Of a DNA stretch of 64,000 bases, positions 1 through 64,000 are shown piece by piece. The position numbers were made by a program, and so were the translations under genes. Source of the DNA: Muricea muricata (lineage: Eukaryota; Cnidaria; Anthozoa; Malacalcyonacea; Plexauridae); assembly GCA_963855995.1 (NCBI GenBank), contig OY979717.1, positions 51,901,140 through 51,965,139 on the forward strand. The letters are read 5' to 3'. Every line of letters begins with the position of its first letter. Position 1 is the first letter of the stretch. The notes beneath the pieces are model-generated. The model was not told the DNA's origin and did no database searches. It was given only the letters and a program-made list of their open reading frames with translations.

Positions 1-397
1 AGAAAAACGATATCCATAGTTTATATGTCGTTAAACTTTGTAAAATATAGAGCTAAGATTTTTGTGTCGTCTAGCGCTGGAAATATTTTAACTATATTTC
101 TAATCTAGTTGCTTAGTTTTTGGGGAAAAAAATATGCCTGTTCGAAAGAAATGAAAATTTTAAGAACGAAAGATTTAATTTGACAACATCATTCTATGAT
201 CTACGCTTTGAATTTCTGTGATGTTGTTCAGTGATTTTATAATCGTCGTCCGTTGTATATGATATTGATATAATAATTTTAAAAGCTTGTTTTGAATTTC
301 CCAACGGTTTTCTAAATTTTGACAATGCTAACAATTCTAAGATTTTACCGACTTATTAAGAAATACACGCGAGTTAGCAAAAGGCGGTCGTTGAAGT
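1..397 (+). other. Spacer downstream of a Glu(CUC) gene cut by the window edge
   Basis: This is the usual Glu(CUC)-to-Gly spacer, the longest in each unit. It holds the landmark GTCGTCTAGCGCTGG at about 67-81, AT-rich sequence, and TTGATATAATAA 130 bp before the Gly gene. No open coding region or RNA gene is visible. The other Glu(CUC)-Gly spacers of the window have the same content, with or without a ~55-bp deletion next to Gly. Confidence 0.8.
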
Positions 398-468
398 GCG
401 TTGGTGGTTCAGTGGTAGAACTCTCGCCTGCCACCTGGGAGACCGGGGTTCGATTCCCCGCCAACGCA
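398..468 (+). tRNA. tRNA-Gly(GCC)
   Basis: Anticodon 430-432. A and B boxes are intact, but the anticodon stem pairs CTCGC with CTGGG (one C-C clash). The 3' flank has TTCTT in place of the usual T4, and about 19 bp are missing just beyond it compared with other units. Confidence 0.85.
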
Positions 469-656
469 AGCGTAAACAGTTTGGAATATTCTTATGTTAG
501 ATATTTATGAGAATATTTCAATATATCCTTCATAACCCCATTCTTTGAAACAATCAGATGGGACTGAACAGTTGAAACCTCTTTTTTTATAAATTCTAGA
601 GAATCCTTTGATATCTGCTCCAAAAATAAAAGGAAAATAGAAAACGACTGAGAGAC

Positions 657-728
657 TCCCATGTGGTCTAGTGGTTAGGATCTGGCGTTTTCACCGCCAT
701 GGCCCGGGTTCGATTCCCGGCATGGGAA
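657..728 (+). tRNA. tRNA-Glu(UUC)
   Basis: Consensus body, anticodon 690-692, followed by a T5 run about 20 nt downstream. Confidence 0.95.
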
Positions 729-912
729 ATTCACGGCTATGTCCATTTTTATTCATCATAATGTAACCAAAAAACCCCTTTATCCAATGCTATTGTACAT
801 CATCATTTTTTACAACATTCGAGTCTAAAATTTTGTCCAGTCCGCCGATTGCATAACTTCAACAATGATTGTAATATAGTTCGGTTATCGACATCAAATG
901 TTCGGCTGACTG

Positions 913-984
913 TCCCATGTGGTCTAGTGATTAGCATCTGGCGCTCTCACCGCCATGGCCCGGGTTCGATTCCCGGCATGGGAA
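913..984 (+). tRNA. tRNA-Glu(CUC), D-loop variant
   Basis: Anticodon 946-948. The D loop reads GTGATTAGCA, so G19 is A; the rest is consensus. Confidence 0.8.
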
Positions 985-1423
985 ATTTTCCACTATGTGC
1001 TGCATTTTTCTTCTTCATCAAACAATAAAAGAAAAACGATATCCTTAGTTTATATGTCGTCAAACTTTGTAAAATATAGAGCTAAGATTTTTGTGTCGTC
1101 TAGCGCTGGAAATATTTTAACAATAACCATAATCTAGTTGCATAGTTTTTGGGGAAAAAATACCTGTTCGAAAGAAATGAAAATTTTAGGAACGAAAGAT
1201 TTAATTTGACGAATTCATTCTATGATCTACGCTTTGAATTTCTGTGATGTTGTTCAGTGATGTTATAATCGTCCTCCGTTGAGTATGATATTGATATAAT
1301 AATTTTGAAAGCTTGTTTTCAATTTCCAAACGGTTTTCTAAATTTTGACAATGCTAACAATTCTAAGATTGTACCGAGTTATAAAGAAATACACGCCAGT
1401 TAGAAAAAGGCGGTCGTTGAAGT

Positions 1424-1494
1424 GCGTTGTTTGTTCAGTGCTAGAATTCTCGCCTTCCACCCGGGAGACCGGGAATCGATTCCCCGCTAACGCC
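1424..1494 (+). pseudogene. Degenerate tRNA-Gly, anticodon TCC
   Basis: Anticodon 1456-1458 is TCC. G19 is C, the B box reads GAATCGATTCC instead of GGTTCGATTCC, acceptor base 7 is T, and the discriminator is C. These changes should impair Pol III promoter function and tertiary folding. Confidence 0.7.
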
Positions 1495-1701
1495 AGCGTA
1501 AAGAATTTGGAATATTTTTATGCCTTGAATGACTTCAAATGTTAGATATTTATGAGAATATTTCAATATATCCTTCATAACCACATTCTTTGAAACAATC
1601 AGATCGGACTGAACAGTTGAAACCTCTTTTTTTATAAATTCTAGAGAATCCTTTGATATCTTCTCCCAAAATAAAAGGAAAATAGAAAATGCCTGAGAGA
1701 C

Positions 1702-1773
1702 TCCCACGTGGTCTAGTGGTTAGGATCTGGCGTTTTCACCGCCATAGCCCGGGTTCGATTACCGGCATGGGAA
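1702..1773 (+). tRNA. tRNA-Glu(UUC), weakened stems
   Basis: Anticodon 1735-1737. Acceptor base 6 is C (C-A clash) and the T stem carries an A where C is normal. Confidence 0.7.
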
Positions 1774-1956
1774 TTCACGGCTATGTCCATTTTTCTTCAT
1801 CATAAAGTAACCAAAAAACCCTTCTTTCCAATGCTATTGTACATCATCATTTTTTACAACATTAGAGTTTAATATTTTGTCCAGTCTGCCGATTGCGTAA
1901 CTTCAAGAATGATTGTAATCTAGTTCTGTTATCCACATCAAACGGTCCGCTGACTG

Positions 1957-2028
1957 TCCCATGTGGTCTAGTGGTTAGGATCTGGCGCTATCACCCCCAT
2001 GGCCCGGGTTCGATTCTCGGCATAGGAA
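1957..2028 (+). pseudogene. Degenerate Glu body with anticodon ATC
   Basis: Anticodon 1990-1992 is ATC, which would read the Asp codon GAU. The anticodon stem (TGGCG/CCCCA), T stem and acceptor 3' strand (CATAGGA) each carry a change. Confidence 0.65.
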
Positions 2029-2471
2029 ATGTTCCACTATGTGCTGCATTTTTCTTCTTCATCAAACAATAAAAGAAAAACGATATCCTTAGTTTATATG
2101 TCGTCAAACTTTGTAAAATATAGAGCTAAGATTTTTGTGTCGTCTAGCGCTGGAAATATTTTAACAATATTTCTAATCTAGTTGCTTAGTTTTTGGGGGA
2201 AAAAAATATGCCTATTCGAAAGAAATGAAAATTTTAAGAACGAAAGATTTAATTTGACGACATCATTCTATGATCTACGCTTTGAATTTCTGTGATGTTG
2301 TTCAGTGATTTTATAATCGTCGTCCGTTGTATATGACATTGATATAATAAATTTAAAAGCTTGTTTTGCATTTCAAAACGGTTTCCTAAATTTCGGCAAT
2401 GCTAACAATTCTAAAATTTTACCGACTTATTAAGAAATACACGCGAGTTAGCAAAAGGCGGTCGTTGAAGT

Positions 2472-2542
2472 GTGTTGGTGGTTCAGTGGTAGAATTCTCG
2501 CTTGCCACGCGGGAGACCGGGATTCGATTCCCCGCTAACGCA
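2472..2542 (+). tRNA. tRNA-Gly(GCC)
   Basis: Anticodon 2504-2506. Starts GTG rather than GCG (wobble pair) and the B box begins GATTC, giving an A-C pair at the top of the T stem. Confidence 0.8.
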
Positions 2543-2749
2543 AGCGTTAAGAATTTGGAATATTTTTATGCCCTGAATGACTTCAAATGTTAGATATTTA
2601 TGAGAATATTTCAATATATGCTTCATAACCACATTCTTTGAAACAATCAGATCGGACTGAACAGCTGAAACCTCTTTTTTTATAAATTCTAGAGAATCCT
2701 TTGATATCTGCTCCAAAAATAAAAGGAAAATAGAAAACGCCTGAGAGAC

Positions 2750-2821
2750 TCCCATGTGGTCTAGTGGTTAGGATCTGGCGTTTTCACCACCATGGCCCGG
2801 GTTCGATTCCCGGCATGGGAA
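2750..2821 (+). tRNA. tRNA-Glu(UUC)
   Basis: Anticodon 2783-2785; one anticodon-stem mismatch (CACCA for CGCCA). Confidence 0.8.
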
Positions 2822-3005
2822 ATTCACGGCTATGTCCATTTTTCTTCATCATAAAGTAACCAAAAAACCCTTCTTTCCAATGCTATTGTACATGATCATT
2901 TTTTACAACATTCGAGTTTAACATTTTGTCCAGTCCGCCAATTGCATAACTTCAACAATGATTGTAATCTAGTTCTGTTATTGACATCAAGTGTTCCGCT
3001 GACTT

Positions 3006-3077
3006 TCCCATGTGGTCTAGTGGTTAGGATATGGCGCTCTCACCGCCATGGCCCGGGTTCGATTCCCGGCATACGAA
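3006..3077 (+). tRNA. tRNA-Glu(CUC), damaged acceptor
   Basis: Anticodon 3039-3041. The 3' acceptor strand is CATACGA, losing two pairs with TCCCATG. The same lesion recurs at 17532, 20195 and 42599. Possibly a pseudogene. Confidence 0.55.
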
Positions 3078-3521
3078 ATTTTCCACTATGTCCTGCATTT
3101 TTCTTCTTCATCAAACAATAAAAGAAAAAAGATATCCTTAGTTTATATGTCGTCAAACTTTGTAAATTATAGAGCTAAGATTTTTGTGTCGTCTAGCGCT
3201 GGAAATATTTTAACAATATTTCTAATCTAGTTGCTTAGTTTTTGGGGAAAAAAAAATATGCCTGTTCGAAAGAAATGAAAATTTTAGGAACGAAAGATTT
3301 AATTTGACGACATCATTCTATGATCTACGCTTTGAACTTCTGTGGTGTTGTTCAGTGATGTTATAATCGTTGTCCGTTGTATATGATATTGATATAATAA
3401 TTTTGAAAGCTTCACTTCAATTTCCAAACGGTTTTCTAAATTTTGACAATGCTAACAATTCTAAGATTTTACCGACATATTAAGAAATACAAGCGAGTTA
3501 GCAAAACGCGGTCGTTGAAGT

Positions 3522-3591
3522 GCGTTGGTGTTTCGTGGTATAAATCTCGCCTGCCACGTGGGAGACCGGGGTTCGATTCCCCGCTGATGCA
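3522..3591 (+). pseudogene. Degenerate tRNA-Gly lacking A14
   Basis: 70 nt long: the A box reads TGTTTCGTGG with the invariant A14 deleted. Acceptor strand CTGATGC pairs poorly. Anticodon 3553-3555 is still GCC. Founder-like copy of a type repeated at 18048, 43115 and 51701. Confidence 0.7.
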
Positions 3592-3797
3592 AGCGTAAAG
3601 AATTTGGAATATTTTTATGCCCTGAATTACTTCAAATGTTAGATATTTATGAGAATATTTCAATATGTTCTTCAAAACCACATTCTTTGAAACAATGAGA
3701 TCGGACTGAACCGCTGAAAACTCTTTTTCAAATAAATTCTAGCGAATCCTTTGATATCTGCTCAAAAATAAAGGGAAAATGGAAACGTCTGAGAAAC

Positions 3798-3869
3798 TCC
3801 GATGTGTTCTAGTGGTTAGGATCTTGGGTTTTCACCGCCATGGCCCGGGTTCGATTCTTGGCATAGGAA
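3798..3869 (+). pseudogene. Degenerate tRNA-Glu(UUC)
   Basis: Acceptor TCCGATG/CATAGGA, G10 changed to T, anticodon stem TTGGG/CGCCA with two clashes, and T stem CTTGG. Anticodon 3831-3833 is still TTC. Confidence 0.7.
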
Positions 3870-4052
3870 AGTCACGTCTATGTCCATTTTTCTTCATCAT
3901 AAAGTAACAAAAAAACCCCTCTTTCCAATGCTATTGTACATCATCATTTTTTACAACATCGAGTTTAACATTTTGTCCAGTCCGCCGATTGCATAACTTC
4001 AACAATGATATTAATGTAGTTCTGTTATGGACATCAAATGTTCGGCTTACTG

Positions 4053-4124
4053 TCCCATGTGGTCTAGCGGTTAGGATCTGGCGCTCTCACCGCCATGGCC
4101 CGGGTTCGAATCCCGGCATGGGAA
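4053..4124 (+). tRNA. tRNA-Glu(CUC)
   Basis: Anticodon 4086-4088. All stems pair; T loop is TTCGAAT, an equally canonical B box. Confidence 0.93.
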
Positions 4125-4565
4125 ATTTTCCACTATGTGCTGCATTTTTCTTCTTCATCAAACAATAAAAGAAAGACGATTCCCTTAGTTTAAATGTCAT
4201 CAATATTTGTAAAATTTAGGGCTAAGATTTTTGTGTCGTCTAGCGCTGGAAATATTTTAACAATAATTCTTATCTAGTTGCTTTGTTTATGGGGAAAAAA
4301 TATGCCTATTCGAAAGAAATGAAAATTTTAGGAACGAAAGATGTAATTTGACGACATCATTCCATTATCTACGCTTTCAATTTCTGTGATGTTGTTGAGT
4401 TATGTTATAATCGTCGTCCGTTGTATATGATATTGATATAATAATTTTGAAAGCTTCACTTCAATTTCCAAACGGTTTTCTAAATTTTGACAATGCTAAC
4501 AATTCTAAGATTGTACCAAATTATTGAGAAGTACACGCGAAATAGCAAAAGGCGGTCGTTGAAGT

Positions 4566-4636
4566 GCGTTGGTGGTTCAGTGGTAGAATTCTCGCCTACC
4601 ACGCGTGAGACCGGGGTTCGATTCTCCGCTAACGCA
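4566..4636 (+). tRNA. tRNA-Gly with anticodon ACC
   Basis: Anticodon 4598-4600 is ACC instead of GCC. One anticodon-stem clash (GCGTG) and one G-T pair in the T stem. Promoter boxes intact. Confidence 0.8.
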
Positions 4637-4843
4637 AGCGTAAAGAATTTGGAATACTTTTATGCCCTGAATGGCTTCAAGTGTTAGATATTTATGAGCA
4701 TATTTCAATATATTCTTTATACCAGATTCTTTGAAACAATGAAATCGGACTGAACAGCTGAATTCTCTTTTTCTGATAAATTCTAGAGAATCCTTTGATA
4801 TCTGCTCCTAAAATAAACGGAAAATAGAAAATGCCTGAGAAGC

Positions 4844-4915
4844 TCCCATGTGGTCTAGTGGTTAGGATCTGGCGTTTTCACCGCCATGGCCCGGGTTCGA
4901 TTCCCGGCATGGGAA
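4844..4915 (+). tRNA. tRNA-Glu(UUC)
   Basis: Consensus; anticodon 4877-4879. Confidence 0.95.
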
Positions 4916-5097
4916 AGTCACGGCTATGTCCATTTTTCTTCATCATAAAGTAACCAAAAAACCCTTCTTTCCAATGCTATTGTACATGATCATTTTTTAC
5001 AACATTAGAATTCAACATTTTTCCAGTCTGCCGATTGCATAACTTCAACAATGATTGTAATCTAGTTCATCAACAAAATCAACTGTTCCGCTGACTC

Positions 5098-5142
5098 TCC
5101 CATGTGGTCTAGTGGTTAGGATCTGGCGCTCTCACCGCCATG
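5098..5142 (+). pseudogene. Truncated tRNA-Glu(CUC), nt 1-45
   Basis: First of 29 copies with this breakpoint. The 5' acceptor strand, D arm and complete anticodon arm remain; the variable loop ends at CCATG and the T arm, B box and 3' acceptor strand are gone. The join to CATATTAAGAG lands in what is elsewhere the 5' flank of Gly, removing the rest of the gene and most of the spacer. Only 46 nt separate it from the following Gly. Confidence 0.9.
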
Positions 5143-5188
5143 CATATTAAGAGATACACGCGAGTTAGCAAAAGGCGGTCGTTGAAGT

Positions 5189-5259
5189 GCGTTGGTGGTG
5201 TAGTGTTAGAATTCTCGCCTGCCACCCGTGAGACCGGAGTTCGATTCCCCGCCAACGCA
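5189..5259 (+). tRNA. tRNA-Gly(GCC), class 2
   Basis: Anticodon 5221-5223. A box TGGTGTAGTGT: last G of the box (G19) is T here, and D-stem pair 12-23 is lost. T stem CGGAG has an A-C clash. Acceptor stem is fully paired. The 3' flank has TTCTT rather than T4. May be poorly transcribed. Confidence 0.6.
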
Positions 5260-5385
5260 AGCGTAAAGAATTTGGAATATTCTTATGCCCTGAATGACTT
5301 CACTTGTTAGATATTTATGAGAATATTTCAATATATCCTTCATAACCACATTCTTTGAAACAATCAGATCGGCCTGAACAGCTGA

Positions 5386-5405
5386 AACCTCTTTTTTTAG
5401 AGGTT
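5386..5405 (+). terminator. T-loop palindrome downstream of class 2 Gly
   Basis: AACCTCT, six T, AGAGGTT: a perfect 7-bp inverted repeat holding a T7 run. It is the first run of four or more T after the class 2 Gly at 5189, 132 nt past its end. It recurs after nearly every class 2 Gly; class 1 units have an unpaired T5 here. A possible distal Pol III terminator (inference). Confidence 0.5.
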
Positions 5406-5466
5406 CTAGACAATCCTTTAAAATCTGCTCCAAAAATAAAAGGAAAATAGAAAACGCCTGAGAGAC

Positions 5467-5538
5467 TCCCATGTGGTCTAGTGGTTAGGATCTGGCGTTT
5501 TCACCGCCATGGCCCGGGTTCGATTCCCGGCATGGGAA
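5467..5538 (+). tRNA. tRNA-Glu(UUC)
   Basis: Consensus; anticodon 5500-5502. Confidence 0.95.
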
Positions 5539-5555
5539 ATTCACGGCTATGTCCA

Positions 5556-5560
5556 TTTTT
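5556..5560 (+). terminator. Pol III T5 terminator of Glu(UUC)
   Basis: TTTTT 18 nt after the gene at 5467. The same T5 in CCATTTTTCTTCATC follows almost every Glu(UUC) in the window. Confidence 0.75.
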
Positions 5561-5722
5561 CTTCATCATAAAGTAACCAAAAAACCCCTCTTTCCAATGC
5601 TATTGTACATCATAATTTTTTACAACATTCGAGTTTAACATTTTGTCCACTCCTCCGATTGCATAACTTCAACAATGATTGTAATCTAGTTCTGTTATGG
5701 ACATCAAATGTTCGACTCACTG

Positions 5723-5794
5723 TCCCATGTGGTCTAGCGGTTAGGATCTGGCGCTCTCACCGCCATGGCCCGGGTTCGATTCCCGGCATGGGAA
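5723..5794 (+). tRNA. tRNA-Glu(CUC)
   Basis: Consensus with AGCGG D loop; anticodon 5756-5758. Confidence 0.95.
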
Positions 5795-5795
5795 A

Positions 5796-5819
5796 TTTTT
5801 CACTATGTGCTGCATTTTT
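5796..5819 (+). terminator. Double T-run terminator of Glu(CUC)
   Basis: T5 at 5796-5800, almost touching the gene end, and a second T5 at 5815-5819. This paired arrangement (T4 or T5 then T5) follows all full Glu(CUC) genes. Confidence 0.75.
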
Positions 5820-6179
5820 CTTCTTCATCAAAGAATAAAAGAAAAACGATATCCTTAGTTTATATGTCGTCAAACTTTGTAAAATTTAGAGCTAAGATTT
5901 TTTGTCGTCTAGCGCTGGAAATATTTTAACAATATTTCTAATCTAGTTGCTTTGTTTTTGGGGAAAAAATATGCCTATTCGAAAGAAATGAAAATTTCAG
6001 GAACGAAAGATGTAATTTGACGACATCATTCTATTACCTACGCTTTGAGTTTCTGTGATGTTGTTCAGTGATGTTATAATCGTCGTCCGTTGTATATGAT
6101 ATTGATATAATAACTTTGAAAGCTTCACTTCAATTTCCAAACGGATTTCTAAATTTTGACAAAAAGCGGTCGTTGAAGT
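5820..6179 (+). other. Long spacer, Glu(CUC) to Gly, short-flank type
   Basis: AT-rich spacer without coding potential. It ends in TTTTGACAAAAAGCGG, where the long-flank form has about 55 more bp between GACAA and AAAAGGCGG. Most class 1 Gly genes that precede a truncated Glu carry this shorter flank. Confidence 0.7.
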
Positions 6180-6250
6180 GCGTTGGTGGTTCAGTGGTAG
6201 AATTCTCGCCTGCCACGCGGGAGACCGGGGTTCGATTCCCCGCTAACGCA
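6180..6250 (+). tRNA. tRNA-Gly(GCC)
   Basis: Consensus class 1 body; anticodon 6212-6214. Confidence 0.95.
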
Positions 6251-6271
6251 AGCGTAAAGAATTTGGAATAC

Positions 6272-6275
6272 TTTT
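6272..6275 (+). terminator. Pol III T4 terminator of class 1 Gly
   Basis: TTTT 22 nt after the gene at 6180, in GGAATACTTTTATGCC. Class 2 copies have TTCTT at the same place. Confidence 0.65.
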
Positions 6276-6457
6276 ATGCCCTGAATGGCTTCAAGTGTTA
6301 GATATTTATGAGCATATTTCAATATAGTCTTTATACCACATTCTTTGAAAGAATGAAATCGGACTGAACAGCTGAATTCTCTTTTTCTGATAAATTCTAG
6401 AGAATCCTTTGATATCTGCTCGTAAAATAAACGGAAAATAGCAAATGCCTGAGAAGC

Positions 6458-6529
6458 TCCCATGTGGTCTAGTGGTTAGGATCTGGCGTTTTCACCGCCA
6501 TGGCCCGGGTTCGATTCCCGGCATGGGAA
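6458..6529 (+). tRNA. tRNA-Glu(UUC)
   Basis: Consensus; anticodon 6491-6493. Confidence 0.95.
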
Positions 6530-6711
6530 AGTCACGGCTATGTCCATTTTTCTTCATCATAAAGTAACCAAAAAACCCTTCTTTCCAATGCTATTGTACA
6601 TGATCATTTTTTACAACATTAGAATTCAACATTTTTCCAGTCTGCCGATTGCATAACTTCAACAATGATTGTAATCTAGTTCATCAACAACATCAACTGT
6701 TCCGCTGACTG

Positions 6712-6756
6712 TCCCATGTGGTCTAGTGGTTAAGATCTGGCGCTCTCACCGCCATG
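6712..6756 (+). pseudogene. Truncated tRNA-Glu(CUC), nt 1-45
   Basis: Same nt-45 breakpoint; G22 in the D arm is A in this copy. Confidence 0.9.
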
Positions 6757-6802
6757 CATATTAAGAGATACACGCGAGTTAGCAAAAGGCGGTCGTTGAA
6801 GT

Positions 6803-6873
6803 GCGTTGGTGGTGTAGTGCTAGAATTCTCGCCTTCCACCCGGGAGACCGGAGTTCGATTCCCCGCCAGCGCA
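6803..6873 (+). tRNA. tRNA-Gly, class 2, anticodon TCC
   Basis: Anticodon 6835-6837 reads TCC (codon GGA). C19 D loop, A-C clash in the T stem, and acceptor CCAGCGC with one G-T pair. Confidence 0.6.
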
Positions 6874-7080
6874 AGCGTAAAGAATTTGGAATATTCTTAT
6901 GCCCTGAATGACTTCACTTGTTAGATATTTATGAGAATATTTCAATATATCCTTCATAACCACATTCTTTGAAACAATCAGATCGGCCTGAACAGCTGAA
7001 ACCTCTTTTTTTAGAGGTTCTAGAGAATCCTTTAAAATCTGCTCCAAAAATAAAAGGAAAATAGAAAACGCCTGAGAGAC

Positions 7081-7152
7081 TCCCATGTGATCTAGTGGTT
7101 AGGATCTGGCGTTTTCACCGCCATGGCCCGGGTTCGATTCCCGGCATGGGAA
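7081..7152 (+). tRNA. tRNA-Glu(UUC)
   Basis: Anticodon 7114-7116; G10 is A (TGTGATCTAG), otherwise consensus. Confidence 0.85.
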
Positions 7153-7336
7153 ATTCACGGCTATGTCCATTTTTCTTCATCATAAAGTAACCAAAAAACC
7201 CCTCTTTCCAATGCTATTGTACATCATAATTTTTTACAACATTCGAGTTTAACATTTTGTGCACTCCGCCGATTGCATAACTTCAACAATGATTGTAGTC
7301 TAGTTCTGTTATGGACATCAAATGTTCGACTCACTG

Positions 7337-7408
7337 TCCCATGTGGTCTAGCGGTTAGGATCTGGCGCTCTCACCGCCATGGCTCGTGTTCGATTCCCGG
7401 CATGGGAA
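7337..7408 (+). tRNA. tRNA-Glu(CUC)
   Basis: Anticodon 7370-7372; T stem TCGTG has one clash. Confidence 0.8.
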
Positions 7409-7793
7409 ATTTTTCACTATGTGCTGCATTTTTCTTCTTCATCAAAGAATAAAAGAAAAACGATATCCTTAGTTTATATGTCGTCAAACTTTGTAAAATT
7501 TAGAGCTAAGATTTTTTGTCGTCTAGCGCTGGAAATATTTTAACAATATTTCTAATCTAGTTGCTTTGTTTTTGGGGAAAAAATATGCCTATTCGAAAGA
7601 AATGAAAATTTTAGGAACGAAAGATGTAATTTGACGACATCATTCTATTACCTACGCTTTGAGTTTCTGTGATGTTGTTCAGTGATGTTATAATCGTCGT
7701 CCGTTGTATATGATATTGATATAATAACTTTGAAAGCTTCACTTCAATTTCCAAACGGATTTCTAAATTTTGACAAAAAGCGGTCGTTGAAGT

Positions 7794-7864
7794 GCGTTGG
7801 TGGTTCAGTGGTAGAATTCTCGCCTGCCACGCGGGAGACCGGGGTTCGATTCCCCGCTAACGCA
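7794..7864 (+). tRNA. tRNA-Gly(GCC)
   Basis: Consensus class 1; anticodon 7826-7828. Confidence 0.95.
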
Positions 7865-8071
7865 AGCGTAAAGAATTTGGAATACTTTTATGCCCTGAAT
7901 GGCTTCAAGTGTTAGATATTTATGAGCATATTTCAATATATTCTTTATACCAGATTCTTTGAAACAATGAAATCGGACTGAACAGCTGAATTCTCTTTTT
8001 CTGATAAATTCTAGAGAATCCTTTGATATCTGCTCCTAAAATAAACGGAAAATAGAAAATGCCTGAGAAGC

Positions 8072-8143
8072 TCCAATGTGGTCTAGTGGTTAGGATCTGG
8101 CGTTTTCACCGCCATGGCCCGGGTTCGATTCCCGGCATGGGAA
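8072..8143 (+). tRNA. tRNA-Glu(UUC), A4 variant
   Basis: Anticodon 8105-8107; starts TCCAATG, giving one A-G acceptor clash. Confidence 0.85.
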
Positions 8144-8325
8144 AGTCACGGCTATGTCCATTTTTCTTCATCATAAAGTAACCAAAAAACCCTTCTTTCC
8201 AATGCTATTGTACATGATCATTTTTTACAACATTAGAATTCAACATTTTTCCAGTCTGCCGATTGCATAACTTCAACAATGATTGTAATCTAGTTCATCA
8301 ACAACATCAACTGTTCCGCTGACTC

Positions 8326-8370
8326 TCCCATGTGGTCTAGTGGTTAGGATCTGGCGCTCTCACCGCCATG
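8326..8370 (+). pseudogene. Truncated tRNA-Glu(CUC), nt 1-45
   Basis: Same breakpoint; 46 nt before the next Gly. Confidence 0.9.
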
Positions 8371-8416
8371 CATATTAAGAGATACACGCGAGTTAGCAAA
8401 AGGCGGTCGTTGAAGT

Positions 8417-8487
8417 GCGTTGGTGGTGTAGTGCTAGAATTCTCGCCTGCCACCCGGGAGACCGGGGTTCGATTCCCCGCCAACGCA
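8417..8487 (+). tRNA. tRNA-Gly(GCC), class 2
   Basis: Anticodon 8449-8451; C19, T stem fully paired. Confidence 0.62.
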
Positions 8488-8694
8488 AGCGTAAACAATT
8501 TGGAATATTCTTATGCCCTGAATGACTTCACTTGTTAGATATTTATGAGAATATTTCAATATATCCTTCATAACCACATTCTTTGAAACAATCAGATCGG
8601 ACTGAACAGCTGAAACCTCTTTTTTTAGAGGTTCTAGAGAATCCTTTAAAATCTGCTCCAAAAATAAAAGGAAAATAGAAAACGCCTGAGAGAC

Positions 8695-8766
8695 TCTCAT
8701 GTGGTCTAGTGGTTAGGATCTGGCGTTTTCACCGCCATGGCCCGGGTTCGATTCCCGGCATGGGAA
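8695..8766 (+). tRNA. tRNA-Glu(UUC), T3 variant
   Basis: Anticodon 8728-8730; starts TCTCATG, a tolerated T-G acceptor pair. Confidence 0.88.
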
Positions 8767-8950
8767 ATTCACGGCTATGTCCATTTTTCTTCATCATAAA
8801 GTAATCAAAAAACCCCTCTTTCCAATGCTATTGTACATCATAATTTTTTACAACATTCGAGTTTAACATTTTGTCCACTCCGCCGATTGCATAACTTCAA
8901 CAATGATTGTAATCTTGTTCTGTTATGGACATCAAATGTTCGACTCACTG

Positions 8951-9022
8951 TCCCATGTGGTCTAGCGGTTAGGATCTGGCGCTCTTTCCGCCATGGCCCG
9001 GGTTCGATTCCCGGCATGGGAA
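8951..9022 (+). tRNA. Glu(CUC) body with anticodon CTT
   Basis: Loop reads CTCTTTC, so the anticodon at 8984-8986 is CTT (Lys codon AAG) with T at position 37. All stems and both promoter boxes are intact. Confidence 0.85.
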
Positions 9023-9407
9023 ATTTTTCACTATGTGCTGCATTTTTCTTCTTCATCAAAGAATAAAAGAAAAACGATATCCTTAGTTTATATGTCGTCA
9101 AACTTTGTAAAATTTAGAGCTAAGATTTTTTTTCGTCTAGCGCTGGAAATATTTTAACAATATTTCTAATCTAGTTGCTTTGTTTTTGGGGAAAAAATAT
9201 GCCTATTCGAAAGAAATGAAAATTTTAGGAACGAAAGATGTAATTTGACGACATCATTCTATCACCTACGCTTTGAGTTTCTGTGATGTTGTTCAGTGAT
9301 GTTATAATCGTCGTCCGTTGTATATGATATATATATAATAACTTTGAAAGCTTCACTTCAATTTCCAAACGGATTTCTAAATTTTGACAAAAAGCGGTCG
9401 TTGAAGT

Positions 9408-9478
9408 GCGTTGGTGGTTCAGTGGTAGAATTCTCGCCTGCCACGCGGGAGACCGGGGTTCGATTCCCCGCTAACGCA
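9408..9478 (+). tRNA. tRNA-Gly(GCC)
   Basis: Consensus class 1; anticodon 9440-9442. Confidence 0.95.
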
Positions 9479-9685
9479 AGCGTGAAGAATTTGGAATACT
9501 TTTATGCCCTGAATGGCTTCAAGTGTTAGATATTTATGAGCATATTTCAATATAGTCTTTATACCACATTCTTTGAAAGAATGAAATCGGACTGAACAGC
9601 TGAATTCTCTTTTTCTGATAAATTCTAGAGAATCCTTTGATATCTGCTCCTAAAATAAACGGAAAATAGAAAATGCCTGAGAAGC

Positions 9686-9757
9686 TCCCATGTGGTCTAG
9701 TGGTTAGGATCTGGCGTCTCCACCGCCATGGCCCGGGTTCGATTCCCGGCATGGGAT
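9686..9757 (+). tRNA. Glu(UUC) body with anticodon TCC
   Basis: Loop TCTCCAC gives TCC (Gly codon GGA) at 9719-9721, with C at the normally invariant U33 and T as discriminator. Stems are intact. Confidence 0.75.
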
Positions 9758-9939
9758 AGTCACGGCTATGTCCATTTTTCTTCATCATAAAGTAACCAAA
9801 AAACCCTTCTTTCCAATGCTATTGTACATGATCCTTTTTTACAACATTAGAATTCAACATTTTTCCAGTCTGCCGATTGCATAACTTCAACAATGATTGT
9901 AATCTAGTTCATCAACAACATCAACTGTTCCGCTGACTG

Positions 9940-9984
9940 TCCCATGTGGTCTAGTGGTTAGGATCTGGCGCTCTCACCGCCATG
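9940..9984 (+). pseudogene. Truncated tRNA-Glu(CUC), nt 1-45
   Basis: Same breakpoint. Confidence 0.9.
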
Positions 9985-10030
9985 CATATTAAGAGATACA
10001 CGCGAGTTAGCAAAAGGCGGTCGTTGAAGT

Positions 10031-10101
10031 GCGTTGGTGGTGTAGTGCTAGAATTCTCGCCTTCCACCCGGGAGACCGGAGTTCGATTCCCCGCCAACGC
10101 A
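10031..10101 (+). tRNA. tRNA-Gly, class 2, anticodon TCC
   Basis: Anticodon 10063-10065 is TCC; C19 and an A-C clash in the T stem. Confidence 0.6.
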
Positions 10102-10308
10102 AGCGTAAAGAATTTGGAATATTCTTATGCCCTGAATGACTTCACTTGTTAGATATTTATGAGAATATTTCAATATATCCTTCATAACCACATTCTTTGA
10201 AACAATCAGATCGGACTGAACAGCTGAAACCTCTTTTTTTAGAGGTTCTAGAGAATCCTTTAAAATCTGCTCCAAAAATAAAAGGAAAATAGAAAACGCC
10301 TGAGAGAC

Positions 10309-10380
10309 TCCCATGTGGTCTAGTGGTTAGGATCTGGCGTTTTCACCGCCATGGCCCGGGTTCGATTCCCGGCATGGGAA
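10309..10380 (+). tRNA. tRNA-Glu(UUC)
   Basis: Consensus; anticodon 10342-10344. Confidence 0.95.
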
Positions 10381-10564
10381 ATTCACGGCTATGTCCATTT
10401 TTCTTCATCATAAAGTAACCAAAAAACCCCTCTTTCTAATGCTATTGTACATCATAATTTTTTACAACATTCGAGTTTAACATTTTGTCCACTCCGTCGA
10501 TTGCATAACTTGAACAATGACTGTAATCTAGTTCTGTTATGGACATCAAATGTTCGGCTCACTG

Positions 10565-10636
10565 TCCGATGTGGTCTAGCGGTTAGGATCTGGCGCTCTC
10601 ACCGCCATGGCCCGGGTTGGATTCCCGGCATGGGAA
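10565..10636 (+). tRNA. tRNA-Glu(CUC), C56G variant
   Basis: Anticodon 10598-10600. The B box reads GGTTGGATTCC: invariant C56 (base 10619) is G. Also G4 in the acceptor (TCCGATG), clashing with G. Probably inactive; seven full copies share this pair of changes. Confidence 0.55.
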
Positions 10637-11077
10637 ACTTTCCACTATGTGCTGCATTTTTCTTCTTCATCAAACAATAAAAGAAAAACGATTCCCTTAG
10701 TTTAAATGTCATCAATATTTCTAAAATTTAGGGCTAAGATTTTTTTGTCGTCTAGCGCTGGAAATATTTTAACAATAATTCTAATCTAGTTGCTTCGTTT
10801 TTGGGGAAAAAATACGCCTATTCGAAAGAAATGAAAATTTTAGGAACGAAAGATTTAATTTGACGACATCATTCCATTATCTACGCCTTTAATTTCTGTG
10901 ATGTTGTTCAGTGATGTTATAATCGTCGTCCGTTGTATATGATATTGATATAATAATTTTGAAAGCTTCACTTCAATTTCCAAACGGTTTTCTAAATTTT
11001 GACAATGCTAACAATTCTAAGATTGTACCAAATTATTGAGAAGTGTACGCGAAATAGCAAAAGGCGGTCGTTGAAAT

Positions 11078-11148
11078 GCGTTGGTGGTTCAGTGGTAGAA
11101 TTCTCGCCTACCACGCGGGAGACCGGGGTTCGATTCCCCGCTAACGCA
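11078..11148 (+). tRNA. tRNA-Gly with anticodon ACC
   Basis: Anticodon 11110-11112 is ACC. Otherwise a perfect class 1 gene with all stems paired and both boxes intact, so it looks expressible. Confidence 0.9.
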
Positions 11149-11355
11149 AGCGTAAAGAATTTGGAATACTTTTATGCCCTGAATGGCTTCAAGTGTTAGA
11201 TATTTATGAGCATATTTCAAAATATTCTTTATACCAGATTCTTTGAAACAATGAAATCGGACTGAACAGCTGAATTCTCTTTTTCTGATAAATTCTAGAG
11301 AATCCTATGATATCTGCTCCTAAAATAAACGGAAAATAGAAAATGCCTGAGAAGC

Positions 11356-11427
11356 TCCAATGTGGTCTAGTGGTTAGGATCTGGCGTTTTCACCGCCATG
11401 GCCCGGGTTCGATTCCCGGCATGGGAA
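11356..11427 (+). tRNA. tRNA-Glu(UUC), A4 variant
   Basis: Anticodon 11389-11391; TCCAATG acceptor. Confidence 0.85.
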
Positions 11428-11609
11428 AGTCACGGCTATGTCCATTTTTCTTCATCATAAAGTAACCAAAAAACCCTTCTTTCCAATGCTATTGTACATG
11501 ATCATTTTTTACAACATTAGAATTCAACATTTTTCCAGTCTGCCGATTGCATAACTTCAACAATGATTGTAATCTAGTTCATCAACAACATCAACTGTTC
11601 CGCTGACTC

Positions 11610-11654
11610 TCCCATGTGGTCTAGTGGTTAGGATCTGGCGCTCTCACCGCCATG
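11610..11654 (+). pseudogene. Truncated tRNA-Glu(CUC), nt 1-45
   Basis: Same breakpoint. Confidence 0.9.
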
Positions 11655-11700
11655 CATATTAAGAGATACACGCGAGTTAGCAAAAGGCGGTCGTTGAAGT

Positions 11701-11771
11701 GCGTTGGTGGTGTAGTGCTAGAATTCTCGCCTGCCACCCGGGAGACCGGGGTTCGATTCCCCGCCAACGCA
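11701..11771 (+). tRNA. tRNA-Gly(GCC), class 2
   Basis: Anticodon 11733-11735; C19. Next class 2 Gly follows after only 623 bp, so two short units are adjacent here. Confidence 0.62.
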
Positions 11772-11978
11772 AGCGTAAAGAATTTGGAATATTCTTATGC
11801 CCTGAATGACTTCACTTGTTAGATATTTATGAGAATATTTCAATATATCCTTCATAACCACATTCTTTGAAACAATCAGATCGGACTGAACAGCTGAAAC
11901 CTCTTTTTTTAGAGGTTCTAGAGAATCCTTTAAAATCTGCTCCAAAAATAAAAGGAAAATAGAAAACGCCTGAGAGAC

Positions 11979-12050
11979 TCTCATGTGGTCTAGTGGTTAG
12001 GATCTGGCGTTTTCACCGCCATGGCCCGGGTTCGATTCGCGGCATGGGAA
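11979..12050 (+). tRNA. tRNA-Glu(UUC), T3 variant
   Basis: Anticodon 12012-12014; T stem CGCGG adds a G-G clash. Confidence 0.75.
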
Positions 12051-12232
12051 ATTTACGGCTATGTCCATTTTTCTTCATCATAAAGTAACCAAAAAACCCT
12101 TCTTTCCAATGCTATTGTACATGATCATTTTTTACAACATTAGAATTCAACATTTTTCCAGTCTGCCGATTGCATAACTTCAACAATGATTGTAATCTAG
12201 TTCATCAACAACATCAACTGTTCCGCTGACTC

Positions 12233-12277
12233 TCCCATGTGGTCTAGTGGTTAGGATCTGGCGCTCTCACCGCCATG
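12233..12277 (+). pseudogene. Truncated tRNA-Glu(CUC), nt 1-45
   Basis: Same breakpoint; second of two adjacent short units. Confidence 0.9.
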
Positions 12278-12323
12278 CATATTAAGAGATACACGCGAGT
12301 TAGCAAAAGGCGGTCGTTGAAGT

Positions 12324-12394
12324 GCGTTGGTGGTGTAGTGCTAGAATTCTCGCCTGCCACCCGGGAGACCGGGGTTCGATTCCCCGCCAACGCA
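12324..12394 (+). tRNA. tRNA-Gly(GCC), class 2
   Basis: Anticodon 12356-12358; C19, T stem intact. Confidence 0.62.
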
Positions 12395-12601
12395 AGCGTA
12401 AACAATTTGGAATATTCTTATGCCCTGAATGACTTCACTTGTTAGATATTTATGAGAATATTTCAATATATCCTTCATAACCACATTCTTTGAAACAATC
12501 AGATCGGACTGAACAGCTGAAACCTCTTTTTTTAGAGGTTCTAGAGAATCCTTTAAAATCTGCTCCAAAAATAAAAGGAAAATAGAAAACGCCTGAGAGA
12601 C

Positions 12602-12665
12602 TCCCATGTGGTTAGGATCTGGCGTTTTCACCGTCATGGCCCGGGTTCGATTCCCGGCATGGGAA
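12602..12665 (+). pseudogene. tRNA-Glu(UUC) with 8-nt A-box deletion
   Basis: 64 nt long. TCTAGTGG of the D arm is missing between two GG dinucleotides, removing A14, G18 and G19 and the A box. Anticodon loop still TTC. Copied at 38698. Confidence 0.85.
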
Positions 12666-12849
12666 ATTCACGGCTATGTCCATTTTTCTTCATCATAAAG
12701 TAACCAAAAAATCCCTCTTTCCAATGCTATTGTACATCATAATTTTGTACAACATTCGAGTTTAACATTTTGTCCACTCCGCCGATTGCATAACTCCAAC
12801 AATGATTGTAATCTAGTTCTGTTATGGACATCAAATGTTCGACTCACTG

Positions 12850-12921
12850 TCCCATGTGGTCTAGCGGTTAGGATCTGGCGCTCTCACCGCCATGGCCCGG
12901 GTTCGATTCCCGGCATGGGAA
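12850..12921 (+). tRNA. tRNA-Glu(CUC)
   Basis: Consensus; anticodon 12883-12885. Confidence 0.95.
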
Positions 12922-13307
12922 ATTTTTCACTATGTGCTGCATTTTTCTTCTTCATCAAAGAATAAAAGAAAAACGATATCCTTAGTTTATATGTCGTCAA
13001 ACTTTGTAAAATTTAGAGCTAAGATTTTTTTGTCGTCTAGCGCTGGAAATACTTTAACAATATTTCTAATCTAGTTGCTTTGTTTTTGGGGAAAAAATAT
13101 GCCTATTCGAAAGAAATGAAAATTTTAGGAACGAAAGATGTAATTTGACGACATCATTCTATTACCTACGCTTTGAGTTTCTGTGATGTTGTTCAGTGAT
13201 GTTATAATCGTCGTCCGTTGTATATGATATTGATATAATAACTTTGAAAGCTTCACTTCAATTTCCAAACGGATTTCTAAATTTTGACAAAAGGCGGTCG
13301 TTGAAGT

Positions 13308-13378
13308 GCGTTGGTGGTTCAGTGGTAGAATTCTCGCCTGCCACGCGGGAGACCGGGGTTCGATTCCCCGCTAACGCA
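13308..13378 (+). tRNA. tRNA-Gly(GCC)
   Basis: Consensus class 1; anticodon 13340-13342. Confidence 0.95.
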
Positions 13379-13586
13379 AGCGTAAAGAATTTGGAATACT
13401 TTTATGCCCTGAATGGCTTCAAGTGTTAGATATTTATGAGAATATTTCAATATATTCTTCATAACCACATTCTTTGAAACAATGAGATCGGACTGAACAG
13501 CTGAATTCTATTTTTCTGATAAATTCTAGAGAATCCTTTGATATCTGCTCCTAAAATAAACGGAAAATAGAAAATGCCTGAGAAGC

Positions 13587-13658
13587 TCCCATGTGGCCTA
13601 GTGGTTAGGATCTGGCGTTTTCACCGCCATGGCCCGGGTTCGATTCCCGGCATGGGAA
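13587..13658 (+). tRNA. tRNA-Glu(UUC)
   Basis: Anticodon 13620-13622; A box TGGCCTAGTGG, still within the consensus. Confidence 0.9.
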
Positions 13659-13840
13659 TTTACGGCTATGTCCATTTTTCTTCATCATAAAGTAACCAAA
13701 AAACCCTTCTTTCCAATGCTATTGTACATCATCATTTTTTACAACATTAGAGTTTAATATTTTGTCTAGTCCGCCGATTGCATAACTTCAACAATGATTG
13801 TAATCTAGTTCATCAACAACATCAACTGTTCCGCTGACTG

Positions 13841-13885
13841 TCCCATGTGGTCTAGTGGTTAGGATCTGGCGCTCTCACCGCCATG
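13841..13885 (+). pseudogene. Truncated tRNA-Glu(CUC), nt 1-45
   Basis: Same breakpoint. Confidence 0.9.
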
Positions 13886-13931
13886 CATATTAAGAGATAC
13901 ACGCGAGTTAGCAAAAGGCGGTCGTTGAAGT

Positions 13932-14002
13932 GCGTTGGTGGTGTAGTGCTAGAATTCTCGCCTGCCACCCGGGAGACCGGAGTTCGATTCCCCGCCAACG
14001 CA
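13932..14002 (+). tRNA. tRNA-Gly(GCC), class 2
   Basis: Anticodon 13964-13966; C19, A-C clash in T stem; one T missing in the 3' flank (GAATTGGAATATTC). Confidence 0.6.
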
Positions 14003-14208
14003 AGCGTAAAGAATTGGAATATTCTTATGCCCTGAATGACTTCACTTGTTAGATATTTATGAGAATATTTCAATATATCCTTCATAACCACATTCTTTGA
14101 AACAATCAGATCGGACTGAACAGCTGAAACCTCTTTTTTTAGAGGTTCTAGACAATCCTTTAAAATCTGCTCCAAAAATAAAAGGAAAATAGAAAACGCC
14201 TGAGAGAC

Positions 14209-14280
14209 TCCCATGTGGTCTAGTGGTTAGGATCTGGCGTTTTCACCGCCATGGCCCGGGTTCGATTCCCGGCATGGGAA
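14209..14280 (+). tRNA. tRNA-Glu(UUC)
   Basis: Consensus; anticodon 14242-14244. The T5 terminator is followed by ATTC rather than CTTC. Confidence 0.95.
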
Positions 14281-14464
14281 ATTCACGGCTATGTCCATTT
14301 TTATTCATCATAAAGTAACCAAAAAACCCCTCTTTCCAATGCTATTGTACATCATAATTTTTTACAACATTCGAGTTTAACATTTTGTCCACTCCGCCGA
14401 TTGCATAACTTCAACAATGATTGTAATCTAGTTCTGTTATGGACATCAAATGTTCGACTCACTG

Positions 14465-14536
14465 TCCCATGTGGTCTAGCGGTTAGGATCTGGCGCTCTC
14501 ACCGCCATGGCCCGGGTTCGATTCCCGGCATGGGAA
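14465..14536 (+). tRNA. tRNA-Glu(CUC)
   Basis: Consensus; anticodon 14498-14500. Confidence 0.95.
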
Positions 14537-14922
14537 ATTTTTCACTATGTGCTGCATTTTTCTTCTTCATCAAAGAATAAAAGAAAAACGATATCCTTAG
14601 TTTATATGTCGTCAAACTTTGTAAAATTTAGAGCTAAGATTTTTTTGTCGTCTAGCGCTGGAAATATTTTAACAATATTTCTAATCTAGTTGCTTTGCTT
14701 TTGGGGAAAAAATATGCCTATTCGAAAGAAATGAAAATTTTAGGAACGAAAGATGTAATTTGACGACATCATTCTATTACCTACGCTTTGAGTTTCTGTG
14801 ATGTTGTTCAGTGATGTTATAATCGTCGTCCGTTGTATATGATATTGATATAATAACTTTGAAAGCTTCACTTCAATTTCCAAACGGATTTCTAAATTTT
14901 GACAAAAAGCGGTCGTTGAAGT

Positions 14923-14993
14923 GCGTTGGTGGTTCAGTGGTAGAATTCTCGCCTGCCACGCGGGAGACCGGGGTTCGATTCCCCGCTAACGCA
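14923..14993 (+). tRNA. tRNA-Gly(GCC)
   Basis: Consensus class 1; anticodon 14955-14957. Confidence 0.95.
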
Positions 14994-15200
14994 AGCGTAA
15001 AGAATTTGGAATACTTTTATGCCCTGAATGGCTTCAAGTGTTAGATATTTATGAGCATATTTCAATATAGTCTTTATACCACATTCTTTGAAAGAATGAA
15101 ATCGGACTGAACAGCTGAATTCTCTTTTTCTGATAAATTCTAGAGAATCCTTTGATATCTGCTCCTAAAATAAACGGAAAATAGAAAATGCCTGAGAAGC

Positions 15201-15271
15201 TCCCATGTGGTCTAGTGGTTAGGATCTGGCGTTTTCACCGCCATGGCCGGGTTCGATTCCCGGCATGGGAA
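15201..15271 (+). tRNA. tRNA-Glu(UUC), 71 nt
   Basis: Anticodon 15234-15236. One C is missing before the T stem (GGCCGGG for GGCCCGGG). Shared with the copy at 41297. Confidence 0.8.
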
Positions 15272-15453
15272 AGTCACGGCTATGTCCATTTTTCTTCATC
15301 ATAAAGTAACCAAAAAACCCTTCTTTCCAATGCTATTGTACATGATCATTTTTTACAACATTAGAATTCAACATTTTTCCAGTCTGCCGATTGCATAACT
15401 TCAACAATGATTGTAATCTAGTTCATCAACAACATCAACTGTTCTGCTGACTG

Positions 15454-15525
15454 TCCCATGTGGTCTAGTGGTTAGGATCTTGCGCTCTCACCGCCATGGT
15501 CCGGGTTCGATTCCCGGCATGGGAA
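15454..15525 (+). tRNA. tRNA-Glu(CUC)
   Basis: Anticodon 15487-15489; one anticodon-stem clash (TTGCG). The 5' flank is the kind that elsewhere precedes truncated copies, yet this gene is full length. Confidence 0.8.
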
Positions 15526-15967
15526 ACTTTCCACTATGTGCTGCATTTTTCTTCTTCATCAAACAATAAAAGAAAAACGATATCCATAGTTTATATGTCG
15601 TTAAACTTTGTAAAATATAGAGCTAAGATTTTTGTGTCGTCTAGCGCTGGAAATATTTTAACTATATTTCTAATCTAGTTGCTTAGTTTTTGGGGAAAAA
15701 AATATGCCTGTTCGAAAGAAATGAAAATTTTAAGAACGAAAGATTTAATTTGACAACATCATTCTATGATCTACGCTTTGAATTTCTGTGATGTTGTTCA
15801 GTGATTTTATAATCGTCGTCCGTTGTATATGATATTGATATAATAATTTTAAAAGCTTGTTTTGAATTTCCCAACGGTTTTCTAAATTTTGACAATGCTA
15901 ACAATTCTAAGATTTTACCGACTTATTAAGAAATACACGCGAGTTAGCAAAAGGCGGTCGTTGAAGT

Positions 15968-16038
15968 GCGTTGGTGGTTCAGTGGTAGAACTCTCGCCTG
16001 CCACCTGGGAGACCGGGGTTCGATTCCCCGCCAACGCA
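15968..16038 (+). tRNA. tRNA-Gly(GCC)
   Basis: Anticodon 16000-16002; identical to the gene at 398, including the CTGGG stem strand. Confidence 0.85.
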
Positions 16039-16226
16039 AGCGTAAACAGTTTGGAATATTCTTATGTTAGATATTTATGAGAATATTTCAATATATCCTT
16101 CATAACCACATTCTTTGAAACAATCAGATGGGACTGAACAGTTGAAACCTCTTTTTTTATAAATTCTAGAGAATCCTTTGATATCTGCTCCAAAAATAAA
16201 AGGAAAATAGAAAACGACTGAGAGAC

Positions 16227-16298
16227 TCCCATGTGGTCTAGTGGTTAGGATCTGGCGTTTTCACCGCCATGGCCCGGGCTCGATTCCCGGCATGGGAA
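16227..16298 (+). tRNA. tRNA-Glu(UUC), T54C
   Basis: Anticodon 16260-16262; B box GGCTCGATTCC, so T54 is C. Confidence 0.75.
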
Positions 16299-16482
16299 AT
16301 TCACGGCTATGTCCATTTTTATTCATCATAATGTAACCAAAAAACCCCTTTTTCCAATGCTATTGTACATCATCATTTTTTACAACATTCGAGTCTAAAA
16401 TTTTGTCCAGTCCGCCGATTGCATAACTTCAACAATGATTGTAATATAGTTCGGTTATCGACATCAAATGTTCGGCTGACTG

Positions 16483-16554
16483 TCCCATATGGTCTAGTGA
16501 TTAGCATCTGGCGCTCTCACCGCCATGGCCCGGGTTCGATTCCCGGCATGGGAA
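16483..16554 (+). tRNA. tRNA-Glu(CUC), D-loop variant
   Basis: Anticodon 16516-16518; GTGATTAGCA D loop as at 913, plus acceptor base 7 G to A (TCCCATA). Confidence 0.75.
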
Positions 16555-16997
16555 ATTTTCCACTATGTGCTGCATTTTTCTTCTTCATCAAACAATAAAA
16601 GAAAAACGATATCCTTAGTTTATATGTCGTCAAACTTTGTAAAATATAGAGCTAAGATTTTTGTGTCGTCTAGCGCTGGAAATATTTTAACAATATTTCT
16701 AATCTAGTTGCTTAGTTTTTGGTGGAAAAAAATATGCCTATTCGAAAGAAATGAAAATTTTAAGAACGAAAGATTTAATTTGACGACATCATTCTATGAT
16801 CTACGCTTTGAATTTCTGTGATGTTGTTCAGTGATTTTATAATCGTCGTCCGTTGTATATGACATTGATATAATAAATTTAAAAGCTTGTTTTGCATTTC
16901 AAAACGGTTTCCTAAATTTCGGCAATGCTAACAATTCTAAGATTTTACCGACTTATTAAGAAATACACGCGAGTTAGCAAAAGGCGGTCGTTGAAGT

Positions 16998-17068
16998 GTG
17001 TTGGTGGTTCAGTGGTAGAATTCTCGCTTGCCACGCGGGAGACCGGGATTCGATTCCCCGCTAACGCA
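16998..17068 (+). tRNA. tRNA-Gly(GCC)
   Basis: Anticodon 17030-17032; same GTG start and GATTC B box as the gene at 2472. Its 3' two-thirds is the apparent donor for the hybrid at 19661. Confidence 0.8.
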
Positions 17069-17275
17069 AGCGTTAAGAATTTGGAATATTTTTATGCCCT
17101 GAATGACTTCAAATGTTAGATATTTATGAGAATATTTCAATATATGCTTCATAACCACATTCTTTGAAACAATCAGATCGGACTGAACAGCTGAAACCTC
17201 TTTTTTTATAAATTCTAGAGAATCCTTTGATATCTGCTCCAAAAATAAAAGGAAAATAGAAAACGCCTGAGAGAC

Positions 17276-17347
17276 TCCCATGTGGTCTAGTGGTTAGGAT
17301 CTTGGGTTTTCACCGCCATGGCCCGGGTTCGATTCCCGGCATGGGAA
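17276..17347 (+). tRNA. tRNA-Glu(UUC), broken anticodon stem
   Basis: Anticodon 17309-17311; stem TTGGG/CGCCA has two clashes, everything else consensus. Confidence 0.6.
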
Positions 17348-17531
17348 ATTCACGGCTATGTCCATTTTTCTTCATCATAAAGTAACCAAAAAACCCTTCT
17401 TTCCAATGCTATTGTACATGATCATTTTTTACAACATTCGAGTTTAACATTTTGTCCAGTCCGCCAATTGCATAACTTCAACAATGATTGTAATCTAGTT
17501 CTGTTATTGACATCAAGTGTTCCGCTGACTT

Positions 17532-17603
17532 TCCCATGTGGTCTAGTGGTTAGGATATGGCCCTCTCACCGCCATGGCCCGGGTTCGATTCCCGGCATAC
17601 GAA
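17532..17603 (+). tRNA. tRNA-Glu(CUC), damaged
   Basis: Anticodon 17565-17567; CATACGA acceptor strand and TGGCC stem strand both unpaired in part. Confidence 0.5.
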
Positions 17604-18047
17604 ATTTTCCACTATGTCCTGCATTTTTCTTCTTCATCAAACAATAAAAGAAAAAAGATATCCTTAGTTTATATGTCGTCAAACTTTGTAAAATATAGAG
17701 CTAAGATTTTTGTGTCGTCTAGCGCTGGAAATATTTTAACAATATTTCTAATCTAGTTGCTTAGTTTTTGGGGAAAAAAAAATATGCCTGTTCGAAAGAA
17801 ATGAAAATTTTAGGAACGAAAGATTTAATTTGACGACATCATTCTATGATCTACGCTTTGAATTTCTGTGGTGTTGTTCAGTGATGTTATAATCGTTGTC
17901 CGTTGTATATGATATTGATATAATAATTTTGAAAGCTTCACTTCAATTTCCAAACGGTTTTCTAAATTTTGACAATGCTAACAATTCTAAGATTTTACCG
18001 ACATATTAAGAAATACAAGCGAGTTAGCAAAACGCGGTCGTTGAAGT

Positions 18048-18117
18048 GCGTTGGTGTTTCGTGGTATAAATCTCGCCTGCCACGTGGGAGACCGGGGTTC
18101 GATTCCCCGCTGATGCA
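18048..18117 (+). pseudogene. Degenerate tRNA-Gly lacking A14
   Basis: Same 70-nt form as 3522; anticodon 18079-18081 GCC. Confidence 0.7.
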
Positions 18118-18323
18118 AGCGTAAAGAATTTGGAATATTTTTATGCCCTGAATTACTTCAAATGTTAGATATTTATGAGAATATTTCAATATGTTCTTCA
18201 AAACCACATTCTTTGAAACAATGAGATCGGACTGAACCGCTGAAAACTCTTTTTCAAATAAATTCTAGCGAATCCTTTGATATCTGCTCAAAAATAAAGG
18301 GAAAATGGAAACGTCTGAGAAAC

Positions 18324-18395
18324 TCCGATGTGTTCTAGTGGTTAGGATCTTGGGTTTTCACCGCCATGGCCCGGGTTCGATTCTTGGCATAGGAA
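18324..18395 (+). pseudogene. Degenerate tRNA-Glu(UUC)
   Basis: Same lesions as 3798 in acceptor, A box, anticodon stem and T stem. Confidence 0.7.
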
Positions 18396-18578
18396 ATTCA
18401 CGTCTATGTCCATTTTTCTTCATCATAAAGTAACAAAAAAACCCCTCTTTCCAATGCTATTGTACATCATCATTTTTTACAACATCGAGTTTAACATTTT
18501 GTCCAGTCCGCCGATTGCATAACTTCAACAATGATATTAATGTAGTTCTGTTATGGACATCAAATGTTCGGCTTACTG

Positions 18579-18650
18579 TCCCATGTGGTCTAGCGGTTAG
18601 GATCTGGCGCTCTCACCGCCATGGCCCGGGTTCGAATCCCGGCATGGGAA
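18579..18650 (+). tRNA. tRNA-Glu(CUC)
   Basis: Anticodon 18612-18614; TTCGAAT loop form, all stems paired. Confidence 0.93.
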
Positions 18651-19036
18651 ATTTTCCACTATGTGCTGCATTTTTCTTCTTCATCAAACAATAAAAGAAA
18701 GACGATTCCCTTAGTTTAAATGTCATCAATATTTGTAAAATTTAGGGCTAAGATTTTTGTGTCGTCTAGCGCTGGAAATATTTTAACAATAATTCTTATC
18801 TAGTTGCTTTGTTTATGGGGAAAAAATATGCCTATTCGAAAGAAATGAAAATTTTAGGAACGAAAGATGTAATTTGACGACATCATTCCATTATCTACGC
18901 TTTCAATTTCTGTGATGTTGTTGAGTTATGTTATAATCGTCGTCCGTTGTATATGATATTGATATAATAATTTTGAAAGCTTCACTTCAATTTCCAAACG
19001 GATTTCTAAATTTTGACAAAAGGCGGTCGTTGAAGT

Positions 19037-19107
19037 GCGTTGGTGGTTCAGTGGTAGAATTCTCGCCTGCCACGCGGGAGACCGGGGTTCGATTCCCCGC
19101 TAACGCA
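19037..19107 (+). tRNA. tRNA-Gly(GCC)
   Basis: Consensus class 1; anticodon 19069-19071. Confidence 0.95.
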
Positions 19108-19315
19108 AGCGTAAAGAATTTGGAATACTTTTATGCCCTGAATGGCTTCAAGTGTTAGATATTTATGAGAATATTTCAATATATTCTTCATAACCACATT
19201 CTTTGAAACAATGAGAACGGACTGAACAGCTGAATTCTATTTTTCTGATAAATTCTAGAGAATCCTTTGATATCTGCTCCTAAAATAAACGGAAAATAGA
19301 AAATGCCTGAGAAGC

Positions 19316-19387
19316 TCCCATGTGGTCTAGTGGTTAGGATCTGGCGTTTTCACCGCCATGGCCCGGGTTCGATTCCCGGCATGGGAA
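19316..19387 (+). tRNA. tRNA-Glu(UUC)
   Basis: Consensus; anticodon 19349-19351. Confidence 0.95.
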
Positions 19388-19569
19388 TTTACGGCTATGT
19401 CCATTTTTCTTCATCATAAAGTAACCAAAAAACCCTTCTTTCCAATGCTATTGTACATCATCATTTTTTACAACATTAGAGTTTAATATTTTGTCCAGTC
19501 CGCCGATTGGATAACTTCAACAATGATTGTAATCTAGTTCATCAACAACATCAACTGTTCCGCTGACTG

Positions 19570-19614
19570 TCCCATGTGGTCTAGTGGTTAGGATCTGGCG
19601 CTCTCACCGCCATG
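19570..19614 (+). pseudogene. Truncated tRNA-Glu(CUC), nt 1-45
   Basis: Same breakpoint. Confidence 0.9.
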
Positions 19615-19660
19615 CATATTAAGAGATACACGCGAGTTAGCAAATGGCGGTCGTTGAAGT

Positions 19661-19731
19661 GCGTTGGTGGTGTAGTGCTAGAATTCTCGCTTGCCACGCG
19701 GGAGACCGGGATTCGATTCCCCGCTAACGCA
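19661..19731 (+). tRNA. Hybrid tRNA-Gly(GCC): class 2 front, class 1 back
   Basis: Through base 19678 it carries class 2 marks (TGTAGTGC); from 19691 it matches the gene at 16998 (CGCTTGCC, GATTC). The junction lies in the 12 shared bases between. Anticodon 19693-19695. Confidence 0.7.
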
Positions 19732-19938
19732 AGCGTTAAGAATTTGGAATATTTTTATGCCCTGAATGACTTCAAATGTTAGATATTTATGAGAATATTT
19801 CAATATATGCTTCATAACCACATTCTTTGAAACAATCAGATCGGACTGAACAGCTGAAACCTCTTTTTTTATAAATTCTAGAGAATCCTTTGATATCTGC
19901 TCCAAAAATAAAAGGAAAATAGAAAACGCCTGAGAGAC

Positions 19939-20010
19939 TCCCATGTGGTCTAGTGGTTAGGATCTTGGGTTTTCACCGCCATGGCCCGGGTTCGATTCCC
20001 GGCATGGGAA
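19939..20010 (+). tRNA. tRNA-Glu(UUC), broken anticodon stem
   Basis: Anticodon 19972-19974; TTGGG stem strand as at 17276. Confidence 0.6.
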
Positions 20011-20194
20011 ATTCACGGCTATGTCCATTTTTCTTCATCATAAAGTAACCAAAAAACCCTTCTTTCCAATGCTATTGTACATGATCATTTTTTACAACAT
20101 TCGAGTTTAACATTTTGTCCAGTCCGCCAATTGCATAACTTCAACAATGATTGTAATCTAGTTCTGTTATTGACATCAAGTGTTCCGCTGACTT

Positions 20195-20266
20195 TCCCAT
20201 GTGGTCTAGTGGTTAGGATATGGCCCTCTCACCGCCATGGCCCGGGTTCGATTCCCGGCATACGAA
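20195..20266 (+). tRNA. tRNA-Glu(CUC), damaged
   Basis: Anticodon 20228-20230; CATACGA and TGGCC as at 17532. Confidence 0.5.
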
Positions 20267-20710
20267 ATTTTCCACTATGTCCTGCATTTTTCTTCTTCAT
20301 CAAACAATAAAAGAAAAAAGATATCGTTAGTTTATATGTCGTCAAACTTTGTAAAATATAGAGCTAAGATTTTTGTGTCGTCTAGCGCTGGAAATATTTT
20401 AACAATATTTCTAATCTAGTTGCTTAGTTTTTGGGGAAAAAAAAATATGCCTGTTCGAAAGAAATGAAAATTTTAGGAACGAAAGATTTAATTTGACGAC
20501 ATCATTCTATGATCTACGCTTTGAATTTCTGTGGTGTTGTTCAGTGATGTTATAATCGTTGTCCGTTGTATATGATATTGATATAATAATTTTGAAAGCT
20601 TCACTTCAATTTCCAAACGGTTTTCTAAATTTTGACAATGCTAACAATTCTAAGATTTTACCGACATATTAAGAAATACAAGCGAGTTAGCAAAACGCGG
20701 TCGTTGAAGT

Positions 20711-20780
20711 GCGTTGGTGTTTCGTGGTATAAATCTCGCCTGCCACGTGGGAGACCGGGGTTCGATTCCCCGCCAACGGA
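20711..20780 (+). pseudogene. Hybrid tRNA-Gly: A14-less front, class 2 back
   Basis: Through 20759 it matches the gene at 18048; from 20774 it matches the class 2 type of 44728 (CCAACGGA). The last acceptor base is G, losing pair 1-72. Junction falls inside the B box. Confidence 0.75.
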
Positions 20781-20986
20781 AGCGTAAAGAATTGGAATAT
20801 TTTTATGCCCTGAATGACTTCACTTGTTAGATATTTATGAGAATATTTCAATATATCCTTCATAACCACATTCTTTGAAACAATCAGATCGGACTGAACA
20901 GCTGAAACCTCTTTTTTTAGAGGTTCTAGAGAATCCTTTAAAATCTGCTCCAAAAATAAAAGGAAAATAGAAAACGCCTGAGAGAC

Positions 20987-21058
20987 TCCCATGTGGTCTA
21001 GTGGTTAGGATCTGGCGTTTTCACCGCCATGGCCCGGGTTCGATTCCCGGCATGGGAA
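20987..21058 (+). tRNA. tRNA-Glu(UUC)
   Basis: Consensus; anticodon 21020-21022. Confidence 0.95.
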
Positions 21059-21242
21059 ATTCACGGCTATGTCCATTTTTCTTCATCATAAAGTAACCAA
21101 AAAACCCCTCTTTCCAATGCTATTGTACATCATAATTTTTTACAACATTCGAGTTTAACATTTTGTCCACTCCGCCGATTGCATAACTTCAACAATGATT
21201 GTAATCTAGTTCTGTTATGGACATCAAATGTTCGACTCACTG

Positions 21243-21314
21243 TCCCATGTGGTCTAGCGGTTAGGATCTGGCGCTCTCACCGCCATGGCCCGGGTTCGAT
21301 TCCCGGCATGGGAA
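21243..21314 (+). tRNA. tRNA-Glu(CUC)
   Basis: Consensus; anticodon 21276-21278. Confidence 0.95.
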
Positions 21315-21700
21315 ATTTTCCACTATGTGCTGCATTTTTCTTCTTCATCAAAGAATAAAAGAAAAACGATATCCTTAGTTTATATGTCGTCAAACTTTGT
21401 AAAATTTAGAGCTAAGATTTTTTTGTCGTCTAGCGCTGGAAATATTTTAACAATATTTCTAATCTAGTTGCTTTGTTTTTGGGGAAAAAATATGCCTATT
21501 CGAAAGAAATGAAAATTTTAGGAAGGAAAGATGTAATTTGACGACATCATTCTATTACCTACGCTTTGAGTTTCTGTGATGTTGTTCAGTGATGTTATAA
21601 TCGTCGTCCGTTGTATATGATATTGATATAATAACTTTGAAAGCTTCACTTCAATTTCCAAACGGATTTCTAAATTTTGACAAAAAGCGGTCGTTGAAGT

Positions 21701-21771
21701 GCGTTGGTGGTTCAGTGGTAGAATTCTCGCCTGCCACGCGGGAGACCGGGGTTCGATTCTCCGCTAACGCA
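21701..21771 (+). tRNA. tRNA-Gly(GCC)
   Basis: Anticodon 21733-21735; T stem CTCCG with a G-T pair, otherwise consensus. Confidence 0.92.
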
Positions 21772-21978
21772 AGCGTAAAGAATTTGGAATACTTTTATGC
21801 CTTGAATGGCTTCAAGTGTTAGATATTTATGAGCATATTTCAATATAGTCTTTATACCACATTCTTTGAAAGAATGAAATCGGACTGAACAGCTGAATTC
21901 TCTTTTTCTGATAAATTCTAGAGAATCCTTTGATATCTGCTCCTAAAATAAACGGAAAATAGAAAATGCCTGAGAAGC

Positions 21979-22050
21979 TCCCATGTGGTCTAGTGGTTAG
22001 GATCATGCGTTTTCACCGCCATGGCCCGGGTTCGATCCCCGGCATGGAAA
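21979..22050 (+). tRNA. tRNA-Glu(UUC), damaged
   Basis: Anticodon 22012-22014; anticodon stem ATGCG/CGCCA and acceptor CATGGAA both carry clashes. Possibly a pseudogene. Confidence 0.5.
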
Positions 22051-22232
22051 AGTCACGGCTATGTCCATTTTTCTTCATCATAAAATAACCAAAAAACCCT
22101 TCTTTCCAATGCTATTGTACATGATCATTTTTTACAACATTAGAATTCAACAATTTTCCAGTCTGCCGATTGAATAACTTCAACAATGATTGTAATCTAG
22201 TTCATCAACAACATCAACTGTTCCGCTGACTG

Positions 22233-22277
22233 TCCCATGTGGTCTAGTGGTTAGGATCTGGCGCTCTCACCGCCATG
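22233..22277 (+). pseudogene. Truncated tRNA-Glu(CUC), nt 1-45
   Basis: Same breakpoint. Confidence 0.9.
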
Positions 22278-22323
22278 CATATTAAGAGATACACGCGAGT
22301 TAGCAAAAGGCGGTCGTTGAAGT

Positions 22324-22394
22324 GCGTTGGTGGTGTAGTGTTAGAATTCTCGCCTGCCACCCGGGAGACCGGAGTTCGATTCCCCGCCAACGCA
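22324..22394 (+). tRNA. tRNA-Gly(GCC), class 2
   Basis: Anticodon 22356-22358; position 19 is T here, A-C clash in T stem. Confidence 0.6.
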
Positions 22395-22601
22395 AGCGTA
22401 AAGAATTTGGAATATTCTTATGCCCTGAATGACTTCACTTGTTAGATATTTATGAGAATATTTCAATATATCCTTCATAACCACATTCTTTGAAACAATC
22501 AGATCGGACTGAACAGCTTAAACCTCTTTTTTTAGAGGTTCTAGAGAATCCTTTAAAATCTGCTCCAAAAATAAAAGGAAAATAGAAAACGCCTGAGAGA
22601 C

Positions 22602-22673
22602 TCCCATGTGGTCTAGTGGTTAGGATCTGGCGTTTTCACCGCCATGGCCCGGGTTCGATTCCCGGCATGGGAA
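22602..22673 (+). tRNA. tRNA-Glu(UUC)
   Basis: Consensus; anticodon 22635-22637. Confidence 0.95.
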
Positions 22674-22857
22674 ATTCACGGCTATGTCCATTTTTCTTCA
22701 TCATAAAGTAACCAAAAAACCCCTCTTTCTAATGCTATTGTACATCATAATTTTTTACAACGTTCGAGTTTAACATTTTGTCCACTCCGCCGATTGCATA
22801 ACTTGAACAATGACTGTAATCTAGTTCTGTTATGGACATCAAATGTTCGGCTCACTG

Positions 22858-22929
22858 TCCGATGTGGTCTAGCGGTTAGGATCTGGCGCTCTCACCGCCA
22901 TGGCCCGGGTTGGATTCCCGGCATGGGAA
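22858..22929 (+). tRNA. tRNA-Glu(CUC), C56G variant
   Basis: Anticodon 22891-22893; G4 acceptor and GGTTGG B box. Confidence 0.55.
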
Positions 22930-23370
22930 ATTTTCCACTATGTGCTGCATTTTTCTTCTTCATCAAACAATAAAAGAAAAACGATTCCCTTAGTTTAAAT
23001 GTCATCAATATTTCTAAAATTTAGGGCTAAGATTTTTTTGTCGTCTAGCGCTGGAAATATTTTAACAATAATTCTAATCTAGTTGCTTCGTTTTTGGGGA
23101 AAAAATACGCCTATTCGAAAGAAATGAAAATTTTAGGAACGAAAGATTTAATTTGACGACATCATTCCATTATCTACGCCTTTAATTTCTGTGATGTTGT
23201 TCAGTGATGTTATAATCGTCGTCCGTTGTATATGATATTGATATAATAATTTTGAAAGCTTCACTTCAATTTCCAAACGGTTTTCTAAATTTTGACAATG
23301 CTAACAATTCTAAGATTGTACCAAATTATTGAGAAGTACACGCGAAATAGCAAAAGGCGGTCGTTGAAAT

Positions 23371-23441
23371 GCGTTGGTGGTTCAGTGGTAGAATTCTCGC
23401 CTACCACGCGGGAGACCGGGGTTCGATTCCCCGCTAACGCA
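23371..23441 (+). tRNA. tRNA-Gly with anticodon ACC
   Basis: Anticodon 23403-23405; stems and promoter boxes perfect. Confidence 0.9.
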
Positions 23442-23648
23442 AGCGTAAAGAATTTGGAATACTTTTATGCCCTGAACGGCTTCAAGTGTTAGATATTTAT
23501 GAGCATATTTCAAAATATTCTTTATACCAGATTCTTTGAAACAATGAAATCGGACTGAACAGCTGAATTCTCTTTTTCTGATAAATTCTAGAGAATCCTT
23601 TGATATCTGCTCCTAAAATAAACGGAAAATAGAAAATGCCTGAGAAGC

Positions 23649-23720
23649 TCCAATGTGGTCTAGTGGTTAGGATCTGGCGTTTTCACCGCCATGGCCCGGG
23701 TTCGATTCCCGGCATGGGAA
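23649..23720 (+). tRNA. tRNA-Glu(UUC), A4 variant
   Basis: Anticodon 23682-23684. Confidence 0.85.
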
Positions 23721-23902
23721 AGTCACGGCTATGTCCATTTTTCTTCATCATAAAGTAACCAAAAAACCCTTCTTTCCAATGCTATTGTACATGATCATTT
23801 TTTACAACATTAGAATTCAACATTTTTCCAGTCTGCCGATTGCATAACTTCAACATTGATTGTAATCTAGTTCATCAACAACATCAACTGTTCCGCTGAC
23901 TC

Positions 23903-23947
23903 TCCCATGTGGTCTAGTGGTTAGGATCTGGCGCTCTCACCGCCATG
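23903..23947 (+). pseudogene. Truncated tRNA-Glu(CUC), nt 1-45
   Basis: Same breakpoint. Confidence 0.9.
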
Positions 23948-23993
23948 CATATTAAGAGATACACGCGAGTTAGCAAAAGGCGGTCGTTGAAGT

Positions 23994-24064
23994 GCGTTGG
24001 TGGTGTAGTGCTAGAATTCTCGCCTGCCACCCAGGAGACCGGGGTTCGATTCCCCGCCAACGCA
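23994..24064 (+). tRNA. tRNA-Gly(GCC), class 2
   Basis: Anticodon 24026-24028; anticodon stem strand CCAGG weakens the arm further. Confidence 0.58.
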
Positions 24065-24271
24065 AGCGTAAACAATTTGGAATATTCTTATGCCCTGAAT
24101 GACTTCACTTGTTAGATATTTATGAGAATGTTTCAATATATCCTTCATAACCACATTCTTTGAAACAATCAGATCGGACTGAACAGCTGAAACCTCTTTT
24201 TTTAGAGGTTCTAGAGAATCCTTTAAAATCTGCTCCAAAAATAAAAGGAAAATAGAAAACGCCTGAGAGAC

Positions 24272-24343
24272 TCCCATGTGGTCTAGTGGTTAGGATCTGG
24301 CGTTTTCACCGCCATGGCCCGGGTTCGATTCCCGGCATGGGAA
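24272..24343 (+). tRNA. tRNA-Glu(UUC)
   Basis: Consensus; anticodon 24305-24307. Confidence 0.95.
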
Positions 24344-24527
24344 AGTCACGGCTATGTCCATTTTTCTTCATCATAAAGTAACCAAAAAACCCCTCTTTCC
24401 AATGCTATTGTACATCATAATTTTTTACAACATTCGAGTTTAACATTTTGTCCACTCCGCCGATTGCATAACTTCAACAATGATTGTAATCTAGTTCTGT
24501 TATGGACATCAAATGCTCGACTCACTG

Positions 24528-24599
24528 TCCCATGTGGTCTAGCGGTTAGGATCTGGCGCTCTTTCCGCCATGGCCCGGGTTCGATTCCCGGCATGGGAA
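24528..24599 (+). tRNA. Glu(CUC) body with anticodon CTT
   Basis: Anticodon 24561-24563 is CTT; stems intact. Confidence 0.85.
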
Positions 24600-24985
24600 A
24601 TTTTTCACTATGTGCTGCATTTTTCTTCTTCATCAAAGAATAAAAGAAAAACGATATCCTTAGTTTATAGGTCGTCAAACTTTGTAAAATTTAGAGCTAA
24701 GATTTTTTTGTCGTCTAGCGCTGGAAATATTTTAACAATATTTCTAATCTAGTTGCTTTGTTTTTTGGGAAAAATTATGCCTATTCGAAAGAAATGAAAA
24801 TTTTAGGAACGAAAGATGTAATTTGACGACATCATTCTATTACCTACGCTTTGAGTTTCTGTGATGTTGTTCAGTGATGTTATAATCGTCGTCCGTTGTA
24901 TATGATATTGATATAATAACTATGAAAGCTTCACTTCAATTTCCAAACGGATTTCTAAATTTTGACAAAAAGCGGTCGTTGAAGT

Positions 24986-25056
24986 GCGTTGGTGGTTCAG
25001 TGGTAAAATTCTCGCCTGCCACGCGGGAGACCGGGGTTCGATTCCCCGCTAACGCA
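24986..25056 (+). tRNA. tRNA-Gly(GCC)
   Basis: Anticodon 25018-25020; G22 is A (GGTAAAATT), losing the C13-G22 pair. Confidence 0.85.
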
Positions 25057-25263
25057 AGCGTAAAGAATTTGGAATACTTTTATGCCCTGAATGGCTTCAA
25101 GTGTTAGATATTTATGAGCATATTTCAATATATTCTTTATACCAGATTCTTTGAAACAATGAAATCGGACTGAACAGCTGAATTCTCTTTTTCTGATAAA
25201 TTCTAGAGAATCCTTTGATATGTGCTCCTAAAATAAACGGAAAATGGAAAATGCCCGAGAAGC

Positions 25264-25335
25264 TCCCATGTGGTCTAGTGGTTAGGATCTGGCGTTTTCA
25301 CCGCCATGGCCCGGGTTCGATTCCCGGCATGGGAA
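25264..25335 (+). tRNA. tRNA-Glu(UUC)
   Basis: Consensus; anticodon 25297-25299. Confidence 0.95.
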
Positions 25336-25517
25336 ATTTACGGCTATGTCCATTTTTCTTCATCATAAAGTAACCAAAAAACCCTTCTTTCCAATGCTAT
25401 TGTACATGATCATTTTTTACAACATTAGAATTCAACATTTTTCCAGTCTGCCGATTGCATAACTTCAACAATGATTGTAATCTAGTTCATCAACAACATC
25501 AACTGTTCCGCTGACTC

Positions 25518-25562
25518 TCCCATGTGGTCTAGTGGTTAGGATCTGGCGCTCTCACCGCCATG
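25518..25562 (+). pseudogene. Truncated tRNA-Glu(CUC), nt 1-45
   Basis: Same breakpoint; first of two adjacent 623-bp short units. Confidence 0.9.
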
Positions 25563-25608
25563 CATATTAAGAGATACACGCGAGTTAGCAAAAGGCGGTC
25601 GTTGAAGT

Positions 25609-25679
25609 GCGTTGGTGGTGTAGTGCTAGAATTCTCGCCTGCCACCCGGGAGACCGGGGTTCGATTCCCCGCCAACGCA
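25609..25679 (+). tRNA. tRNA-Gly(GCC), class 2
   Basis: Anticodon 25641-25643; C19, T stem intact. Confidence 0.62.
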
Positions 25680-25886
25680 AGCGTAAAGAATTTGGAATAT
25701 TCTTATGCCCTGAATGACTTCACTTGTTAGATATTTATGAGAATATTTCAATATATCCTTCATAACCACATTCTTTGAAACAATCAGATCGGACTGAACA
25801 GCTGAAACCTCTTTTTTTAGAGGTTCTAGAGAATCCTTTAAAATCTGCTCCAAAAATAAAAGGAAAATAGAAAACGCCTGAGAGAC

Positions 25887-25958
25887 TCTCATGTGGTCTA
25901 GTGGTTAGGATCTGGCGTTTTCACCGCCATGGCCCGGGTTCGATTCGCGGCATGGGAA
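25887..25958 (+). tRNA. tRNA-Glu(UUC), T3 variant
   Basis: Anticodon 25920-25922; CGCGG T-stem clash as at 11979. Confidence 0.75.
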
Positions 25959-26140
25959 ATTTACGGCTATGTCCATTTTTCTTCATCATAAAGTAACCAA
26001 AAAACCCTTCTTTCCAATGCTATTGTACATGATCATTTTTTACAACATTAGAATTCAACATTTTTCCAGTCTGCTGATTGCATAACTTCAACAATGATTG
26101 TAATCTAGTTCATCAACAACATCAACTGTTCCGCTGACTC

Positions 26141-26185
26141 TCCCATGTGGTCTAGTGGTTAGGATCTGGCGCTCTCACCGCCATG
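26141..26185 (+). pseudogene. Truncated tRNA-Glu(CUC), nt 1-45
   Basis: Same breakpoint. Confidence 0.9.
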
Positions 26186-26231
26186 CATATTAAGAGATAC
26201 ACGCGAGTTAGCAAAAGGCGGTCGTTGAAGT

Positions 26232-26302
26232 GCGTTGGTGGTGTAGTGCTAGAATTCTCGCCTGCCACCCGGGAGACCGGGGTTCGATTCCCCGCCAACG
26301 CA
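26232..26302 (+). tRNA. tRNA-Gly(GCC), class 2
   Basis: Anticodon 26264-26266; C19. Confidence 0.62.
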
Positions 26303-26509
26303 AGCGTAAACAATTTGGAATATTCTTATGCCCTGAATGACTTCACTTGTTAGATATTTATGAGAATATTTCAATATATCCTTCATAACCACATTCTTTG
26401 AAACAATCAGATCGGACTGAACAGCTGAAACCTCTTTTTTTAGAGGTTCTAGAGAATCCTTTAAAATCTGCTCCAAAAATAAAAGGAAAATAGAAAACGC
26501 CTGAGAGAC

Positions 26510-26581
26510 TCTCATGTGGTCTAGTGGTTAGGATCTGGCGTTTTCACCGCCATGGCCCGGGTTCGATTCCCGGCATGGGAA
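26510..26581 (+). tRNA. tRNA-Glu(UUC), T3 variant
   Basis: Anticodon 26543-26545. Confidence 0.88.
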
Positions 26582-26765
26582 ATTCACGGCTATGTCCATT
26601 TTTCTTCATCATAAAGTAATCAAAAAACCCCTCTTTCCAATGCTATTGTACATCATAATTTTTTACAACATTCGAGTTTAACATTTTGTCCACTCCGCCG
26701 ATTGCATAACTTCAACAATGATTGTAATCTAGTTCTGTTATGGACATCAAATGTTCGACTCACTG

Positions 26766-26837
26766 TCCCATGTGGTCTAGCGGTTAGGATCTGGCGCTCT
26801 TTCCGCCATGGCCCGGGTTCGATTCCCGGCATGGGAA
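26766..26837 (+). tRNA. Glu(CUC) body with anticodon CTT
   Basis: Anticodon 26799-26801 is CTT. Confidence 0.85.
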
Positions 26838-27222
26838 ATTTTTCACTATGTGCTGCATTTTTCTTCTTCATCAAAGAATAAAAGAAAAACGATATCCTTA
26901 GTTTATATGTCGTCAAACTTTGTAAAATTTAGAGCTAAGATTTTTTTTCGTCTAGCGCTGGAAATATTTTAACAATATTTCTAATCTAGTTGCTTTGTTT
27001 TTGGGGAAAAAATATGCCTATTCGAAAGAAATGAAAATTTTAGGAACGAAAGATGTAATTTGACGACATCATTCTATCACCTACGCTTTGAGTTTCTGTG
27101 ATGTTGTTCAGTGATGTTATAATCGTCGTCCGTTGTATATGATAAATATATAATAACTTTGAAAGCTTCACTTCAATTTCCAAACGGATTTCTAAATTTT
27201 GACAAAAAGCGGTCGTTGAAGT

Positions 27223-27293
27223 GCGTTGGTGGTTCAGTGGTAGAATTCTCGCCTGCCACGCGGGAGACCGGGGTTCGATTCCCCGCTAACGCA
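27223..27293 (+). tRNA. tRNA-Gly(GCC)
   Basis: Consensus class 1; anticodon 27255-27257. Confidence 0.95.
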
Positions 27294-27500
27294 AGCGTAA
27301 AGAATTTGGAATACTTTTATGCCCTGAATGGCTTCAAGTGTTAGATATTTATGAGCATATTTCAATATAGTCTTTATACCACATTCTTTGAAAGAATGAA
27401 ATCGGACTGAACAGCTGAATTCTCTTTTTCTGATAAATTCTAGAGAATCCTTTGATATCTGCTCCTAAAATAAACGGAAAATAGAAAATGCCTGAGAAGC

Positions 27501-27572
27501 TCCCATGTGGTCTAGTGGTTAGGATCTGGCGTCTCCACCGCCATGGCCCGGGTTCGATTCCCGGCATAGGAT
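27501..27572 (+). tRNA. Glu(UUC) body with anticodon TCC
   Basis: Anticodon 27534-27536 is TCC, C33, discriminator T; acceptor CATAGGA has one clash. Confidence 0.7.
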
Positions 27573-27754
27573 AGTCACGGCTATGTCCATTTTTCTTCAT
27601 CATAAAGTAACCAAAAAACCCTTCTTTCCAATGCTATTGTACATGATCATTTTTTACAACATTAGAATTCAACATTTTTCCAGTCTGCCGATTGCATAAC
27701 TTCAACAATGATTGTAATCTAGTTCATCAACAACATCAACTGTTCCGCTGACTC

Positions 27755-27799
27755 TCCCATGTGGTCTAGTGGTTAGGATCTGGCGCTCTCACCGCCATG
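27755..27799 (+). pseudogene. Truncated tRNA-Glu(CUC), nt 1-45
   Basis: Same breakpoint. Confidence 0.9.
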
Positions 27800-27845
27800 C
27801 ATATTAAGAGATACACGCGAGTTAGCAAAAGGCGGTCGTTGAAGT

Positions 27846-27916
27846 GCGTTGGTGGTGTAGTGCTAGAATTCTCGCCTGCCACCCGGGAGACCGGGGTTCG
27901 ATTCCCCGCCAACGCA
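27846..27916 (+). tRNA. tRNA-Gly(GCC), class 2
   Basis: Anticodon 27878-27880; C19. Its downstream palindrome has six T and AAGAGG. Confidence 0.62.
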
Positions 27917-28123
27917 AGCGTAAACAATTTGGAATATTCTTATGCCCTGAATGACTTCACTTGTTAGATATTTATGAGAATATTTCAATATATCCTTCAT
28001 AACCACATTCTTTGAAACAATCAGATCGGACTGAACAGCTGAAACCTCTTTTTTAAGAGGTTCTAGAGAATCCTTTAAAATCTGCTCCAAAAATAAAAGG
28101 AAAATAGAAAACGCCTGAGAGAC

Positions 28124-28195
28124 TCTCATGTGGTCTAGTGGTTAGGATCTGGCGTTTTCACCGCCATGGCCCGGGTTCGATTCCCGGCATGGGAA
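28124..28195 (+). tRNA. tRNA-Glu(UUC), T3 variant
   Basis: Anticodon 28157-28159. Confidence 0.88.
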
Positions 28196-28379
28196 ATTCA
28201 CGGCTATGTCCATTTTTCTTCATCATAAAGTAATCAAAAAACCCCTCTTTCCAATGCTATTGTACATCATAATTTTTTACAACATTCGAGTTTAACATTT
28301 TGTCCACTCCGCCGATTGCATAACTTCAACAATGATTGTAATCTAGTTCTGTTATGGACATCAAATGTTCGACTCACTG

Positions 28380-28451
28380 TCCCATGTGGTCTAGCGGTTA
28401 GGATCTGGCGCTCTTTCCGCCATGGCCCGGGTTCGATTCCCGGCATGGGAA
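28380..28451 (+). tRNA. Glu(CUC) body with anticodon CTT
   Basis: Anticodon 28413-28415 is CTT. Confidence 0.85.
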
Positions 28452-28836
28452 ATTTTTCACTATGTGCTGCATTTTTCTTCTTCATCAAAGAATAAAAGAA
28501 AAACGATATCCTTAGTTTATATGTCGTCAAACTTTGTAAAATTTAAAGCTAAGATTTTTTTTCGTCTAGCGCTGGAAATATTTTAACAATATTTCTAATC
28601 TAGTTGCTTTGTTTTTGGGGAAAAAATATGCCTATTCGAAAGAAATGAAAATTTTAGGAACGAAAGATGTAATTTGACGACATCATTCTATCACCTACGC
28701 TTTGAGTTTCTGTGATGTTGTTCAGTGATGTTATAATCGTCGTCCGTTGTATATGATATATATATAATAACTTTGAAAGCTTCACTTCAATTTCCAAACG
28801 GATTTCTAAATTTTGACAAAAAGCGGTCGTTGAAGT

Positions 28837-28907
28837 GCGTTGGTGGTTCAGTGGTAGAATTCTCGCCTGCCACGCGGGAGACCGGGGTTCGATTCCCCGC
28901 TAACGCA
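28837..28907 (+). tRNA. tRNA-Gly(GCC)
   Basis: Consensus class 1; anticodon 28869-28871. Confidence 0.95.
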
Positions 28908-29114
28908 AGCGTAAAGAATTTGGAATACTTTTATGCCCTGAATGGCTTCAAGTGTTAGATATTTATGAGCATATTTCAATATAGTCTTTATACCACATTC
29001 TTTGAAAGAATGAAATCGGACTGAACAGCTGAATTCTCTTTTTCTGATAAATTCTAGAGAATCCTTTGATATCTGCTCCTAAAATAAACGGAAAATAGAA
29101 AATGCCTGAGAAGC

Positions 29115-29186
29115 TCCCATGTGGTCTAGTGGTTAGGATCTGGCGTCTCCACCGCCATGGCCCGGGTTCGATTCCCGGCATAGGAT
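29115..29186 (+). tRNA. Glu(UUC) body with anticodon TCC
   Basis: Anticodon 29148-29150 is TCC; same C33, T discriminator and CATAGGA as at 27501. Confidence 0.7.
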
Positions 29187-29368
29187 AGTCACGGCTATGT
29201 CCATTTTTCTTCATCATAAAGTAACCAAAAAACCCTTCTTTCCAATGCTATTGTACATGATCCTTTTTTACAACATTAGAATTCAACATTTTTCCAGTCT
29301 GCTGATTGCATAACTTCAACAATGATTGTAATCTAGTTCATCAACAACATCAACTGTTCCGCTGACTG

Positions 29369-29413
29369 TCCCATGTGGTCTAGTGGTTAGGATCTGGCGC
29401 TCTCACCGCCATG
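29369..29413 (+). pseudogene. Truncated tRNA-Glu(CUC), nt 1-45
   Basis: Same breakpoint. Confidence 0.9.
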
Positions 29414-29459
29414 CATATTAAGAGATACACGCGAGTTAGCAAAAGGCGGTCGTTGAAGT

Positions 29460-29530
29460 GCGTTGGTGGTGTAGTGCTAGAATTCTCGCCTGCCACCCGG
29501 GAGACCGGAGTTCGATTCCCCGCCAACGCA
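29460..29530 (+). tRNA. tRNA-Gly(GCC), class 2
   Basis: Anticodon 29492-29494 is GCC, where the matching copy at 10031 (offset 19,429) has TCC. Confidence 0.6.
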
Positions 29531-29737
29531 AGCGTAAAGAATTTGGAATATTCTTATGCCCTGAATGACTTCACTTGTTAGATATTTATGAGAATATTTC
29601 AATATATCCTTCATAACCACATTCTTTGAAACAATCAGATCGGACTGAACAGCTGAAACCTCTTTTTTTAGAGGTTCTAGAGAATCCTTTAAAATCTGCT
29701 CCAAAAATAAAAGGAAAATAGAAAACGCCTGAGAGAC

Positions 29738-29809
29738 TCCCATGTGGTCTAGTGGTTAGGATCTGGCGTTTTCACCGCCATGGCCCGGGTTCGATTCCCG
29801 GCATGGGAA
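29738..29809 (+). tRNA. tRNA-Glu(UUC)
   Basis: Consensus; anticodon 29771-29773. Confidence 0.95.
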
Positions 29810-29993
29810 ATTCACGGCTATGTCCATTTTTCTTCATCATAAAGTAACCAAAAAACCCCTCTTTCTAATGCTATTGTACATCATAATTTTTTACAACATT
29901 CGAGTTTAACATTTTGTCCACTCCGCCGATTGCATAACTTGAACAATGACTGTAATCTAGTTCTGTTATGGACATCAAATGTTCGGCTCACTG

Positions 29994-30065
29994 TCCGATG
30001 TGGTCTAGCGGTTAGGATCTGGCGCTCTCACCGCCATGGCCCGGGTTGGATTCCCGGCATGGGAA
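29994..30065 (+). tRNA. tRNA-Glu(CUC), C56G variant
   Basis: Anticodon 30027-30029; G4 and GGTTGG B box. Confidence 0.55.
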
Positions 30066-30506
30066 ATTTTCCACTATGTGCTGCATTTTTCTTCTTCATC
30101 AAACAATAAAAGAAAAACGATTCCCTTAGTTTAAATGTCATCAATATTTCTAAAATTTAGGGCTAAGATTTTTTTGTCGTCTAGCGCTGGAAATATTTTA
30201 ACAATAATTCTAATCTAGTTGCTTCGTTTTTGGGGAAAAAATACGCCTATTCGAAAGAAATGAAAATTTTAGGAACGAAAGATTTAATTTGACGACATCA
30301 TTCCATTATCTACGCCTTTAATTTCTGTGATGTTGTTCAGTGATGTTATAATCGTCGTCCGTTGTATATGATATTGATATTATAATTTTGAAAGCTTCAC
30401 TTCAATTTCCAAACGGTTTTCTAAATTTTGACAATGCTAACAATTCTAAGATTGTACCAAATTATTGAGAAGTGTACGCGAAATAGCAAAAGGCGGTCGT
30501 TGAAAT

Positions 30507-30577
30507 GCGTTGGTGGTTCAGTGGTAGAATTCTCGCCGACCACGCGGGAGACCGGGGTTCGATTCCCCGCTAACGCA
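30507..30577 (+). tRNA. tRNA-Gly with anticodon ACC, G33
   Basis: Loop CGACCAC: anticodon ACC at 30539-30541, with the normally invariant U33 replaced by G. Confidence 0.8.
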
Positions 30578-30784
30578 AGCGTAAAGAATTTGGAATACTT
30601 TTATGCCCTGAATGGCTTCAAGTGTTAGATATTTATGAGCATATTTCAAAATATTCTTTATACCAGATTCTTTGAAACAATGAAATCGGACTGAACAGCT
30701 GAATTCTCTTTTTCTGATAAATTCTAGAGAATCCTTTGATATCTGCTCCTAAAATAAACGGAAAATAGAAAATGCCTGAGAAGC

Positions 30785-30856
30785 TCCAATGTGGTCTAGT
30801 GGTTAGGATCTGGCGTTTTCACCGCCATGGCCCGGGTTCGATTCCCGGCATGGGAA
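30785..30856 (+). tRNA. tRNA-Glu(UUC), A4 variant
   Basis: Anticodon 30818-30820. Confidence 0.85.
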
Positions 30857-31038
30857 AGTCACGGCTATGTCCATTTTTCTTCATCATAAAGTAACCAAAA
30901 AACCCTTCTTTCCAATGCTATTGTACATGATCATTTTTTACAACATTAGAATTCAACATTTTTCCAGTCTGCCGATTGCATAACTTCAACAATGATTGTA
31001 ATCTAGTTCATCAACAACATCAACTGTTCCGCTGACTC

Positions 31039-31083
31039 TCCCATGTGGTCTAGTGGTTAGGATCTGGCGCTCTCACCGCCATG
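31039..31083 (+). pseudogene. Truncated tRNA-Glu(CUC), nt 1-45
   Basis: Same breakpoint. Confidence 0.9.
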
Positions 31084-31129
31084 CATATTAAGAGATACAC
31101 GCGAGTTAGCAAAAGGCGGTCGTTGAAGT

Positions 31130-31200
31130 GCGTTGGTGGTGTAGTTCTAGAATTCTCGCCTGCCACCCGGGAGACCGGGGTTCGATTCCCCGCCAACGCA
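31130..31200 (+). tRNA. tRNA-Gly(GCC), class 2
   Basis: Anticodon 31162-31164; D loop TGTAGTTCTA loses G18 as well as G19, so likely inactive. Confidence 0.5.
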
Positions 31201-31407
31201 AGCGTAAACAATTTGGAATATTCTTATGCCCTGAATGACTTCACTTGTTAGATATTTATGAGAATATTTCAATATATCCTTCATAACCACATTCTTTGAA
31301 ACAATCAGATCGGACTGAACAGCTGAAACCTCTTTTTTTAGAGGTTCTAGAGAATCCTTTAAAATCTGCTCCAAAAATAAAAGGAAAATAGAAAACGCCT
31401 GAGAGAC

Positions 31408-31479
31408 TCTCATGTGGTCTAGTGGTTAGGATCTGGCGTTTTCACCGCCATGGCCCGGGTTCGATTCGCGGCATCGGAA
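31408..31479 (+). tRNA. tRNA-Glu(UUC), T3 variant, damaged
   Basis: Anticodon 31441-31443; CGCGG T stem plus CATCGGA acceptor clash. Confidence 0.6.
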
Positions 31480-31661
31480 ATTTACGGCTATGTCCATTTT
31501 TCTTCATCATAAAGTAACCAAAAAACCCTTCTTTCCAATGCTATTGTACATGATCATTTTTTACAACATTAGAATTCAACATTTTTCCAGTCTGCCGATT
31601 GCATAACTTCAACAATGATTGTAATCTAGTTCATCAACAACATCAACTGTTCCGCTGACTC

Positions 31662-31706
31662 TCCCATGTGGTCTAGTGGTTAGGATCTGGCGCTCTCACC
31701 GCCATG
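31662..31706 (+). pseudogene. Truncated tRNA-Glu(CUC), nt 1-45
   Basis: Same breakpoint. Confidence 0.9.
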
Positions 31707-31752
31707 CATATTAAGAGATACACGCGAGTTAGCAAAAGGCGGTCGTTGAAGT

Positions 31753-31823
31753 GCGTTGGTGGTGTAGTGCTAGAATTCTCGCCTGCCACCCGGGAGACCG
31801 GGGTTCGATTCCCCGCCAACGCA
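31753..31823 (+). tRNA. tRNA-Gly(GCC), class 2
   Basis: Anticodon 31785-31787; C19. Downstream palindrome is disturbed (TTATAGG). Confidence 0.62.
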
Positions 31824-32030
31824 AGCGTAAACAATTTGGAATATTCTTATGCCCTGAATGACTTCACTTGTTAGATATTTATGAGAATATTTCAATATAT
31901 CCTTCATAACCACATTCTTTGAAACAATCAGATCGGACTGAACAGCTGAAACCTCTTTTTTTATAGGTTCTAGAGAATCCTTTAAAATCTGCTCCAAAAA
32001 TAAAAGGAAAATAGAAAACGCCTGAGAGAC

Positions 32031-32102
32031 TCTCATGTGGTCTAGTGGTTAGGATCTGGCGTTTTCACCGCCATGGCCCGGGTTCGATTCCCGGCATGGG
32101 AA
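32031..32102 (+). tRNA. tRNA-Glu(UUC), T3 variant
   Basis: Anticodon 32064-32066. Confidence 0.88.
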
Positions 32103-32286
32103 ATTCACGGCTATGTCCATTTTTCTTCATCATAAAGTAATCAAAAAACCCCTCTTTCCAATGCTATTGTACATCATAATTTTTTACAACATTCGAGTTT
32201 AACATTTTGTCCACTCCGCCGATTGCATAACTTCAACAATGATTGTAATCTAGTTCTGTTATGGACATCAAATGTTCGACTCACTG

Positions 32287-32358
32287 TCCCATGTGGTCTA
32301 GCGGTTAGGATCTGGCGCTCTTTCCGCCATGGCCCGGGTTCGATTCCCGGCATGGGAA
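32287..32358 (+). tRNA. Glu(CUC) body with anticodon CTT
   Basis: Anticodon 32320-32322 is CTT. Confidence 0.85.
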
Positions 32359-32743
32359 ATTTTTCACTATGTGCTGCATTTTTCTTCTTCATCAAAGAAT
32401 AAAAGAAAAACGATATCCTTAGTTTATATGTCGTCAAACTTTGTAAAATTTAGAGCTAAGATTTTTTTTCGTCTAGCGCTGGAAATATTTTAACAATATT
32501 TCTAATCTAGTTGCTTTGTTTTTGGGGAAAAAATATGCCTATTCGAAAGAAATGAAAATTTTAGGAACGAAAGATGTAATTTGACGACATCATTCTATCA
32601 CCTACGCTTTGAGTTTCTGTGATGTTGTTCAGTGATGTTATAATCGTCGTCCGTTGTATATGATATATATATAATAACTTTGAAAGCTTCACTTCAATTT
32701 CCAAACGGATTTCTAAATTTTGACAAAAAGCGGTCGTTGAAGT

Positions 32744-32814
32744 GCGTTGGTGGTTCAGTGGTAGAATTCTCGCCTGCCACGCGGGAGACCGGGGTTCGAT
32801 TCCCCGCTAACGCA
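32744..32814 (+). tRNA. tRNA-Gly(GCC)
   Basis: Consensus class 1; anticodon 32776-32778. Confidence 0.95.
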
Positions 32815-33021
32815 AGCGTAAAGAATTTGGAATACTTTTATGCCCTGAATGGCTTCAAGTGTTAGATATTTATGAGCATATTTCAAAATATTCTTTATAC
32901 CAGATTCTTTGAAACAATGAAATCGGACTGAACAGCTGAATTCTCTTTTTCTGATAAATTCTAGAGAATCCTTTGATATCTGCTCCTAAAATAAACGGAA
33001 AATAGAAAATGCCTGAGAAGC

Positions 33022-33093
33022 TCCAATGTGGTCTAGTGGTTAGGATCTGGCGTTTTCACCGCCATGGCCCGGGTTCGATTCCCGGCATGGGAA
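33022..33093 (+). tRNA. tRNA-Glu(UUC), A4 variant
   Basis: Anticodon 33055-33057. Confidence 0.85.
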
Positions 33094-33275
33094 AGTCACG
33101 GCTATGTCCATTTTTCTTCATCATAAAGTAACCAAAAAACCCTTCTTTCCAATGCTATTGTACATGATCATTTTTTACAACATTAGAATTCAACATTTTT
33201 CCAGTCTGCCGATTGCATAACTTCAACAATGATTGTAATCTAGTTCATCAACAACATCAACTGTTCCGCTGACTC

Positions 33276-33320
33276 TCCCATGTGGTCTAGTGGTTAGGAT
33301 CTGGCGCTCTCACCGCCATG
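33276..33320 (+). pseudogene. Truncated tRNA-Glu(CUC), nt 1-45
   Basis: Same breakpoint. Confidence 0.9.
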
Positions 33321-33366
33321 CATATTAAGAGATACACGCGAGTTAGCAAAAGGCGGTCGTTGAAGT

Positions 33367-33437
33367 GCGTTGGTGGTGTAGTGCTAGAATTCTCGCCTGC
33401 CACCCGGGAGACCGGGGTTCGATTCCCCGCCAACGCA
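33367..33437 (+). tRNA. tRNA-Gly(GCC), class 2
   Basis: Anticodon 33399-33401; C19. Confidence 0.62.
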
Positions 33438-33644
33438 AGCGTAAACAATTTGGAATATTCTTATGCCCTGAATGACTTCACTTGTTAGATATTTATGAGA
33501 ATATTTCAATATATCCTTCATAACCACATTCTTTGAAACAATCAGATCGGACTGAACAGCTGAAACCTCTTTTTTTATAGGTTCTAGAGAATCCTTTAAA
33601 ATCTGCTCCAAAAATAAAAGGAAAATAGAAAACGCCTGAGAGAC

Positions 33645-33716
33645 TCTCATGTGGTCTAGTGGTTAGGATCTGGCGTTTTCACCGCCATGGCCCGGGTTCG
33701 ATTCCCGGCATGGGAA
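33645..33716 (+). tRNA. tRNA-Glu(UUC), T3 variant
   Basis: Anticodon 33678-33680. Confidence 0.88.
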
Positions 33717-33900
33717 ATTCACGGCTATGTCCATTTTTCTTCATCATAAAGTAATCAAAAAACCCCTCTTTCCAATGCTATTGTACATCATAATTTTTTA
33801 CAACATTCGAGTTTAACATTTTGTCCACTCCGCCGATTGCATAACTTCAACAATGATTGTAATCTAGTTCTGTTATGGACATCAAATGTTCGACTCACTG

Positions 33901-33972
33901 TCCCATGTGGTCTAGCGGTTAGGATCTGGCGCTCTTTCCGCCATGGCCCGGGTTCGATTCCCGGCATGGGAA
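33901..33972 (+). tRNA. Glu(CUC) body with anticodon CTT
   Basis: Anticodon 33934-33936 is CTT. Confidence 0.85.
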
Positions 33973-34357
33973 ATTTTTCACTATGTGCTGCATTTTTCTT
34001 CTTCATCAAAGAATAAAAGAAAAACGATATCCTTAGTTTATATGTCGTCAAACTTTGTAAAATTTAGAGCTAAGATTTTTTTTCGTCTAGCGCTGGAAAT
34101 ATTTTAACAATATTTCTAATCTAGTTGCTTTGTTTTTGGGGAAAAAATATGCCTATTCGAAAGAAATGAAAATTTTAGGAACGAAAGATGTAATTTGACG
34201 ACATCATTCTATCACCTACGCTTTGAGTTTCTGTGATGTTGTTCAGTGATGTTATAATCGTCGTCCGTTGTATATGATATATATATAATAACTTTGAAAG
34301 CTTCACTTCAATTTCCAAACGGATTTCTAAATTTTGACAAAAAGCGGTCGTTGAAGT

Positions 34358-34428
34358 GCGTTGGTGGTTCAGTGGTAGAATTCTCGCCTGCCACGCGGGA
34401 GACCGGGGTTCGATTCCCCGCTAACGCA
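34358..34428 (+). tRNA. tRNA-Gly(GCC)
   Basis: Consensus class 1; anticodon 34390-34392. Confidence 0.95.
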
Positions 34429-34635
34429 AGCGTAAAGAATTTGGAATACTTTTATGCCCTGAATGGCTTCAAGTGTTAGATATTTATGAGCATATTTCAA
34501 AATATTCTTTATACCAGATTCTTTGAAACAATGAAATCGGACTGAACAGCTGAATTCTCTTTTTCTGATAAATTCTAGAGAATCCTTTGATATCTGCTCC
34601 TAAAATAAACGGAAAATAGAAAATGCCTGAGAAGC

Positions 34636-34707
34636 TCCAATGTGGTCTAGTGGTTAGGATCTGGCGTTTTCACCGCCATGGCCCGGGTTCGATTCCCGGC
34701 ATGGGAA
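34636..34707 (+). tRNA. tRNA-Glu(UUC), A4 variant
   Basis: Anticodon 34669-34671. Confidence 0.85.
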
Positions 34708-34889
34708 AGTCACGGCTATGTCCATTTTTCTTCATCATAAAGTAACCAAAAAACCCTTCTTTCCAATGCTATTGTACATGATCATTTTTTACAACATTAG
34801 AATTCAACATTTTTCCAGTCTGCCGATTGCATAACTTCAACAATGATTGTAATCTAGTTCATCAACAACATCAACTGTTCCGCTGACTC

Positions 34890-34934
34890 TCCCATGTGGT
34901 CTAGTGGTTAGGATCTGGCGCTCTCACCGCCATG
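34890..34934 (+). pseudogene. Truncated tRNA-Glu(CUC), nt 1-45
   Basis: Same breakpoint. Confidence 0.9.
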
Positions 34935-34980
34935 CATATTAAGAGATACACGCGAGTTAGCAAAAGGCGGTCGTTGAAGT

Positions 34981-35051
34981 GCGTTGGTGGTGTAGTGCTA
35001 GAATTCTCGCCTGCCACCCGGGAGACCGGGGTTCGATTCCCCGCCAACGCA
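34981..35051 (+). tRNA. tRNA-Gly(GCC), class 2
   Basis: Anticodon 35013-35015; C19. Confidence 0.62.
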
Positions 35052-35258
35052 AGCGTAAAGAATTTGGAATATTCTTATGCCCTGAATGACTTCACTTGTT
35101 AGATATTTATGAGAATATTTCAATATATCCTTCATAACCACATTCTTTGAAACAATCAGATCGGACTGAACAGCTGAAACCTCTTTTTTTAGAGGTTCTA
35201 GAGAATCCTTTAAAATCTGCTCCAAAAATAAAAGGAAAATAGTAAACGCCTGAGAGAC

Positions 35259-35330
35259 TCCCATGTGGTCTAGTGGTTAGGATCTGGCGTTTTCACCGCC
35301 ATGGCCCGGGTTCGATTCCCGGCATGGGAA
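35259..35330 (+). tRNA. tRNA-Glu(UUC)
   Basis: Consensus; anticodon 35292-35294. Confidence 0.95.
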
Positions 35331-35514
35331 AGTCACGGCTATGTCCATTTTTCTTCATCATAAAGTAACCAAAAAACCCCTCTTTCCAATGCTATTGTAC
35401 ATCATAATTTTTTACAACATTCGAGTTTAACATTTTGTCCACTTCGCCGATTGCATAACTTCAACAATGATTGTAATCTAGTTCTGTTATGGACATCAAA
35501 TGTTCGACTCACTG

Positions 35515-35586
35515 TCCCATGTGGTCTAGCGGTTAGGATCTGGCGCTCTCACCGCCATGGCCCGGGTTCGATTCCCGGCATGGGAA
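35515..35586 (+). tRNA. tRNA-Glu(CUC)
   Basis: Consensus; anticodon 35548-35550. The spacer after it matches those after 24528 and 60821 (TTTTTTGGGAAAAATTATG). Confidence 0.95.
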
Positions 35587-35972
35587 ATTTTTCACTATGT
35601 GCTGCATTTTTCTTCTTCATCAAAGAATAAAAGAAAAACGATATCCTTAGTTTATAGGTCGTCAAACTTTGTAAAATTTAGAGCTAAGATTTTTTTGTCG
35701 TCTAGCGCTGGAAATATTTTAACAATATTTCTAATCTAGTTGCTTTGTTTTTTGGGAAAAATTATGCCTATTCGAAAGAAATGAAAATTTTAGGAACGAA
35801 AGATGTAATTTGACGACATCATTCTATTACCTACGCTTTGAGTTTCTGTGATGTTGTTCAGTGATGTTATAATCGTCGTCCGTTGTATATGATATTGATA
35901 TAATAACTATGAAAGCTTCACTTCAATTTCCAAACGGATTTCTAAATTTTGACAAAAAGCGGTCGTTGAAGT

Positions 35973-36043
35973 GCGTTGGTGGTTCAGTGGTAGAATTCTC
36001 GCCTGCCGCGCGGGAGACCGTGGTTCGATTCCCCGCTAACGCA
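35973..36043 (+). tRNA. tRNA-Gly(GCC)
   Basis: Anticodon 36005-36007; A37 is G and the T stem CGTGG has a clash. Confidence 0.8.
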
Positions 36044-36250
36044 AGCGTAAAGAATTTGGAATACTTTTATGCCCTGAATGGCTTCAAGTGTTAGATATTT
36101 ATGAGCATATTTCAATATATTCTTTATACCAGATTCTTTGAAACAATGAAATCGGACTGAACAGCTGAATTCTCTTTTTCTGATAAATTCTAGAGAATCC
36201 TTTGATATGTGCTCCTAAAATAAACGGAAAATGGAAAATGCCCGAGAAGC

Positions 36251-36322
36251 TCCCATGTGGTCTAGTGGTTAGGATCTGGCGTTTTCACCGCCATGGCCCG
36301 GGTTCGATTCCCGGCATGGGAA
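36251..36322 (+). tRNA. tRNA-Glu(UUC)
   Basis: Consensus; anticodon 36284-36286. Confidence 0.95.
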
Positions 36323-36506
36323 ATTTACGGCTATGTCCATTTTTCTTCATCATAAAGTAACCAAAAAACCCTTCTTTCCAATGCTATTGTACATCATCAT
36401 TTTTTACAACATTAGAGTTTAATATTTTGTCCAGTCCGCCGATTGCTTAACTTCAACAATGACTGTAATCTAGTTCTGTTATCGACATCAAATGTTCGGC
36501 TCACTG

Positions 36507-36560
36507 TCCGATGTGGTCTAGCGGTTAGGATCTGGCGCTCTCACCGCCATGGCCCGGGAA
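36507..36560 (+). pseudogene. tRNA-Glu(CUC) with 18-nt T-arm deletion
   Basis: 54 nt. The gene jumps from CCCGGG to the final AA, so 18 nt between two GGG triplets (T loop, half T stem, 3' acceptor) are lost with the B box. G4 acceptor, as in C56G copies. Confidence 0.88.
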
Positions 36561-37002
36561 ATTTTCCACTATGTGCTGCATTTTTCTTCTTCATCAAACA
36601 ATAAAAGAAAAACGATTCCCTTAGTTTAAATGTCATCAATATTTGTAAAATTTAGGGCTAAGATTTTTTTGTCGTCTAGCGCTGGAAATATTTTAACAAT
36701 AACTCTAATCTAGTTGCTTAGTTTTTGGGGAAAAAAATATGCCTGTTCGAAAGAAATGAAAATTTTAGGAACGAAAGATTTAATTTGACGAATTCATTCT
36801 ATGATCTACGCTTTGAATTTCTGTGATGTTGTTCAGTGATGTTATAATCGTCGTCCGTTGAATATGATATTGATATAATAATTTTGAAAGCTTGTTTTCA
36901 ATTTCCAAACGGTTTTCTAAATTTTGACAATGCTAACAATTCTAAGATTGTATCGAGTTATTAAGAAATACACGCCAGTTAGAAAAAGGCGGTCGTTGAA
37001 GT

Positions 37003-37073
37003 GCGTTGTTTGTTCAGTGGTAGAATTCTCGCCTTCCACCCGGGAGACCGGGATTCGATTCCCCGCTAACGCA
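37003..37073 (+). tRNA. tRNA-Gly with anticodon TCC
   Basis: Anticodon 37035-37037 is TCC. Related to the decayed copy at 1424 but with G19 and a GATTC B box. T at acceptor base 7 and at base 9 (GCGTTGTTTG), and CCGGG in the anticodon stem. Confidence 0.65.
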
Positions 37074-37280
37074 AGCGTAAACAATTTGGAATATTTTTAT
37101 GCCTTGAATGACTTCAAATGTTAGATATTTATGAGAATATTTCAATATATCCTTCATAATTACATTTTTTGAAACAATGAGATGGGACTGAACAGTTGAA
37201 ACCACTTTTTTTATAAATTCTAGAGAACCCTTTGATATCTGCTCCAAAAATAAAAGGAAAATAGAAAATACCTGAGAGAC

Positions 37281-37352
37281 TCCGATGTGGTCTAGTGGTG
37301 AGGATCTGGCGTTTTCACCGCCATGGCCCGGGTTCGTTTCCCGGCATGGGAA
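37281..37352 (+). tRNA. tRNA-Glu(UUC), damaged
   Basis: Anticodon 37314-37316; G4 acceptor, and the T loop reads TTCGTTT so invariant A58 is T. Confidence 0.55.
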
Positions 37353-37536
37353 ATTCACGGCTATGTCAATTTTTCTTCACCATAAAGTAACCAAAAAACC
37401 CCTCTTTCCAATGCTATTGTACATCATCATTTTTTACAACATTCGAGTTTAAAATTTTGTCCAGTCCGCCGATATCATAACTTCAACAATGATTGTAATC
37501 TAGTTGGGTTATCGACATCAAATGTTTGGCTGACTG

Positions 37537-37608
37537 TCCCATGTGGTCTAGTGATTAGCATCTGGCGCTCTCCCTGCCATGGCCCGGGTTCGATTCCCGG
37601 CATGGGAA
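37537..37608 (+). tRNA. tRNA-Glu(CUC), D-loop variant
   Basis: Anticodon 37570-37572; GATTAGCA D loop as at 913, C at position 37, G-T closing pair in the anticodon stem. Confidence 0.7.
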
Positions 37609-38050
37609 ATTTTCCACTATGTGCTGCATTTTTCTTTTTCATCAAAGAATAAAAGAAAAACGATATCCTTAGTTTATATGTCGTCAAACTTTGTAAAATA
37701 TAGAGCTAAGATTTTTGTGTCGTTTAGCGCTGGAAATATTTTAACAATATTTCTAATCTAGTTTCTTAGTGTTTAGGGAAAAAAATATGCCTGTTCGAAA
37801 GAAATGAAAATTTTAGGAACGAAAGATTTAATTTTACGACATCATTCTATGATCTACGCTTTGAATTTCTGTGATGTTGTTCAGTGATGTTATAATCGTG
37901 GTCCGTTGTATATGATATTGATATAATAACTTTGAAAGCTTCACTTCAATTTCCAAACGGTTTTCTAAATTTTGACAATGCTAACAATTCTAAGATTGTA
38001 CCGACTTATTAAGAAGTACACACGAAATAGCAAAAAGCGGTCGTTGAAGT

Positions 38051-38121
38051 GCGTTGTTGGTTCAGTGGTAGAATTCTCGCCTGCCACGCGGGAGACCGGG
38101 GTTCGATTCCCCGCCAACGCA
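38051..38121 (+). tRNA. tRNA-Gly(GCC)
   Basis: Anticodon 38083-38085; acceptor base 7 is T, otherwise consensus with CCAACGCA. Confidence 0.88.
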
Positions 38122-38329
38122 AGCGTGAAGAATTTGAAATATTTTTATGCCCTTAATGGCTTCAAGTGTTAGATATTTATGAGAATATTTAAATATATTC
38201 TTCATCACCACATTCTTTGAAACAATGAGATCGGACTGAACAGCTGAATTCTATTTTTTTGATAAATTCTAGAGAATCCTTTGATATCTGCTCCTAAAAT
38301 AAAGGGAAAATGGAAAATGCCTGAGAAGC

Positions 38330-38374
38330 TCCCATGTGGTCTAGTGGTTAGGATCTGGCGCTCTCACCGCCATG
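38330..38374 (+). pseudogene. Glu(UUC)-flanked truncated Glu(CUC) hybrid
   Basis: The 5' flank (GCCTGAGAAGC) belongs to a Glu(UUC) locus but the anticodon is CTC and the end is the nt-45 breakpoint. A crossover inside the shared first ~30 nt has removed one Glu(UUC) gene; this is the only unit without one. Confidence 0.88.
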
Positions 38375-38419
38375 CATATTAAGAGTACACGCGAGTTAGC
38401 AAAAGGCGGTCGTTGAAGT

Positions 38420-38490
38420 GCGTTGGTGGTGTAGTGCTAGAATTCTCGCCTTCCACGCGGGAGACCGGGGTTCGATTCCCCGCCAACGCA
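38420..38490 (+). tRNA. tRNA-Gly, class 2, anticodon TCC
   Basis: Anticodon 38452-38454 is TCC; C19, but anticodon and T stems are fully paired. Confidence 0.63.
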
Positions 38491-38697
38491 AGCGTAAAGA
38501 ATTTGGAATATTCTTATGCCCTGAATGACTTCACTTGTTAGATATTTATGAGAATATTTCAATATATCCTTCATAACCACATTCTTTGAAACAATCAGAT
38601 CGGACTGAACAGCTGAAACCTCTTTTTTTAGAGGTTCTAGAGAATCCTTTAAAATCTGCTCCAAAAATAAAAGGAAAATAGAAAACGCCTGAGAGAC

Positions 38698-38761
38698 TCC
38701 CATGTGGTTAGGATCTGGCGTTTTCACCGTCATGGCCCGGGTTCGATTTCCGGCATGGGAA
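38698..38761 (+). pseudogene. tRNA-Glu(UUC) with 8-nt A-box deletion
   Basis: Copy of the lesion at 12602, plus a T in the T stem (GATTTCC). Confidence 0.85.
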
Positions 38762-38945
38762 ATTCACGGCTATGTCCATTTTTCTTCATCATAAAGTAAC
38801 CAAAAAATCCCTCTTTCCAATGCTATTGTACATCATATCTTTGTACAACATTCGAGTTTAACATTTTGTCCACTCCGCCGATTGCATAACTCCAACAATG
38901 ATTGTAATCTAGTTCTGTTATGGACATCAAATGTTCGACTCACTG

Positions 38946-39017
38946 TCCCATGTGGTCTAGCGGTTAGGATCTGGCGCTCTCACCGCCATGGCCCGGGTTC
39001 GATTCCCGGCATGGGAA
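38946..39017 (+). tRNA. tRNA-Glu(CUC)
   Basis: Consensus; anticodon 38979-38981. Confidence 0.95.
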
Positions 39018-39403
39018 ATTTTTCACTATGTGCTGCATTTTTCTTCTTCATCAAAGAATAAAAGAAAAACGATATCCTTAGTTTATATGTCGTCAAACTT
39101 TGTAAAATTTAGAGCTAAGATTTTTTTGTCGTCTAGCGCTGGAAATACTTTAACAATATTTCTAATCTAGTTGCTTTGTTTTTGGGGAAAAAATATGCCT
39201 ATTCGAAAGAAATGAAAATTTTAGGAACGAAAGATGTAATTTGACGACATCATTCTATTACCTACGCTTTGAGTTTCTGTGATGTTGTTCAGTGATGTTA
39301 TAATCGTCGTCCGTTGTATATGATATTGATATAATAACTTTGAAAGCTTCACTTCAATTTCCAAACGGATTTCTAAATTTTGACAAAAGGCGGTCGTTGA
39401 AGT

Positions 39404-39474
39404 GCGTTGGTGGTTCAGTGGTAGAATTCTCGCCTGCCACGCGGGAGACCGGGGTTCGATTCCCCGCTAACGCA
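39404..39474 (+). tRNA. tRNA-Gly(GCC)
   Basis: Consensus class 1; anticodon 39436-39438. Confidence 0.95.
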
Positions 39475-39682
39475 AGCGTAAAGAATTTGGAATACTTTTA
39501 TGCCCTGAATGGCTTCAAGTGTTAGATATTTATGAGAATATTTCAATATATTCTTTATAACCACATTCTTTGAAACAATGAGATCGGACTGAACAGCTGA
39601 ATTCTATTTTTCTGATAAATTCTAGAGAATCCTTTGATATCTGCTCCTAAAATAAACGGAAAATAGAAAATGCCTGAGAAGC

Positions 39683-39754
39683 TCCCATGTGGCCTAGTGG
39701 TTAGGATCTGGCGTTTTCACCGCCATGGCCCGGGTTCGATTCCCGGCATAGGAA
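39683..39754 (+). tRNA. tRNA-Glu(UUC)
   Basis: Anticodon 39716-39718; TGGCCTAGTGG A box and CATAGGA acceptor clash. Confidence 0.8.
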
Positions 39755-39936
39755 TTTACGGCTATGTCCATTTTTCTTCATCATAAAGTAACCAAAAAAC
39801 CCTTCTTTCCAATGCTATTGTACATCATCATTTTTTACAACATTAGAGTTTAATATTTTGTCTAGTCCGCCGATTGCATAACTTCAACAATGATTGTAAT
39901 CTAGTTCATCAACAACATCAACTGTTCCGCTGACTG

Positions 39937-39981
39937 TCCCATGTGGTCTAGTGGTTAGGATCTGGCGGTCTCACCGCCATG
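39937..39981 (+). pseudogene. Truncated tRNA-Glu(CUC), nt 1-45
   Basis: Same breakpoint; loop base 32 is G. Confidence 0.9.
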
Positions 39982-40027
39982 CATATTAAGAGATACACGC
40001 GAGTTAGAAAAAGGCGGTCGTTGAAGT

Positions 40028-40098
40028 GCGTTGGTGGTGTAGTGCTAGAATTCTCGCCTGCCACCCGGGAGACCGGAGTTCGATTCCCCGCCAACGCA
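40028..40098 (+). tRNA. tRNA-Gly(GCC), class 2
   Basis: Anticodon 40060-40062; C19, A-C clash in T stem. Confidence 0.6.
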
Positions 40099-40304
40099 AG
40101 CGTAAAGAATTGGAATATTCTTATGCCCTGAATGACTTCACTTGTTAGATATTTATGAGAATATTTCAATATATCCTTCATAACCACATTCTTTGAAACA
40201 ATCAGATCGGACTGAACAGCTGAAACCTCTTTTTTTAGAGGTTCTAGACAATCCTTTAAAATCTGCTCCAAAAATAAAAGGAAAATAGAAAACGCCTGAG
40301 AGAC

Positions 40305-40376
40305 TCCTATGTGGTCTAGTGGTTAGGATCTGGCGTTTTCACCGCCATGGCCCGGGTTCGATTCCCGGCATGGGAA
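40305..40376 (+). tRNA. tRNA-Glu(UUC)
   Basis: Anticodon 40338-40340; T4 in the acceptor (TCCTATG) forms a T-G pair. Confidence 0.88.
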
Positions 40377-40560
40377 ATTCACGGCTATGTCCATTTTTAT
40401 TCATCATAAAGTAACCAAAAAACCCCTCTTTCCAATGCTATTGTACATCATAATTTTTTACAACATTCGAGTTTAACATTTTGTCCACTCCGCCGATTGC
40501 ATAACTTCAACAATGATTGTAATCTAGTTCTGTTATGGACATCAAATGTTCGACTCACTG

Positions 40561-40632
40561 TCCCATGTGGTCTAGCGGTTAGGATCTGGCGCTCTCACCG
40601 CCATGGCCCGGGTTCGATTCCCGGCATGGGAA
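40561..40632 (+). tRNA. tRNA-Glu(CUC)
   Basis: Consensus; anticodon 40594-40596. Confidence 0.95.
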
Positions 40633-41018
40633 ATTTTTCACTATGTGCTGCATTTTTCTTCTTCATCAAAGAATAAAAGAAAAACGATATCCTTAGTTTA
40701 TATGTCGTCAAACTTTGTAAAATTTAGAGCTAAGATTTTTTTGTCGTCTAGCGCTGGAAATATTTTAACAATATTTCTAATCTAGTTGCTTTGCTTTTGG
40801 GGAAAAAATATGCCTATTCGAAAGAAATGAAAATTTTAGGAACGAAAGATGTAATTTGACGACATCATTCTATTACCTACGCTTTGAGTTTCTGTGATGT
40901 TGTTCAGTGATGTTATAATCGTCGTCCGTTGTATATGATATTGATATAATAACTTTGAAAGCTTCACTTCAATTTCCAAACGGATTTCTAAATTTTGACA
41001 AAAAGCGGTCGTTGAAGT

Positions 41019-41089
41019 GCGTTGGTGGTTCAGTGGTAGAATTCTCGCCTGCCACGCGGGAGACCGGGGTTCGATTCCCCGCTAACGCA
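41019..41089 (+). tRNA. tRNA-Gly(GCC)
   Basis: Consensus class 1; anticodon 41051-41053. Confidence 0.95.
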
Positions 41090-41296
41090 AGCGTAAAGAA
41101 TTTGGAATACTTTTATGCCCTGAATGGCTTCAAGTGTTAGATATTTATGAGCATATTTCAATATAGTCTTTATACCACATTCTTTGAAAGAATGAAATCG
41201 GAATGAACAGCTGAATTCTCTTTTTCTGATAAATTCTAGAGAATCCTTTGATATCTGCTCCTAAAATAAACGGAAAATAGAAAATGCCTGAGAAGC

Positions 41297-41367
41297 TCCC
41301 ATGTGGTCTAGTGGTTAGGATCTGGCGTTTTCACCGCCATGGCCGGGTTCGATTCCCGGCATGGGAA
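41297..41367 (+). tRNA. tRNA-Glu(UUC), 71 nt
   Basis: Anticodon 41330-41332; same single-C loss as 15201. Confidence 0.8.
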
Positions 41368-41549
41368 AGTCACGGCTATGTCCATTTTTCTTCATCATAA
41401 AGTAACCAAAAAACCCTTCTTTCCAATGCTATTGTACATGATCATTTTTTACAACATTAGAATTCAACATTTTTCCAGTCTGCCGATTGCATAACTTCAA
41501 CAATGATTGTAATCTAGTTCATCAACAACATCAACTGTTCTGCTGACTG

Positions 41550-41621
41550 TCCCATGTGGTCTAGTGGTTAGGATCTGGCGCTCTCACCGCCATGGTCCGG
41601 GTTCGATTCCCGGCATGGGAA
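41550..41621 (+). tRNA. tRNA-Glu(CUC)
   Basis: Anticodon 41583-41585; stems intact, unlike its sister at 15454. Confidence 0.92.
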
Positions 41622-42064
41622 ACTTTCCACTATGTGCTGCATTTTTCTTCTTCATCAAACAATAAAAGAAAAACGATATCCATAGTTTATATGTCGTTAA
41701 ACTTTGTAAAATATAGAGCTAAGATTTTTGTGTCGTCTAGCGCTGGAAATATTTTAACTATATTTCTAATCTAGTTGCTTAGTTTTTGGGGGAAAAAAAT
41801 ATGCCTATTCGAAAGAAATGAAAATTTTAAGAACGAAAGATTTAATTTGACGACATCATTCTATGATCTACGCTTTGAATTTCTGTGATGTTGTTCAGTG
41901 ATTTTATAATCGTCGTCCGTTGTATATGACATTGATATAATAAATTTAAAAGCTTGTTTTGCATTTCAAAACGGTTTCCTAAATTTCGGCAATGCTAACA
42001 ATTCTAAGATTTTACCGACTTATTAAGAAATACACGCGAGTTAGCAAAAGGCGGTCGTTGAAGT

Positions 42065-42135
42065 GTGTTGGTGGTTCAGTGGTAGAATTCTCGCTTGCCA
42101 CGCGGGAGACCGGGATTCGATTCCCCGCTAACGCA
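42065..42135 (+). tRNA. tRNA-Gly(GCC)
   Basis: Anticodon 42097-42099; same form as 2472 and 16998. Confidence 0.8.
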
Positions 42136-42342
42136 AGCGTTAAGAATTTGGAATATTTTTATGCCCTGAATGACTTCAAATGTTAGATATTTATGAGAAT
42201 ATTTCAATATATGCTTCATAACCACATTCTTTGAAACAATCAGATCGGACTGAACAGCTGAAACCTCTTTTTTTATAAATTCTAGAGAATCCTTTGATAT
42301 CTGCTCCAAAAATAAAAGGAAAATAGAAAACGCCTGAGAGAC

Positions 42343-42414
42343 TCCCATGTGGTCTAGTGGTTAGGATCTTGGGTTTTCACCGCCATGGCCCGGGTTCGAT
42401 TCCCGGCATGGGAA
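42343..42414 (+). tRNA. tRNA-Glu(UUC), broken anticodon stem
   Basis: Anticodon 42376-42378; TTGGG stem strand. Confidence 0.6.
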
Positions 42415-42598
42415 ATTCACGGCTATGTCCATTTTTCTTCATCATAAAGTAACCAAAAAACCCTTCTTTCCAATGCTATTGTACATGATCATTTTTTACA
42501 ACATTCGAGTTTAACATTTTGTCCAGTCCGCCAATTGCATAACTTCAACAATGATTGTAATCTAGTTCTGTTATTGACATCAAGTGTTCCGCTGACTT

Positions 42599-42670
42599 TC
42601 CCATGTGGTCTAGTGGTTAGGATATGGCGCTCTCACCGCCATGGCCCGGGTTCGATTCCCGGCATACGAA
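42599..42670 (+). tRNA. tRNA-Glu(CUC), damaged acceptor
   Basis: Anticodon 42632-42634; CATACGA acceptor strand, anticodon stem intact. Confidence 0.55.
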
Positions 42671-43114
42671 ATTTTCCACTATGTCCTGCATTTTTCTTCT
42701 TCATCAAACAATAAAAGAAAAAAGATATCCTTAGTTTATATGTCGTCAAACTTTGTAAAATATAGAGCTAAGATTTTTGTGTCGTCTAGCGCTGGAAATA
42801 TTTTAACAATATTTCTAATCTAGTTGCTTAGTTTTTGGGGAAAAAAAAATATGCCTGTTCGAAAGAAATGAAAATTTTAGGAACGAAAGATTTAATTTGA
42901 CGACATCATTCTATGATCTACGCTTTGAATTTCTGTGGTGTTGTTCAGTGATGTTATAATCGTTGTCCGTTGTATATGATATTGATATAATAATTTTGAA
43001 AGCTTCACTTCAATTTCCAAACGGTTTTCTAAATTTTGACAATGCTAACAATTCTAAGATTTTACCGACATATTAAGAAATACAAGCGAGTTAGCAAAAC
43101 GCGGTCGTTGAAGT

Positions 43115-43184
43115 GCGTTGGTGTTTCGTGGTATAAATCTCGCCTGCCACGTGGGAGACCGGGGTTCGATTCCCCGCTGATGCA
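43115..43184 (+). pseudogene. Degenerate tRNA-Gly lacking A14
   Basis: 70-nt form as at 3522; anticodon 43146-43148. Confidence 0.7.
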
Positions 43185-43390
43185 AGCGTAAAGAATTTGG
43201 AATATTTTTATGCCCTGAATTACTTCAAATGTTAGATATTTATGAGAATATTTCAATATGTTCTTCAAAACCACATTCTTTGAAACAATGAGATCGGACT
43301 GAACCGCTGAAAACTCTTTTTCAAATAAATTCTAGCGAATCCTTTGATATCTGCTCAAAAATAAAGGGAAAATGGAAACGTCTGAGAAAC

Positions 43391-43462
43391 TCCGATGTGT
43401 TCTAGTGGTTAGGATCTTGGGTTTTCACCGCCATGGCCCGGGTTCGATTCTTGGCATAGGAA
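43391..43462 (+). pseudogene. Degenerate tRNA-Glu(UUC)
   Basis: Same multiple lesions as 3798. Confidence 0.7.
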
Positions 43463-43645
43463 ATACACGTCTATGTCCATTTTTCTTCATCATAAAGTAA
43501 CAAAAAAACCCCTCTTTCCAATGCTATTGTACATCATCATTTTTTACAACATCGAGTTTAACATTTTGTCCAGTCCGCCGATTGCATAACTTCAACAATG
43601 ATATTAATGTAGTTCTGTTATGGACATCAAATGTTCGGCTTACTG

Positions 43646-43717
43646 TCCCATGTGGTCTAGCGGTTAGGATCTGGCGCTCTCACCGCCATGGCCCGGGTTC
43701 GAATCCCGGCATGGGAA
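43646..43717 (+). tRNA. tRNA-Glu(CUC)
   Basis: Anticodon 43679-43681; TTCGAAT loop form. Confidence 0.93.
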
Positions 43718-44103
43718 ATTTTCCACTATGTGCTGCATTTTTCTTCTTCATCAAACAATAAAAGAAAGACGATTCCCTTAGTTTAAATGTCATCAATATT
43801 TGTAAAATTTAGGGCTAAGATTTTTGTGTCGTCTAGCGCTGGAAATATTTTAACAATAATTCTTATCTAGTTGCTTTGTTTATGGGGAAAAAATATGCCT
43901 ATTCGAAAGAAATGAAAATTTTAGGAACGAAAGATGTAATTTGACGACATCATTCCATTATCTACGCTTTCAATTTCTGTGATGTTGTTGAGTTATGTTA
44001 TAATCGTCGTCCGTTGTATATGATATTGATATAATAATTTTGAAAGCTTCACTTCAATTTCCAAACGGATTTCTAAATTTTGACAAAAGGCGGTCGTTGA
44101 AGT

Positions 44104-44174
44104 GCGTTGGTGGTTCAGTGGTAGAATTCTCGCCTGCCACGCGGGAGACCGGGGTTCGATTCCCCGCTAACGCA
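44104..44174 (+). tRNA. tRNA-Gly(GCC)
   Basis: Consensus class 1; anticodon 44136-44138. Confidence 0.95.
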
Positions 44175-44382
44175 AGCGTAAAGAATTTGGAATACTTTTA
44201 TGCCCTGAATGGCTTCAAGTGTTAGATATTTATGAGAATATTTCAATATATTCTTCATAACCACATTCTTTGAAACAATGAGATCGGACTGAACAGCTGA
44301 ATTCTATTTTTCTGATAAATTCTAGAGAATCCTTTGATATCTGCTCCTAAAATAAACGGAAAATAGAAAATGCCTGAGAAGC

Positions 44383-44454
44383 TCCCATGTGGTCTAGTGG
44401 TTAGGATCTGGCGTTTTCACCGCCATGGCCCGGGTTCGATTCCCGGCATGGGAA
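44383..44454 (+). tRNA. tRNA-Glu(UUC)
   Basis: Consensus; anticodon 44416-44418. Confidence 0.95.
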
Positions 44455-44636
44455 TTTACGGCTATGTCCATTTTTCTTCAACATAAAGTAACCAAAAAAC
44501 CCTTCTTTCCAATGCTATTGTACATCATCATTTTTTACAACATTAGAGTTTAATATTTTGTCCAGTCCGCCGATTGGATAACTTCAACAATGATTGTAAT
44601 CTAGTTCATCAACAACATCAACTGTTCCGGTGACTG

Positions 44637-44681
44637 TCCCATGTGGTCTAGTGGTTAGGATCTGGCGCTCTCACCGCCATG
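44637..44681 (+). pseudogene. Truncated tRNA-Glu(CUC), nt 1-45
   Basis: Same breakpoint. Confidence 0.9.
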
Positions 44682-44727
44682 CATATTAAGAGATACACGC
44701 GAGTTAGCAAATGGCGGTCGTTGAAGT

Positions 44728-44798
44728 GCGTTGGTGGTGTAGTGCTAGAATTCTCGCCTGCCACCCGGGAGACCGGAGTTCGATTCCCCGCCAACGGA
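44728..44798 (+). tRNA. tRNA-Gly(GCC), class 2, lost first pair
   Basis: Anticodon 44760-44762; ends CCAACGGA so base pair 1-72 becomes G-G. This is the uninterrupted form of the locus split by the insertion at 19691-20759. Confidence 0.5.
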
Positions 44799-45004
44799 AG
44801 CGTAAAGAATTGGAATATTCTTATGCCCTGAATGACTTCACTTGTTAGATATTTATGAGAATATTTCAATATATCCTTCATAACCACATTCTTTGAAACA
44901 ATCAGATCGGACTGAACAGCTGAAACCTCTTTTTTTAGAGGTTCTAGACAATCCTTTAAAATCTGCTCCAAAAATAAAAGGAAAATAGAAAACGCCTGAG
45001 AGAC

Positions 45005-45076
45005 TCCCATGTGGTCTAGTGGTTAGGATCTGGCGTTTTCACCGCCATGGCCCGGGTTCGATTCCCGGCATGGGAA
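45005..45076 (+). tRNA. tRNA-Glu(UUC)
   Basis: Consensus; anticodon 45038-45040. Confidence 0.95.
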
Positions 45077-45260
45077 ATTCACGGCTATGTCCATTTTTCT
45101 TCATCATAAAGTAACCAAAAAACCCCTCTTTCCAATGCTATTGTACATCATAATTTTTTACAACATTCGAGTTTAACATTTTGTCCACTCCGCCGATTGC
45201 ATAACTTCAACAATGATTGTAATCTAGTTCTGTTATGGACATCAAATGTTCGACTCACTG

Positions 45261-45332
45261 TCCCATGTGGTCTAGCGGTTAGGATCTGGCGCTCTCACCG
45301 CCATGGCCCGGGTTCGATTCCCGGCATGGGAA
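45261..45332 (+). tRNA. tRNA-Glu(CUC)
   Basis: Consensus; anticodon 45294-45296. Confidence 0.95.
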
Positions 45333-45718
45333 ATTTTCCACTATGTGCTGCATTTTTCTTCTTCATCAAAGAATAAAAGAAAAACGATATCCTTAGTTTA
45401 TATGTCGTTAAACTTTGTAAAATTTAGAGCTAAGATTTTTTTGTCGTCTAGCGCTGGAAATATTTTAACAATATTTCTAATCTAGTTGCTTTGTTTTTGG
45501 GGAAAAAATATGCCTATTCGAAAGAAATGAAAATTTTAGGAAGGAAAGATGTAATTTGACGACATCATTCTATTACCTACGCTTTGAGTTTCTGTGATGT
45601 TGTTCAGTGATGTTATAATCGTCGTCCGTTGTATATGATATTGATATAATAACTTTGAAAGCTTCACTTCAATTTCCAAACGGATTTCTAAATTTTGACA
45701 AAAAGCGGTCGTTGAAGT

Positions 45719-45789
45719 GCGTTGGTGGTTCAGTGGTAGAATTCTCGCCTGCCACGCGGGAGACCGGGGTTCGATTCTCCGCTAACGCA
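45719..45789 (+). tRNA. tRNA-Gly(GCC)
   Basis: Anticodon 45751-45753; CTCCG T stem as at 21701. Confidence 0.92.
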
Positions 45790-45996
45790 AGCGTAAAGAA
45801 TTTGGAATACTTTTATGCCTTGAATGGCTTCAAGTGTTAGATATTTATGAGCATATTTCAATATAGTCTTTATACCACATTCTTTGAAAGAATGAAATCG
45901 GACTGAACAGCTGAATTCTCTTTTTCTGATAAATTCTAGAGAATCCTTTGATATCTGCTCCTAAAATAAACGGAAAATAGAAAATGCCTGAGAAGC

Positions 45997-46068
45997 TCCC
46001 ATGTGGTCTAGTGGTTAGGATATGGCGTTTTCACCGCCATGGCCCGGGTTCGATCCCCGGCATGGAAA
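45997..46068 (+). tRNA. tRNA-Glu(UUC), damaged acceptor
   Basis: Anticodon 46030-46032; acceptor CATGGAA clashes at pair 2. Anticodon stem intact, unlike 21979 and 54583. Confidence 0.7.
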
Positions 46069-46250
46069 AGTCACGGCTATGTCCATTTTTCTTCATCATA
46101 AAATAACCAAAAAACCCTTCTTTCCAATGCTATTGTACATGATCATTTTTTACAACATTAGAATTCAACAATTTTCCAGTCTGCCGATTGCATAACTTCA
46201 ACAATGATTGTAATCTAGTTCATCAACAACATCAACTGTTCCGCTGACTG

Positions 46251-46295
46251 TCCCATGTGGTCTAGTGGTTAGGATCTGGCGCTCTCACCGCCATG
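46251..46295 (+). pseudogene. Truncated tRNA-Glu(CUC), nt 1-45
   Basis: Same breakpoint. Confidence 0.9.
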
Positions 46296-46341
46296 CATAT
46301 TAAGAGATACACGCGAGTTAGCAAAAGGCGGTCGTTGAAGT

Positions 46342-46412
46342 GCGTTGGTGGTGTAGTGCTAGAATTCTCGCCTGCCACCCGGGAGACCGGAGTTCGATTC
46401 CCCGCCAACGCA
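46342..46412 (+). tRNA. tRNA-Gly(GCC), class 2
   Basis: Anticodon 46374-46376; C19, A-C clash in T stem. Confidence 0.6.
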
Positions 46413-46619
46413 AGCGTAAAGAATTTGGAATATTCTTATGCCCTGAATGACTTCACTTGTTAGATATTTATGAGAATATTTCAATATATCCTTCATAACC
46501 ACATTCTTTGAAACAATCAGATCGGACTGAACAGCTTAAACCTCTTTTTTTAGAGGTTCTAGAGAATCCTTTAAAATCTGCTCCAAAAATAAAAGGAAAA
46601 TAGAAAACGCCTGAGAGAC

Positions 46620-46691
46620 TCCCATGTGGTCTAGTGGTTAGGATCTGGCGTTTTCACCGCCATGGCTCGGGTTCGATTCCCGGCATGGGAA
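46620..46691 (+). tRNA. tRNA-Glu(UUC)
   Basis: Anticodon 46653-46655; T stem TCGGG, a T-G pair. Confidence 0.92.
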
Positions 46692-46875
46692 ATTCACGGC
46701 TATGTCCATTTTTCTTCATCATAAAGTAACCAAAAAACCCCTCTTTCTAATGCTATTGTACATCATAATTTTTTACAACGTTCGAGTTTAACATTTTGTC
46801 CACTCCGCCGATTGCATAACTTGAACAATGACTGTAATCTAGTTCTGTTATGGACATCAAATGTTCGGCTCACTG

Positions 46876-46947
46876 TCCGATGTGTTCTAGCGGTTAGGAT
46901 CTGGCGCTCTCACCGCCATGGCCCGGGTTGGATTCCCGGCATGGGAA
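46876..46947 (+). tRNA. tRNA-Glu(CUC), C56G variant
   Basis: Anticodon 46909-46911; G4, GGTTGG B box, and A box TGTTCTAGCGG. Confidence 0.5.
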
Positions 46948-47388
46948 ATTTTCCACTATGTGCTGCATTTTTCTTCTTCATCAAACAATAAAAGAAAAAC
47001 GATTCCCTTAGTTTAAATGTCATCAATATTTGTAAAATTTAGGGCTAAGATTTTTTTGTCGTCTAGCGCTGGAAATATTTTAACAATAATTCTAATCTAG
47101 TTGCTTCGTTTTTGGGGAAAAAATACGCCTATTCGAAAGAAATGAAAATTTTAGGAACGAAAGATTTAATTTGACGACATCATTCCATTATCTACGCCTT
47201 TAATTTCTGTGATGTTGTTCAGTGATGTTATAATCGTCGTCCGTTGTATATGATATTGATATAATAATTTTGAAAGCTTCACTTCAATTTCCAAACGGTT
47301 TTCTAAATTTTGACAATGCTAACAATTCTAAGATTGTACCAAATTATTGAGAAGTACACGCGAAATAGCAAAAGGCGGTCGTTGAAGT

Positions 47389-47459
47389 GCGTTGGTGGTT
47401 CAGTGGTAGAATTCTCGCCTGCCACGCGGGAGACCGGGGTTCGATTCCCCGCTAACGCA
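47389..47459 (+). tRNA. tRNA-Gly(GCC)
   Basis: Consensus class 1; anticodon 47421-47423. Its counterparts read ACC (23371) and GAT (55975). Confidence 0.95.
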
Positions 47460-47666
47460 AGCGTAAAGAATTTGGAATACTTTTATGCCCTGAATGGCTT
47501 CAAGTGTTAGATATTTATGAGCATATTTCATTATATTCTTTATACCAGATTCTTTGAAAGAATGAAATCGGACTGAACAGCTGAATTCTCTTTTTCTGAT
47601 AAATTCTAGAGAATCCTTTGATATCTGCTCCTAAAATAAACGGAAAATAGAAAATGCCTGAGAAGC

Positions 47667-47738
47667 TCCCATGTGGTCTAGTGGTTAGGAACTGGCGTTT
47701 TCACCGCCATGGCCCGGGTTCGATTCCCGGCATGAAAA
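47667..47738 (+). tRNA. tRNA-Glu(UUC), damaged acceptor
   Basis: Anticodon 47700-47702; 3' acceptor strand CATGAAA loses two pairs. Confidence 0.6.
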
Positions 47739-47922
47739 ATTCACGGCTATGTCCATTTTTCTTCATCATAAAGTAACCAAAAAACCCCTCTTTCCAATGC
47801 TATTGTACATCATAATTTTTTACAACATTCGAGTTTAACATTTTGTTCACTCCGCCGATTGCATAACTTCAACAATGATTGTAATCTAGTTCTGTTATGG
47901 ACATCAAATGTTCGACTCACTG

Positions 47923-47994
47923 TCCCATGTGGTCTAGCGGTTAGGATCTGCCGCTCTCACCGCCATGGCCCGGGTTCGATTCCCGGCATGGGAA
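47923..47994 (+). tRNA. tRNA-Glu(CUC)
   Basis: Anticodon 47956-47958; one anticodon-stem clash (TGCCG). Confidence 0.8.
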
Positions 47995-48379
47995 ATTTTT
48001 CACTATGTGCTGCATTTTTTTTCTTCATCAAAGAATAAAAGAAAAACGATATCCTTAGTTTATATGTCGTCAAACTTTGTAAAATTTAGAGCTAAGATTT
48101 TTTGTCGTCTAGCGCTTGAAATATTTTAACAATATTTCTAATCTAGTTGCTTTGTTTTTGGGGAAAAAATATGCCTATTCGAAAGAAATGAAAATTTTAG
48201 GAACGAAAGATGTAATTTGACGACATCATTCTATTACCTACGCTTTGAGTTTCTGTGATGTTGTTCAGTGATGTTATAATCGTCGTCCGTTGTATATGAT
48301 ATTGATATAATAACTTTGAAAGCTTCACTTCAATTTCCAAACGGATTTCTAAATTTTGACAAAAAGCGGTCGTTGAAGT

Positions 48380-48450
48380 GCGTTGGTGGTTCAGTGGTAG
48401 AATTCTCGCCTGCCACGCGGGAGACCGGGGTTCGATTCCCCGCTAACGCA
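48380..48450 (+). tRNA. tRNA-Gly(GCC)
   Basis: Consensus class 1; anticodon 48412-48414. Confidence 0.95.
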
Positions 48451-48657
48451 AGCGTAAAGAATTTGGAATACTTTTATGCCCTGAATGGCTTCAAGTGTTA
48501 GATATTTATGAGCATATTTCAATATAGTCTTTATACCACATTCTTTGAAAGAATGAAATCGGACTGAACAGCTGAATTCTCTTTTTCTGATAAATTCTAG
48601 AGAATCCTTTGATATCTGCTCCTAAAATAAACGGAAAATAGAAAATGCCTGAGAAGC

Positions 48658-48729
48658 TCCCATGTGGTCTAGTGGTTAGGATCTGGCGTTTTCACCGCCA
48701 TGGCCCGGGTTCGATTCCCGGCATGGGAA
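48658..48729 (+). tRNA. tRNA-Glu(UUC)
   Basis: Consensus; anticodon 48691-48693. Confidence 0.95.
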
Positions 48730-48911
48730 AGTCACGGCTATGTCCATTTTTCTTCATCATAAAGTAACCAAAAAACCCTTCTTTCCAATGCTATTGTACA
48801 TGATCATTTTTTACAACATTAGAATTCAACATTTTTCCAGTCTGCCGATTGCATAACTTCAACAATGATTGTAATCTAGTTCATCAACAACATCAACTGT
48901 TCCGCTGACTG

Positions 48912-48956
48912 TCCCATGTGGTCTAGTGGTTAGGATCTGGCGCTCTCACCGCCATG
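48912..48956 (+). pseudogene. Truncated tRNA-Glu(CUC), nt 1-45
   Basis: Same breakpoint. Confidence 0.9.
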
Positions 48957-49002
48957 CATATTAAGAGATACACGCGAGTTAGCAAAAGGCGGTCGTTGAA
49001 GT

Positions 49003-49073
49003 GCGTTGGTGGTGTAGTGCTAGAATTCTCGCCTGCCACCCGGGAAACCGGGGTTCGATTCCCCGCCAGCGCA
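49003..49073 (+). tRNA. tRNA-Gly(GCC), class 2
   Basis: Anticodon 49035-49037; C19, CCGGGAAACC after the anticodon, acceptor CCAGCGC. Confidence 0.58.
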
Positions 49074-49280
49074 AGCGTAAAGAATTTGGAATATTCTGAT
49101 GCCCTGAATGACTTCACTTGTTAGATATTTATGAGAATATTTCAATATATCCTTCATAACCACATTCTTTGAAATAATCAGATCGGACTGAACAGCTGAA
49201 ACCTCTTTTTTTAGAGGTTCTAGAGAATCCTTTAAAATCTGCTCCAAAAATAAAAGGAAAATAGAAAACGCCTGAGAGAC

Positions 49281-49352
49281 TCCCATGTGGTCTTGTGGTT
49301 AGGATCTGGCGTTTTCACCGCCATGGCCCGGGTTCGATTCCCGGCATGGGAA
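49281..49352 (+). tRNA. tRNA-Glu(UUC), A14T
   Basis: Anticodon 49314-49316; A box TGGTCTTGTGG, invariant A14 is T. Confidence 0.7.
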
Positions 49353-49536
49353 ATTCACGGCTATGTCCATTTTTCTTCATCATAAAGTAACCAAAAAACC
49401 CCTCCTTCCAATGCCATTGTACATCATAATTTTTTACAACATTCGAGTTTAACATTTTGTCCACTCCGCCGATTGCATAACTTGAACAATGACTGTAATC
49501 TAGTTCTGTTATGGACATCAAATGTTCGGCTCACTG

Positions 49537-49608
49537 TCCGATGTGGTCTAGCGGTTAGGATCTGGCGCTCTCACCGCCATGGCCCGGGTTGGATTGCCGG
49601 CATGGGAA
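49537..49608 (+). tRNA. tRNA-Glu(CUC), C56G variant
   Basis: Anticodon 49570-49572; G4, GGTTGG B box and T stem GCCGG. Confidence 0.5.
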
Positions 49609-50049
49609 ATTTTCCACTATGTGCTGCATTTTTCTTCTTCATCAAACAATAAAAGAAAAACGATTCCCTTAGTTTAAATGTCATCAATATTTCTAAAATT
49701 TAGGGCTAAGATTTTTTTGTCGTCTAGCGCTGGAAATATTTTAACAATAATTCTAATCTAGTTGCTTTGTTTTTGGGGAAAAAATACGCCTATTCGAAAG
49801 AAATGAAAATTTTAGGAACGAAAGATTTAATTTGACGACATCATTCCATTATCTACGCCTTTAATTTCTGTGATGTTGTTCAGTGATGTTATAATCGTCG
49901 TACGTTGTATATGATATTGATATAATAATTTTGAAAGCTTCACTTCAATTTCCAAATGGTTTTCTAAATTTTGACAATGCTAACAATTCTAAGATTGTAC
50001 CAAATTATTGAGAAGTACACGCGAAATAGCAAAAGGCGGTCGTTGAAGT

Positions 50050-50120
50050 GCGTTGGTGGTTCAGTGGTAGAATTCTCGCCTGCCACGCGATAGACCGGGG
50101 TTCGATTCCCCGCTAACGCA
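50050..50120 (+). tRNA. tRNA-Gly(GCC)
   Basis: Anticodon 50082-50084; anticodon stem strand GCGAT has one clash. Confidence 0.85.
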
Positions 50121-50327
50121 AGCGTAAACAATTTGGAATACTTTTATGCCCTGAATGGCTTCAAGTGTTAGATATTTATGAGCATATTTCAATATATTCT
50201 TTATACCACATTCTTTGAAACAATGAAATCGGACTGAACAGCTGAATTCTCTTTTTCTGATAAATTCTAGAGAATCCTTTGATATCTGCTCCTAAAATAA
50301 ACGGAAAATAGAAAATTCCTGAGAAGC

Positions 50328-50399
50328 TCCCATGTGGTCTAGTGGTTAGGATCTGGCGTTTTCACCGCCATGGCCCGGGTTCGATTCCCGGCATGGGAA
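50328..50399 (+). tRNA. tRNA-Glu(UUC)
   Basis: Consensus; anticodon 50361-50363. Confidence 0.95.
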
Positions 50400-50580
50400 A
50401 GTCCGTTTATGTCCATTTTTCTTCATCATAAAGAAACCAAAAAACCCTTCTTTCCAATGCTATTGTACATGATCATTTTTTACAACATTAGAATTCAACA
50501 TTTTTCCAGTCTGCCGATTGCATAACTTCAACAATGATTGCAATCTAGTTCATCAACAACATCAACTGTTCCGCTGACTG

Positions 50581-50625
50581 TCCCATGTGGTGTAGTGGTT
50601 AGGATCTGGCGCTCTCACCGCCATG
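50581..50625 (+). pseudogene. Truncated tRNA-Glu(CUC), nt 1-45
   Basis: Same breakpoint; D stem GGTGTAG. Confidence 0.88.
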
Positions 50626-50671
50626 CATATTAAGAGATACACGCGAGTTAGCAAAAGGCGGTCGTTGAAGT

Positions 50672-50742
50672 GCGTTTGTGGTGTAGTGCTAGAATTCTCG
50701 CCTGCCACCCGGGAGACCGCGGTTCGATTCCCCGCCAACGCA
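50672..50742 (+). tRNA. tRNA-Gly(GCC), class 2
   Basis: Anticodon 50704-50706; acceptor GCGTTTG and T stem CGCGG each add a clash. Confidence 0.52.
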
Positions 50743-50949
50743 AGCGTAAAGAATTTGGAATATTCTTATGCCCTGAATGACTTCATTTGTTAGATATTTA
50801 TGAGAATATTTCAATATATCCTTCATAACCACATTCTTTGAAACAATCAGATCGGACTGAACAGCTGAAACCTCTTTTTTTAGAGGTTCTAGAGAATCCT
50901 TTAAAATCTGCTCCAAAAATAAAAGGAAAATAGAACACGCCTGAGAGAC

Positions 50950-51021
50950 TCCCATGTGGTCTAGTGGTTAGGATCTGGCGTTTTCACCGCCATGGCCCGG
51001 GTTCGATTCCCGGCATGGGAA
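50950..51021 (+). tRNA. tRNA-Glu(UUC)
   Basis: Consensus; anticodon 50983-50985. Confidence 0.95.
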
Positions 51022-51205
51022 ATTTACGGCTATGTCCATTTTTCTTCATCATAAAGTAACCAAAAAACCCTTCTTTCCAATGCTATTGTACATCATCATT
51101 TTTTACAACATTAGAGTTTAATATTTTGTCCAGTCCGCCGATTGCTTAACTTCAACAATGACTGTAATCTAGTTCTGTTATCGACATCAAATGTTCGGCT
51201 CACTG

Positions 51206-51259
51206 TCCGATGTGGTCTAGCGGTTAGGATCTGGCGCTCTCACCGCCACGGACCGGGAA
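51206..51259 (+). pseudogene. tRNA-Glu(CUC) with 18-nt T-arm deletion
   Basis: 54 nt; same deletion as 36507 with further changes (CCACGGACC). Confidence 0.88.
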
Positions 51260-51700
51260 ATTTTCCACTATGTGCTGCATTTTTCTTCTTCATCAAACAA
51301 TAAAAGAAAAACGATTCCCTTAGTTTAAATGTCATCAATATTTGTAAAATTTAGGGCTAAGACTTTTTTGTCGTCTCGCGCTGGAAATATTTTAACAATA
51401 ATTGTAATCTAGTTGCTTTGTTTTTGGGGAAGAAATACGCCTATTCGAAAGAAATGAAAATTTTAGGAACGAAAGATGTAATTTGACGACATCATTCCAT
51501 TATCTACGCTTTCAATTTCTGTGACGTTGTTCAGTGATGTTATAATCGTCGTCCGTTGTATATGATATTGATATAATAATTTTGAAAGCTTCACTTGAAT
51601 TTCCAAACGGTTTTCTAAATTTTGACAATGCTAACAATTCTAAGATTTTACCGACATATTAAGAAATACAAGCGAGTTAGCAAAACGCGGTCGTTGAAGT

Positions 51701-51770
51701 GCGTTGGTGTTTCGTGGTATAAATCTCGCCTGCCACGTGGGAGACCGGGGTTCGATTCCCCGCTGATGCA
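51701..51770 (+). pseudogene. Degenerate tRNA-Gly lacking A14
   Basis: 70-nt form; anticodon 51732-51734. Confidence 0.7.
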
Positions 51771-51976
51771 AGCGTAAAGAATTTGGAATATTTTTATGCC
51801 CTGAATTACTTCAAATGTTAGATATTTATGAGAATATTTCAATATGTTCTTCAAAACCACATTCTTTGAAACAATGAGATCGGACTGAACCGCTGAAAAC
51901 TCTTTTTCAAATAAATTCTAGCGAATCCTTTGATATCTGCTCAAAAATAAAGGGAAAATGGAAACGTCTGAGAAAC

Positions 51977-52048
51977 TCCGATGTGTTCTAGTGGTTAGGA
52001 TCTTGGGTTTTCACCGCCATGGCCCGGGTTCGATTCTTGGCATAGGAA
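51977..52048 (+). pseudogene. Degenerate tRNA-Glu(UUC)
   Basis: Same multiple lesions as 3798. Confidence 0.7.
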
Positions 52049-52231
52049 ATACACGTCTATGTCCATTTTTCTTCATCATAAAGTAACAAAAAAACCCCTC
52101 TTTCCAATGCTATTGTACATCATCATTTTTTACAACATCGAGTTTAACATTTTGTCCAGTCCGCCGATTGCATAACTTCAACAATGATATTAATGTAGTT
52201 CTGTTATGGACATCAAATGTTCGGCTTACTG

Positions 52232-52303
52232 TCCCATGTGGTCTAGCGGTTAGGATCTGGCGCTCTCACCGCCATGGCCCGGGTTCGAATCCCGGCATGG
52301 GAA
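52232..52303 (+). tRNA. tRNA-Glu(CUC)
   Basis: Anticodon 52265-52267; TTCGAAT loop form. Confidence 0.93.
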
Positions 52304-52689
52304 ATTTTCCACTATGTGCTGCATTTTTCTTCTTCATCAAACAATAAAAGAAAGACGATTCCCTTAGTTTAAATGTCATCAATATTTGTAAAATTTAGGG
52401 CTAAGATTTTTGTGTCGTCTAGCGCTGGAAATATTTTAACAATAATTCTTATCTAGTTGCTTTGTTTATGGGGAAAAAATATGCCTATTCGAAAGAAATG
52501 AAAATTTTAGGAACGAAAGATGTAATTTGACGACATCATTCCATTATCTACGCTTTCAATTTCTGTGATGTTGTTGAGTTATGTTATAATCGTCGTCCGT
52601 TGTATATGATATTGATATAATAATTTTGAAAGCTTCACTTCAATTTCCAAACGGATTTCTAAATTTTGACAAAAGGCGGTCGTTGAAGT

Positions 52690-52760
52690 GCGTTGGTGGT
52701 TCAGTGGTAGAATTCTCGCCTGCCACGCGGGAGACCGGGGTTCGATTCCCCGCTAACGCA
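52690..52760 (+). tRNA. tRNA-Gly(GCC)
   Basis: Consensus class 1; anticodon 52722-52724. Confidence 0.95.
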
Positions 52761-52968
52761 AGCGTAAAGAATTTGGAATACTTTTATGCCCTGAATGGCT
52801 TCAAGTGTTAGATATTTATGAGAATATTTCAATATATTCTTCATAACCACATTCTTTGAAACAATGAGATCGGACTGAACAGCTGAATTCTATTTTTCTG
52901 ATAAATTCTAGAGAATCCTTTGATATCTGCTCCTAAAATAAACGGAAAATAGAAAATGCCTGAGAAGC

Positions 52969-53040
52969 TCCCATGTGGTCTAGTGGTTAGGATCTGGCGT
53001 TTTCACCGCCATGGCCTGGGTTCGATTCCCGGCATGGGAA
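52969..53040 (+). tRNA. tRNA-Glu(UUC)
   Basis: Anticodon 53002-53004; T stem CTGGG, a T-G pair. Confidence 0.92.
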
Positions 53041-53222
53041 TTTACGGCTATGTCCATTTTTCTTCATCATAAAGTAACCAAAAAACCCTTCTTTCCAATG
53101 CTATTGTACATCATCATTTTTTACAACATTAGAGTTTAATATTTTGTCCAGTCCGCCGATTGGATAACTTCAACAATGATTGTAATCTAGTTCATCAACA
53201 ACATCAACTGTTCCGCTGACTG

Positions 53223-53267
53223 TCCCATGTGGTCTAGTGGTTAGGATCTGGCGCTCTCACCGCCATG
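53223..53267 (+). pseudogene. Truncated tRNA-Glu(CUC), nt 1-45
   Basis: Same breakpoint. Confidence 0.9.
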
Positions 53268-53313
53268 CATATTAAGAGATACACGCGAGTTAGCAAATGG
53301 CGGTCGTTGAAGT

Positions 53314-53384
53314 GCGTTGGTGGTGTAGTGCTAGAATTCTCGCCTGCCACCCGGGAGACCGGAGTTCGATTCCCCGCCAACGGA
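53314..53384 (+). tRNA. tRNA-Gly(GCC), class 2, lost first pair
   Basis: Anticodon 53346-53348; CCAACGGA end as at 44728. Confidence 0.5.
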
Positions 53385-53590
53385 AGCGTAAAGAATTGGA
53401 ATATTCTTATGCCCTGAATGACTTCACTTGTTAGATATTTATGAGAATATTTCAATATATCCTTCATAACCACATTCTTTGAAACAATCAGATCGGACTG
53501 AACAGCTGAAACCTCTTTTTTTAGAGGTTCTAGACAATCCTTTAAAATCTGCTCCAAAAATAAAAGGAAAATAGAAAACGCCTGAGAGAC

Positions 53591-53662
53591 TCCCATGTGG
53601 TCTAGTTGTTAGGATCTGGCGTTTTCACCGCCATGGCCCGGGTTCGATTCCCGGCATGGGAA
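53591..53662 (+). tRNA. tRNA-Glu(UUC), G18T
   Basis: Anticodon 53624-53626; D loop AGTTGTTAGG, invariant G18 is T. Confidence 0.72.
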
Positions 53663-53846
53663 ATTCACGGCTATGTCCATTTTTCTTCATCATAAAGTAA
53701 CCAAAAAACCCCTCTTTCCAATGCTATTGTACATCATAATTTTTTACAACATTCGAGTTTAACATTTTGTCCACTCCGCCGATTGCATAACTTCAACAAT
53801 GATTGTAATCTAGTTCTGTTATGGACATCAAATGTTCGACTCACTG

Positions 53847-53918
53847 TCCCATGTGGTCTAGCGGTTAGGATCTGGCGCTCTCACCGCCATGGCCCGGGTT
53901 CGATTCCCGGCATGGGAA
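53847..53918 (+). tRNA. tRNA-Glu(CUC)
   Basis: Consensus; anticodon 53880-53882. Confidence 0.95.
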
Positions 53919-54304
53919 ATTTTCCACTATGTGCTGCATTTTTCTTCTTCATCAAAGAATAAAAGAAAAACGATATCCTTAGTTTATATGTCGTCAAACT
54001 TTGTAAAATTTAGAGCTAAGATTTTTTTGTCGTCTAGCGCTGGAAATATTTTAACAATATTTCTAATCTAGTTGCTTTGTTTTTGGGGAAAAAATATGCC
54101 TATTCGAAAGAAATGAAAATTTTAGGAAGGAAAGATGTAATTTGACGACATCATTCTATTACCTACGCTTTGAGTTTCTGTGATGTTGTTCAGTGATGTT
54201 ATAATCGTCGTCCGTTGTATATGATATTGATATAATAACTTTGAAAGCTTCACTTCAATTTCCAAACGGATTTCTAAATTTTGACAAAAAGCGGTCGTTG
54301 AAGT

Positions 54305-54375
54305 GCGTTGGTGGTTCAGTGGTAGAATTCTCGCCTGCCACGCGGGAGACCGGGGTTCGATTCTCCGCTAACGCA
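54305..54375 (+). tRNA. tRNA-Gly(GCC)
   Basis: Anticodon 54337-54339; CTCCG T stem. Confidence 0.92.
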
Positions 54376-54582
54376 AGCGTAAAGAATTTGGAATACTTTT
54401 ATGCCTTGAATGGCTTCAAGTGTTAGATATTTATGAGCATATTTCAATATAGTCTTTATACCACATTCTTTGAAAGAATGAAATCGGACTGAACAGCTGA
54501 ATTCTCTTTTTCTGATAAATTCTAGAGAATCCTTTGATATCTGCTCCTAAAATAAACGGAAAATAGAAAATGCCTGAGAAGC

Positions 54583-54654
54583 TCCCATGTGGTCTAGTGG
54601 TTAGGATCATGCGTTTTCACCGCCATGGCCCGGGTTCGATCCCCGGCATGGAAA
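54583..54654 (+). tRNA. tRNA-Glu(UUC), damaged
   Basis: Anticodon 54616-54618; ATGCG anticodon-stem strand and CATGGAA acceptor as at 21979. Confidence 0.5.
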
Positions 54655-54836
54655 AGTCACGGCTATGTCCATTTTTCTTCATCATAAAATAACCAAAAAA
54701 CCCTTCTTTCCAATGCTATTGTACATGATCATTTTTTACAACATTAGAATTCAACAATTTTCCAGTCTGCCGATTGCATAACTTCAACAATGATTGTAAT
54801 CTAGTTCATCAACAACATCAACTGTTCCGCTGACTG

Positions 54837-54881
54837 TCCCATGTGGTCTAGTGGTTAGGATCTGGCGCTCTCACCGCCATG
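54837..54881 (+). pseudogene. Truncated tRNA-Glu(CUC), nt 1-45
   Basis: Same breakpoint. Confidence 0.9.
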
Positions 54882-54927
54882 CATATTAAGAGATACACGC
54901 GAGTTAGCAAAAGGCGGTCGTTGAAGT

Positions 54928-54998
54928 GCGTTGGTGGTGTAGTGCTAGAATTCTCGTTTGCCACCCGGGAGACCGGAGTTCGATTCCCCGCCAACGCA
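54928..54998 (+). tRNA. tRNA-Gly(GCC), class 2
   Basis: Anticodon 54960-54962; CTCGT stem strand, C19 and A-C clash in T stem. Confidence 0.55.
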
Positions 54999-55205
54999 AG
55001 CGTAAAGAATTTGGAATATTCTTATGCCCTGAATGACTTCACTTGTTAGATATTTATGAGAATATTTCAATATATCCTTCATAACCACATTCTTTGAAAC
55101 AATCAGATCGGACTGAACAGCTTAAACCTCTTTTTTTAGAGGTTCTAGAGAATCCTTTAAAATCTGCTCCAAAAATAAAAGGAAAATAGAAAACGCCTGA
55201 GAGAC

Positions 55206-55277
55206 TCCCATGTGGTCTAGTGGTTAGGATCTGGCGTTTTCACCGCCATGGCCCGGGTTCGATTCCCGGCATGGAAA
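55206..55277 (+). tRNA. tRNA-Glu(UUC), damaged acceptor
   Basis: Anticodon 55239-55241; CATGGAA acceptor strand. Confidence 0.75.
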
Positions 55278-55461
55278 ATTCACGGCTATGTCCATTTTTC
55301 TTCATCATAAAGTAACCAAAAAACCCCTCTTTCTAATGCTATTGTACATCATAATTTTTTACAACGTTCGAGTTTAACATTTTGTCCACTCCGCCGATTG
55401 CATAACTTGAACAATGACTGTAATCTAGTTCTGTTATGGACATCAAATGTTCGGCTCACTG

Positions 55462-55533
55462 TCCGATGTGTTCTAGCGGTTAGGATCTGGCGCTCTCACC
55501 GCCATGGCCCGGGTTGGATTCCCGGCATGGGAA
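55462..55533 (+). tRNA. tRNA-Glu(CUC), C56G variant
   Basis: Anticodon 55495-55497; same changes as 46876. Confidence 0.5.
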
Positions 55534-55974
55534 ATTTTCCACTATGTGCTGCATTTTTCTTCTTCATCAAACAATAAAAGAAAAACGATTCCCTTAGTTT
55601 AAATGTCATCAATATTTGTAAAATTTAGGGCTAAGATTTTTTTGTCGTCTAGCGCTGGAAATATTTTAACAATAATTCTAATCTAGTTGCTTCGTTTTTG
55701 GGGAAAAAATACGCCTATTCGAAAGAAATGAAAATTTTAGGAACGAAAGATTTAATTTGACGACATCATTCCATTATCTACGCCTTTAATTTCTGTGATG
55801 TTGTTCAGTGATGTTATAATCGTCGTCCGTTGTATATGATATTGATATAATAATTTTGAAAGCTTCACTTCAATTTCCAAACGGTTTTCTAAATTTTGAC
55901 AATGCTAACAATTCTAAGATTGTACCAAATTATTGAGAAGTACACGCGAAATAGCAAAAGGCGGTCGTTGAAGT

Positions 55975-56045
55975 GCGTTGGTGGTTCAGTGGTAGAATTC
56001 TCGCCTGATACGCGGGAGACCGGGGTTCGATTCCCCGCTAACGCA
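55975..56045 (+). tRNA. Gly body with anticodon GAT
   Basis: Loop CTGATAC: anticodon GAT (Ile codon AUC) at 56007-56009 in an otherwise perfect class 1 Gly gene. The tandem-duplicate sister at 47389 reads GCC, so the change postdates the 8.6-kb duplication or is an assembly error. Confidence 0.85.
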
Positions 56046-56252
56046 AGCGTAAAGAATTTGGAATACTGTTATGCCCTGAATGGCTTCAAGTGTTAGATAT
56101 TTATGAGCATATTTCAATATATTCTTTATACCAGATTCTTTGAAAGAATGAAATCGGACTGAACAGCTGAATTCTCTTTTTCTGATAAATTCTAGAGAAT
56201 CCTTTGATATCTGCTCCTAAAATAAACGGAAAATAGAAAATGCCTGAGAAGC

Positions 56253-56324
56253 TCCCATGTGGTCTAGTGGTTAGGAACTGGCGTTTTCACCGCCGTGGCC
56301 CGGGTTCGATTCCCGGCATGAAAA
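56253..56324 (+). tRNA. tRNA-Glu(UUC), damaged acceptor
   Basis: Anticodon 56286-56288; CATGAAA acceptor strand. Confidence 0.6.
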
Positions 56325-56508
56325 ATTCACGGCTATGTCCATTTTTCTTCATCATAAAGTAACCAAAAAACCCCTCTTTCCAATGCTATTGTACATCATA
56401 ATTTTTTACAACATTCGAGTTTAACATTTTGTTCACTCCGCCGATTGCATAACTTCAACAATGATTGTAATCTAGTTCTGTTATGGACATCAAATGTTCG
56501 ACTCACTG

Positions 56509-56580
56509 TCCCATGTGGTCTAGCGGTTAGGATCTGCCGCTCTCACCGCCATGGCCCGGGTTCGATTCCCGGCATGGGAA
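56509..56580 (+). tRNA. tRNA-Glu(CUC)
   Basis: Anticodon 56542-56544; TGCCG stem clash as at 47923. Confidence 0.8.
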
Positions 56581-56965
56581 ATTTTTCACTATGTGCTGCA
56601 TTTTTTTTCTTCATCAAAGAATAAAAGAAAAACGATATCCTTAGTTTATATGTCGTCAAACTTTGTAAAATTTAGAGCTAAGATTTTTTGTCGTCTAGCG
56701 CTTGAAATATTTTAACAATATTTCTAATCTAGTTGCTTTGTTTTTGGGGAAAAAATATGCCTATTCGAAAGAAATGAAAATTTTAGGTACGAAAGATGTA
56801 ATTTGACGACATCATTCTATTACCTACGCTTTGAGTTTCTGTGATGTTGTTCAGTGATGTTATAATCGTCGTCCGTTGTATATGATATTGATATAATAAC
56901 TTTGAAAGCTTCACTTCAATTTCCAAACGGATTTCTAAATTTTGACAAAAAGCGGTCGTTGAAGT

Positions 56966-57036
56966 GCGTTGGTGGTTCAGTGGTAGAATTCTCGCCTGCC
57001 ACGCGGGAGACCGGGGTTCGATTCCCCGCTAACGCA
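56966..57036 (+). tRNA. tRNA-Gly(GCC)
   Basis: Consensus class 1; anticodon 56998-57000. Confidence 0.95.
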
Positions 57037-57243
57037 AGCGTAAAGAATTTGGAATACTTTTATGCCCTGAATGGCTTCAAGTGTTAGATATTTATGAGCA
57101 TATTTCAATATAGTCTTTATACCACATTCTTTGAAAGAATGAAATCGGACTGAACAGCTGAATTCTCTTTTTCTGATAAATTCTAGAGAATCCTTTGATA
57201 TCTGCTCCTAAAATAAACGGAAAATAGAAAATGCCTGAGAAGC

Positions 57244-57315
57244 TCCCATGTGGTCTAGTGGTTAGGATCTGGCGTTTTCACCGCCATGGCCCGGGTTCGA
57301 TTCCCGGCATGGGAA
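57244..57315 (+). tRNA. tRNA-Glu(UUC)
   Basis: Consensus; anticodon 57277-57279. Confidence 0.95.
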
Positions 57316-57497
57316 AGTCACGGCTATGTCCATTTTTCTTCATCATAAAGTAACCAAAAAACCCTTCTTTCCAATGCTATTGTACATGATCATTTTTTAC
57401 AACATTAGAATTCAACATTTTTCCAGTCTGCCGATTGCATAACTTCAACAATGATTGTAATCTAGTTCATCAACAACATCAACTGTTCCGCTGACTG

Positions 57498-57542
57498 TCC
57501 CATGTGGTCTAGTGGTTAGGATCTGGCGCTCTCACCGCCATG
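57498..57542 (+). pseudogene. Truncated tRNA-Glu(CUC), nt 1-45
   Basis: Same breakpoint. Confidence 0.9.
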
Positions 57543-57588
57543 CATATTAAGAGATACACGCGAGTTAGCAAAAGGCGGTCGTTGAAGT

Positions 57589-57659
57589 GCGTTGGTGGTG
57601 TAGTGCTAGAATTCTCGCCTGCCACCCGGGAAACCGGGGTTCGATTCCCCGCCAGCGCA
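57589..57659 (+). tRNA. tRNA-Gly(GCC), class 2
   Basis: Anticodon 57621-57623; as 49003. Confidence 0.58.
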
Positions 57660-57866
57660 AGCGTAAAGAATTTGGAATATTCTGATGCCCTGAATGACTT
57701 CACTTGTTAGATATTTATGAGAATATTTCAATATATCCTTCATAACCACATTCTTTGAAATAATCAGATCGGACTGAACAGCTGAAACCTCTTTTTTTAG
57801 AGGTTCTAGAGAATCCTTTAAAATCTGCTCCAAAAATAAAAGGAAAATAGAAAACGCCTGAGAGAC

Positions 57867-57938
57867 TCCCATGTGGTCTTGTGGTTAGGATCTGGCGTTT
57901 TCACCGCCATGGCCCGGGTTCGATTCCCGGCATGGGAA
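57867..57938 (+). tRNA. tRNA-Glu(UUC), A14T
   Basis: Anticodon 57900-57902; TCTTGTGG as at 49281. Confidence 0.7.
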
Positions 57939-58122
57939 ATTCACGGCTATGTCCATTTTTCTTCATCATAAAGTAACCAAAAAACCCCTCCTTCCAATGC
58001 TATTGTACATCATAATTTTTTACAACATTCGAGTTTAACATTTTGTCCACTCCGCCGATTGCATAACTTGAACAATGACTGTAATCTAGTTCTGTTATGG
58101 ACATCAAATGTTCGGCTCACTG

Positions 58123-58194
58123 TCCGATGTGGTCTAGCGGTTAGGATCTGGCGCTCTCACCGCCATGGCCCGGGTTGGATTGCCGGCATGGGAA
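58123..58194 (+). tRNA. tRNA-Glu(CUC), C56G variant
   Basis: Anticodon 58156-58158; GCCGG T stem as at 49537. Confidence 0.5.
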
Positions 58195-58635
58195 ATTTTC
58201 CACTATGTGCTGCATTTTTCTTCTTCATCAAACAATAAAAGAAAAACGATTCCCTTAGTTTAAATGTCATCAATATTTCTAAAATTTAGGGCTAAGATTT
58301 TTTTGTCGTCTAGCGCTGGAAATATTTTAACAATAATTCTAATCTAGTTGCTTTGTTTTTGGGGAAAAAATACGCCTATTCGAAAGAAATGAAAATTTTA
58401 GGAACGAAAGATTTAATTTGACGACATCATTCCATTATCTACGCCTTTAATTTCTGTGATGTTGTTCAGTGATGTTATAATCGTCGTACGTTGTATATGA
58501 TATTGATATAATAATTTTGAAAGCTTCACTTCAATTTCCAAATGGTTTTCTAAATTTAGACAATGCTAACAATTCTAAGATTGTACCAAATTATTGAGAA
58601 GTACACGCGAAATAGCAAAAGGCGGTCGTTGAAGT

Positions 58636-58706
58636 GCGTTGGTGGTTCAGTGGTAGAATTCTCGCCTGCCACGCGATAGACCGGGGTTCGATTCCCCGCT
58701 AACGCA
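58636..58706 (+). tRNA. tRNA-Gly(GCC)
   Basis: Anticodon 58668-58670; GCGAT stem strand as at 50050. Confidence 0.85.
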
Positions 58707-58913
58707 AGCGTAAACAATTTGGAATACTTTTATGCCCTGAATGGCTTCAAGTGTTAGATATTTATGAGCATATTTCAATATATTCTTTATACCACATTCT
58801 TTGAAACAATGAAATCGGACTGAACAGCTGAATTCTCTTTTTCTGATAAATTCTAGAGAATCCTTTGATATCTGCTCCTAAAATAAACGGAAAATAGAAA
58901 ATTCCTGAGAAGC

Positions 58914-58985
58914 TCCCATGTGGTCTAGTGGTTAGGATCTGGCGTTTTCACCGCCATGGCCCGGGTTCGATTCCCGGCATGGGAA
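58914..58985 (+). tRNA. tRNA-Glu(UUC)
   Basis: Consensus; anticodon 58947-58949. Confidence 0.95.
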
Positions 58986-59166
58986 AGTCCGTTTATGTCC
59001 ATTTTTCTTCATCATAAAGAAACCAAAAAACCCTTCTTTCCAATGCTATTGTACATGATCATTTTTTACAACATTAGAATTCAACATTTTTCCAGTCTGC
59101 CGATTGCATAACTTCAACAATGATTGCAATCTAGTTCATCAACAACATCAACTGTTCCGCTGACTG

Positions 59167-59211
59167 TCCCATGTGGTCTAGTGGTTAGGATCTGGCGCTC
59201 TCACCGCCATG
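59167..59211 (+). pseudogene. Truncated tRNA-Glu(CUC), nt 1-45
   Basis: Same breakpoint. Confidence 0.9.
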
Positions 59212-59257
59212 CATATTAAGAGATACACGCGAGTTAGCAAAAGGCGGTCGTTGAAGT

Positions 59258-59328
59258 GCGTTTGTGGTGTAGTGCTAGAATTCTCGCCTGCCACCCGGGA
59301 GACCGCGGTTCGATTCCCCGCCAACGCA
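59258..59328 (+). tRNA. tRNA-Gly(GCC), class 2
   Basis: Anticodon 59290-59292; GCGTTTG acceptor and CGCGG T stem as at 50672. Confidence 0.52.
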
Positions 59329-59535
59329 AGCGTAAAGAATTTGGAATATTCTTATGCCCTGAATGACTTCATTTGTTAGATATTTATGAGAATATTTAAA
59401 TATATCCTTCATAACCACATTCTTTGAAACAATCAGATCGGACTGAACAGCTGAAACCTCTTTTTTTAGAGGTTCTAGAGAATCCTTTAAAATCTGCTCC
59501 AAAAATAAAAGGAAAATAGAAAACGCCTGAGAGAC

Positions 59536-59607
59536 TCCCATGTGGTCTAGTGGTTAGGATCTGGCGTTTTCACCGCCATGGCCCGGGTTCGATTCCCGGC
59601 ATGGGAA
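59536..59607 (+). tRNA. tRNA-Glu(UUC)
   Basis: Consensus; anticodon 59569-59571. Confidence 0.95.
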
Positions 59608-59791
59608 ATTTACGGCTATGTCCATTTTTCTTCATCATAAAGTAACCAAAAAACCCTTCTTTCCAATGCTATTGTACATCATCATTTTTTACAACATTAG
59701 AGTTTAATATTTTGTCCAGTCCGCCGATTGCTTAACTTCAACAATGACTGTAATCTAGTTCTGTTATCGACATCAAATGTTCGGCTCACTG

Positions 59792-59845
59792 TCCGATGTG
59801 GTCTAGCGGTTAGGATCTGGCGCTCTCACCGCCACGGACCGGGAA
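59792..59845 (+). pseudogene. tRNA-Glu(CUC) with 18-nt T-arm deletion
   Basis: 54 nt; duplicate of 51206. Confidence 0.88.
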
Positions 59846-60286
59846 ATTTTCCACTATGTGCTGCATTTTTCTTCTTCATCAAACAATAAAAGAAAAACGA
59901 TTCCCTTAGTTTAAATGTCATCAATATTTGTAAAATTTAGGGCTAAGACTTTTTTGTCGTCTCGCGCTGGAAATATTTTAACAATAATTGTAATCTAGTT
60001 GCTTTGTTTTTGGGGAAGAAATACGCCTATTCGAAAGAAATGAAAATTTTAGGAACGAAAGATGTAATTTGACGACATCATTCCATTATCTACGCTTTCA
60101 ATTTCTGTGACGTTGTTCAGTGATGTTATAATCGTCGTCCGTTGTATATGATATTGATATAATAATTTTGAAAGCTTCACTTGAATTTCCAAACGGTTTT
60201 CTAAATTTTGACAATGCTAACAATTCTAAGATTGTACCGAATTATTAAATAGTACACGCGAGTTAGCAAAAGGCGGTCGTTGAAGT

Positions 60287-60357
60287 GCGTTGGTGGTTTA
60301 GTGGTAGAATTCTCGCCTTCCACGCGGGAGACCGGGGTTCGATTCCCCGCCAACGCA
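60287..60357 (+). tRNA. tRNA-Gly with anticodon TCC
   Basis: Anticodon 60319-60321 is TCC; A box TGGTTTAGTGG, B box and every stem intact including CCAACGCA. Best candidate for a working Gly(UCC) gene in the window. Confidence 0.92.
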
Positions 60358-60564
60358 AGCGTAAACAATTTGGAATATTCTTATGCCCTGAATGACTTCA
60401 CTTGTTAGATATTTATGAGAATATTTCAATATATCCTTCATAACCACATTCTTTTAAACAATCAGATCGGACTGAACAGCTGAAACCTCTTTTTTTAGAG
60501 GTTCTAGAGAATCCTTTAAAATCTGCTCCAGAAATAAAAGGAAAATAGAAAACGCCTGAGAGAC

Positions 60565-60636
60565 TCCCATGTGGTCTAGTGGTTAGGATCTGGCGTTTTC
60601 ACCGCCATGGCCCGGGTTCGATTCCCGGCATGAAAA
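60565..60636 (+). tRNA. tRNA-Glu(UUC), damaged acceptor
   Basis: Anticodon 60598-60600; CATGAAA acceptor strand. Confidence 0.6.
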
Positions 60637-60820
60637 ATTCACGGCTATGTCCATTTTTCTTCATCATAAAGTAACCAAAAAACCCCTCTTTCCAATGCTA
60701 TTTTACATCATAATTTTTTACAACATTCGAGTTTAACATTTTGTCCACTACGCCGATTGCATAACTTCAACAATGATTGTAATCTAGTTCTGTTATGGAC
60801 ATCAAATGTTCGACTCACTG

Positions 60821-60892
60821 TCCCATGTGGTCTAGCGGTTAGGATCTGGCGCTCTCACCGCCATGGCCCGGGTTCGATTCCCGGCATGGGAA
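60821..60892 (+). tRNA. tRNA-Glu(CUC)
   Basis: Consensus; anticodon 60854-60856. Confidence 0.95.
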
Positions 60893-61278
60893 ATTTTTTA
60901 CTATGTGCTGCATTTTTCTTCGTCATCAAAGAATAAAAGAAAAACGATATCCTTAGTTTATAGGTCGTCAAACTTTGTAAAATTTAGAGCTAAGATTTTT
61001 TTGTCGTTTAGCGCTGGAAATATTTTAACAATATTTCTTATCTAGTTGCTTTGTTTTTTGGGAAAAATTATGCCTATTCGAAAGAAATGAAAATTTTAGG
61101 AACGAAAGATGTAATTTGACGACATCATTCTATTACCTACGCTTTGAGTTTCTGTGATGTTGTTCAGTGATATTATAATCGTCGTCCGTTGTATATGGTA
61201 TTGATATAATAACTATGAAAGCTTCACTTCAATTTCCAAACGGATTTCTAAATTTTGACAAAAAGCGGTCGTTGAAGT

Positions 61279-61349
61279 GCGTTGGTGGTTCAGTGGTAGA
61301 ATTCTCGCCTGCCACGCGGGAGACCGGGGTTCGATTCCCCGCTAACTCA
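61279..61349 (+). tRNA. tRNA-Gly(GCC)
   Basis: Anticodon 61311-61313; acceptor CTAACTC loses pair 2-71; the T4 run is broken (TAGTTTTATG retains TTTT one base later). Confidence 0.82.
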
Positions 61350-61556
61350 AGCGTAAAGAATTTGGAATAGTTTTATGCCCTGAATGGCTTCAAGTGTTAG
61401 ATATTTATGAGCATATTTCAATATATTCTTTATACCAGATTCTTTGAAACAATGAAATCGGACTGAACAGCTGAATTCTCTTTTTCTGATAAATTCTAGA
61501 GAATCCTTTGATATCTGCTCCTAAAATAAACGGAAAATGGAAAATGCCTGAGAAGC

Positions 61557-61628
61557 TCCCATGTGGTCTAGTGGTTAGGATCTGGCGTTTTCACCGCCAT
61601 GGCCCGGGTTCGATTCCCGGCATGGGAA
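61557..61628 (+). tRNA. tRNA-Glu(UUC)
   Basis: Consensus; anticodon 61590-61592. Confidence 0.95.
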
Positions 61629-61812
61629 ATTTACGACTATGTCCATTTTTCTTCATCATAAAAAAACCAAAAAACCCTTCTTTCCAATGCTATTGTACAT
61701 CATCATTTTTTACAACATTAGAGTTTAATATTTTGTCCAGTCCGCCGATTGCTTAACTTCAACAATGACTGTAATCTAGTTCTGTTATCAACATCAAATG
61801 TTCGGCTCACTG

Positions 61813-61866
61813 TCCGATGTGGTCTAGCGGTTAGGATCTGGCGCTCTTTCCGCCATGGCCCGGGAA
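61813..61866 (+). pseudogene. Glu body, anticodon CTT, 18-nt T-arm deletion
   Basis: 54 nt. Combines the 18-nt deletion of 36507 with the CTCTTTC loop (CTT at 61846-61848) of the Lys-anticodon copies, so the two lesions have recombined. Confidence 0.85.
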
Positions 61867-62307
61867 ATTTTCCACTATGTGCTGCATTTTTCTCCTTCAT
61901 CAAACAATAAAAGAAAAACGATTCCCTTAGTTTAAATGTCATCAATATTTGTAAAATTTAAGGCTAAGATTTTTTTGTCGTCTCGCGCTGGAAATATTTT
62001 AACAATAATTCTAATCTAGTTGCTTTGTTTTTGGGGAAGAAATACGCCTATTCGAAAGAAATGAAAATTTTAGGAACGAAAGATTTAATTTGACGAATTC
62101 ATTCTATGATCTACGCTTTGAATTTCTGTGATGTTGTTCAGTGATGTTATAATCGTCGTCCGTTGAATATGATATTGATATAATAATTTTGAAAGCTTGT
62201 TTTCAATTTCCAAACGGTTTTCTAAATTTTGACAATGCTAACAATTCTAAGATTGTACCGAGTTATTAAGAAATACACGCCAGTTAGAAAAAGGCGGTCG
62301 TTGAAGT

Positions 62308-62378
62308 GCGTTGGTGGTTTAGTGGTAGAATTCTCGCCTTCCACGCGGGAGACCGGAGGTCGATTCCCCGCCAACGCA
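62308..62378 (+). tRNA. tRNA-Gly with anticodon TCC, T54G
   Basis: Anticodon 62340-62342 is TCC with good stems, but the B box reads AGGTCGATTCC (T54 lost). Confidence 0.7.
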
Positions 62379-62583
62379 AGCGTAAACAATTTGGAATATT
62401 CTTATGCCCTGAATGGCTTCAAATGTTAGATATTTATGAGAATATTTCAATATCCTTCATAACCACATTCTTTGAAACAATCCGATCGGACTGAACAGCT
62501 GAAACCTCTTTTTTTAGAGGTTATAGAATATCCTCTGATATCTGCTCCAAAAATAAAAGGAAAAAAGAAAACGCCTTAGAGAC

Positions 62584-62655
62584 TCCCATGTGGTCTTGTG
62601 GTTAGGATCTGGCGTTTTCACCGCCATGGCCCGGGTTCGATTCCCGGCATGGAAA
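62584..62655 (+). tRNA. tRNA-Glu(UUC), A14T, damaged acceptor
   Basis: Anticodon 62617-62619; TCTTGTGG A box and CATGGAA acceptor together suggest inactivity. Confidence 0.55.
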
Positions 62656-62839
62656 ATTCACGGCTATGTCCATTTTTCTTCATCATAAAGTAACCAAAAA
62701 ACCCCTCTTTCAAATGCTATTGTACATCATCATTTTTTACAACATTCGAGTTTAACATTTTGTCCACTCCGCCGATTGCATAACTTCAACAATGATATTA
62801 ATCTAGTTCTGTTCGGGACATCAAATGTTCGACTTACTG

Positions 62840-62911
62840 TCCCATGTGGTCTAGCGGTTAGGATCTGGCGCTCTCACCGCCATTGCCCGGGTTCGATTCC
62901 CGGCATGGGAA
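62840..62911 (+). tRNA. tRNA-Glu(CUC)
   Basis: Anticodon 62873-62875; one variable-loop change (CATTGCCC). Confidence 0.93.
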
Positions 62912-63297
62912 ATTTTCCACTATGTTCTGCATTTTTCTTCTTCATTAAACAATAAAAGAAAAACGATTCCCTTAGTTTAAATGTCATCAATATTTGTAAA
63001 ATTTAGGGCTAAGATTTTTTTGTCGTCTAGCGCTGGAAATATTGTAACAATAATTCTAATCTAGTTGCTTTGTTTTTGGGGAAGAAATACGCCTATTCGA
63101 AAGAAATGAAAATTTTAGGAACGAAAGATGTAATTTGACGAAATCATTCTATTACCTACGCTTTGAGTTTCTGTGATGTTGTTCAGTGATGTTATAATCG
63201 TCGTCCGTTGTATATGATATTGATATAATAACTTTGAAAGCTTCACTTCAATTTCTAAACGGATTTCTAAATTTTGACAAAAAGCGGTCGTTGAAGT

Positions 63298-63368
63298 GCG
63301 TTGGTGGTTCAGTGGTAGAATTCTCGCCTGCCACGCGGGTGACCGGTGTTCGATTCCCCGCCAACGCA
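63298..63368 (+). tRNA. tRNA-Gly(GCC)
   Basis: Anticodon 63330-63332; GGGTGACC and a T-C clash in the T stem; CCAACGCA end. Confidence 0.85.
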
Positions 63369-63576
63369 AGCGTGAAGAATTTGAAATATTTTTATGCCCT
63401 GAATGGCTTCAAGTGTTAGATATTTATGAGAATATTTCAATATATTCTTCATAACCACATTCTTTGAAACAATGAGATCGGACTGAACAGCTGAATTCTA
63501 TTTTTTTGATAAATTCTAAAAAAACCTTTGATATCTGCTCCTAAAATAAAGGGAAAATGGAAAATGCCTGAGAAGC

Positions 63577-63648
63577 TCCCATGTGGTCTAGTGGTTAGGA
63601 TCTGGCGTTTTCACCGCCATGGCCCGGGTTCGATTCCCGGCATGAGAA
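63577..63648 (+). tRNA. tRNA-Glu(UUC)
   Basis: Anticodon 63610-63612; CATGAGA acceptor with one clash. Confidence 0.85.
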
Positions 63649-63831
63649 ATTTACGGCTATGTCCATTTTTCTTCATCATAAAGTAACCAAAAAACCCTTC
63701 TTTCCAATGCTATTGTACATCATCATTTTTTACAACATTAGAATTCAACATTTTGTCTAGTCTGCCGATTGCATAAATTCAACAATGATTGTAATCTAGT
63801 TCATCAACAACATCAACTGTTCCGCTGACTG

Positions 63832-63876
63832 TCCCATGTGGTCTAGTGGTTAGGTTCTGGCGCTCTCACCGCCATG
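63832..63876 (+). pseudogene. Truncated tRNA-Glu(CUC), nt 1-45
   Basis: Same breakpoint; most divergent flank of the class (TAATAAAATTCGG). Confidence 0.88.
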
Positions 63877-63922
63877 CATATTAAGAGATACGCGCGAGTT
63901 AATAAAATTCGGTCGTTGAAGT

Positions 63923-63993
63923 GCGTTGGTGGTGTAGTGCTAGAATTCTCGCCTGCCACCCGGGAGACCGGGCTTCGATTCCCCGCCAACGCA
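63923..63993 (+). tRNA. tRNA-Gly(GCC), class 2
   Basis: Anticodon 63955-63957; C19, and the T stem ends CGGGC so the base before TTC is C. The array runs off the window just beyond. Confidence 0.58.
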
Positions 63994-64000
63994 AGCGTAA

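What the first reader, a model, noticed from the sequence alone, without database searches (positions are those of the whole stretch)
1..64000. 64 kb with nothing but Gly and Glu tRNA genes
All 222 loci are on one strand in strict Gly, Glu(UUC), Glu(CUC) order, and the array leaves the window at both ends. Tandem tDNA clusters are known (for example in Xenopus and Entamoeba), but a three-gene unit limited to two amino acids, this long and this heterogeneous, is unusual. Both tRNAs are also the commonest sources of 5' tRNA halves in animals, so a role beyond codon supply is conceivable (inference).
Basis: partly seen in the sequence, partly recalled or inferred. Interest (0 to 1): 0.85.

Follow-up and report, generated by a model that had tools for sequence, protein, structure and literature searches.

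The report
Giant tRNA gene array in octocoral
A half-megabase stretch of an octocoral chromosome is one long row of repeated glycine and glutamate tRNA genes, most of them damaged; it is one of several such arrays in this genome and seems to be how this animal stores these genes, rather than a new kind of element.

Summary
The window carries 222 tRNA-gene loci (75 Gly, 147 Glu), all on one strand, in Gly-Glu(UUC)-Glu(CUC) order with one slip. It lies inside an array of about 521 kb (about 1,660 loci, extrapolated) on contig 2 of a 453-Mb assembly. The mitochondrial contig carries mtMutS, so the host is an octocoral.

By a strict cloverleaf test 70 of 222 loci are intact. 29 are 5' halves of Glu(CUC) from one deletion. 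The units evolve like satellite DNA, with higher-order repeats and stem mutations close to the spacer spectrum. Array Glu genes differ from canonical dispersed Glu genes partly through compensatory pair changes, so the founder was probably a working tRNA gene. No Gly(GCC) gene was listed elsewhere, so this array probably supplies that tRNA.

The same genome has a Lys(UUU) array of about 0.5 Mb, 1,448 Asp-pattern matches (most of those listed in one place), and Thr and Arg/Leu/Pro repeats. Tandem tRNA arrays are described in the cnidarians Hydractinia and Nematostella, in Entamoeba, in Phytophthora and at human 1q23.3. This is a large, decayed new member of that kind. Nothing here supports a role in tRNA halves.

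The parts
1..64000 (+). Interior of a ~521-kb tandem array of Gly-Glu(UUC)-Glu(CUC) tRNA units; 222 loci in the window
398..468 (+). First Gly(GCC) locus (first gene of the unit)
657..728 (+). First Glu(UUC) locus ('Glu1'), identical to the commonest Glu1 sequence
746..750 (+). T5 run 17 nt after Glu1, probable Pol III terminator; a T5+ run is present in 139 of 140 sampled Glu1 loci, but some other homopolymer runs are as well kept
913..984 (+). First Glu(CUC) locus ('Glu2'); the Glu2 consensus differs from Glu1 only at positions 32 and 34
986..1009 (+). T4 (986-989) and T5 (1005-1009) runs after Glu2, probable terminators
5098..5142 (+). Example of the 29 truncated Glu2 loci: 45-nt 5' half ending at one identical deletion junction, no B box, 90 bp start-to-start before the next Gly
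5188..5260 (+). Example of the Gly variant that follows a truncated Glu2; it has lost G19 of the D loop
4546..11005 (+). Run of ~1,614-bp dimeric higher-order repeats (long unit + short unit), 97.9% identical at that shift
6160..15498 (+). Segment duplicated at 25589-34934 (98.4% over 9.35 kb)
42021..61857 (+). 8.6-kb-shifted tandem duplication (42021-53267 against 50628-61857, 97.9% over 11.25 kb)
38050..38419 (+). The only break of GEE order: 369-bp unit with Glu1 lost

Best explanation
This is a multicopy tRNA gene locus that evolves like a satellite. Shown here: one chromosome position of an octocoral holds about 521 kb of head-to-tail units of ~0.6-1.05 kb carrying Gly(GCC), Glu(UUC) and Glu(CUC). 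Inferred: a working Gly-Glu cluster was amplified by unequal crossing-over and gene conversion, and its Glu(UUC) gene came from the Glu(CUC) body by a two-base anticodon-loop change or was kept identical to it by conversion. Inferred: Pol III transcribes the intact copies from internal A and B boxes, and they feed the Gly(GCC) and Glu tRNA pool. With perhaps a hundred intact Gly copies and a few hundred intact Glu copies (extrapolated), the loss of any one copy costs almost nothing. Damaged and truncated copies therefore spread by the same recombination, while selection acts only on the total. The genome handles several other isoacceptors in a similar way.
For: Array extent and single strand. 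453 loci in the window and 15 further samples (142,341 bp): 133 intact, 64 near-intact, 36 truncated, 220 damaged; about 1,660 loci if spread over 521 kb. Higher-order repeats and one-junction deletion classes. Two intact array Glu genes and three dispersed Glu genes keep 105 of 105 stem cells paired; 4 pairs changed on both sides, two of which (7-65, 27-43) separate array from dispersed genes. Array Glu1 and Glu2 consensus differ at 2 of 72 positions, both in the anticodon loop. Within the array stem variants keep pairs about as often as spacer rates predict. Gly A-box pattern: 447 forward, 0 reverse; every listed place is in or near this array except one that is not a tRNA. Lys(UUU) array of ~0.5 Mb, Asp-pattern matches concentrated on C3, Thr and Arg/Leu/Pro repeats.
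Against: No expression data. Gly genes are no less diverse than spacers (0.075 against 0.064), and the Gly terminator run is the third least conserved of 26 runs, odd if this is the only Gly(GCC) source. Glu1 is less diverse than 95.6-100% of spacer windows in pooled sets and A units, but not in B or C units. Damage is uneven: beyond C2:52.226 Mb 1 of 20 sampled loci is intact, so extrapolated totals of intact genes may be too high. 13 of 23 stem cells changed on both sides inside the array are still paired, a hint of some constraint that cuts against pure neutrality. Canonical Glu(UUC) (3) and Glu(CUC) (2) genes exist elsewhere. Pattern lists show only ~100 matches, so a dispersed Gly(GCC) gene is not excluded.
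Confidence: 0.7

Rival explanations
1. A tRNA-derived satellite with no translational role: transcription is silenced, and the dispersed canonical genes do the work.
For: Most copies damaged; Gly and Lys genes no more conserved than spacers; stem variants close to the spacer spectrum; dispersed Glu(UUC), Glu(CUC) and Lys(UUU) matches exist.
Against: No dispersed Gly(GCC) gene listed; 133 of 453 sampled loci still intact; Glu1 somewhat less diverse than spacers in pooled sets.
Confidence: 0.2
2. A chromosomal structural element (pericentromeric repeat, boundary or Pol III clustering site) for which tRNA identity matters only as TFIIIC binding.
For: Half-megabase blocks of Lys and Gly/Glu units on different contigs and Asp-pattern matches concentrated on a third (Asp extent unmeasured); the human 1q23.3 tRNA repeat is implicated as a boundary (PMC4041453, abstract and passages).
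Against: Whole Gly and Lys genes are not better kept than spacers. Centromeres, Hi-C and TFIIIC binding were not tested.
Confidence: 0.06
3. A source of 5' tRNA halves or fragments; the 29 truncated Glu(CUC) loci would encode halves directly.
For: 29 copies of a 45-nt 5' half, 25 of them identical, with very low diversity.
Against: All 29 share one junction, and diversity is lowest at it and higher further away, as expected for one deletion with linkage; the halves lack the B box; further copies were seen in only two of 15 samples outside the window.
Confidence: 0.02
4. Assembly artefact: a small cluster multiplied in the assembly.
For: Read depth could not be checked; 4 pairs of units are identical.
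Against: Units differ by up to 12%, with regional variants and found edges; several unrelated arrays in the same assembly.
Confidence: 0.02

Closest known systems
tRNA tandem arrays of Hydractinia and Nematostella, Cnidaria (PMC11067881, section 14 read)
   Same: Same phylum; roughly evenly spaced RNA gene arrays; tRNAs of all 20 amino acids in arrays in Hydractinia; significance unclear there too
   Different: [quoted passage not shown] the authors found no RNA arrays in the other cnidarian genomes they looked at. Here an estimated ~1,660 loci in one array, units 88-100% alike, most loci damaged, three-gene unit with higher-order repeats, in an octocoral
Entamoeba tRNA gene arrays (PMC2652664, abstract and passages)
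   Same: Array units with up to 5 tRNA genes and spacers; a few tRNAs dispersed; most of the tRNA set in arrays
   Different: No short tandem repeats between genes here; there most copies of an array share one sequence; Gly(GCC) there is alone in its unit, not with Glu
Phytophthora infestans tRNA arrays (PMC9584435, passages)
   Same: Isoacceptor families confined to one chromosome as tandem arrays; dimeric and trimeric units more diverse than monomeric ones; unequal crossing-over invoked
   Different: Oomycete; the families named in the passages have 85 and 271 copies; no comparable load of truncated copies in the passages seen
Human 1q23.3 tRNA repeat (PMC4041453, abstract and passages)
   Same: Tandem unit that includes Gly and Glu tRNA genes
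   Different: 7.3-kb GC-rich unit with Leu and Asp genes too, on both strands, 9-43 copies per allele, CTCF binding; here 0.6-1.05 kb, 36-41% GC, one strand

Membership tests
Tandem tRNA gene arrays (Entamoeba/Hydractinia type) | Head-to-tail units of one to five tRNA genes plus spacer, many copies at one locus | tested here: met
Tandem tRNA gene arrays (Entamoeba/Hydractinia type) | Several isoacceptors of the genome arranged this way | tested here: met
   Lys(UUU), Thr(AGU) and Arg/Leu/Pro repeats called by ARAGORN; Asp and a CTT-reading Lys group seen only as pattern matches; whether all 20 amino acids are in arrays was not tested
Tandem tRNA gene arrays (Entamoeba/Hydractinia type) | Copies nearly identical (as described for Hydractinia, Entamoeba) | tested here: not met
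   units 88-100% identical, median 92.5%; 70 of 222 intact
Entamoeba arrays proper | Short tandem repeats in the intergenic regions | tested here: not met
   Tandem Repeats Finder, period up to 500, score 50 or more: no rows in the window
Satellite DNA evolution | Higher-order repeats and spread of single-origin variants by unequal exchange | tested here: met
   the exchange mechanism itself is inferred
tRNA-derived SINE family | Copies dispersed over the genome by retroposition | tested here: not met
   Gly and Glu patterns listed almost only at one position of C2; the lists are capped at ~100 rows
Human 1q23.3-type boundary repeat | CTCF binding and GC-rich unit | not tested
   GC is 36-41% in the window, so not GC-rich; no CTCF motif search was run
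Functional tRNA gene locus | Pol III transcription into charged tRNA | not testable with these tools
   needs RNA data

The most novel reading that the evidence does not exclude
Single-chromosome, single-strand arrays of over a thousand copies each are a chromosomal system of octocorals: each carries one isoacceptor set, is kept for chromosome architecture or Pol III clustering as much as for translation, and coexists with a few frozen canonical copies elsewhere; loss of constraint on single copies is the normal state.
Probability: 0.12. Interest if true: 0.75.

Novelty: new member of a known kind. Interest (0 to 1): 0.5.

Why it matters
It gives an assembled view of how a tRNA array grows and decays: probable founder gene, compensatory change, switched anticodon loop, higher-order repeats, spreading truncated copies. 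It makes testable whether translation draws on the array, on the few canonical dispersed genes, or on both. It also warns that tRNA gene counts in such genomes cannot be read as codon supply.

Tried and rejected
Viral and prokaryotic collections hold no exact match to the patterns tried: one Glu-gene, one Gly-gene and one spacer pattern in viral contigs, one spacer pattern in genome contigs, all 0. I first took the mitochondrial contig for a medusozoan one (note); gene order and mtMutS then showed an octocoral. Terminator conservation looked like strong evidence, but a control with all homopolymer runs weakened it: several spacer runs are equally kept. The low diversity of the truncated Glu loci looked like selection but fits linkage to one junction. 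The non-CpG columns are invalid because of a coding error; one search replaces them. CpG observed/expected is 1.08, and CpG-to-TpG changes are 22 of 491 gene and 135 of 2,427 spacer differences, so methylation decay is not the main cause of the damage. Codon usage and read depth were not tested. An initiator-Met pattern was sent twice and never answered. A whole-unit DNA search was answered but not scored because of too many candidates. One search scored only 63 of 55,957 first-look candidates, so it does not count the genome's tRNA genes. In one search one source shows 'nan' for identity to consensus and that column is not used. Two papers looked at for a lead (PMC12193307, PMC12856254; passages) and one on tRNA copy number (PMC9858662; passages) held nothing on such arrays in the passages shown.
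Full report
Observation. The window holds 222 tRNA-gene loci on the + strand, 75 Gly-type and 147 Glu-type, in the order Gly-Glu-Glu with a single slip at 38050-38419. ARAGORN finds 181 and Rfam 186. There are no inverted duplicates at 97% identity or more. Tandem Repeats Finder, with a longest period of 500, reports no rows.

Anatomy. The 74 complete Gly-to-Gly units fall into long units (1026-1050 bp, 22), units shortened just upstream of Gly (984-992 bp, 23), short units (622-625 bp, 28) and one of 369 bp. Short units carry one deletion that runs from the middle of Glu2 to about 50 bp before the next Gly. It leaves 29 Glu(CUC) 5' halves with the same junction, 25 of them identical over 45 nt. 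Diversity is lowest at the junction and higher several hundred bases away (28 of 29 junctions used). Four further Glu2 loci have lost their 3' end from within the T arm by another deletion. The units form higher-order repeats, from a 1,614-bp dimer to duplications shifted by 8.6 and 19.4 kb at about 98% identity. Unit-to-unit identity over shared columns is 88-100%, median 92.5%.

State of the genes. A strict test (21 stem pairs, nine invariant bases, expected anticodon; first class that applies) leaves 70 of 222 intact; 29 have one mismatch, 15 two or three, 16 a changed anticodon, 48 have lost an invariant base, 15 are badly damaged and 29 are truncated. The window and 15 further samples (142,341 bp) hold 453 loci: 133 intact, 64 near-intact, 36 truncated, 220 damaged, or about 1,660 loci if spread over the whole array. 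Of 153 Gly loci 30 are intact. The right end is more decayed: 1 of 20 loci sampled beyond C2:52.226 Mb is intact, against 62 of 211 in the eight samples nearer the window.

Context. The window is contig 2, 51,901,140-51,965,139, of a 453-Mb, 74-contig assembly. Sampling places the array at about 51,845,540-52,366,640; continuity between samples is inferred. Smaller blocks of the same units lie at 51.777-51.797 Mb. About 4 kb right of the array end is a 1,192-aa ORF that reads like a protein-primed DNA polymerase (recalled, Polinton-like); Pfam gives only a sub-threshold endonuclease VII match, and a GIY-YIG ORF follows. A PIF1-like helicase ORF lies about 43 kb left of the main array. The mitochondrial contig (19,292 bp) has cytochrome b, nad1, cox1, nad4L and a MutS gene with HNH domain on one strand and cox2 and atp6 on the other (nad6, nad3 and atp8 read by eye). 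A mitochondrial MutS gene and this order are the mark of octocorals (recalled), so the host is an octocoral; the species is not known.

Other tRNA loci. Contig 1 has a Lys(UUU) array of ~0.5 Mb with a 346-bp unit. Its pattern gives 1,312 reverse and 8 forward matches; three exact matches listed lie on contigs 3 and 7, and a group on contig 2 reads CTT. An Asp pattern written from recall gives 1,441 reverse and 7 forward matches, most of the listed ones at C3:25.60-25.64 Mb; these were not checked with ARAGORN. Thr(AGU) repeats every 240 bp (six seen) and Arg/Leu/Pro repeats every ~2.15 kb lie on contig 1. Reversed-pattern controls gave 0 for the Glu, Gly, Lys and Asp patterns, and 31 and 23 against 1,477 and 2,297 for the short B-box pattern. 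Dispersed Glu genes: three identical Glu(UUC), two on contig 4 and one on contig 12, and two Glu(CUC) on contig 3. For Gly(GCC), 447 forward and 0 reverse matches were found, listed only on contig 2 in the array region, apart from one at 9.37 Mb that neither ARAGORN nor Rfam calls a tRNA. Lists show only about 100 matches, so this is strong but not complete evidence that Gly(GCC) has no other home.

Selection. Two intact array Glu genes and three dispersed Glu genes, chosen by me, pair in 105 of 105 stem cells. Four pairs changed on both sides; two of them (7-65 and 27-43) separate array from dispersed genes. The founder probably evolved as a tRNA. Array Glu(UUC) and Glu(CUC) consensus differ only at positions 32 and 34, and array Glu(UUC) is closer to dispersed Glu(CUC) (7 differences) than to dispersed Glu(UUC) (10). 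Inside the array the picture changes. Distinct one-sided stem variants keep the pair in 17 of 54 (Gly) and 15 of 82 (Glu), against 24.5% and 23.6% expected from spacer mutations (truncated loci, two small sources, and loci with over 2 gaps or over 12 differences were dropped, the last not counted). On the other side, 23 cells changed on both sides and 13 of these are still paired. Gly is no less diverse than spacers; Glu1 is less diverse in pooled sets and A units but not in B or C units; Glu2 lies between. Lys genes are as diverse as their spacers (0.080 against 0.084; 120 of 199 units sampled).

Mechanism. The best-supported reading is a tRNA gene locus that evolves like a satellite: a working cluster amplified by unequal exchange, copies individually almost free of constraint because many intact ones remain, damaged ones spreading with their neighbours. 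Transcription and use of the intact copies are inferred, not shown. The lack of another listed Gly(GCC) gene argues for use; the neutral look of Gly argues for weak selection per copy.

Comparison with what is known. Hydractinia has tandem arrays of tRNAs for all 20 amino acids; its authors also found tRNA arrays in Nematostella and none in other cnidarian genomes, and call their significance unclear (PMC11067881, section 14 read). Nematostella has over 17,000 tRNA genes and pseudogenes (PMC2888827, abstract and passages). Entamoeba (PMC2652664, abstract and passages), Phytophthora infestans (PMC9584435, passages) and human 1q23.3 (PMC4041453, abstract and passages) are further cases. Two searches for octocoral genomes with tRNA terms listed no description of such arrays in octocorals; only an open-licence library was searched. 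The find is a new, large and decayed member of a known kind.

Noticed in passing
G000:C1:~68.25-68.755 Mb (L001-L008, L023-L027, L042-L044): Second giant array: Lys(UUU), 346-bp unit, ~0.5 Mb, one strand in the samples; genes as diverse as spacers
   Followed up: partly
G000:C3:25.602-25.637 Mb and beyond: Asp-type pattern matches on the minus strand, neighbours often ~195 bp apart; 1,441 reverse matches genome-wide; extent not measured, not checked with a tRNA finder
   Followed up: no
L047 (C1:53.09 Mb) and L048 (C1:38.375 Mb): Arg/Leu/Pro tRNA repeats of ~2.15 kb on both strands, and six Thr(AGU) repeats of 240 bp
   Followed up: partly
L020 4598-9103 (right of the array end at 641): ORF of 1192 aa read as a protein-primed DNA polymerase by recall, with a sub-threshold endonuclease VII match, and a GIY-YIG ORF, 4-8 kb from the array end
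   Followed up: partly
L046 (C1:38,414,782-38,416,095): Second cox1 match on contig 1 with one stop, probably a nuclear copy, about 38 kb from the Thr repeats
   Followed up: no
L055 (C4), L056 (C12): Three dispersed Glu(UUC) genes at two places are identical over 72 nt, in contrast to the array copies
   Followed up: yes
window 9686, 27501, 29115: Three Glu1 loci whose anticodon reads TCC; their spacing fits the 1.6-kb and 19.4-kb repeat shifts
   Followed up: no
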